This document shows, piece after piece, positions 1 to 21,525 of a stretch of 21,525 bases of DNA. The DNA is taken from the IMG/VR virus record IMGVR_UViG_3300034105_002079, positions 1 through 21,525 of that record; one strand, 5' to 3'. The stretch is from a virus. The translations under genes were made by a program, and so were the position numbers. Positions within the stretch are counted from its first letter, which is position 1, and each line of letters starts with the position of its first letter. The notes under the pieces were generated by a model. That model saw only the letters and a list, made by a program, of their open reading frames with translations. It did no database searches and was not told the DNA's origin.

Positions 1-1
1 T

Positions 2-238
2 GGTTCTGCTCAAATAGCAGCACTTGGATATGCTACAACAGGTTCTAACCAGTTTAAGACAAGTCAAGTTATTACAGGATCTTTAACTGTGACTGATGCA
101 ATTATAGCACAAACCTTAAATGTACAGCAGGTTACATCCTCTGTAATATTTTCTTCTGGATCTAATAAATTTGGTAATAGTGTAAGTAATACACAACAGT
201 TTACAGGGAGTGTAAATATAACAGGGAGTTTAACAGTT
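2..238 (+). repeat. Paralogous fibre base module, copy 1
   Basis: The encoded 79 residues align without gaps to those encoded at 2335-2571 (62 identical by eye count). Many codons differ at silent positions, so this is an old duplication held by protein-level selection. Confidence 0.85.
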
Positions 239-1846
239 GTAACAGCTGGAACTGAGATACAAGTTACAAGCACAGGGGTAAATTTAGGAAATGCACTAAC
301 CGATAGTCATATTATAAGTGGTAGCTTAAGAGTAAATCCAAATGGATTATTTGTTAGTGGAAGTGGAGTTGTAGGAGTAGGTACAACTAGTCCTGTTAAA
401 AATTTAGAAGTTAGGGGTACTTTAGCAATATCTAACAGCCCTTCATCCTATTGGTATATGGATAGAGATGATAGTGATGGTAGATTTAAAATATTAACAG
501 ATACAGATAATGAAAGATTATCAATTTTAACAGGTGGAAATATTGGGATTGGAATTGCAAACCCAACAAATCCTTTACATATAGCATCAAATACTTTATC
601 TCAATTAAATATCCAAGCATTATCTGGTAATACAAATGCTCAAATAAATTTAGAACCAGCAGGTACGGGTATTGCATTAATTGGGCCCGCAAATAATGTT
701 GATTTTGCATTTAGAACTAATGCAACTGAACGCATGCGTATCACCTCAGGTGGTAATGTTGGTATAGGCATGGACAACCCCGGGGCAAGATTACATGTTA
801 CAGGAACAGTTGAAGCAAACGGATCTTTATACCGAGCTATATTTGGTGGCACTAGTGCTCAAGATGCTGATATGACAGGTCTTACTGGGGGCAATGGTTC
901 AGAAGTTCAAATCCAAGCACCATCCATCACTCGTGGAGCATATCTAACACTTGGTGGGGGGATGAATTTTGGTGAAGCAATGGGGGGAATAGCATTTTAT
1001 AACTCCAATAACGTAGATGGAAAAAGAAATAGAGCATTTATTGTTGGCGGACAAGAAGGAGCTACAGCCGGTGAACAAGGTTCTTATTTAAGTTTTGGTA
1101 CAGTAGCTAATACTATATCAGTACCTTCAGAACAAATGCGCATCACCTCAGGTGGTAATGTCGGTATTGGTGTTAATCCTAGTACTAGATTCCACGTAGT
1201 AGGCGAATCCAGATTTGGTACATCAACTAATTTTGTATCAACTTTTGCTGATTCTTCTGGAGTTTACTTTGAAAATACTGGAACAACTACATTAACAAGG
1301 CAAATAAGAATACAAGGTCTTAATGATGCCGGTAATGCATATACTCAATTTTTTATAAATCATGGAGCAGGTAATTATCAATTTTGGGTAAATGACCAAG
1401 CAAGAATAAGAATTGATGGAGACGGGTTAAAATTTAATGCAGACACGGCAGCAGCTAATGCATTGGATGATTATGAGGAGGGGACTTGGACACCGACTTC
1501 TGTAAGTGGAGGACTTACTTTTAGTATTCAAGTTGCCAGATACACCAAGGTAGGTAGACTTGTTACGGCACAATGTTATGTAAATATGCCAACCGGAGGC
1601 AATACAAGTGCTGTAGTCATGGGAGGTTTACCTTTTACTAACCTAACAAATGGTTGGGCACCCGGTGCTTTAGATGTTTCGGCTTGCTCAAGAATTGGAG
1701 GAGTTGCTAGAGTTGCTCAAAATAGCACCGAAATTGGTTTTATAGTAAGTAGTGGAAGTACTTCTCTGCCTAGATTTGAAATTCAAGGAAATGAATTTGG
1801 AAATGATTCATACATAATACTTACAGTAACATATCAAACATCATAA
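2..1846 (+). CDS. Tail fibre / adhesin-like structural protein A (5' partial)
   Basis: The frame is open from base 2, so the gene begins before the window; a GTG at 89 is internal. 614 residues are visible. The first 79 match the fibre protein encoded at 2335-2571 without gaps (62 of 79 identical by my count). The middle carries repeated units of the type ERMRITSGGNVGIG followed by a short LHVTG-like strand (near nt 508-590, 727-800 and 1130-1215), a module seen in many phage fibre and adhesin proteins. Near nt 1465-1500 is ALDDYEEGTWTPT, a motif common at the start of the C-terminal domain of phage tail fibres. The remaining ~115 residues are probably the receptor-facing tip. It probably forms a trimeric fibre that recognises the host surface (inference). 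No catalytic motif is visible. Confidence 0.8.
   Translation, partial: GSAQIAALGYATTGSNQFKTSQVITGSLTVTDAIIAQTLNVQQVTSSVIFSSGSNKFGNSVSNTQQFTGSVNITGSLTVVTAGTEIQVTSTGVNLGNALTDSHIISGSLRVNPNGLFVSGSGVVGVGTTSPVKNLEVRGTLAISNSPSSYWYMDRDDSDGRFKILTDTDNERLSILTGGNIGIGIANPTNPLHIASNTLSQLNIQALSGNTNAQINLEPAGTGIALIGPANNVDFAFRTNATERMRITSGGNVGIGMDNPGARLHVTGTVEANGSLYRAIFGGTSAQDADMTGLTGGNGSEVQIQAPSITRGAYLTLGGGMNFGEAMGGIAFYNSNNVDGKRNRAFIVGGQEGATAGEQGSYLSFGTVANTISVPSEQMRITSGGNVGIGVNPSTRFHVVGESRFGTSTNFVSTFADSSGVYFENTGTTTLTRQIRIQGLNDAGNAYTQFFINHGAGNYQFWVNDQARIRIDGDGLKFNADTAAANALDDYEEGTWTPTSVSGGLTFSIQVARYTKVGRLVTAQCYVNMPTGGNTSAVVMGGLPFTNLTNGWAPGALDVSACSRIGGVARVAQNSTEIGFIVSSGSTSLPRFEIQGNEFGNDSYIILTVTYQTS
726..756 (+). 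repeat. 31-base identical fibre repeat, copy 1
   Basis: This 31-base stretch beginning CTGAACGCATGCGTATCACC is identical to 2930-2960 and encodes the core of ERMRITSGGN. A third, partly matching copy is at 1136-1160. Confidence 0.85.
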
Positions 1847-1849
1847 AAA

Positions 1850-2095
1850 ATGGCATTAACAGAAAAAACAATCATCGACAAAATAGAGGTAATAGAAAAC
1901 AGCTCTATTCAAGTTCGCACAGCTACCATCATCGAAAAAGATGGTACCGAACTCACTCGCACCTTCCACAGACACGTATTAGCCCCGGGCGATAACGTAA
2001 GCACAGAAGATCCAAAAGTCCAAGCTATAGCAAATGCAATATGGACAGAGGAAATTATAGCAGCATACTCTGCTTCATTAGTATCTCAAGTCTAA
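1850..2095 (+). CDS. Small hypothetical protein between the fibre genes (81 aa)
   Basis: This 81-residue acidic protein begins MALTEKTIIDKIEV three bases after the fibre A stop, so it is almost certainly cotranscribed and probably translationally coupled. It has no signal peptide, membrane segment or cysteine. Small proteins of this kind often follow fibre genes in marine phages, and a fibre chaperone or assembly role is possible but unproven. Base use is unlike its neighbours: it has GCCCCGGGC and CGC arginine codons in a genome where AGA predominates, suggesting recent transfer with the fibre cassette. The next gene starts after a gap carrying the TATTTATA motif, so this gene probably ends the fibre A transcript. 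Confidence 0.75.
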   Translation: MALTEKTIIDKIEVIENSSIQVRTATIIEKDGTELTRTFHRHVLAPGDNVSTEDPKVQAIANAIWTEEIIAAYSASLVSQV

Positions 2096-2103
2096 ACAAG
2101 AAA

Positions 2104-2111
2104 TATTTATA
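2104..2111 (+). promoter_or_regulatory. Candidate late promoter box TATTTATA (fibre B)
   Basis: TATTTATA lies in the gap before fibre gene B, ending 22 bases before its ATG. It is one of eight copies (seven exact) found in gaps upstream of genes. Its role as the -10 element of a phage late promoter is inferred from recurrence and position. Confidence 0.55.
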
Positions 2112-2133
2112 ATAAAGTAAGAATCAAAAAATA

Positions 2134-4116
2134 ATGAAGATATACGATATAACAGGTATAGGGGCAAATCTAACTGGATCGTTCTCCGGTTCTTTTAAGG
2201 AGATATTTACAGGAACAGCAACAACTGCTTCATATGTTCAATACAGTAATGTAGCAAACAAACCTACACTTGTATCGGGATCATCACAAATTACTTATAG
2301 TGGAATATCTAGTAAACCTGCAGGTATAGTATCTGGCTCTAGCCAAGTAGCTGCTTTTGGGTATGCCATTACTGGTTCAAACCAGTTTAAGGCAAGTCAA
2401 GCTATCACTGGCTCTTTAACAGTAACTGGAGATATAGTTGCTCAAACATTAAACGTACAACAAGTAACTAGTAGTATAGTGTTTTCTTCTGGATCAAACA
2501 GGTTTGGAAATAACTCAGGCAATACTCATAGGTTTACTGGTAGTGTAAATATAACTGGTAGTTTAACAGTGAATGGAATAGCAACTTCTGGCACTGTTTC
2601 TGGTACAACCAACTATATAGGTAAATTTACTGGTACTAATACGATTGGAAATAGTCAGATATTTGACAACGGTTCAAACGTAGGTATTGGTACCGCCCTA
2701 CCAAGTGCAGGATTAGAAATCGAAACGGATGGTTCAGTTAAAACCGCACTAAGAGTTACCTCTAATCAGGCATTTAATGCTTCTCCGGTAACAGCCATAA
2801 TGTTTCGTTATAGAATTAGTTCTGGAACTACTATTGGAGGTGCAGTTATAAATGCAGCAAAAGATAACGCTACAGAAAGTAACCAAGCAGGTAATCTACA
2901 ATTTTGGACAAATAACGGAACTACATTAGCTGAACGCATGCGTATCACCTCAGGTGGTAACGTTGGAATTGGTGCCACACCAAGTGCATGGAATACAACT
3001 TCGAGAGCATTACAATTAACTAGTTTTGTATCACTTTCACAACAACACAGTGGTGCATTAAACTTAATGTCATATGCCATTGAAAGTAGTGCAAATAGCT
3101 TTACCTATGGGGATACAGGAGTTTTCCCTACCAGATTAAACATGAACCCAAATGATGGGATAATAACTTTTTCTAATGCTGGAACAGGTACAGCCGGTAA
3201 TGCTATAACATTTACCCCAAGATTAACTATACTAAATAATGGTAATGTTGGTATAGGCGCTACTAATCCCGGGGAGCAATTAGAATTATCCAAAGCAACT
3301 TATCCCACAGTTAAATTAATAGAAACAACCGATAACGCTTCAGGTTATTTTCAATATCATAGTGAAGCAAATGAATTTAGAGTAGTTGCAATTACCAGTC
3401 ATCCATTAATATTTAGTACTACTGATATTGAACGAATGCGCATCACTTCGGGGGGGATAGTTTCTATAAATGGTGGACTAACCACATATCACCAAGTTTC
3501 TATAAAATCAAATAGCACTCAAACTTATGGAGGACTTGCAGTTTACGCAACTTCTGGAGATAGATTTATTAATGTTCAGCACACCGGGACACAAGGTTTT
3601 ATCGAAGTAGATTTTGCGGGTTCATCAGGATTTAGTGATTTAGGATTTAAAACTGGAGGAAATCCGAGAATGACTATCACTTCTGGCGGTAACGTATTAA
3701 TTGGGACAACATCTAATATTGCAAGTTCTAAATTAAGAGTTAGTGGAAATTTACAAATTGATGGTTTCCAAAAAATGTACACCTATTATATTGTTGTAGG
3801 ACCAAACTCCACAGGAACTATTACTATAAGTAGCCCAACAGGTACTAATATGCAAGGCAGTATGCAAGTAATGGCAGGTGGATATGGTAACGGTATAACA
3901 GGAAATATTACGGGTTTATGGATGGTAGGTGGATTATTATTTTTTAACAATGCTTCAACAAGTACTATTACACAAATAGTAAACTCAGTTACTTCAGATG
4001 GAAGTATGAGTTTTCAACGATCGAGTGATCAATATACTGTAAGTTTAACTAATACCGCTCCAAACCCGACCGGAACAAAATCTTTCTATGTATCTGTAAT
4101 TATCAACGGTGAATAA
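2134..4116 (+). CDS. Tail fibre / adhesin-like structural protein B (660 aa)
   Basis: This is a complete paralogue of fibre A. The start gives MKIYDITGIGANLTGSFSGS. Next comes a segment with two SGSSQ units spaced by Gly/Pro-rich turns (about residues 48-72), then the 79-residue block shared with fibre A (about residues 68-146). At least five RMxITSGGNVxIG-type units follow (near nt 2680, 2930, 3220, 3430 and 3665), and then a unique C-terminus of about 110 residues rich in Thr, Ser and Gly from nt 3775. The repeated short strands suggest a fibrous beta-rich shaft, with the unshared end as receptor-binding tip (inference). Unlike fibre A it lacks the YEEGTWTPT motif, so the two proteins share a base and shaft style but carry different tips. 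No Shine-Dalgarno is visible; a TATTTATA box lies 22 bases upstream. Confidence 0.8.
   Translation: MKIYDITGIGANLTGSFSGSFKEIFTGTATTASYVQYSNVANKPTLVSGSSQITYSGISSKPAGIVSGSSQVAAFGYAITGSNQFKASQAITGSLTVTGDIVAQTLNVQQVTSSIVFSSGSNRFGNNSGNTHRFTGSVNITGSLTVNGIATSGTVSGTTNYIGKFTGTNTIGNSQIFDNGSNVGIGTALPSAGLEIETDGSVKTALRVTSNQAFNASPVTAIMFRYRISSGTTIGGAVINAAKDNATESNQAGNLQFWTNNGTTLAERMRITSGGNVGIGATPSAWNTTSRALQLTSFVSLSQQHSGALNLMSYAIESSANSFTYGDTGVFPTRLNMNPNDGIITFSNAGTGTAGNAITFTPRLTILNNGNVGIGATNPGEQLELSKATYPTVKLIETTDNASGYFQYHSEANEFRVVAITSHPLIFSTTDIERMRITSGGIVSINGGLTTYHQVSIKSNSTQTYGGLAVYATSGDRFINVQHTGTQGFIEVDFAGSSGFSDLGFKTGGNPRMTITSGGNVLIGTTSNIASSKLRVSGNLQIDGFQKMYTYYIVVGPNSTGTITISSPTGTNMQGSMQVMAGGYGNGITGNITGLWMVGGLLFFNNASTSTITQIVNSVTSDGSMSFQRSSDQYTVSLTNTAPNPTGTKSFYVSVIINGE
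2335..2571 (+). repeat. Paralogous fibre base module, copy 2
   Basis: Second copy of the 79-residue module, at a constant offset of 2333 bases from copy 1. It includes the shared stretch AQTLNVQQVTSS and the ending FTGSVNITGSLTV. Confidence 0.85.
2930..2960 (+). repeat. 31-base identical fibre repeat, copy 2
   Basis: Identical over 31 bases to 726-756, inside the other fibre gene; the flanking bases diverge at once on both sides. Confidence 0.85.
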
Positions 4117-4127
4117 AAATACATACA

Positions 4128-4135
4128 TATTTATA
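4128..4135 (+). promoter_or_regulatory. Candidate late promoter box TATTTATA (152-aa gene)
   Basis: Exact TATTTATA in the gap after fibre B, 79 bases before the next ATG. That is the longest spacing in the set, so this copy is less certain as the promoter of the 152-aa gene. Confidence 0.45.
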
Positions 4136-4214
4136 ACCATACAAGTTTAAAATTATTTGGAAACCCAAACTATATTTCATATATTAATCAATAAAACTAA
4201 ATTTTAAATCGTTT

Positions 4215-4673
4215 ATGCAAAACACAACGTTACAACTAGGACAAATTTTACAATTAGAGGCCGAAGTAAATGGAGTAGTAAATACTCAAACTGGAGAAAT
4301 TGTCTCCAAAGGCCTCATGAAGGAAGTACTCAAATTCAAAACCAAGTATTGGCTAATGCAATTATCCGAAGATTTGGTAGCAGAGAAAAAGAAAATCGAA
4401 GCAGTTAGAGACCAATTGGTTAAGGAATTGGGTGAAGAAGATGAAACTGGGTCAATTTCCCTTCCCGTATTTATTAATGAAGTAAAGGATGAGGAGGGTA
4501 AAGTAGTATCTAGAGAAGTTAATCCAAAGTTTGTTGATTTCCAAGAAAAATTCAACGAGCTATTAGCTGAAACTAAAGAACTTACTCATGGTAAATTCTT
4601 ACTAGAAGATTTTGAACTAGTAGAATCTGCAGAGGTATATCCCGTATTCTTTAAGTTAATTTCTGCTGAATAG
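4215..4673 (+). CDS. Hypothetical tail-module protein (152 aa)
   Basis: I do not recognise this protein firmly. It is a soluble, acidic, mostly helical-looking protein beginning MQNTTLQLGQILQLEAEV. A Lys/Glu-rich segment at about residues 50-78 could form a coiled coil, and the C-terminal half has FQEKFNELLAETKEL followed by an aromatic-rich end. The overall pattern (helical N-terminus, charged middle, F-x-x-L-L segment near the end) loosely recalls the DUF1617 phage family, but I would not assign it. It has no membrane segment or signal peptide. It sits alone between the fibre module and the sheath, with candidate promoter boxes on both sides and a weak hairpin after its stop, so it may have its own transcript. 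Confidence 0.75.
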   Translation: MQNTTLQLGQILQLEAEVNGVVNTQTGEIVSKGLMKEVLKFKTKYWLMQLSEDLVAEKKKIEAVRDQLVKELGEEDETGSISLPVFINEVKDEEGKVVSREVNPKFVDFQEKFNELLAETKELTHGKFLLEDFELVESAEVYPVFFKLISAE

Positions 4674-4674
4674 T

Positions 4675-4704
4675 AGTAGTTCTAAAAAAACTACTTTATT
4701 ATTT
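4675..4704 (+). terminator. Weak terminator-like hairpin after the 152-aa gene
   Basis: AGTAGT (4675-4680) can pair with ACTACT (4690-4695) around a nine-base A-rich loop, followed by TTATTATTTT. The stem is only 6 bp and AT-rich, so this is tentative. Confidence 0.35.
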
Positions 4705-4777
4705 TAGAATACTTAAATATCTCTAGGTATTTCTTATACTCTTTACTTAGAGGCATCTGTTTTGTAAATATAAAACC

Positions 4778-4785
4778 TATTTATA
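4778..4785 (+). promoter_or_regulatory. Candidate late promoter box TATTTATA (sheath)
   Basis: Exact TATTTATA, 46 bases before the sheath ATG. The rest of the 158-base gap (4674-4831) holds the weak hairpin and AT-rich leader; I see no gene in it. Confidence 0.55.
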
Positions 4786-4831
4786 ATGGAGTTGCAATTA
4801 ATGCACATTAAAAATAAAAGAAAAAATTAAC

Positions 4832-6511
4832 ATGGCAGAACAGATAATATCACCTGGGGTCTATTTACGTGAGAATGACATTTCAGTAAGACAGCCGGAA
4901 CCACTTATTGCGGGTGCCGCTTTTATTGGCCCAACAGTAATGGGTCCCGTATTAGAGCCAGTATTAGTTACCTCTTATAATGAATATGTAAAGAAGTTTG
5001 GTGACATACTTACTATAGGCACTAACAAGAAAGAATACTTTACTTCTATTGCAGTTAAGAATTATTTCAATCAAGGAGGAGAAACAGCACTTATTACAAG
5101 AGTAGTTTCAGGATCATATGGCAGCTTTACTTCTGCTACCACTACTGCTGTAGCACCTGCTAACACTTCTTCTGCGGCTCCTTTCCAATTAAAGACTTTT
5201 GGTAAGGGTATAGTTTATAATAGTAATAGTACCCTAGGATCTGACGGTAGCTTACCAAGTGGCTCTATTGAGAATTTAAGATTTGAAGTAGCAAGCGTAA
5301 ATAACAATGCTGGTACATTTACTCTATTAATTAGAAGAGGAGATGATCTAACTAGAAACAAAATTATCTTAGAATCATTTAATGTATCTCTAGACCCTGC
5401 ATCTGATATCTACATCGAAAGAGTAATTGGTAACCAATATAAGAATTACAATAGCACAGAGGGATATATTGAAGTAATAGGAGATTATCCTAACAGATCT
5501 AATTACGTAAGAGTATCTGCAGCCAATGCGGTAAATGATTACGTACCTTCAATGTCTGGATCACTTCCAACAAGACAGTCTGGATCATTTACAGGTGCTA
5601 CTGGCATTGTAAGTCCAACTGCTAAATTCTTCAACGAGGCATCTGGATCTACCCCACAAGGGGTTACTTCTACTAGCTACGATGTGGCTATCGATTTACT
5701 ATCAAACAAGGATGAATATCAATTCAACTTGATTGCGGTACCTGGACTTAACATTGAGGATAACGCAGCAACTATTAATAAAGTAGTTTCTCTTGCAGAA
5801 AGTAGAGGAGATGCAATCGCAGTAATTGACCCAGTACCATATAAGGCACTATTAGTAGATGTTACTACAGCAGCCGCAGGTGTTGATTCATCTTTTGCTG
5901 CAGCATACTGGCCTTGGGTACAAGTATTATCTGCCACAGGCAAGAACGCATTCGTACCAGCTTCAACAATTATCCCAGCAGTATATGCTTTGAATGATAG
6001 AGTTGCTGCACCTTGGTTTGCACCTGCAGGTTTAGTTAGAGGTGGAGTACCTGGAGTTATCCAAGCAGAAAGAAAGCTACCAAAAGCACTTAGAGATACA
6101 CTTTATGACAATAAAGTTAACCCTATTGCAACATTCCCAGGACAAGGCATATCAGTATTGGGTCAGAAGACTCTACAATCAGCTCCAACAGCTCTAGACA
6201 GAGTAAATGTTAGAAGATTGATTATTGAGTTGAAAGAGTTTGTCAATAATGTATCAAGAGGCTTATTGTTTGAGCAAAACACAATTGCAACAAGAAATAG
6301 ATTCCTAGCAGCAGTTAATCCATACTTGGAGTCTGTTGTACAAAGACAAGGGCTATTTGCTTACAATGTTGTAATGGATGACACAAACAATACCGCAGAT
6401 ATCATCGACAGAAACCTATTAGTGGGACAGATTTACATCCAACCAACTAAAACAGTTGAATTTATCGTGATTGATTTTGTTATTCAACCAACAGGAGCAT
6501 CATTCGAATAA
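4832..6511 (+). CDS. 18: Contractile tail sheath protein (gp18-like, 559 aa)
   Basis: The product is the T4 gp18-type sheath subunit, which polymerises around the tail tube and contracts at infection. The N-terminus MAEQIISPGVYLRENDIS is the usual sheath opening (SPGVY-x-x-E). It is followed by AAFIGPTVMGPVLEPVLVTSYNEYVKKFG, where the protein enters the polymerising domain, with YFTSIAVKNYFNQGG at about residues 69-83. Residues ~400-520 carry GLVRGGVPGV and an arm ending FLAAVNPYLESVVQRQGL, and the C-terminus ends in a strand-rich IQPTKTVEFIVIDFVIQPTG, as expected for sheath subunits whose termini cross-link neighbours. Length is somewhat short for gp18 (T4 659 aa), mainly in the variable middle. 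The tube gene follows 38 bases on, the usual order. No Shine-Dalgarno precedes the ATG. Confidence 0.93.
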   Translation: MAEQIISPGVYLRENDISVRQPEPLIAGAAFIGPTVMGPVLEPVLVTSYNEYVKKFGDILTIGTNKKEYFTSIAVKNYFNQGGETALITRVVSGSYGSFTSATTTAVAPANTSSAAPFQLKTFGKGIVYNSNSTLGSDGSLPSGSIENLRFEVASVNNNAGTFTLLIRRGDDLTRNKIILESFNVSLDPASDIYIERVIGNQYKNYNSTEGYIEVIGDYPNRSNYVRVSAANAVNDYVPSMSGSLPTRQSGSFTGATGIVSPTAKFFNEASGSTPQGVTSTSYDVAIDLLSNKDEYQFNLIAVPGLNIEDNAATINKVVSLAESRGDAIAVIDPVPYKALLVDVTTAAAGVDSSFAAAYWPWVQVLSATGKNAFVPASTIIPAVYALNDRVAAPWFAPAGLVRGGVPGVIQAERKLPKALRDTLYDNKVNPIATFPGQGISVLGQKTLQSAPTALDRVNVRRLIIELKEFVNNVSRGLLFEQNTIATRNRFLAAVNPYLESVVQRQGLFAYNVVMDDTNNTADIIDRNLLVGQIYIQPTKTVEFIVIDFVIQPTGASFE

Positions 6512-6528
6512 AAATTATAAGTTAGTAC

Positions 6529-6536
6529 TATTTATT
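6529..6536 (+). promoter_or_regulatory. Candidate late promoter box, variant TATTTATT (tube)
   Basis: TATTTATT, one base off the repeated motif, ends 13 bases before the tube ATG in the 38-base sheath-tube gap. It may give the tube gene its own late transcript. Confidence 0.4.
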
Positions 6537-6549
6537 TAAAAGATACAAA

Positions 6550-7041
6550 ATGGCCGTATTAGATACCAACGAAATGTTGTACAGAGCATTTGAACCTCAA
6601 TTAAAAAACAGGTTCGTGCTATATATGGATTCGATTCCTGCTTTTATGATTAAGAAGGTTAAAGCACCTACTTTCACAGACGAGCAGATAAAAATCCCAC
6701 ATATCAACTCTTATTTTAAAGTAAGAGGTGGTCAAAGAGTGTGGGAGGATATTGATATGACTCTATACCAACCAATTTCTCCTTCTGGAGCTCAGTCTGT
6801 AATGGAATGGGCACGATTGGGACACGAAACTGTAACTGGTAGATCTGGGTATTCTGACTTTTATAAAAAAGATTTAGTAATCAATATTATTGGCCCTCCA
6901 GGAGATATTGTAGGTGAGTGGATAATTAAAGGAGCTTTCTTGACTAAAGGTGACTTTGGAGACTACTCATGGGAAGATCCAGGAGCAACAAATGATATCG
7001 CAATAACAGTTGCTTGCGATGCTTGTATATTGAATTTTTAA
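6550..7041 (+). CDS. 19: Tail tube protein (gp19-like, 163 aa)
   Basis: T4 gp19-type tube subunit; hexamers stack to form the inner tail tube. The length (163 aa) matches T4 gp19 (163 aa). Supporting features are the opening LYRAFEPQLKNRFVLYMDSIPAF, a central IKIPHINSYFKVRGGQRVWEDIDMTLYQPISPSG, and WARLGHETVTGRSGY, arranged as in gp19 relatives, plus its place directly after the sheath. It lacks membrane segments, as expected for a tube protein. A strong intrinsic terminator starts 24 bases after the stop, so the sheath/tube transcript most likely ends here. The start is chosen at ATG 6550; the leader is A-rich with no Shine-Dalgarno. Confidence 0.92.
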   Translation: MAVLDTNEMLYRAFEPQLKNRFVLYMDSIPAFMIKKVKAPTFTDEQIKIPHINSYFKVRGGQRVWEDIDMTLYQPISPSGAQSVMEWARLGHETVTGRSGYSDFYKKDLVINIIGPPGDIVGEWIIKGAFLTKGDFGDYSWEDPGATNDIAITVACDACILNF

Positions 7042-7065
7042 ATCTATTTTTATACAATTACTTTT

Positions 7066-7095
7066 AAAAAAGCCTAGGAAACTAGGTTTTTTTTT
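7066..7095 (+). terminator. Intrinsic terminator after the tube gene
   Basis: AAAAAAGCCTAG (7066-7077) pairs with CTAGGTTTTTTT (7082-7093) across a GAAA tetraloop, with a nine-T run at 7087-7095. The A/T extension also makes it a possible bidirectional terminator. Confidence 0.88.
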
Positions 7096-7104
7096 GTATA
7101 TTGA

Positions 7105-7112
7105 TATTTATA
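7105..7112 (+). promoter_or_regulatory. Candidate late promoter box TATTTATA (tail assembly gene)
   Basis: Exact TATTTATA just 10 bases after the terminator and 22 bases before the next ATG, so the downstream gene must start a new transcript here or depend on readthrough. Confidence 0.6.
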
Positions 7113-7134
7113 CTAAATGTTACTTTAATTATTT

Positions 7135-7878
7135 ATGGATCAGAAATTTGAATTTCCAAAAGAGGCAGTTGAATTGCCATCTAAAGGGTTGGTATACCCA
7201 GAGTCCTCACCACTATCTAAAGGTGTTGTAGAGGTACGCTACATGACAGCGCAGCATGAGGATATTTTAACAAATCAAAATTACTTGCAGAAAGGAACTG
7301 TTATTGATAAGCTTATCCAAGCCCTATTGGTTGACGAAAGCATTACATACAGCGAACTTTTAATAGGAGATAAGGATGCTCTAATGGTTGCAGCAAGAAT
7401 TCTAGGTTATGGTAAAGAGTATGAAATCACATATGAGGGACAGCCCTATGTTGTAGATTTAACAACTATTGAGCATAAGAAAATAGACTTTGATTTATTG
7501 GCAAAAAGTAAGAATGAGTTTTATTTTACCCTACCTTCTACAGGTACTGAAGTAACTTTCAAACTTCTTAGCCATGCAGATGAGCAAAAGATAGATCAAG
7601 AAGTTCAGGGGATGAAGAAAATCAATAAAGATTTCTCAGGAGAACTATCCACAAGGCTAAAGCATATGATAACCTCTGTAGGAGGATCTAGAGAGACTAA
7701 GGACATTAGACAATTTGTAGATAAGCAATTACTTGCAGTAGACTCTAGAGCCCTTAGAAAGCACTTAGAAACCGTTCAACCTGGAGTTGATTTTAAATTC
7801 TATCCAGAAAATGGACCAGAGGGAGGGGTTGCTCTTCCTATAGGACTCAACTTTTTTTGGCCTGACTTCAGAGTATAG
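7135..7878 (+). CDS. Baseplate hub / tail assembly protein (T4 baseplate gp26-type), zero frame
   Basis: The 247-aa zero-frame product begins MDQKFEFPKEAVELPSKGLVYP. It has the block VRYMTAQHEDILTNQNYLQKG (about 35-55), then LIGDKDALMVAARILGYG, and the late stretch LPSTGTEVTFKLLSHADEQK. This layout resembles the T4-type baseplate hub/assembly protein family around gp26 (Pfam T4_baseplate), widespread in marine T4-like phages; the exact T4 counterpart is uncertain. Its place between the tube and tape measure genes is where tail assembly chaperones sit. The zero frame ends FFWPDFRV-stop right after a run of seven T. The +1 frame continues with coding-quality sequence to 8101, so the functional product may be a ~321-aa frameshift fusion in addition to this form. 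Confidence 0.85.
   Translation: MDQKFEFPKEAVELPSKGLVYPESSPLSKGVVEVRYMTAQHEDILTNQNYLQKGTVIDKLIQALLVDESITYSELLIGDKDALMVAARILGYGKEYEITYEGQPYVVDLTTIEHKKIDFDLLAKSKNEFYFTLPSTGTEVTFKLLSHADEQKIDQEVQGMKKINKDFSGELSTRLKHMITSVGGSRETKDIRQFVDKQLLAVDSRALRKHLETVQPGVDFKFYPENGPEGGVALPIGLNFFWPDFRV
7852..7858 (+). promoter_or_regulatory. Candidate programmed frameshift site (T7 run)
   Basis: In the zero frame the codons read AAC TTT TTT TGG. A P-site Phe-tRNA on the second TTT can re-pair perfectly with TTT one base forward (+1) or two bases back (-2). Both lead to GGC at 7859 in the open downstream frame. The +1 frame opens only after a TAG at 7841-7843 and the zero frame closes at 7878, so any shift must occur within these ~35 bases. 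Confidence 0.5.
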
Positions 7879-8101
7879 AGTTAGTTTATTCACTCAAATC
7901 CATGAGATAGTTTTTCATGGTAAGGGTGGATATTCTTTTGATGCAGTTTATAATATGCCAATATGGCTGAGAAACTTTACTGCAAAGAAGATAGCAGAGT
8001 ATTACGAAAAGGAAGCAGAGAGTCATAAAAACGCAAGCTCACCAAACTCACAACGTACAACGGTTAAAATACCAGACTATGTAAGCAAAGCTAGAAAATA
8101 A
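7859..8101 (+). CDS. Frameshift extension of the tail assembly gene (80 codons, +1 frame)
   Basis: The frame one base forward is open from 7844 to the TAA at 8099-8101 and reads from 7859 GLTSEYRVSLFTQIHEIV, then FHGKGGYSFDAVYNMPIWLR, then a Lys/Glu-rich helix and a Ser/Lys-rich tail. It looks like the short protein that follows gp26-type genes in T4-like phages (an MP-x-x-x-R core followed by a charged helix), so it is very likely coding. No ATG, GTG or TTG precedes the ATG at 7955, which lies inside the conserved-looking core and would give only 48 aa. Expression as a fusion by +1 or -2 shifting is therefore more likely than an independent start. A hairpin overlaps its stop codon. A real frameshift mutation or a one-base assembly error in the T run cannot be excluded. 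Confidence 0.7.
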   Translation, partial: GLTSEYRVSLFTQIHEIVFHGKGGYSFDAVYNMPIWLRNFTAKKIAEYYEKEAESHKNASSPNSQRTTVKIPDYVSKARK

Positions 8102-8114
8102 TCTAGCTTTTGCT
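8084..8114 (+). terminator. Terminator-like hairpin at the end of the frameshift extension
   Basis: AGCAAAGCTAG (8084-8094) pairs with CTAGCTTTTGCT (8103-8114), one T bulged, around the loop AAAATAAT that contains the +1-frame stop codon. There are only four T within the descending arm, so termination strength is uncertain. Confidence 0.6.
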
Positions 8115-8121
8115 ATTTATA
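8114..8121 (+). promoter_or_regulatory. Candidate late promoter box TATTTATA (tape measure)
   Basis: Exact TATTTATA whose first base is the last base of the preceding hairpin; it ends 14 bases before the tape measure ATG. Confidence 0.6.
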
Positions 8122-8135
8122 TAAAATAAGTATTA

Positions 8136-10487
8136 ATGGCACAAGATTTAGGTAATAGTCCAAAACAGCAAGCTGAAGTAATAGCAGAGACGTTATTATC
8201 TGTAGGGGCTAGAATATCCGAAACTATTAAGGATGCTATACAAGATGCAGTAGATGGTGTTGATGCAACAATATATGAGAAACTAGGAAATAGCCTTACA
8301 TCCTCCTTTTCAAAACTAGCTAAATTCTCAGAGGAGGCAGCGAACAATACTTTTAAAATATCAGAAGGGTTGTTAAATTCAGATTCTATATCTAAACAGT
8401 TATTAAGCTTAGAAGAAAAAAAATTAGCCATACAAAGACAGATGAGCTTGGCTAAAGAAATTTTGCAGGAGGATGATATAAATAGGCTTCAAACTGCATT
8501 TGATCAAACTGAGAAAATATTAGAAGTACAAAAAAAGCTTCTTCAAGAAGAAAAAGCTATCACCGATGCTGTAGATAAAAGAGTAGGACTTGTTGGTAAA
8601 CTTGCTGGGGCTATGAAAGCCATTCCAGGCCTAGGCAATGTCATAAATGCAAAAGAGGTAGACGCTGCATTAAGGAAAGCAGCTGTACAACTTGATGAAA
8701 ATGGGAACTTAGTACAAAGCGGTACAGGTAAGTTCAAGATGATGGCGATAGCTGCAAAGACTGTAGGAAAACAGTTTGCAACAGCCATGCTAGATCCAGG
8801 AGTCATAGTAGGTAAGATAGTAGAACAATTCTTTGCAATAAACAAAGCGTCTGTTGAACTAAGAAGATTGACGGGGGATACCGCTGTTAGTTTTAATATA
8901 TTTGCAAATGGAGCAGCATCCTCAGTTCAAATATTAGAAACAGCTGCTGAATTAACTAAGCAAATAGGATTTAATGCTCAAAGTGCATTTTCTCAAGACG
9001 TAATTGCGAATGCAGCCGACTTAAAAGTTGAAATGGGGCTGGCAGCAGATGAGGCTGGCGGTATTGCGATGATGGCTCAAACAAGCGGTAAGAGTGTGGA
9101 TTCTATTACGGATAGCGTAGTGGGCACAACCTCCGCATTTAATAGAGCAAATAGGTCTGCAGTATCTCAGGGATTAGTTCTTAGAGATGTAGCAAAAACT
9201 TCAGATAGTATTAAATTATCGTTGGGTAATAATCCAAAAGCCTTAGCTGACGCAGCATCACAGGCAAAAAGATTGGGAACAGACTTAGCTGGATTAAACC
9301 AAATAGCAACTAGCCTACTTGAATTTGAATCATCTATTGAAGCCGAATTAGAAGCACAACTTTTAACTGGTAATCAAATAAACCTATCTAAGGCAAGAGA
9401 ACTTGCTTTAACTAATGATTTGGAAGGTTTAGGAACTGAAATATTCAAGAATACTGTTGATATAGAAAAGTTCGGCAAAATGGGTAGGCTAGGTCAAGAA
9501 GCTCAAGCAAAAGCTCTTGGAATGACTAGAGACCAGCTTGCTAGAGTTGCTTATTTACGAGCACTTGATAGTAAGATGACTGATGAGCAGGCCTCAGCTG
9601 CTGCCGGAGTTAATGCGGAGGAGATGAAGCGTATATCGGTACAAGAAAATTTTACAGCTGCCTTAAATAAAGTAATGGGGGCACTTGCTCCAATTTTAGA
9701 AATGGTAGGTAATTTATTTTCAATACCATTGTTTGGTCCTATGCTTGCTGGATCTTTATTATTAATACCTGCAATAAGTATTATTAGTCAGGGCTTTATG
9801 GCTATGGCAGGGGCATTAGGTTTTGCAACAGCTGCTAAAGTGGCTAATACTGGGGCAACGGTATCAAATACGGTTGCAAACACTGGTTTAGCAGCTTCTA
9901 ATACAGCAGTGACAGCTTCCTCTGCCCCAGCAGCCGGGGGATTTTCGGCAATGGGAGCTGCTTTGAAAAGCTTTGGAGCAGCGGCGGCAACAGCTATACC
10001 TACATTACTTACCATAGCCGCAGTGGCAGCCGGTATAGGATTAGCATTTGCAGGAGTTGGATTTGCTTTAAAATCTGTACCTGAAATATTAACTTTAATA
10101 ACCCCAGAGAAAGCAGCAGGTATGGTTTTACTTGGTCAAGCATTTGGTGGGCTTGCTTTAGGATTAGCAGCTATTGCAGTTTCAGGATTAGCAGCATTGC
10201 CAGTATTATTAGGTCTTCAAAAATTAGGTGTTCTAGGTGGAGCTATTGCCGTACAAGCAGGTGCATCCCCGGGAGGAGCAGCTATTGCTGGATCGCAGAA
10301 GCCAGTTGAAAGCCCACAGGCACCAGCTGCATCTTTATCATTAGATCCTTTAGTGACTGAAATAAAATTAATGAGGGAAGAAATGACATCTCTTATGAAA
10401 CAAGTTATGGGTAGGGAGATTAAAGTATACCTAGATGGATATTTAGTTGGTCAGGGAACTCAACAGGCTCAAACTTCATCAGGTTAA
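8136..10487 (+). CDS. Tail tape measure protein (783 aa)
   Basis: A long helical protein placed right after the tail assembly gene, the standard position of the tape measure (T4 gp29 role: sets tail length and leaves the tail tube at DNA injection). Residues ~75-145 are charged with heptad-like Leu/Ile spacing (EEKKLAIQRQM, KILEVQKKLLQEEK), suiting a coiled coil. Residues ~519-565 and ~608-708 are strongly hydrophobic, Ala/Gly-rich stretches (SIPLFGPMLAGSLLLIPAIS and several later ones), as in tape measures that enter the host membrane. The C-terminus has MREEMTSLMKQVMGREIKVYLDG, the short strand-and-loop end typical of the family. No lytic domain is visible. It is long for a T4 gp29 homologue (590 aa), predicting a longer tail. 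Confidence 0.85.
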   Translation: MAQDLGNSPKQQAEVIAETLLSVGARISETIKDAIQDAVDGVDATIYEKLGNSLTSSFSKLAKFSEEAANNTFKISEGLLNSDSISKQLLSLEEKKLAIQRQMSLAKEILQEDDINRLQTAFDQTEKILEVQKKLLQEEKAITDAVDKRVGLVGKLAGAMKAIPGLGNVINAKEVDAALRKAAVQLDENGNLVQSGTGKFKMMAIAAKTVGKQFATAMLDPGVIVGKIVEQFFAINKASVELRRLTGDTAVSFNIFANGAASSVQILETAAELTKQIGFNAQSAFSQDVIANAADLKVEMGLAADEAGGIAMMAQTSGKSVDSITDSVVGTTSAFNRANRSAVSQGLVLRDVAKTSDSIKLSLGNNPKALADAASQAKRLGTDLAGLNQIATSLLEFESSIEAELEAQLLTGNQINLSKARELALTNDLEGLGTEIFKNTVDIEKFGKMGRLGQEAQAKALGMTRDQLARVAYLRALDSKMTDEQASAAAGVNAEEMKRISVQENFTAALNKVMGALAPILEMVGNLFSIPLFGPMLAGSLLLIPAISIISQGFMAMAGALGFATAAKVANTGATVSNTVANTGLAASNTAVTASSAPAAGGFSAMGAALKSFGAAAATAIPTLLTIAAVAAGIGLAFAGVGFALKSVPEILTLITPEKAAGMVLLGQAFGGLALGLAAIAVSGLAALPVLLGLQKLGVLGGAIAVQAGASPGGAAIAGSQKPVESPQAPAASLSLDPLVTEIKLMREEMTSLMKQVMGREIKVYLDGYLVGQGTQQAQTSSG

Positions 10488-10507
10488 ACAATAATTTAAT
10501 TAAAAAC

Positions 10508-10515
10508 TATTTATA
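10508..10515 (+). promoter_or_regulatory. Candidate late promoter box TATTTATA (67-aa gene and baseplate operon)
   Basis: Exact TATTTATA 15 bases before the ATG at 10531. The following genes up to 16257 are separated by gaps of at most 4 bases or by overlap and have no further copy, so this box probably drives the whole baseplate operon. Confidence 0.6.
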
Positions 10516-10530
10516 TTAAAATACACAACA

Positions 10531-10734
10531 ATGGCAATAATCCAAACTCAACTCAGATCTAAATTTGGCCGTAATGGAGTCAAACCAGCTCAACTTCCTG
10601 GCTCAAACAGAGGATCAACTCTACACAATACATCCTCCATAAACAATATTCCACCGATACCATCCCCACAAGCATCAGTGTTAGATTTGGATGGTAAAAC
10701 CCCAAAGAAATATTTAGATAACAAACCTAAATAA
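10531..10734 (+). CDS. Small Ser/Pro-rich protein at the head of the baseplate operon (67 aa)
   Basis: A 67-residue basic, low-complexity protein beginning MAIIQTQLRSKFGRNG, with a Ser/Pro/Asn-rich middle and ending LDLDGKTPKKYLDNKPK. It has no cysteine, signal peptide or membrane segment. I do not recognise a family. The gene lies between the tape measure and a large baseplate gene with a 4-base gap to the latter, so cotranscription is nearly certain and a small structural or assembly role in the baseplate is plausible. Confidence 0.7.
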   Translation: MAIIQTQLRSKFGRNGVKPAQLPGSNRGSTLHNTSSINNIPPIPSPQASVLDLDGKTPKKYLDNKPK

Positions 10735-10738
10735 TATA

Positions 10739-12523
10739 ATGGTTGTTACAAAAATAGTAGACCTAAAAACTAATTTAAAATCTCTTAAGTATGAGAGTGG
10801 TAATGCTCCTTTTGTAACAAAGGACATTAACAACCCCCCTCAAAGCTCAAGAGCATTATCTGAGATTACTAGAAGAGCAGATGATGTAGTTAGGGTTACT
10901 AAAGCAATATTACCTACAAACAGTAGATTTTTAGAAAACCAAGCAAAGCTTGAGCAATTAAACTTTTCAAGGAAAGTAGATGGTATCAAGGTAGCTCAGG
11001 GGAAGACAACTGCGGGTGCAATTATTCAGCAGGTTAAAAACACTGTCGTAAATGTGGCTAAGATAGCCGCAAGTACAATTGCACAAACTGCAGGAGCGGG
11101 TACAGGACTACATGTAGTTAGGGGGTTTGAAAATGCTGATAAAAAATTATACAGCACTCAAGCTTTGGCGGAAGGTAAAATAACCTTTCCTAAGTACAGC
11201 CCGTCTACCGAGCTACAGGGTATAGAAAACTACAGTTTAGTAAACACTAACAACGATAAAAATACATATACCCAAAGAAGCAACACTGCTGTCCCTGGAG
11301 TAACCGCTAATGCAGAAAATAAAATAACCCCTACAGCAAATGAGGTTGTAGAAAATGGTACAGTTAAGTTACAAAACTATAGTCCTATTACTAAATTATC
11401 TTTGAAGAAAGATTACAGTGGGGTAAATGAAGACAACACTTCTAATCCGTATTTAGGAACAACAAACAATAACTTCCCTAACAGAACTTCAGCAGGTGTA
11501 GCAGCTGAGTTGGGAGACAAGGTTCTTGCTCCAAGTCAATCACCAAGTATGATACTTGAGGACTGGGAAGCAAATAGATTTACAAAACAATCTACTTTAC
11601 AAAGTTATACATTACCTAAAGAAAATGAGATTGCTAGAAATCAATTTACTTTAAGTCAAGATATTAATGACCCCGTTGTCAGAGGGTTACCGGAGATAGG
11701 AGCTCAGATGACGCTTAAAGTTAGAGATTTTAGAAAAGATAGACCTGATTCTATATTTTTTGACTACAATAGCCCAACTATTAATAAAGAGCAGAGAGTT
11801 GGTTTAGGTAATAAAGGATATTGGAAAAAGCCAATAGATTACACCGAACCGACACAACCATCTGTTATTGATAGGTTGAATGCAACAGATGTATCTTTGA
11901 ATCAATTAAATGGAGTAGGAGTCGGTGCATCTTCAGTAAGAGATTTAGTTAAATTTAGATTCGAGGTAATAGCTCCTGGCCAGACCCCTAGGTTTCTTTA
12001 TTTTAGAGCCTTACTTGAAAATCTAGATGATAGTTACACAGGTAGATGGTCGGATACTAACTATGTGGGTAGAGGTGATGCAGTAAGAACCTATGAAGGA
12101 TTTAATAGGGACGTATCTCTATCTTTTAAAATAGTAGCTACTACTAGAGATGAAATGAAACCATTATACAAAAAAATGGCATATTTAGCATCAACAACAG
12201 CCCCAACATATGGGGAAGGTGGTAGTTTTATGAAAGGAACTCTTGTTCGATTGACCGTTGGTAGTTATCTTTACGAGGTAGCTGGAACAATGAATAGCGT
12301 AAAGTACAATTGGAAAGAGAATTATCCATGGGAAATTGCAATGCAGAACCCGGACCTAAACATTGATGATGATCAACAAGAGCTTCCACAAATGATGGAT
12401 TGCTCAATAAACTTTACACCAATTCACGATTTTGTACCACAAACAGGATTGTATCATTACATCACATCTCCTCGACTTTCTGGAGGTGCAAAACCATTCT
12501 TTCTATCAGGAGCACAATCATGA
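10739..12523 (+). CDS. Baseplate structural protein, possibly tube-initiator like (594 aa)
   Basis: Residues ~1-140 are helical with a hydrophobic patch (IIQQVKNTVVNVAKIAASTIA) but no clear membrane anchor. Residues ~147-199 and ~207-264 form two diverged tandem units, each opening with a YSP-x-T-x-L motif. The C-terminal ~190 residues (from VKFRFEVIAPGQTPRFLYFR) form a compact domain with GRWSDTNYVGRGDAVRTYEG, GTLVRLTVGSYLYEVAG and INFTPIHDF, resembling the tube-like beta domain of proteins that cap the baseplate and start tube growth (T4 gp48/gp54 role). That assignment is inference from domain style and gene position. The stop overlaps the ATG of the gp53-like gene (ATGA), so the two are translationally coupled. 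Confidence 0.75.
   Translation: MVVTKIVDLKTNLKSLKYESGNAPFVTKDINNPPQSSRALSEITRRADDVVRVTKAILPTNSRFLENQAKLEQLNFSRKVDGIKVAQGKTTAGAIIQQVKNTVVNVAKIAASTIAQTAGAGTGLHVVRGFENADKKLYSTQALAEGKITFPKYSPSTELQGIENYSLVNTNNDKNTYTQRSNTAVPGVTANAENKITPTANEVVENGTVKLQNYSPITKLSLKKDYSGVNEDNTSNPYLGTTNNNFPNRTSAGVAAELGDKVLAPSQSPSMILEDWEANRFTKQSTLQSYTLPKENEIARNQFTLSQDINDPVVRGLPEIGAQMTLKVRDFRKDRPDSIFFDYNSPTINKEQRVGLGNKGYWKKPIDYTEPTQPSVIDRLNATDVSLNQLNGVGVGASSVRDLVKFRFEVIAPGQTPRFLYFRALLENLDDSYTGRWSDTNYVGRGDAVRTYEGFNRDVSLSFKIVATTRDEMKPLYKKMAYLASTTAPTYGEGGSFMKGTLVRLTVGSYLYEVAGTMNSVKYNWKENYPWEIAMQNPDLNIDDDQQELPQMMDCSINFTPIHDFVPQTGLYHYITSPRLSGGAKPFFLSGAQS
11177..11530 (+). repeat. Two diverged tandem protein repeats in the baseplate protein
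   Basis: Residues ~147-199 and ~207-264 of the 594-aa protein share Y-S-P-x-T-x-L followed by an Asn/Thr-rich Y-S-x-V-N segment and end in similar x-K-I/V-x-x-P strings. The match is at protein level only. Confidence 0.5.
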
Positions 12524-12819
12524 TTAAGAGATATAGTACGATACCCATTTTATCGGATGCTGATTCTAAGAAATATAGAAAGCATGTTATTTATCCAGAT
12601 ATTCCTTTAAGTGAGGATGATTTGTATGCAATAACAGTTGTAGGGGATAGATATGATAAATTGGCATATGATTATTATAGTGATACAACGCTGTGGTGGA
12701 TTATAGCGTCTTCAAACCCACAAGCAGGTAGTCATTTAACACCTTTGGCTGGAGTACAAATTAGAATACCTGCCAATCCACAGGCAGCATTAGAGTTATA
12801 TAGAAGGTTAAATTCGTAA
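12520..12819 (+). CDS. 53: Baseplate wedge protein with LysM-like fold (gp53-like, 99 aa)
   Basis: T4 gp53-type proteins join neighbouring baseplate wedges and contain a LysM-like module. Visible here are GDRYDKLAYDYYSDTTLWWIIASSNPQ and a final LAGVQIRIPANPQ, the pattern of gp53 and LysM proteins (an initial YDKLA helix, W-W-I-I-A, then a G-x-x-I-x-I-P strand). The product is shorter than T4 gp53 (196 aa), covering only the LysM-like core. I chose ATG 12520 (MIKRYSTIPIL): it overlaps the upstream stop as ATGA and is preceded by AGGAG seven bases upstream, the only convincing Shine-Dalgarno I see in the window. A TTG at 12400 would need 40 extra residues inside the upstream gene. Confidence 0.85.
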   Translation: MIKRYSTIPILSDADSKKYRKHVIYPDIPLSEDDLYAITVVGDRYDKLAYDYYSDTTLWWIIASSNPQAGSHLTPLAGVQIRIPANPQAALELYRRLNS

Positions 12820-12821
12820 GT

Positions 12822-15653
12822 ATGGCTGATTCCATTATAGGGGCCCCACTATCTAAAGACGTACATGATCAAATATTATTACGTCAGGAAAAAGTTAGAT
12901 CTCCACAAAGAGATAACAATACCCTATTTTTTTTAAATTCAAATAATGCGTGGATTAAATTATCATCTGGGGCAGATACTTTTACAGTTGAAGGAGAATC
13001 TGAAATACCAGACCCTACATTATCTAAAAATAACATATTAGGATTTACTCAAAATAAAGCAGGGGTTGGTGATCTATACAGAGAAACAGCATCAAGAGGT
13101 TACAGACCTGTACCCGGAGTAAAGCAAGTACAAGTTAAAAGTAAAGGTACTTATGGTGCTCTAAGAGAAACAGAAGTAAGCTTTGTTGTCTGGTCTTTAG
13201 AAGATTTAGATACCTTGGAGTTAGTTTATCTCCGACCTGGTTTTTCTATGTTATTAGAATGGGGTCATACAGTTTACTTTAATACCGCAGGCGAGTTTAA
13301 CACAGCATCAAGTACGATTAATGATTTCTTTTCAAGGTATACCTCAACTGGGGATAAGTCAACACAGCAAATCATACAAGATAAAATACAAGTACTTAGA
13401 GAGCAAACTAGTTATAACTACGATGCTTTATTTGGCTACGTTAAGAACTTCTCTTGGTCTTTTAGAAAAGATGGGGGATATGATTGCACTATTTCAATCG
13501 CATCAGCAGGCAGCCTTATAGAGGGTCTCAGAGCCGACATAGGATTACAGAATATCCCAAGTGATATTGTTGATAGAAAATCTATAGAAGAAATGAAGGA
13601 TAGCTTAAAAAGTCCTTTTCATTTTATATTTGAACAACTTGAAAAAAAGAATGCGTTAGGCGCAAGACTTACAAGAAGTGGAAATAGAATATCTCTAGGT
13701 ACTTTAAAAACCAACACTAATCCTCAAATTTCTAAAGTATTTGAAAGACTTAAAGTATCCGATAAAACTTATGTTTATGGTAGAAAAGTTACTACATTTT
13801 CGTTATTAGGAATAATTAACAAAAGAGAATCTGAGTATTGGATGCATTTGGGAATGGTGTTCGATATAATAAATAACTTTCTAACGCTTAGAAACGAAAA
13901 TGGTAAAACAATTGAGCTGTATTCTGGAGCCCAGGATGTGGACAATACTGGAGATTATGAACTAGAATCAAAGTATATAACTACTAAGTATCACTTTTCG
14001 ATAGATCCTTTTAGGGTTCATCTTCCCTTTGCGGCAGAAGTACCTAGCGGGTTAATTGGATTATCCGAGAATGTAGGTAAATTTTTGGGTAGGATACCAT
14101 CTGAAACATCACTATTAGGTAAAGCAAAACCATTATTCTCTAATTTGTTTGAACCTCCTAGAGGACAAAACGATGATATTTTAAATATAGCAGTTAGCTC
14201 TATAGTACTTCAAGAACTATTTGATAGAAATTTAGAAGAGCCAGATTCTCAAAATAGGGATTTAAAAAGTATTTTAGATAGTCTAGCTTCAATTTTGACA
14301 GACCATTTAGGAGGTGTAAATGAATTTGCTTTTCACTATGATGAGCAACGGAATTTACATTTATTAGTTGATAGAAAAAATACCCCAACAGAAAAATCCA
14401 TTACTCAATTTCCAGTTATAACACTTACTGGACTTAGCTCTACAGTGGAATCTGTTAGTTTATCTAGTAAACTTTCAAATAAAGTAGGTACTCAAATTGC
14501 TATAGCAGCCCAAGGATCTGGCCAAAATTATCAAGAGAATGTTTCTGAGTTTTTGAAATGGAACGAAGGCGTAGTTGATAGACATGGGGTTGGAGGTACT
14601 TATGATACAGGTGATGCTACTCAAGTTGTAGATACAGTTGCAGAGGAGTACGCAAGAAAAACAAAGTGGCTAGAACTTGCGGCAGAAGTTTATAGAACTA
14701 ACGGTAGTCAGGATTCTTATGATTCAGCACAATATTCTGAATTAAAATCTTATCATAGAATTTATAATTCTGATTACGTATTAGCTACACAACAGATACT
14801 TGGAAATGCTGAAAAGGGAATTATACCTGTTGAGCTTTCCTTTACTATGATGGGGATATCTGGAATAGATATTGCAGAATCTTTTAAAGTATCAAAGGGT
14901 ATATTGCCTACTAAATACTACGGAAAGTTCGGGTTTATAATTACCGGGTTAGAACATTCAATAGGATTGAAGTGGACAACTACTATAAAAACTCAATTCT
15001 ATATTTTAGAACCACCATCAGAGGAGCAGAAACAAAAAATTACTACAAGAATAAATCCAGCAAGACCTGCAGGATATGTAAATAGTTGGACTGGTAATAC
15101 GTCTACTACTCAAACAGGATCACCTAGTGGTGGACGAGTATCTCAAGGAGCTGTTAACCCTTTTACAGGGCCTACTCCTAATGCTGATTTCCTAAGAGGC
15201 GTTTTAAAGTCTCTAGGATATTTAGAGAAGGGTACCGAACTTTCAAATGGAGGGGATATTACTTTAGAAACGGCAAAGTACTCAGCTGCTGTGGCTCAAA
15301 GGATAAAGCAAGTATCACCAAGTTTAGTTCTTACATTTACCGGAGGCAATGATATATATCACCAGAACTTAAATTATACATCTAGACACACTCTAGGGAG
15401 AGGAGTTGATTTTGTAATCTCATCACCAACAACTGCAAACATTAATTTAATAGTGGCACAACTAGACAATTTTGTACTAGCTAATTTACCTTTCGCAAGA
15501 TATCTTGATGAGTATTCCTCCGCAACTTCGGCAGCAACGGGAGGACACTTTCACCTATCATGGGGAGATGGAACAGAAGGGCAGGCAGCTGTTAATAGAG
15601 CTAAAAAAAGAGGCGGGGCAGGTGTATTAGCACCAATTTTCTTTGTAACATAA
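12822..15653 (+). CDS. Baseplate hub-like protein with C-terminal LAS/M15-type peptidase (943 aa)
   Basis: The N-terminal ~740 residues appear structural: VPGVKQVQVKSKGTYGALRE (about 98-116) and LVYLRPGFSMLLEWG (about 134-148) suggest a hub-type baseplate protein, and LELSFTMMGISGI-like strands occur near residue 680. A Thr/Ser/Gly/Pro linker (about 750-785) leads to a C-terminal domain of ~150 residues. This has SRHTLGRGVDF with H856 and D863, then GGHFHLSWG with H909 and H911. H-x6-D followed by H-x-H is the zinc-binding pattern of LAS metallopeptidases (M15 D-Ala-D-Ala peptidases and phage endolysins). I infer a tail-tip enzyme that cuts peptidoglycan cross-links during injection, the role served in T4 by the gp5 lysozyme. 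The gene starts 2 bases after the gp53-like stop and is followed 1 base later by the next gene. Confidence 0.85.
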   Translation: MADSIIGAPLSKDVHDQILLRQEKVRSPQRDNNTLFFLNSNNAWIKLSSGADTFTVEGESEIPDPTLSKNNILGFTQNKAGVGDLYRETASRGYRPVPGVKQVQVKSKGTYGALRETEVSFVVWSLEDLDTLELVYLRPGFSMLLEWGHTVYFNTAGEFNTASSTINDFFSRYTSTGDKSTQQIIQDKIQVLREQTSYNYDALFGYVKNFSWSFRKDGGYDCTISIASAGSLIEGLRADIGLQNIPSDIVDRKSIEEMKDSLKSPFHFIFEQLEKKNALGARLTRSGNRISLGTLKTNTNPQISKVFERLKVSDKTYVYGRKVTTFSLLGIINKRESEYWMHLGMVFDIINNFLTLRNENGKTIELYSGAQDVDNTGDYELESKYITTKYHFSIDPFRVHLPFAAEVPSGLIGLSENVGKFLGRIPSETSLLGKAKPLFSNLFEPPRGQNDDILNIAVSSIVLQELFDRNLEEPDSQNRDLKSILDSLASILTDHLGGVNEFAFHYDEQRNLHLLVDRKNTPTEKSITQFPVITLTGLSSTVESVSLSSKLSNKVGTQIAIAAQGSGQNYQENVSEFLKWNEGVVDRHGVGGTYDTGDATQVVDTVAEEYARKTKWLELAAEVYRTNGSQDSYDSAQYSELKSYHRIYNSDYVLATQQILGNAEKGIIPVELSFTMMGISGIDIAESFKVSKGILPTKYYGKFGFIITGLEHSIGLKWTTTIKTQFYILEPPSEEQKQKITTRINPARPAGYVNSWTGNTSTTQTGSPSGGRVSQGAVNPFTGPTPNADFLRGVLKSLGYLEKGTELSNGGDITLETAKYSAAVAQRIKQVSPSLVLTFTGGNDIYHQNLNYTSRHTLGRGVDFVISSPTTANINLIVAQLDNFVLANLPFARYLDEYSSATSAATGGHFHLSWGDGTEGQAAVNRAKKRGGAGVLAPIFFVT

Positions 15654-15654
15654 T

Positions 15655-16257
15655 ATGTATATTCCAAGTCACCAGTATGAAGTAAAAGTATTAGTTGATA
15701 CTGAGCAGCGGCTCCAGTATGAAAATGGTACGCCTTTTACCGGATCTAAATATGTTGAGTTGACTAATGGTACAAAATACGATGTGCCAAATTCTGACTT
15801 AGAAAAGGGTAACTTCGATAGGGGTAGAAAATTATTAACTCCTATAAATTTTAGAGACCCTAGATTATCCCTTAATTTTTTGGCACCTTTTATCCCTAAA
15901 AGAAAACCGGGTAAGACTACGATTAAAAGAAAGTTTGTCAAGCATAAGGTAACAGGTAAGATAGTAGAGGTTGATGACAATAAGTACCAAGAGGTTTTTA
16001 CTGAGGAGCCATCACATTTAGCTTTTGGTGAATTGACTTGGCACATTGCAGGTCCTCTGTATGATATATCCTCTTTGAATATATTGCAGGAGGGTACTGT
16101 TACAAAGAATGCAAGAGAATTACAAGCATTGGAGAGTAAACTTCCAGGAGTGAGTTCATATGTGGTTGATTTAACCTTCCTATCAGATCCACAATATGTG
16201 AATCAAACTCCTCAAATTCCACTAAATATAAATATAGTTTTACCATCTCCATCTTAA
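15655..16257 (+). CDS. Hypothetical baseplate-operon protein (200 aa)
   Basis: The start is one base after the hub stop (TAATATG), so it is the last gene of the baseplate operon. The 200-aa product begins MYIPSHQYEVKVLVDTEQRL. It has a strongly basic stretch at about residues 80-105 (FIPKRKPGKTTIKRKFVKHK) and a C-terminal part with LTWHIAGPLYDISSLNILQEG and a Pro-rich end. No family is recognised. Position argues for a baseplate or tail-tip structural component; there is no enzyme motif, signal peptide or membrane helix. The gap that follows (16258-16316) is AT-rich, lacks an exact TATTTATA and leads into the replication module. Confidence 0.75.
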   Translation: MYIPSHQYEVKVLVDTEQRLQYENGTPFTGSKYVELTNGTKYDVPNSDLEKGNFDRGRKLLTPINFRDPRLSLNFLAPFIPKRKPGKTTIKRKFVKHKVTGKIVEVDDNKYQEVFTEEPSHLAFGELTWHIAGPLYDISSLNILQEGTVTKNARELQALESKLPGVSSYVVDLTFLSDPQYVNQTPQIPLNINIVLPSPS

Positions 16258-16316
16258 AAGTTGGAATTTAGAATTTAAAAGAATACCTTAGTGCCATAGG
16301 TTATATTTAAAAGGTT

Positions 16317-17639
16317 ATGGAGTTCATCTTAGAGTCAACTAAGAGCTTATCAGTTCTTGATGAGTACATGTGCTTGCCTACGTTTTTAGGAATAGTTCCT
16401 TTAAATGATAGGTATCACCCCAAATTAAACGGGGTTTCTGCTCTATATCTAGGGTTCAAGGGCTCAAAGGATAGCTTTATAATCCCTATACAGCACTCTG
16501 AGTGCAATAATTTTAGCCTAGAGGAGGTAATTCCACATTTAAAAAGATTTAAAAACCTATATACGGTTTCTAGGAAGGAAGCCCTTTACTATCTAGGTTC
16601 TCAATCTTGCATTGACATTTCATTAATTGCCCTTCTTTTAGAGGGTACTAAATTAGAATTTAGATCTCCAGTATCATCGATAGATTATTTTTATAGGGTT
16701 CATTCAGATTTTTTTCCTATAAATTCTATTATCCCAATTTTAAAATTACACGAGAAGTGGGAACACCTTTTCAATTCAGTAAAGAGGTATATGGGTACAG
16801 AGTTGCCTGAATATTTCAATTTCTACAATACAAAGACTATAAATGTTTATTATCTTCTTGAGCAGTCTGGATTAACCATAACTGACAATTTTTTAGATTA
16901 CTACACCGATATAGATTACAAGTACAATTTATTGGAGGGTAAGATATACACGTGGTACAATCCGTACACGATAACCACTAGGCCATCCAATACTTTTAAT
17001 AGGATAAACTTTGCTGCTTTAAATAAGGAGTCCGGGGTTAGGAATGAAATTGTACCTGAATTTGATTATCTAGTTGAGTTTGATTACGATGGAAGTCATG
17101 TTAGAATTCTGTGTGATCAAATTGGATATGAGTTAGCTTCTGGCCAAGCCCATGAGCAATTGGCCCACTTATATTTTCCCAATCAAAAAATTACACCTGA
17201 ATTATATGAACAGTCAAAGAAAATAACTTTTAATGCTTTTTATGGGAGTATACCAGATAGGTACAAAAATCTTGAGATTTTTAAAAAACTACAGGAGTAT
17301 TTAATTGAGTTGGAGGAAACATATAGTAAATTTGGGTATCTAAATGATTCATATACTGGAAGACCTATTCACATCGAAGGGGATAATCCTTCCATATCTA
17401 AATTGTTGAATTACACGATACAGAGTTTAGAGGCGAGTAGGAATGTGGGAGTGTTGGAGAAGCTACTCAAATACTTAAATAGTAAGAAGAGTAATTTGAT
17501 TCTTTACACTTACGATTCATTTCTAATAGATTTCTCAAAGGAGGATGGCAAAATTGCACTAGAGGATATTGGAATAATCCTATCAGAAAACAATAAGTAC
17601 CCCGTTAAATTTAAATACGGCAAATCCTTAAATCTTTAA
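16317..17639 (+). CDS. Compact family A DNA polymerase (440 aa), exonuclease apparently lost
   Basis: The C-terminal half follows the family A (Pol I/T7) palm and fingers in order. There is a T/R segment TITTRPSNTFNRIN (about 218-231; compare T-x-T-G-R-x-S-S-x-x-P-N-x-Q-N). Motif A is EFDYDGSHVRIL with D256 as metal ligand. Motif B is KKITFNAFYG with K301, F305, Y309 (K-x3-F-x3-YG). A YTGRPIHIEGDN loop and NYTIQSLEAS (365-374; compare N-x-x-I/M-Q-G-T-A-A-D) follow, then motif C, YTYDSFLIDF, with D400. Residues ~38-112 look like a decayed 3'-5' exonuclease fold (GVSALYLGF, FIIPIQH, CIDISLIALLLEG), but the DxE and the N-x3-D motifs are not evident. In motif A the usual Glu is His261, and motif C has Ser401 in place of Glu. 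It is much shorter than Klenow (605 aa) or T7 gp5 (704 aa). Confidence 0.85.
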   Translation: MEFILESTKSLSVLDEYMCLPTFLGIVPLNDRYHPKLNGVSALYLGFKGSKDSFIIPIQHSECNNFSLEEVIPHLKRFKNLYTVSRKEALYYLGSQSCIDISLIALLLEGTKLEFRSPVSSIDYFYRVHSDFFPINSIIPILKLHEKWEHLFNSVKRYMGTELPEYFNFYNTKTINVYYLLEQSGLTITDNFLDYYTDIDYKYNLLEGKIYTWYNPYTITTRPSNTFNRINFAALNKESGVRNEIVPEFDYLVEFDYDGSHVRILCDQIGYELASGQAHEQLAHLYFPNQKITPELYEQSKKITFNAFYGSIPDRYKNLEIFKKLQEYLIELEETYSKFGYLNDSYTGRPIHIEGDNPSISKLLNYTIQSLEASRNVGVLEKLLKYLNSKKSNLILYTYDSFLIDFSKEDGKIALEDIGIILSENNKYPVKFKYGKSLNL

Positions 17640-17662
17640 TTACATTAAGCAAAAAATTGTTC

Positions 17663-17670
17663 TATTTATA
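17663..17670 (+). promoter_or_regulatory. Candidate late promoter box TATTTATA (143-aa gene)
   Basis: Exact TATTTATA 12 bases before the ATG of the 143-aa gene; the only exact copy I see in the replication module. Confidence 0.55.
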
Positions 17671-17682
17671 ACTATAATAAAA

Positions 17683-18114
17683 ATGATTGATTTTGATTTA
17701 GAATTTTATGACCCCGAATTGAGTTATATGGACAATAGACTTTTTTGTACTTTTTCAACCGCTGATACTTTAGAATCAACTCTTAGCGATATTCAAAACA
17801 GACACACGATTTTGTACAATAAAATGTTTGTTTTGTACTCTAAAAATGAGGACGAGTTTGCGATTACTTACAATGTAGATTTAGGAAATGTTTCAGATTT
17901 TTTACCCGGAGCTATCTTGGTACATAGAAAAAAAGATACTAAAACCCTCTACACTATAAACGCATTGAATTTGCTCATCAAAGAGCTTAACAATGGCGTT
18001 CTTAACAATAAGTTTCAAATTAAGTGGGAGGATTACAGAAATTGTATTTTGCTCACCAAGGGACCTGAACTGCGTAGGTTGAATACTCAACTTTACAGAA
18101 TAATAGAAATTTAA
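17683..18114 (+). CDS. Hypothetical protein between polymerase and gp32-like SSB (143 aa)
   Basis: An acidic N-terminus (MIDFDLEFYDPELSY) is followed by a mixed alpha/beta sequence with TLYTINALNLLIKELNNGV (about 97-115) and a final TKGPELRRLNTQLYRIIEI. I do not recognise it. In T4 the small translational repressor RegA (122 aa) lies beside the polymerase gene, but I see no convincing RegA match and do not assign it. The upstream TATTTATA box with a 12-base gap suggests late expression, unlike the early or middle expression expected of its neighbours. No signal peptide or membrane segment. Confidence 0.7.
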   Translation: MIDFDLEFYDPELSYMDNRLFCTFSTADTLESTLSDIQNRHTILYNKMFVLYSKNEDEFAITYNVDLGNVSDFLPGAILVHRKKDTKTLYTINALNLLIKELNNGVLNNKFQIKWEDYRNCILLTKGPELRRLNTQLYRIIEI

Positions 18115-18120
18115 AAATAT

Positions 18121-18140
18121 TTCTTGCACGTGTTGCAGAA
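18121..18140 (+). promoter_or_regulatory. Small hairpin in the gp32-like leader, possible operator
   Basis: TTCTTGCA pairs with TGCAGAA around CGTGT with one bulged T, 47 bases upstream of the SSB ATG, followed by an unstructured A/T-rich stretch. T4 gp32 represses its own mRNA through a leader pseudoknot plus unstructured AU-rich RNA; a similar role here is speculative. Confidence 0.3.
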
Positions 18141-18187
18141 AGTTAGTAAGTTTACAAAATAATAGTTTTAACCAATAAAAGTTATCT

Positions 18188-19015
18188 ATGAATTTAGATT
18201 TAATTCGGAACAAGCTATCCTCCATGAATAAATCAGGAGATGGCGAAAGAGAGAAGATTGACTACGAAGCAATCTTTTGGAAGCCTACACTAGGCAAGCA
18301 CCAAGTAAGAATTGTACCATCTATGTACAGTCCTGATTATCCATTTTCAGAATTGCGGTTTCATTACGCAATTGCTAAGTTCCCAATGATGTCTTTATCA
18401 AATTTCGGTAAACAAGATCCTGTTGAGGACTTTGTTAAGGAATTGAGAAAGACTTCTGACAAGGAGAACTGGTCTCTATCTGGGAAATTGTCTCCCAAGC
18501 TTAGAGTTTATGTACCTGTTATTGTGAGAGGTGAAGAAGCTAAAGGTGTTAGACTTTGGGGATTTGGAACTATAATCCATAAGGCACTACTTTCTTTGGC
18601 AGAAGATGAGGATATTGGTGACTACACTGATCCTATTAATGGATATGATATGATTGTGGAGCAAACTCCAGGAAATCCATATCCTGATACCACCATTAGA
18701 ATCAAACCTAAAATGGTACCTCTTAGCGCTGACCCTAAGTTGGCAGAGATGTGGCTAAAAACTCAGCCTAATCCTATTGAATCCTTTAATCAATACGATT
18801 ATGAATTCATCAAGGGTAAGCTAGAAGCATACTTGGCACCTGAAGGAGAGGCAATTCCAGTGTCAGCACCTGCACCAGTTGTTGAAGAGATGCCCGCTGC
18901 AGCACCTGCTCCATCTTCATTTAAAGTTCAAACTCAATCGAAGGCAACTACCACTTCTAAGTTTGATGATTTATTTAGTGATGATGATGATGACAGTACT
19001 GACTTGCCATTTTAA
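18188..19015 (+). CDS. 32: Single-stranded DNA-binding protein (gp32-like, 275 aa)
   Basis: T4 gp32-type SSB, which coats ssDNA in replication and recombination and works with UvsX and the helicase. The family pattern is clear: FWKPTLGKHQVRIVPS (30-45), PFSELRFHY (52-60), VIVRGEEAKGVRLWGFG (111-127) and NGYDMIVEQTPG (151-162). Where T4 has the zinc-binding CPVC of its OB fold, this protein reads QDPVEDF (76-82), and there is no cysteine at all, so the zinc site is lost. After ~220 comes an Ala/Pro linker (VSAPAPVVEEMPAAAPAPSS) and an acidic tail ending DDDDDSTDLPF, like the tip of bacterial SSB (DDDIPF in E. coli) rather than T4 gp32. UvsX starts 2 bases after its stop, so the two are coexpressed. 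Confidence 0.9.
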   Translation: MNLDLIRNKLSSMNKSGDGEREKIDYEAIFWKPTLGKHQVRIVPSMYSPDYPFSELRFHYAIAKFPMMSLSNFGKQDPVEDFVKELRKTSDKENWSLSGKLSPKLRVYVPVIVRGEEAKGVRLWGFGTIIHKALLSLAEDEDIGDYTDPINGYDMIVEQTPGNPYPDTTIRIKPKMVPLSADPKLAEMWLKTQPNPIESFNQYDYEFIKGKLEAYLAPEGEAIPVSAPAPVVEEMPAAAPAPSSFKVQTQSKATTTSKFDDLFSDDDDDSTDLPF

Positions 19016-19017
19016 TA

Positions 19018-20100
19018 ATGAATAAGACAACAAAAGAAAAAGCTACTCTAAAGGTCCAGAGTAGCTTTAATCTTTCTAACTTTAAAAAGAAGAAAGGTTA
19101 TTCATCCAATTCAGTAAAATTTAAGGACCAGCAGTGGCTACCAATATCTAAAGCATTTCAAGATATTACATCTTTGCAAGGTATCCCTATGGGACATATT
19201 ACTTTGCTTAGAGGTCACTCTGATACTGGAAAGACTACTGCGTTGTTGGAAACTGCTGTTGCGGCTCAAAAAATGAATGTCCTACCTGTTTTAATTATCA
19301 CTGAAATGAAGTGGTCATGGGAACATGCAAAAGAGATGGGATTTAAATTTAATGAGATATTCGATGAGAATACTGGAGAATTAGTGGACTATGAAGGATT
19401 CTTCTTGTACGCTGATAGAGGCACTCTTAACACTATTGAGGATGTAGCTGCATATATGTCAGATCTCATGGATGAGCAAGCTAAGGGTAATCTACCTCAT
19501 GACTTATGTTTCTTTTGGGATTCAATTGGATCGGTTCCATGTGAGCTGTCTGTAAGGTCTCAGAAAAATAATAATGAGTGGAATGCTGGAGCTATGTCTA
19601 CTCAATTCGGTAATAATCTAAATCAAAAGATTCTACTGTCTAGAAAAGAAGGTCAACCTTACACCAATACTTTAGTTGCTATTAACAAGGTATGGACTAT
19701 GAAAGCAGAACATCCTATGGGCCAACCTAAGTTGGAAAATAAAGGAGGTAAAGCTATGTGGTTCGATGCTACTTTGATTGTAACTTTTGGAAACGTAACT
19801 AATTCAGGTACCTCCAAAATTAAAGCTACTAAAAGTGGTAAGCAGGTTGAGTTTGCTAAAAGGACTAATGTTCAGGTGGAAAAGAATCACATCAACGGTA
19901 TTACTACTAGGGGTAAGATTGTAATGACTCCACATGGATTTATAGAGGATTTTCCTAAGGCAATTGAAAAATACAAGACAGAGCATAAGGATAAGTGGTT
20001 GAGTATATTAGGAACTACTGATTTTGATCTTATTGAGGAGGGGGATATGGAAGAGGATAGAATGATTTTTGATTCTGAAGCTATCCATGACTTAGATTAA
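19018..20100 (+). CDS. uvsX: UvsX-like RecA-family recombinase (360 aa)
   Basis: The product is an ATP-dependent strand-exchange recombinase for recombination-dependent replication and repair. Walker A is GHSDTGKTT at 66-74; Walker B is CFFWDSIGS at about 164-172, giving the RecA/UvsX arrangement. TNTLVAINKVW (about 221-231) matches the L2-proximal strand of the family, and GKAMWFDATLIVTF follows it, as in UvsX. The N-terminal ~40 residues are basic and poorly conserved (KKKKGYSSNS), a likely oligomerisation or DNA-binding extension. Length is close to T4 UvsX (391 aa). The ATG at 19018 directly follows the SSB stop, with no Shine-Dalgarno, suggesting reinitiation by coupled ribosomes. A large hairpin lies downstream. 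Confidence 0.9.
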   Translation: MNKTTKEKATLKVQSSFNLSNFKKKKGYSSNSVKFKDQQWLPISKAFQDITSLQGIPMGHITLLRGHSDTGKTTALLETAVAAQKMNVLPVLIITEMKWSWEHAKEMGFKFNEIFDENTGELVDYEGFFLYADRGTLNTIEDVAAYMSDLMDEQAKGNLPHDLCFFWDSIGSVPCELSVRSQKNNNEWNAGAMSTQFGNNLNQKILLSRKEGQPYTNTLVAINKVWTMKAEHPMGQPKLENKGGKAMWFDATLIVTFGNVTNSGTSKIKATKSGKQVEFAKRTNVQVEKNHINGITTRGKIVMTPHGFIEDFPKAIEKYKTEHKDKWLSILGTTDFDLIEEGDMEEDRMIFDSEAIHDLD

Positions 20101-20120
20101 ATTTAGTTAGTATATTTAAC

Positions 20121-20165
20121 TATGAATTAAAAAGCCCATTGGTTAACGCCAATGGGTAATTCATA
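20121..20165. terminator. Long hairpin between uvsX and the exonuclease gene
   Basis: The outer stem is TATGAATTA (20121-20129) with TAATTCATA (20157-20165); the inner stem is CCCATTGG (20135-20142) with CCAATGGG (20149-20156); AAAAG bulges on the left and the loop is TTAACG. On the + strand no T run follows. On the - strand the inner stem is followed by CTTTTT, the form of an intrinsic terminator for antisense transcription. It could also be a structured mRNA processing site. Confidence 0.65.
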
Positions 20166-20202
20166 TAGGGGTACTATATTTTAAATTTAATCAGTTACGA
20201 CA

Positions 20203-21228
20203 ATGAGTTATAAGAATCTGTTAAATAAAATTCAAAAGAGAGAGGTTAGGAAATTAAATGATCATGTTCTGCTTATTGATGGCATGAATATGTTTATTCG
20301 TAATTTCGCAATGGTTAAAGCTTTAGATCCAGAGGGTAACCACATTGGAGGGTTACAGGGGTTCTTAAAATCCTTAGGCTCTATGGTTCGATTATTTGAC
20401 CCTACACGAGTTATCTGTGTATTTGATGGTAAGGGGTCAACAGTTAATAGAAAGAGCATAGACCCCAACTATAAGGCTCAGAGACCTACTACAAGAATAA
20501 CTAACTGGGGGCTATTCGAATCCAAAGCGGAGGAGATGGAATCTATACAGGGACAAGTAGAAAGACTTCAAGATTATTTAAAATGTCTACCGGTATCTGT
20601 TTTAGATATAGAAAAGTATGAGGCTGATGATATTATTGCATTTTTATGTCAAGAATATGCAAACAGAGGTAGGAAATCTACTATAATATCTACAGATAAG
20701 GATTTCCTTCAGCTAGTAAGACCTGGGGTGGAGGTATACAATCCTATTAAAAAGGAGTTATACGATAGTAGAAATGTTTTAGAAGCATTACAGGTTCACC
20801 CTAAGAATTACAACATAGTAAAAGCAATCGCTGGGGATGCCTCAGATAATCTAAGGGGGGTTAAAGGAGTAGGAGTAAAGACGTTAATTAAAGAATTCCC
20901 AGAGCTAGTAGACAATCCTGAAATAACTTTAGACTATTTGTACAATATTAGTGAACAGCGATTGGATTTAAAGAACATTTATGCTAAATTGATCCATGAA
21001 TGGGATTTAGTGAAGAGGAATATGTCTTTAATGGATTTACAGGACACCATACTTACTGAATTTGAAATCGACCAAATGTTTGAAATCCTTTCAGAGCCTA
21101 ATTTCAAGCTACACCACGGTGCATTTTTAAGATTAATAGAGATAGATAAAATCCAAGGGCCTAGTACAAAAAACGAAAGCTGGTTGGAATTATTTGTCGA
21201 TCTAACAATATTTGCAAAGAACAAATAA
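20203..21228 (+). CDS. 5'-3' exonuclease / RNase H of the FEN family (341 aa)
   Basis: A flap/5'-3' exonuclease (T4 RNase H, T5 D15 and Pol I N-domain relatives) that would remove RNA primers and flaps on the lagging strand. Metal-binding acidic residues fall in the family pattern: LLIDGMNMFIRNF (D26), CVFDGKGSTVNRK (D75), YEADDIIAFL (E140, D142, D143), ISTDKDFLQLV (D165, D167) and GDASDNLRGVKGVGVKTL (D212, D215), the last being the helix-three-turn-helix DNA-binding element. Length (341 aa) is close to T4 RNase H (305 aa). The start ATG at 20203 follows an AT-rich leader with no Shine-Dalgarno. The helicase gene follows 12 bases after the stop, so the two share a transcript. With a family A polymerase lacking its own 5' nuclease domain nearby, this protein would supply that activity (inference). 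Confidence 0.92.
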   Translation: MSYKNLLNKIQKREVRKLNDHVLLIDGMNMFIRNFAMVKALDPEGNHIGGLQGFLKSLGSMVRLFDPTRVICVFDGKGSTVNRKSIDPNYKAQRPTTRITNWGLFESKAEEMESIQGQVERLQDYLKCLPVSVLDIEKYEADDIIAFLCQEYANRGRKSTIISTDKDFLQLVRPGVEVYNPIKKELYDSRNVLEALQVHPKNYNIVKAIAGDASDNLRGVKGVGVKTLIKEFPELVDNPEITLDYLYNISEQRLDLKNIYAKLIHEWDLVKRNMSLMDLQDTILTEFEIDQMFEILSEPNFKLHHGAFLRLIEIDKIQGPSTKNESWLELFVDLTIFAKNK

Positions 21229-21240
21229 AAAATAATAGTT

Positions 21241-21525
21241 ATGACTTTAAATTCGCTTCTACAGTATGGAAAAGGTTTCCAGCTAAAAGTTATCAATGCA
21301 TTGTTGACCGACAAGTCATTTCTCCTTAATGTGAGAAGTGCTATGGAGGTAGACTACTTTGATTCAGACTCACATAAATGGATATTACACAATATTTTAG
21401 AATACTTTGATAAAAGGCATGCAACAATTACATTAGAGGTACTAAAAGTAGAACTTCAGAAAGTTGATAACAAATTACTTAAAGTTGCAATAAAAGAGGA
21501 GTTGAAGAATGCGCTAGATTCTTCT
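21241..21525 (+). CDS. 41: Replicative helicase, gp41-like N-terminal domain (3' partial)
   Basis: Ninety-five codons are visible before the window ends. MTLNSLLQYGKGFQLKVINA, then LLTDKSFLLNV, YFDSDSHKWILHNILEYFD and LEVLKVELQKVDNK match the N-terminal helical domain of T4-like gp41 (DnaB-family) helicases, which associates with the primase and forms the hexamer collar. The ATPase domain lies beyond the window and cannot be checked here. The start is 12 bases after the exonuclease stop. Its place next to SSB, UvsX and the FEN nuclease fits a replisome cassette; in T4 genes uvsX, 40 and 41 are also adjacent. Confidence 0.85.
   Translation, partial: MTLNSLLQYGKGFQLKVINALLTDKSFLLNVRSAMEVDYFDSDSHKWILHNILEYFDKRHATITLEVLKVELQKVDNKLLKVAIKEELKNALDSS

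Follow-up and report, generated by a model that had tools for sequence, protein, structure and literature searches.

The window, that is, the whole 21,525-nt stretch of viral DNA that was analysed, carries genes for tail sheath, tail tube and baseplate-hub-like proteins, and the 8-mer TATTTATA recurs, once as a one-base variant, in the gaps before these and other genes (Table 1). Seven exact forward copies are present, all of them 20-87 nt upstream of + strand genes (distances in the window run from box start to start codon), and the + strand coding sequence contains none. The first-pass annotation had listed these seven sites together with a one-base variant at 6529, here identified as TATTTATT, and had placed them all in gaps upstream of + strand genes, which is the case for every exact site and for the variant. 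Its remark that coding sequence is free of exact boxes holds for the + strand only, because both copies on the - strand (8477 and 16227) lie within + strand genes. ORF 17683 adjoins gp32/UvsX-like genes.

Table 1. Boxes and associated features of the window
Feature	Coordinates	Strand	Context	Basis
Box A+TATTTATA	2103..2111	+	30 nt 5' of ORF 2134 (tail-fibre-like)	exact match, flanks
Box A+TATTTATA	4127..4135	+	87 nt 5' of ORF 4215	exact match, flanks
Box C+TATTTATA	4777..4785	+	54 nt 5' of tail sheath gene	exact match, flanks
Tail sheath gene	4832..6511	+	behind box	phrog_23, E 2.7e-72
Variant box C+TATTTATT	6528..6536	+	21 nt 5' of tail tube gene	one-base variant
Tail tube gene	6550..7041	+	behind variant box	phrog_4542, E 5.3e-14
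Intrinsic-terminator-like hairpin, CCTAG-GAAA-CTAGG then T9	7073..7095	+	next box just downstream	read in sequence
Box A+TATTTATA	7104..7112	+	30 nt 5' of baseplate-hub-like gene at 7135	exact match, flanks
Baseplate-hub-like gene	7135..7878	+	behind box	phrog_150, E 9.1e-9
Box C+TATTTATA	8113..8121	+	22 nt 5' of 783-aa ORF 8136 (tape-measure position)	exact match, flanks
Box C+TATTTATA	10507..10515	+	23 nt 5' of small ORF 10531	exact match, flanks
Box C+TATTTATA	17662..17670	+	20 nt 5' of ORF 17683 (function unknown)	exact match, flanks

In 100 dinucleotide shuffles of the window, TATTTATA appears on average 3.83 times (sd 1.97) over both strands, or about 1.9 times per strand, so that the first-pass estimate of roughly three per strand was slightly too high; none of the shuffles reached the nine copies observed on both strands. 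An order-2 Markov model built from the gaps predicts 0.57 copies in them, against the seven seen, and TATTTATA is the most gap-enriched of the 685 8-mers that occur there. It also ranks first among the 112 A/T 8-mers of 3+5 composition. Sense copies of TATAAATA, the T4 late promoter box, are absent from the gaps of the window.

Enrichment and conservation in related phages

The nearest isolate is Flavobacterium phage immuto, in which TATTTATA is again the most gap-enriched 8-mer (top of 4341), with 24 intergenic copies in 7.4 kb versus 6 genic copies in 153 kb according to the annotation. Gap-versus-gene counts, which the first-pass annotation had called for, reveal enrichment upstream of genes in the window, in immuto and in two further relatives, G001 and G003 (sense-strand upstream/coding copies 7/0, 25/4, 24/7 and 20/5, respectively), and a weaker one in phage Mel-JY01 (15 upstream versus 15 coding); for G001, G003 and Mel-JY01, the gaps of the whole genome were defined with an ATG-only ORF caller. 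Counts for the control pattern ATATTTAT were left out because it overlaps the extended motif.

The search across related genomes that had also been proposed finds the box ahead of the tail sheath gene at 64 of the 75 related loci retained (80 minus five with less than 100 nt upstream), and TATAAATA at none of them. The remaining 11 loci comprise five with TATTTATT and six with nothing similar. Altogether, the sheath loci hold 198 matches to TATTTATA in 424 distinct upstreams versus 26 in coding sequence; the A/T 8-mer analysis and that of motif exclusion used 44 of these 75 loci, chosen so as to include all 37 distinct upstreams. At the loci of the σ candidate described below, a box lies at most 160 nt 3' of the σ gene, ahead of the next gene, in 62 of 79 cases (80 minus one dropped). 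TATAAATA is also frequent upstream at these loci (46 matches in 310 distinct upstreams), and the copies listed fall, by eye, mostly in A/T-rich leaders or within genes and not before virion genes. In immuto, exact boxes precede the tail tube gene and, by 26 nt, the tape measure gene.

The box prefers virion genes: in immuto, 17 of the 37 virion gaps contain it, as against 7 of the 78 remaining gaps (Fisher p 1.3e-5, the limits of the virion block having been drawn after the sites had been seen), and the 20 virion gaps that lack an exact copy include that of the major capsid gene. No TATTTATA occurs in the 30 gaps examined around the sheath gene of the uncultured phage LR756508, and the first 37.5 kb of Rhodothermus phage RM378 contain no sense TATTTATA before genes and one intergenic TATAAATA. 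No paper was found that joins TATTTATA with 'late promoter' and 'phage'; those combining TATTTATA, phage and promoter deal, by their titles, with other subjects, and among the further papers listed none describes the box, judging by titles and the openings of abstracts.

Architecture, reading direction and alternative explanations

A profile of 69 sites concentrates its information within -1 to +12 of the box, with otherwise weak signals at -30 and -19, and depicts a single 8-bp A/T -10-like element without a -35 element. The preceding base is A in 36 sites, C in 32, G in one and T in none, and an A stands at +12 in 63. The interquartile range from box to start codon in immuto is 21-29 nt, and that from the end of the previous gene to the box is 5-52 nt. 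A second immuto motif, TTG-N20-TAnnTTTAG, agrees with the housekeeping promoter of the host and is taken to be an early promoter: all 22 TAnnTTTAG[AG]T boxes have TTG exactly 23 nt upstream, whereas the 24 TATTTATA boxes show no TTG at a fixed spacing. No immuto gap contains both motifs, which are also mutually exclusive in G001 and G003. Through the missing TTG and this mutual exclusion, TATTTATA is ruled out as a host-type promoter.

From its placement and its company, we infer that TATTTATA, with an A or C in front of it, is quite probably a sense-read, -10-only, phage-specific late promoter served by a phage σ factor. The first-pass annotation had preferred a late promoter in this direction, a choice that enrichment, conservation, virion-gene preference, spacing, flanks and a σ-like protein all support. 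In the mechanism envisaged, the box after A or C would be the only strong recognition element; after infection, a phage σ-region-2 protein (the KNV73_gp118 family) would join the host core RNA polymerase, melt the box and read it as a -10 element with no need of a -35. Transcripts would begin some 12-13 nt past the first T of the box, often at the conserved A, so that most would have an A-rich leader of about 7-20 nt, and early genes would use the host housekeeping-σ-like motif TTG-N20-TAnnTTTAG.

Of the alternatives, an unlikely one is that the boxes are late or middle promoters for the host polymerase, served by a host σ factor and a phage activator with no phage σ involved. The indirect assignment of a phage σ and the presence of a σ orthologue without the box in LR756508 would fit this explanation, but the boxes lack the -33 TTG common to all 22 host-type boxes and break the TAnnTTTG consensus, the 69 sites share no conserved activator-like upstream element apart from the weak signals at -30 and -19, and motif and σ orthologue persist together in Mel-JY01, recorded from a cyanobacterium. 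There is even less probability that TATTTATA is some other DNA or mRNA element, acting in leaders or translation, in terminator tails or in replication or packaging, that merely sits before genes. Flavobacterial translation starts do prefer A-rich upstream sequence, according to the part of the source consulted (PMC6847099), and the upstream member of the tandem sheath boxes lies directly 3' of a terminator-like hairpin; against this, the box is missing wherever the host-type motif stands in the gap ahead of an ordinary gene, its distance to the start codon in immuto ranges from 9 to 76 nt, unlike that of a translation signal, and most listed boxes have, by eye, no hairpin directly upstream. 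Finally, a reading of the boxes as T4-type TATAAATA promoters on the antisense strand, directed upstream and yielding, say, antisense or replication-primer RNA, is very improbable, and the spacing, the flanking bases and the arrangement of the genes lead to its rejection: although TATTTATA is the exact reverse complement of TATAAATA and such pairs occur in T4 divergent gaps, 216 of the 219 ORFs called in immuto lie on the + strand, which leaves few genes for backward transcription, the boxes keep an even distance from the start codon that follows and not from the end of the gene before, TATAAATA is absent before the sheath genes, and its weakly enriched sense copies overlap TATTTATA as TATTTATAAATA in three of seven intergenic cases in immuto.

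A candidate phage σ factor

The candidate for the σ factor of the sense-read promoter is immuto KNV73_gp118, a conserved phage protein annotated as 'hypothetical', whose family is encoded outside the 21.5-kb fragment. Three near-complete relatives encode a σ-like protein of this kind, more distant forms occur elsewhere, and at least 600 environmental contig stretches carry a gene for a relative of the candidate. A clear orthologue is present in LR756508 (E 8.9e-53), Mel-JY01 possesses both orthologue and box, and RM378 shows a weak match to the family (E 6e-4) in addition to a separate phrog_1740 σ factor; G002, which is a fragment, contains boxes and no σ match.

The AlphaFold2 model of gp118 (pLDDT 76.6) has as its best PDB match T4 gp55 (7d7c_F; 125 aligned, rmsd 5.5), with a Z of 9.9 that ties with the 9.1-9.8 of the next σ factors and is of a size that chance matches between helical proteins can reach. 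All 50 PDB matches listed are σ subunits by entry title; Foldseek alone, run with the full σ model, gives no significant match, with σ subunits at ranks 1-3. At the sequence level, the family set of 37 (36 of the 80 σ loci plus immuto, 23 of which form a smaller set) has matches to the late-σ family phrog_234 (20 of 37 members) and to Sigma70_r2 (22 of 37), all of them weak or below curated cut-offs, and hhalign against eight gp55s, taken from 1,953 matching records, returns E 2.2e-4 and probability 45. The phrog_12791 search had T4 gp55 as its sole match, and a PDB sequence search with the family yielded nothing relevant. Taken as modelled, the gp118 family has a σ-region-2 fold, and gp118 is likely to be the σ factor for the TATTTATA boxes. 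For the gp55-type σ proposed in the first-pass annotation, the candidate is thus a σ-region-2-like protein that has gp55 as its nearest structure and is at best a possible orthologue of it.

The candidate also carries an extra conserved C-terminal domain, which, folded alone, has no σ4 or gp33 match in Foldseek or VIA (the top match, at Z 6.5, is an unrelated protein). Sliding clamps of the T4 (gp45), bacterial or PCNA type (phrog_223, PF00712, PF00705) were not detected in five relatives by searches that distant clamps could escape, phrog_223 finding T4 gp45 as the control. It is conceivable, if rather doubtful, that a large, mostly uncultivated Bacteroidota clade of T4-related phages employs a clamp-free, single-chain late σ factor on the recoded TATTTATA, with a gp55-like region 2 and a C-terminal domain taking over the core binding of gp33. 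A fused late-transcription σ has not been found in nature according to the part consulted of a review on T4 (PMC2988020), and the single-chain protein, if real, would be that factor. For phages on hundreds of environmental contigs, the box would provide a readable late-gene signal, and a protein hitherto 'hypothetical' becomes its candidate σ; likely early and late genes could be separated by sequence alone. The apparent absence of a clamp would make the replication coupling of late transcription testable outside T4, in cultured immuto (Flavobacterium sp. LMO8).

Comparison with known systems

T4 late promoters consist of TATAAATA, depend on gp55, gp33 and gp45, and start transcription 13 nt after the first T; the co-activator gp33 is short and variable. 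In the T4 genome, used as a control, TATAAATA is the top word and TATTTATA has rank 2 with six upstream copies, all in divergent gaps and each the complementary strand of a TATAAATA that precedes the gene facing the other way; in two cases the words overlap as TATTTATAAATA. The first-pass description of a 'reversed' T4 box is literally correct, as an exact reverse complement; set in register, however, TATTTATA is TATAAATA with AA changed to TT at -10/-9, and the reversal is therefore probably a coincidence of sequence. With these two central positions different, TATTTATA falls outside the exact or near TATAAATA consensus, and it probably represents a modified form of the classic late promoter of T4 in a large group of T4-related phages.

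Both systems share an 8-bp, A/T-only, -10-like box without a -35 element before virion genes, a phage protein with σ region 2 (here a candidate whose best structural match is gp55) and the adenines at -12 and -8, which the changed box retains and which T4 gp55 holds in deep pockets, as stated in the part of the structural report consulted (PMC7892883). They differ in the TT at -10/-9 where T4 has AA, in the A or C that precedes 68 of the 69 boxes, in the extra C-terminal domain of the σ candidate, and in the family A polymerase, DnaB and DnaG annotated in immuto. Aeromonas phage Aeh1 likewise pairs a diverged T4-type late box, CTAAATA, with a diverged gp55, although its change lies at -13/-12 and not at -10/-9 (sections consulted of PMC1524935 and PMC2988020); the present case would extend the co-drift of T4-type late promoter and σ factor to the centre of the box. 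The Bacteroidota housekeeping promoter, TTTG / TAnnTTTG in the portions consulted of PMC6847099 and PMC9723704, resembles the second immuto motif, TTG-N20-TAnnTTTAG, whereas both the -33 TTG and the TTTG half are missing from the TATTTATA boxes.

Distribution and anatomy of the box

The window, a virus fragment of 21,525 bases from IMG/VR, encodes tail sheath, tail tube and baseplate-hub-like proteins as well as proteins resembling gp32, UvsX and 5'-exonuclease. A long open reading frame (ORF) occupies the tape-measure position. Its closest isolates are the Flavobacterium phages immuto (70% identity in UvsX and 61% in the sheath), whose type record, NC_055915.1, comprises 160,410 bp with nearly all genes on one strand. 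The first-pass annotation had placed seven exact forward copies of TATTTATA, and one of the one-base variant TATTTATT, upstream of + strand genes in the window, and every one of these positions is right; the - strand carries two further exact copies, both inside genes. In whole-window shuffles, 3.83 copies are expected on both strands and nine were reached in 0 of 100, while the gaps alone contain seven copies against 0.57 expected. TATTTATA is the top gap-enriched 8-mer of the window and ranks first among the 112 A/T 8-mers with 3+5 composition.

The proposed comparison of gaps with genes also reveals enrichment in immuto, where the deposited annotation places 24 copies in 7.4 kb of gaps, all of them preceding a + strand gene, versus 6 in 153 kb of genes. 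Among the 4341 gap 8-mers of this phage, TATTTATA is first and the T4 late -10 box, TATAAATA, 88th. According to our own ORF calls, the sense-upstream and coding copies number 25/4 in immuto, 24/7 and 20/5 in the related genomes G001 and G003, and 15/15 in Mel-JY01, which represents a weaker case. Of the 80 IMG/VR loci taken for relatives of the sheath gene, the 75 with 100 nt upstream were counted: the exact box is present in 64, and the other 11 contain either TATTTATT (5) or nothing similar (6), with TATAAATA in 0/75. Among the 37 distinct 60-nt sequences of these upstream regions, 27 carry the exact box. Judged by position, the window and immuto share the boxes that precede the sheath, tube, hub, tape-measure and next small gene, although that of the window tube gene, unlike the others, is the TATTTATT variant. 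The box is real and strongly conserved.

Immuto, G001 and G003 together provide 69 distinct sites. The box directly follows A in 36 of them, C in 32, G in one and T in none and, taking the first T of the box as 0, A occupies +11 in 56 sites and +12 in 63. No -35-like block appears over these sites, just weak signals at -30 and -19. The median distance from box start to start codon is 25 nt (IQR 21-29), and that from the previous gene end to the box spreads from 0 to 125 nt. Many sheath genes present tandem TATTTAT[AT] boxes 53-60 nt apart, most commonly 57 (19/36 spacings), and a terminator-like hairpin often lies directly 5' of the upstream one (e.g. L015, L022, L046 and L056; -130 to 0).

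A second immuto motif, TAnnTTTAG[AG]T, occurs in 22 gaps, chiefly before small genes around 60-76 kb, and in 22/22 a TTG begins exactly 23 nt upstream. This host-type motif fits the Bacteroidota housekeeping consensus, given as TTTG/TAnnTTTG in PMC6847099 and PMC9723704, and shares no gap with TATTTATA in immuto, G001 or G003. With virion-block limits set from the annotation after the sites had been seen, TATTTATA occupies 17/37 immuto gaps before virion-block genes versus 7/78 others (Fisher p 1.3e-5), and the host-type motif 1/37 versus 21/78 (Fisher p 0.0017), a distribution from which we infer that the latter may be 'early'. Judged from sequence, the best explanation of TATTTATA is a late promoter of T4 type in variant form. 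Against this reading, a good number of virion genes, that of the immuto major capsid protein for one, lack the exact box in their own gap, and seven non-virion gaps contain it; besides, the 30 gaps inspected in the related genome LR756508 are free of the box, though this genome encodes an orthologue of the sigma candidate described below. Virion genes without their own box may depend on upstream boxes.

A candidate sigma factor

The late-sigma family phrog_234 weakly matches immuto and G001 at one place each, namely gp118, annotated as 'hypothetical' (E 0.008), and its G001 orthologue (E 0.014); the gene is absent from the window, this being a fragment. Relatives of gp118 are encoded on at least 600 IMG/VR stretches and, among 37 aligned members, phrog_234 touches 20 and Pfam Sigma70_r2 22, all weakly. 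Over six records, Sigma70_r2 matches only T4 gp55 (E 0.0045) and the G001 gene (E 0.011), neither of which reaches the curated cut-off, and the family profile against eight gp55s reaches E 2.2e-4, yet a probability of 45. Searched over eight records, this profile matches immuto, G001, G003, LR756508 (8.9e-53), Mel-JY01 (6.9e-46) and RM378 (6e-4), with no match in T4 or the related fragment G002. For the LR756508 gene there is, in addition, a touch with another sigma family, phrog_1740 (E 0.005). In Rhodothermus phage RM378, the weakly matching hypothetical protein is accompanied by a separate phrog_1740 match (E 6.9e-35).

The best structural match of an AF2 model of the candidate (pLDDT 76.6, pTM 0.49) is T4 gp55 in the gp55-dependent open complex (7d7c_F; Z 9.9, 125 residues, rmsd 5.5), and, going by entry titles and chains, 50/50 of the matches listed are sigma subunits; Foldseek alone returned no significant match for the model. 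Since the leading matches tie with one another and a Z near 9 falls within the range that the structure-search tool flags for helical proteins, the predicted fold makes a sigma-2-like family well supported, while the family may or may not be orthologous to gp55. TATTTATA lies within 160 nt past the sigma gene in 62/79 loci, preceding the next gene in the examples inspected, so box and factor co-occur on many contigs. At most loci inspected (L098-L177), the gene directly after the sigma gene is small, conserved (MGLDTTIFGKKTVSDVLKEIYDNS or similar) and preceded by an TATTTATA of its own. At its C-terminus the candidate carries an additional domain of some 95 residues, modelled with confidence (pLDDT 90) and including some of the protein's most conserved stretches, for which structure searches found no recognisable fold match. 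Of most interest is the possibility that this predicted domain stands in place of gp33.

Other coding features

Two tail-fibre-like ORFs of the window contain repeated 'RMRITSGGNVGIG'-like units; a Pfam search of the second found no match, nor did one of the 440-aa ORF. The latter corresponds by position to a 441-aa immuto gene annotated as a family A DNA polymerase, and a second, larger family A gene is found elsewhere in immuto, which suggests a split or duplicated polymerase. Between the hub-like and tape-measure genes there is a conserved frame that lacks an ATG and is shifted by +1 (or -2) relative to the hub gene; at the overlap with that gene, window and immuto have TTTGGCCTGA in common, and a programmed frameshift is likely there. 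The annotated Queuosine-type genes and DpdA suggest 7-deazaguanine DNA modification in immuto.

Coordinates of coding features in the window, immuto and RM378
Record	Feature	Position
Window	First tail-fibre-like ORF	89-1846
Window	Second tail-fibre-like ORF	2134-4113
Window	ATG-less frame	7840-8102
Window	440-aa ORF	16317-17639
immuto	441-aa family A polymerase gene	1-1326
immuto	Larger family A polymerase gene	37898-40231
immuto	ATG-less frame	150495-150760
immuto	QueC, QueD, QueE, QueF, DpdA	18607-19488, 30008-31443, 34089-34883, 36095-37015
RM378	gp118-family-like match	17032-17826
RM378	phrog_1740 match	128335-128943

Comparison with T4-type late promoters

According to PMC1524935, T4 TATAAATA covers -13 to -6, and PMC7892883 describes gp55 pockets that are deep for A-12 and A-8 and shallow for A-9. 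The box had been described as a reversed-looking T4 late box. Placed in register, TATTTATA would be the same at -13 to -11 as well as at -8 to -6, with differences only at -10 and -9, so there is no need to see it as reversed. Unlike T4, immuto is annotated with a family A polymerase, a DnaB-type helicase and a DnaG-type primase. Moreover, searches of five relatives for clamps of the gp45, bacterial beta and PCNA_N families detected none, whereas phrog_223 does find gp45 in T4. Drift of a T4-type late box, as proposed for TATTTATA, has a known precedent in Aeromonas phage Aeh1, whose late box is CTAAATA and whose gp55 is diverged, according to PMC1524935 and PMC2988020.

Follow-up and report, generated by a model that had tools for sequence, protein, structure and literature searches.

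A candidate programmed +1 frameshift in the tail assembly chaperone gene of a T4-like phage lineage

The window analysed here, the whole 21,525-nt stretch of record IMGVR_UViG_3300034105_002079, derives from a marine T4-like phage. It contains a T4 gp26-type gene that stops at position 7878, and the +1 reading frame continues across this stop up to 8101. This raises the question of whether the second frame encodes part of the same protein and, if so, by which route it is reached. We conclude, with a probability of roughly 0.87, that the gene carries a programmed +1 frameshift and would thus give rise to both a short and a long tail assembly chaperone. The comparative data described below support this proposal, which had already been made in a sequence-only reading of the locus.

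Gene layout in the window and its relatives

All features described lie on the plus strand. The zero-frame ORF (7135-7878, 247 aa) ends with ...GLNFFWPDFRV at the stop codon TAG (7876-7878). The +1 frame is open from 7844 to 8101 and comprises 85 codons, 80 of which follow the likely slip point. The predicted extension (80 aa and stop) accordingly covers 7859-8101, and the stretch from 7859 to the zero-frame stop at 7878 is dual-coded. These coordinates agree with those of the sequence-only reading, as does the run of seven T at 7852-7858, which recurs in L001, a contig of 99% identity derived from a different sample. The first ATG, GTG or TTG of the +1 ORF is the ATG in VYNMP, 37 codons in and within the domain, so that a start codon of its own was rejected for the second part in the window. 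A hairpin at 8084-8114 (-14.1 kcal/mol, z -4.1) wraps the +1-frame stop TAA (8099-8101) in its loop, as had been noted.

The gene is located directly downstream of the tail tube gene (6550-7041; phrog_4542, E 5e-14) and directly upstream of the probable tape measure gene (8136-10487, 783 aa), which was assigned by position and by a syntenic gene annotated as tail tape measure in Flavobacterium phage immuto. Gene order and profile matches agree with the predicted location between tube and tape measure, which is the position of a tail assembly chaperone gene. The overall order sheath, tube, chaperone gene, tape measure is the same in immuto. In the gap between the tube and chaperone genes, a terminator-like hairpin followed by a T run (7066-7093, z -4.4) may lower chaperone expression relative to that of the tube. 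The record of Bacillus phage SP-15 has a terminator annotated at the matching place (L142, 1430-1462).

A first scan of viral sequences yielded 15 relatives, and the second ORF was in the +1 frame in all that reached past the junction. Profile scans extended the collection to 264 loci, a few of which were fetched twice with different starts. Using an HMM of the C-terminal (T) domain, the domain was found in the +1 frame at 256 of the 264 loci (E<1e-5). Six of the remaining eight had a weaker or truncated +1 domain, and two distant jumbo phages, XacN1 and LR756511, had it in the -1 frame. Every complete relative of the lineage (195 clusters at 90% identity) keeps the two-frame layout, including the isolated phages immuto, Microcystis phage Mel-JY01, Listeria phage LIS04, SP-15 and Streptococcus phage GXN1. 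Nowhere among the relatives do the two parts form a single continuous frame at this point. The distance from the slip to the zero-frame stop is 3-10 codons in relatives. Among 107 relatives, the +1 ORF extends past this stop by a median of 259 nt (minimum 181, taken from complete contigs), and the -1 frame closes a median of 10 nt before it.

Beyond the zero-frame stop, the median dN/dS in the +1 frame was 0.167, with values <1 in all 40 usable close pairs, and changes occurred mostly at third positions of the +1 frame. The corresponding value for the zero-frame part was 0.149. The part beyond the zero-frame stop is therefore under purifying selection. Existing annotation covers it by stubs of about 40 codons in immuto and SP-15 and by nothing in LIS04; standard annotation thus misses the long protein.

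The two predicted products

The zero-frame product matched phrog_150, 'baseplate hub', with an E value of 9e-9 and 36.1 bits up to profile position 207. For the fusion, the match improved to 2e-10 and 41.4 bits and reached position 270 of 282, and the +1 part extended the match in several relatives too. Since T4 gp26 fills positions 14-235 of this profile and T4 gp51 positions 13-280, the short form can be assigned as the counterpart of gp26 and the fusion as that of gp51. The match to Pfam PF12322 (T4_baseplate) scored 17.6 bits, under the gathering score of 24.5. Direct comparison of lineage profiles with the single T4 gp26 and gp51 sequences by hhalign gave no significant match, so the gp26/gp51 link rests on the phrog_150 profile and on BFVD folds.

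The zero-frame and +1 parts were modelled apart, and rows from annotated phage records were left out. The AF2 model of the short form had a pLDDT of 93.5, and its full-length matches in BFVD were T4-type hub proteins. Among 495 PDB chains, the two closest to the N-terminal domain were tail assembly chaperones, both at middling Z scores: YqbN, which we take to be such a chaperone (3klu; Z 5.3, rmsd 4.6, 89 aligned), and that of HK97 (2ob9; Z 4.4, rmsd 5.0, 82 aligned). The fold of the modelled N-terminal domain may thus be that of tail assembly chaperones of the HK97/YqbN type. The C-terminal part was predicted to form a three-helix domain (pLDDT 83.8), for which a fold search of the PDB returned no match. 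The C-terminal domain of the window and 12 of 63 members resembled the Pfam domain of unknown function DUF6760 (best E 2.7e-6), which may represent a stand-alone form of the chaperone C-terminal domain. With phrog_634, matches were confined to the genomes of T4, cyanophages, HTVC008M and KVP40, with none in the lineage; single C-terminal parts compared with phrog_634 matched weakly (7 of 63, best 4.7e-4).

The shift site and rival routes to the second frame

Site statistics were calculated on the 195 clusters. The consensus of the shift signal is TTT-[T/C]TT-T-(GG/AC/TC)-CCT, with TTTTTTTGGCCT and TTTCTTTGGCCT as natural examples; in the window the site reads TTT TTT TGG (7852-7860), and the TTT[T/C]TT-T core is kept in nearly all clusters. 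The first codon is TTT in 192 clusters and TTC in three. At the second codon, TTT (168) and CTT (25) predominate, with one TTA and one CTA. The codon after the slip is TGG in 173, TAC in 20 and TTC in two clusters, always beginning with T. CCT is next in 194 of 195, in part because the +1 frame has an overlapping Leu codon there. In every variant, the few exceptional sites included, a tRNA on one or the other codon can re-pair one base forward. The sequence-only reading had emphasized the T run: T7 is indeed common among relatives, but it is not essential, as 25 of the 195 clusters (13%) have TTTCTTT, which offers the presumably equally slippery CUU_U re-pairing of the RF2 site. The essential element thus appears to be the re-pairing of [T/C]TT onto TTT rather than the run itself.

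From this layout we infer that the shift occurs, that re-pairing takes place in the P site, and that the ratio of products and their role in assembly are as follows. The majority of ribosomes would end in the zero frame and produce the short form, TAC-N. In a fraction, at TTT-TTT-TGG (TTT-CTT-TGG in relatives), the peptidyl-tRNA on the second codon would release [U/C]UU and re-pair one base forward on UUU, in the window from 7855-7857 to 7856-7858, skipping one T. Reading would then resume in the +1 frame (...NFF|GLTSEYR..., the bar marking the slip) and continue to 8101, giving the long form, TAC-NC, with the additional three-helix domain at its C-terminus. By analogy to gpG/gpGT of lambda, many short and few long copies may cover the tape measure and bring in tube subunits.

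The sequence upstream of the site is also constrained. T was found immediately 5' of TTTTTT in none of 165 clusters, compared to 74.6 expected from codon usage, and in none of 84 compared to 37.9 expected at 70% clustering; these expectations, like that for the preceding codon, assume independence of the clusters, which holds only in part. This indicates that the -1 heptamer T TTT TTT is avoided. In 89 of 96 clusters, where 20 would be expected, the preceding codon (AAC in the window, 7849-7851) has G or C as its third base; this base is never T, and the bias exceeds that at the neighbouring codons checked. Across the 195 clusters, G is strongly preferred over A in this codon (CAG, GAG, GGG) and Arg is encoded by CGA, not AGA. 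Avoidance of the -1 heptamer does not account for the preference for G over A. Because the C-terminal part is in the +1 frame and T never precedes TTTTTT, a -1 frameshift as in cyanophages and KVP40 does not apply to this lineage.

Counting against a shift is the absence of the usual bacterial +1 stimulators, a stop codon in the A site and a Shine-Dalgarno sequence 3 nt upstream. None of the 195 clusters has a stop codon in the A site, and no AGGGGG-like consensus occurs at -12 to -7, where -11 is T in 84%. Compared with control stretches, downstream RNA structure was marginally stronger (mean z -0.85 vs -0.17), too weak a difference to retain a stimulatory structure as a candidate.

The same fusion could be produced by a -2 shift, as is used by the chaperone gene of Mu, in which the tRNA re-pairs two bases back and one extra residue is added (...NFFFGLT...). 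On T7 such a shift would retain perfect pairing, and on TTTCTTT tRNA-Leu(GAG) could pair with UUC through one G-U. The variants of the first codon argue against this route: in the three TTC-TTT-T clusters a -2 shift places tRNA-Phe on UCU with a mid-codon mismatch, whereas +1 pairing stays perfect, and the same is true for TTC-TTT-C in phage GXN1. We therefore regard a -2 shift as unlikely.

The C-terminal part might instead be a separate gene, translated from a non-standard start codon or through re-initiation downstream of the zero-frame stop. In about half of the 107 relatives a TTG occurs in the +1 frame six codons upstream of the slip, so that separate initiation is possible in those, and gp51-like pieces are annotated in GenBank as separate genes in cyanophages and KVP40. 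However, the second part has no consistent start codon among relatives, and 27 of the 107, including the window, lack any ATG, GTG or TTG between the upstream stop and the 20th codon after the slip. A separate gene would also leave the TTT[T/C]TTT constraint and the bias of the preceding codon unexplained, and T4 gp51 demonstrates that the fused form is a real type of protein. Taken together, separate initiation is distinctly unlikely as the general explanation.

Alternatively, RNA polymerase might slip on T7, a homopolymer present in most relatives, yielding transcripts one base shorter that are read in the +1 frame. Fusions of this type are known to arise by transcriptional slippage (PMC5009743). 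Seven T are short for efficient polymerase slippage. The 25 clusters with TTTCTTT have a longest run of four T and the same two frames, and they occur at no fewer than four separate places in the tree. This distribution argues against polymerase slippage and rules it out as a general cause, leaving it very improbable. Finally, a recent one-base insertion into an ancestral single frame, a pseudogene or a sequencing error, the first of which the sequence-only reading had allowed for, can be dismissed even though homopolymers are error-prone, because the layout is conserved in every complete relative, in the five isolated phages and in the 99%-identical independent contig, with both parts under purifying selection.

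Direction of the shift in related phages and known systems

In P-SSM4, Syn9, HTVC008M and KVP40, the zero frame ends with ...SFF or ...DFF and the C-terminal part is in the -1 frame, at sites reading AGT/TCT/GAT-TTT-TTC or AGT-TTT-TTT. The HMM of the +1 lineage, run against a few hundred sequences, detected this part in HTVC008M (2.6e-5), KVP40 (2.7e-4) and P-SSM4 (2e-3), and in Syn9 only at 0.35. The homologous domain is thus reached at the same Phe-Phe and likewise through another frame, but on T-TTT-TTC or T-TTT-TTT by a putative -1 shift, whereas the lineage studied here would use +1 and never has T before TTTTTT. In the more distant T4-type relatives, slippage at this position therefore appears to go backward. 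The jumbo phages LR756511 (L022) and XacN1 (L143) also have the C-terminal part in the -1 frame, in XacN1 as judged by the open frame only, indicating that the direction differs outside the cyanophage group too. The 96 rows of the main +1 group cluster together with support in the tree; -1 rows are placed elsewhere, several on long branches. We give an even chance to the idea that one Phe-Phe site changed direction, being -1 in cyanophages and KVP40 and +1 in this lineage, where it would work with neither stop codon nor Shine-Dalgarno sequence. If true, this would be a widespread natural +1 signal of a type not known from bacterial tail genes, and one or two bases may decide its direction.

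T4 has long been the exception among long-tailed phages, lacking the otherwise widely conserved G-T shift of the chaperone gene (PMC5009743). The sequence-only reading knew of no frameshift in the T4-type gp26 family. Such frameshifts are not without precedent, given the -1 layouts above and PMC12846349, which cites Vladimirov et al. 2022 for slippery -1 sites in the TAC-N genes of T4-like phages. Some T4-like phages have separate short and long genes, according to PMC10885494, which cites the same work. No description of a +1 shift in this lineage was found in the literature searched, Vladimirov et al. 2022 lying outside it. The unusual feature here would thus be the +1 direction, not frameshifting as such. 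Within the T4-like phages, a large and mostly uncultured branch would use +1 and its relatives -1 or two genes. This gives a natural series for studying changes in the direction of a recoding site and the basis of +1 shifting where stop codon and Shine-Dalgarno sequence are missing.

Compared with known systems, lambda gpG/gpGT belong to the lambda family and use a -1 shift, in contrast to the predicted +1 shift in the gp26/gp51 family. T4 encodes its phrog_150 proteins in two separate genes instead of one gene with a frame change. The RF2 gene (prfB) shares the +1 direction, and its documented slip from CUU to UUU, the site for which is also present in Flavobacterium johnsoniae prfB (PMC8710568), is available in the TTTCTTT variants; most other clusters, including the window, have UUU_U instead. 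RF2 further depends on an A-site stop and a Shine-Dalgarno sequence 3 nt upstream and is autoregulatory, whereas the sites here have UGG, UAC or UUC, neither feature, and no autoregulatory role. A tail assembly gene of the haloarchaeal myovirus HSTV-2 is reported as very likely using +1 (PMC5009743), a likeness with an archaeal virus drawn by description only.

Scans of the window for tRNAs and Rfam families found nothing. Two adjoining fibre-like ORFs (2-1846 and 2134-4116) have an N-terminal stretch in common, as well as repeated MRITSGGNVGIG blocks, and look like paralogues with differing C-termini.

Follow-up and report, generated by a model that had tools for sequence, protein, structure and literature searches.

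The mini polymerase encoded in the window (the whole stretch of viral DNA analyzed here, 21,525 nucleotides) is probably an accessory second polymerase of a T4-like replication and recombination module: a compact, seemingly catalytically intact, proofreading-dead member of the divPolA1 family that would work beside a proofreading replicase encoded elsewhere. T4-type phages possess the textbook replisome, in which DNA is synthesized by one family B polymerase. Among the T4-like phages of marine and fresh waters, a large group has a compact second polymerase, of family A, fixed beside gp32, UvsX, FEN, and gp41 irrespective of the main replicase. Its job, once known, would bear on the division of labor between phage polymerases and could help to explain the exchange of family A and family B replicases, and the constant 143-amino-acid (143-aa) partner encoded next to it provides a concrete handle for testing. 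The features of the locus are listed in Table 1.

Table 1. Features of the mini polymerase and its gene neighborhood (positions in the window; residue numbers are those of the mini polymerase)
Feature	Position	Strand	Basis
Mini polymerase, divPolA1-type family A DNA polymerase, 440 aa	16317..17639	+	ATG start; ORF call, homologues, profile, fold
N-terminal exonuclease-like domain without the catalytic acids, residues 1-135 (approximate limits)	16317..16721	+	Predicted strands and helices; acid conservation
Short helical segment at the place of the Pol I thumb, residues 141-195	16737..16901	+	DSSP on the model; truncated thumb described for the family in the available text of PMC11348598
Arg222, T/R segment	16980..16982	+	165/165 and 67/67 rows
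Motif A, Asp256 (Pol I D705) to His261 (place of Pol I E710)	17082..17099	+	Alignments; Klenow HMM alignment
Motif B, Tyr297, Lys301, Phe305, Tyr309	17205..17243	+	Alignments; Klenow HMM alignment
Asn365-x3-Gln369	17409..17423	+	Both row sets
Motif C, Tyr399-Asp400-Ser401 (Pol I HDE)	17511..17519	+	Alignments; Klenow HMM alignment
143-aa ORF, constant downstream partner	17683..18114	+	Co-occurrence scans; model
gp32-like ssDNA-binding protein	18188..19015	+	Pfam gp32, E 5e-8; phrog_1192
UvsX/RecA-like recombinase	19018..20100	+	phrog_97, E 2.1e-13
FEN-type 5'-3' exonuclease	20203..21228	+	PF02739, E 1.6e-33
gp41/DnaB-like helicase, start only, cut by the window end	21241..21525	+	Complete in L005; immuto homologue annotated as replicative DNA helicase

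The original prediction of a 440-aa family A polymerase was made from the letters of the window alone. The open reading frame (ORF) exists, with an ATG start on the plus strand, and its assignment to family A was borne out by the predicted fold and by profile matches. The window protein on its own had no match in Pfam or among PDB sequences and a single chance-level match in PHROGs; its homologue in Flavobacterium phage immuto, gp1, to which it is 39.5% identical over 440/440 residues (E 8e-88), passed the cutoff of Pfam DNA_pol_A (42.7 bits, E 4.6e-11), and a profile built from five mini polymerases recovered Klenow (E 6.2e-5). No family B profile of Pfam was matched, the relatives matching DNA_pol_A instead, nor was the zinc ribbon or the Toprim profile of gp61/DnaG-type primases. 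An identical copy of the gene is present in one further contig (L004) and a 98% identical copy, with 20 synonymous and 10 nonsynonymous changes, in another (L005). The dN/dS ratio between the window and L005 was 0.122, and over 439 close pairs of mini polymerase genes the median was 0.089 and the maximum 0.229. By these ratios, the gene is under purifying selection.

Structure prediction, which had been put forward as one means of checking the assignment, returned a family A polymerase fold. The AlphaFold2 model (55 sequences; pLDDT of 91.1, pTM of 0.89) comprised an exonuclease-like domain, a short helical segment, the palm, and the fingers. Its top Foldseek match in the PDB was Mycobacterium smegmatis Pol1 (E 4.8e-16), and VIA-align superimposed it on Bst Pol I (3hpo) with a Z score of 26.8 over 411 aligned residues at an rmsd of 4.3 Å. 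In the model, two long helices are all that separates the exonuclease-like domain from the palm. The exonuclease half had been called a relic; it did lack the acids of the DxE and N-x3-D motifs, but it was not shapeless, since strands 22-28, 40-47, and 53-57 were predicted at high confidence. Within residues 1-150, solely positions 62, 100, and 146 were acidic in at least 90% of the rows, and the DxE of the first strand was not conserved. Three such positions are too few for a DEDD quartet, and the proofreading acids thus appear to be lost. The claim of an enzyme without evident proofreading therefore holds as far as conserved carboxylates go, and the alignment together with the model supports a 3'-5' exonuclease domain that is retained in fold and inactivated.

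All of the motif residues named from the sequence (Arg222, D256, His261, K301/F305/Y309, N365-YTI-Q369, and D400-S401) were found in place. We take Arg222 to correspond to Pol I R668 and Asn365 and Gln369 to N845 and Q849; the numbers E710, R754, H881, and E883 are likewise the Pol I numbering that we assume. Conservation was counted in two sets of rows. In the first, which combined 161 IMG/VR loci, the window, and three phage records, R222, D256, D258, H261, Y297, K301, F305, Y309, Y399, and D400 were present in 165/165 rows and Q369 in 164/165, an invariance that is partly built in, because the rows came largely from scans with motif A or C in the search pattern. The second set (67 rows) consisted of loci reached via the 143-aa ORF plus five genome-scan rows (L195-L199), whose patterns again contained the motifs, and the count was limited to rows longer than 380 aa; here, R222, K301, F305, Y309, Q369, Y399, and D400 were present in all 67 rows, D256 and H261 in 66, Y297 in 64, and D258 in 50. 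The two sets are not independent samples, since many contigs are common to both. The catalytic aspartates, on whose conservation in homologues the original prediction had been staked, are therefore kept in every row with one exception. The exceptional row, L204, lacks D256 and H261 by in-frame loss of motif A: its gene (20-1237) encodes a mini polymerase minus about 30 residues, reflecting either natural inactivation or an assembly artifact.

Alignment to Klenow by HMM placed H261 at E710, Y297 at R754, Y399 at H881, and S401 at E883. The unusual histidine of motif A was thus upheld, in 165/165 and 66/67 rows, while the full-length PolAs of the same phages kept Glu at this position in 8/8 cases. 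The serine at the place of the HDE glutamate is present in the window protein, but most relatives carry Ala there. With E710 changed to His, R754 to Tyr, H881 to Tyr, and E883 to Ala or Ser, chemistry or substrate may differ from those of Pol I. These departures are no argument for a dead enzyme, because the Tt72 phage polymerase is active with Ser at the E883 position, and its mutants S616A and E389A (E710 position) are reported to retain 76% and 35% of activity, respectively, in the available text of PMC9324360. A catalytically intact enzyme is what we propose from conservation, selection, and predicted fold.

Judged by sequence, the window protein is a member of divPolA1, a family already published in 2024 (Yutin et al., PMC11348598) from 14 phages, one of them immuto, and the novelty implied by the original prediction falls accordingly. 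As far as the available text of that article goes, divPolA1 proteins have a truncated thumb and an inactivated exonuclease and keep the palm residues; replication genes are conserved downstream, and a regular DNA polymerase (DNAP) of family A, B, or C is encoded elsewhere in the genome, in mixed neighborhoods. The window protein displayed full-length homology to immuto gp1, the catalytic palm residues D256, K301, and D400, an inactivated exonuclease domain, and replication genes downstream; a regular DNAP was found in the 98% identical contig. Of the features of a canonical proofreading PolA, it had the family A fold and lacked the DEDD residues and the Glu at E710. In one scan, we confirmed at least 578 stretches encoding divPolA1-type members. 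Relative to the available text of PMC11348598, our analysis adds a third clade, the invariant His, the 143-aa partner, and many more members. A search of the open-licence literature for a biochemical study of divPolA1 turned up the preprint and the published family description and no such study.

The neighboring genes read from the window as gp32, UvsX-like, and FEN were confirmed, and a gp41 homologue is present, cut by the window end. Enough downstream DNA (at least 6.5 kb) for a count of gene order was available in 68 of the 161 loci. The order mini polymerase, 143-aa ORF, gp32, uvsX, FEN, gp41 was seen in 34/34 loci of clade A and 31/34 loci of clade B, with the other three clade B loci deviating at FEN or gp41 alone; it stayed constant while the main replicase differed between clades. 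Three genome-scan loci showed less than the full cluster: L197 and L198 are cut short, and in L200 the mini polymerase gene alone was recognized. The 143-aa ORF lay beside the mini polymerase gene in all 34 clade A and all 34 clade B loci. Of 50,697 phage records, six contained the 143-aa ORF, and these were also the six with a mini polymerase gene; the mini polymerase gene was found in 56/56 loci that were reached via the 143-aa ORF and had at least 1.7 kb upstream. The 143-aa protein (model pLDDT of 85) had no match with a convincing E value in Pfam or PHROGs, and its model matched no PDB fold with an E value below 0.1. It is a possible partner of the polymerase.

Elsewhere in the window, the fiber-like ORFs at 89-1846 and 2134-4116 each contain MRITSGGNVGIG or a near variant more than once, as if fiber modules had been duplicated. 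The tape-measure-like proteins of the window (8136-10487) and of L005 (1860-4190) differ strongly in their first part within near-identical surroundings, which has the look of a recombined segment. The ORF at 12400-12819, as called from a TTG codon, runs in a different frame over the last part of the gene before it; translation more likely begins at an ATG inside the ORF, close to where this overlap ends.

No full PolA was seen within the 21.5-kb window, which is a genome fragment; the contig of the 98% identical copy also encodes a 776-aa PolA with an exonuclease domain, from which we presume that the window phage has one of its own. In immuto, the full PolA is gp72 (777 aa), whose gene adjoins GroES/GroEL. 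D32-x-E34, N102-x3-D106, and Y200-x3-D204 were invariant in 8/8 full PolAs. Among clade A contigs, a full PolA was present in 11/30, including all seven longer than 76 kb, and PolB in 0/30; among clade B contigs, PolB was present in 9/25, including all five longer than 80 kb, and a full PolA in 0/25. A second polymerase was absent from view in 19/30 clade A and 16/25 clade B contigs, all of them incomplete, and every examined contig longer than 80 kb contained a full PolA or PolB. PolB was also found in Mel-JY01 and LR756508. The profile of Pol III alpha (PF07733) matched 1 of 48 records, namely, LR756508 (L008; 484 kb; record positions 47415-48068 and 260623-266900), which has a mini PolA, PolB matches in two frames, and this Pol III alpha match and so possibly three polymerase types; its mini protein, used as the query, had no relative in the viral contig set. 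PolC, which the available text of PMC11348598 reports in some divPolA1 phages, was not seen in the contigs examined here.

The third clade (clade C), encountered via the 143-aa ORF and genome scans, has D-I-S-A-Y-H or its like as motif A. In the one clade C contig whose replicase was looked at (G059, 93 kb), PolB (L281, 7560-10460) spans two reading frames and a gene for an RFC-like clamp-loader ATPase lies nearby, as does an ORF whose sequence we take to be GroEL-like. The gp45 sliding clamp profile PF02916 matched 0/17 records and likewise none of the control genomes. A clade C clamp loader, compared by phmmer with immuto outside 100001-110410 and with smaller parts of LR756508 and Mel-JY01, had no match. 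A tree of 44 rows, with the third clade left out, separated the mini proteins cleanly by replicase type; LR756508 and Mel-JY01 formed long branches, and the window protein sat on its own branch with L005 inside the marine clade. Recent duplication of the full PolA was rejected as the origin of the mini polymerase, as hhalign (probability 1.4%) indicated no close kinship, though the two may share a deep origin.

These distributions bear on the two roles that the original prediction had offered, main replicase of a hybrid replisome or secondary error-prone enzyme. A hybrid T4-like replisome in which the mini polymerase serves as main replicase, with repair left to the full PolA or PolB, is quite improbable. 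The mini polymerase gene does sit in the conserved replication cluster, while the regular DNAPs occupy mixed neighborhoods (available text of PMC11348598) and the full PolA of immuto adjoins GroES/GroEL; however, the enzyme would have to copy genomes of about 160-190 kb without proofreading and with a compact thumb region in the model, the PolB of clade C lies near the clamp-loader gene, and a separate proofreading-type PolA or PolB accompanies it in all the large clade A and clade B contigs as well as in immuto, Mel-JY01, LR756508, and G059. The same co-occurrence supports a secondary enzyme, for which "error-prone" is a label that we infer from the absent proofreading motifs. The authors of PMC11348598, in the text available, regard the conserved context as pointing to involvement of divPolA1 in replication and find what the regular DNAPs do "less obvious," a view under which the mini enzyme could have a larger role. 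A catalytically dead fold kept as a scaffold or regulator is very improbable: the active-site departures from Pol I and the loss of motif A in L204 would fit it, but that loss may be an assembly or natural deletion, no other row, in any of the three diverged clades, lacks either catalytic Asp or the motif B Lys, and the Tt72 mutants described above keep activity.

Within an active second polymerase, the question is which step it serves. There is some chance, though clearly below even, that it is a specialized translesion or recombination polymerase, extending UvsX D-loops in a role like that of Pol theta rather than filling Okazaki gaps. The gp32 and UvsX genes next to it in 68/68 testable loci, the lack of proofreading, and the Pol theta structures among the Foldseek matches are consistent with such a role, but these matches were no better than those to Klenow or Bst, and the neighborhood cannot discriminate, because FEN and gp41 are there too. 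Altered sugar choice, that is, a ribonucleotide-accepting, primase- or RNA polymerase-like enzyme arising from replacement of the steric-gate Glu by His, is improbable. The near-invariance of His261 beside the Glu of the full PolAs argues for it, as does the description of E710 as a block against ribonucleotides (available text of PMC9324360); against it, a bulky His could be the gate itself, and the structural matches listed are DNA polymerases. A primase role had been considered for want of a gp61-like gene in the cluster and was set aside as unlikely, since immuto and some relatives have a separate gene for a zinc-ribbon/Toprim primase outside the cluster, so that none is missing there. Among 15 records, the zinc ribbon was matched in 3 (below the family cutoff) and Toprim in 5, the 10 records with no Toprim match including several fragments.

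We therefore return to an accessory second polymerase as the probable role. The mini polymerase would carry out short-patch synthesis on gp32-coated templates. Primer-gap filling or recombination extension is suggested by FEN, gp41, and UvsX in the same cluster: it might fill gaps after primer removal by FEN, which would amount to Pol I activities divided among separate proteins, or it might extend recombination intermediates made by UvsX. The adjacency of FEN lends weak support to the gap-filling step. With no proofreading and apparently little thumb, distributive and less accurate synthesis would be expected; enzymatic activity, low processivity, and the choice of intermediate are what we infer from these features. 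More tentatively, and rather unlikely as a whole, divPolA1 and the 143-aa protein could form a two-subunit polymerase in which the small protein substitutes for the thumb or acts as a processivity factor, the rebuilt nucleotide site (His for Glu710, Tyr for Arg754, Tyr for His881, Ala or Ser for Glu883) gives a distinct substrate choice, and the enzyme is dedicated to one step (primer gap or D-loop) and stays fixed while the main replicase swaps between families A and B.

Far-T4 phages are described as having PhoH near structural genes together with queuosine genes (available text of PMC4360716). Both are also present in immuto, and by this analogy the window phage probably belongs near the far-T4 group. 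In immuto (L001), the region 18607-37015 contains queuosine-pathway genes and a DpdA-type DNA transglycosylase gene, whose presence suggests 7-deazaguanine-modified DNA that its polymerases would have to copy.

Compared with known systems, the protein is closest to the divPolA1 of immuto, which is likewise compact, with an inactivated exonuclease, retained palm residues, replication genes downstream, and a second regular DNAP; the window protein differs in being a new member that shares a separate branch with L005, and its regular DNAP is visible in the 98% identical contig only. It resembles the Pol I large fragment (Klenow, Bst, Taq) in whole-chain fold and in the order of motifs A, B, and C but has 440 instead of about 580-605 residues, no exonuclease acids, and the four substitutions at E710, R754, H881, and E883. 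The full-length PolAs of the same phages (immuto gp72 and the L014 ORF) are also of family A, yet they have 776-777 aa, an intact DEDDy exonuclease, and Glu at E710 and are encoded elsewhere in the genome. Rhodothermus phage RM378, considered as a possible split-polymerase precedent, was rejected as such; it carries PolB. The divPolA2 of barbaviruses is, like the mini polymerase, a divergent exonuclease-less PolA beside a regular PolB, but its other N-terminal domain and variable neighborhood set it apart by description (available text of PMC11348598). The group 2.2 jumbo phages, with a minimal split Pol III alpha beside PolB, provide a precedent for a stripped-down second polymerase next to a T4-type replicase, although of an unrelated polymerase fold (available text of PMC7824862).
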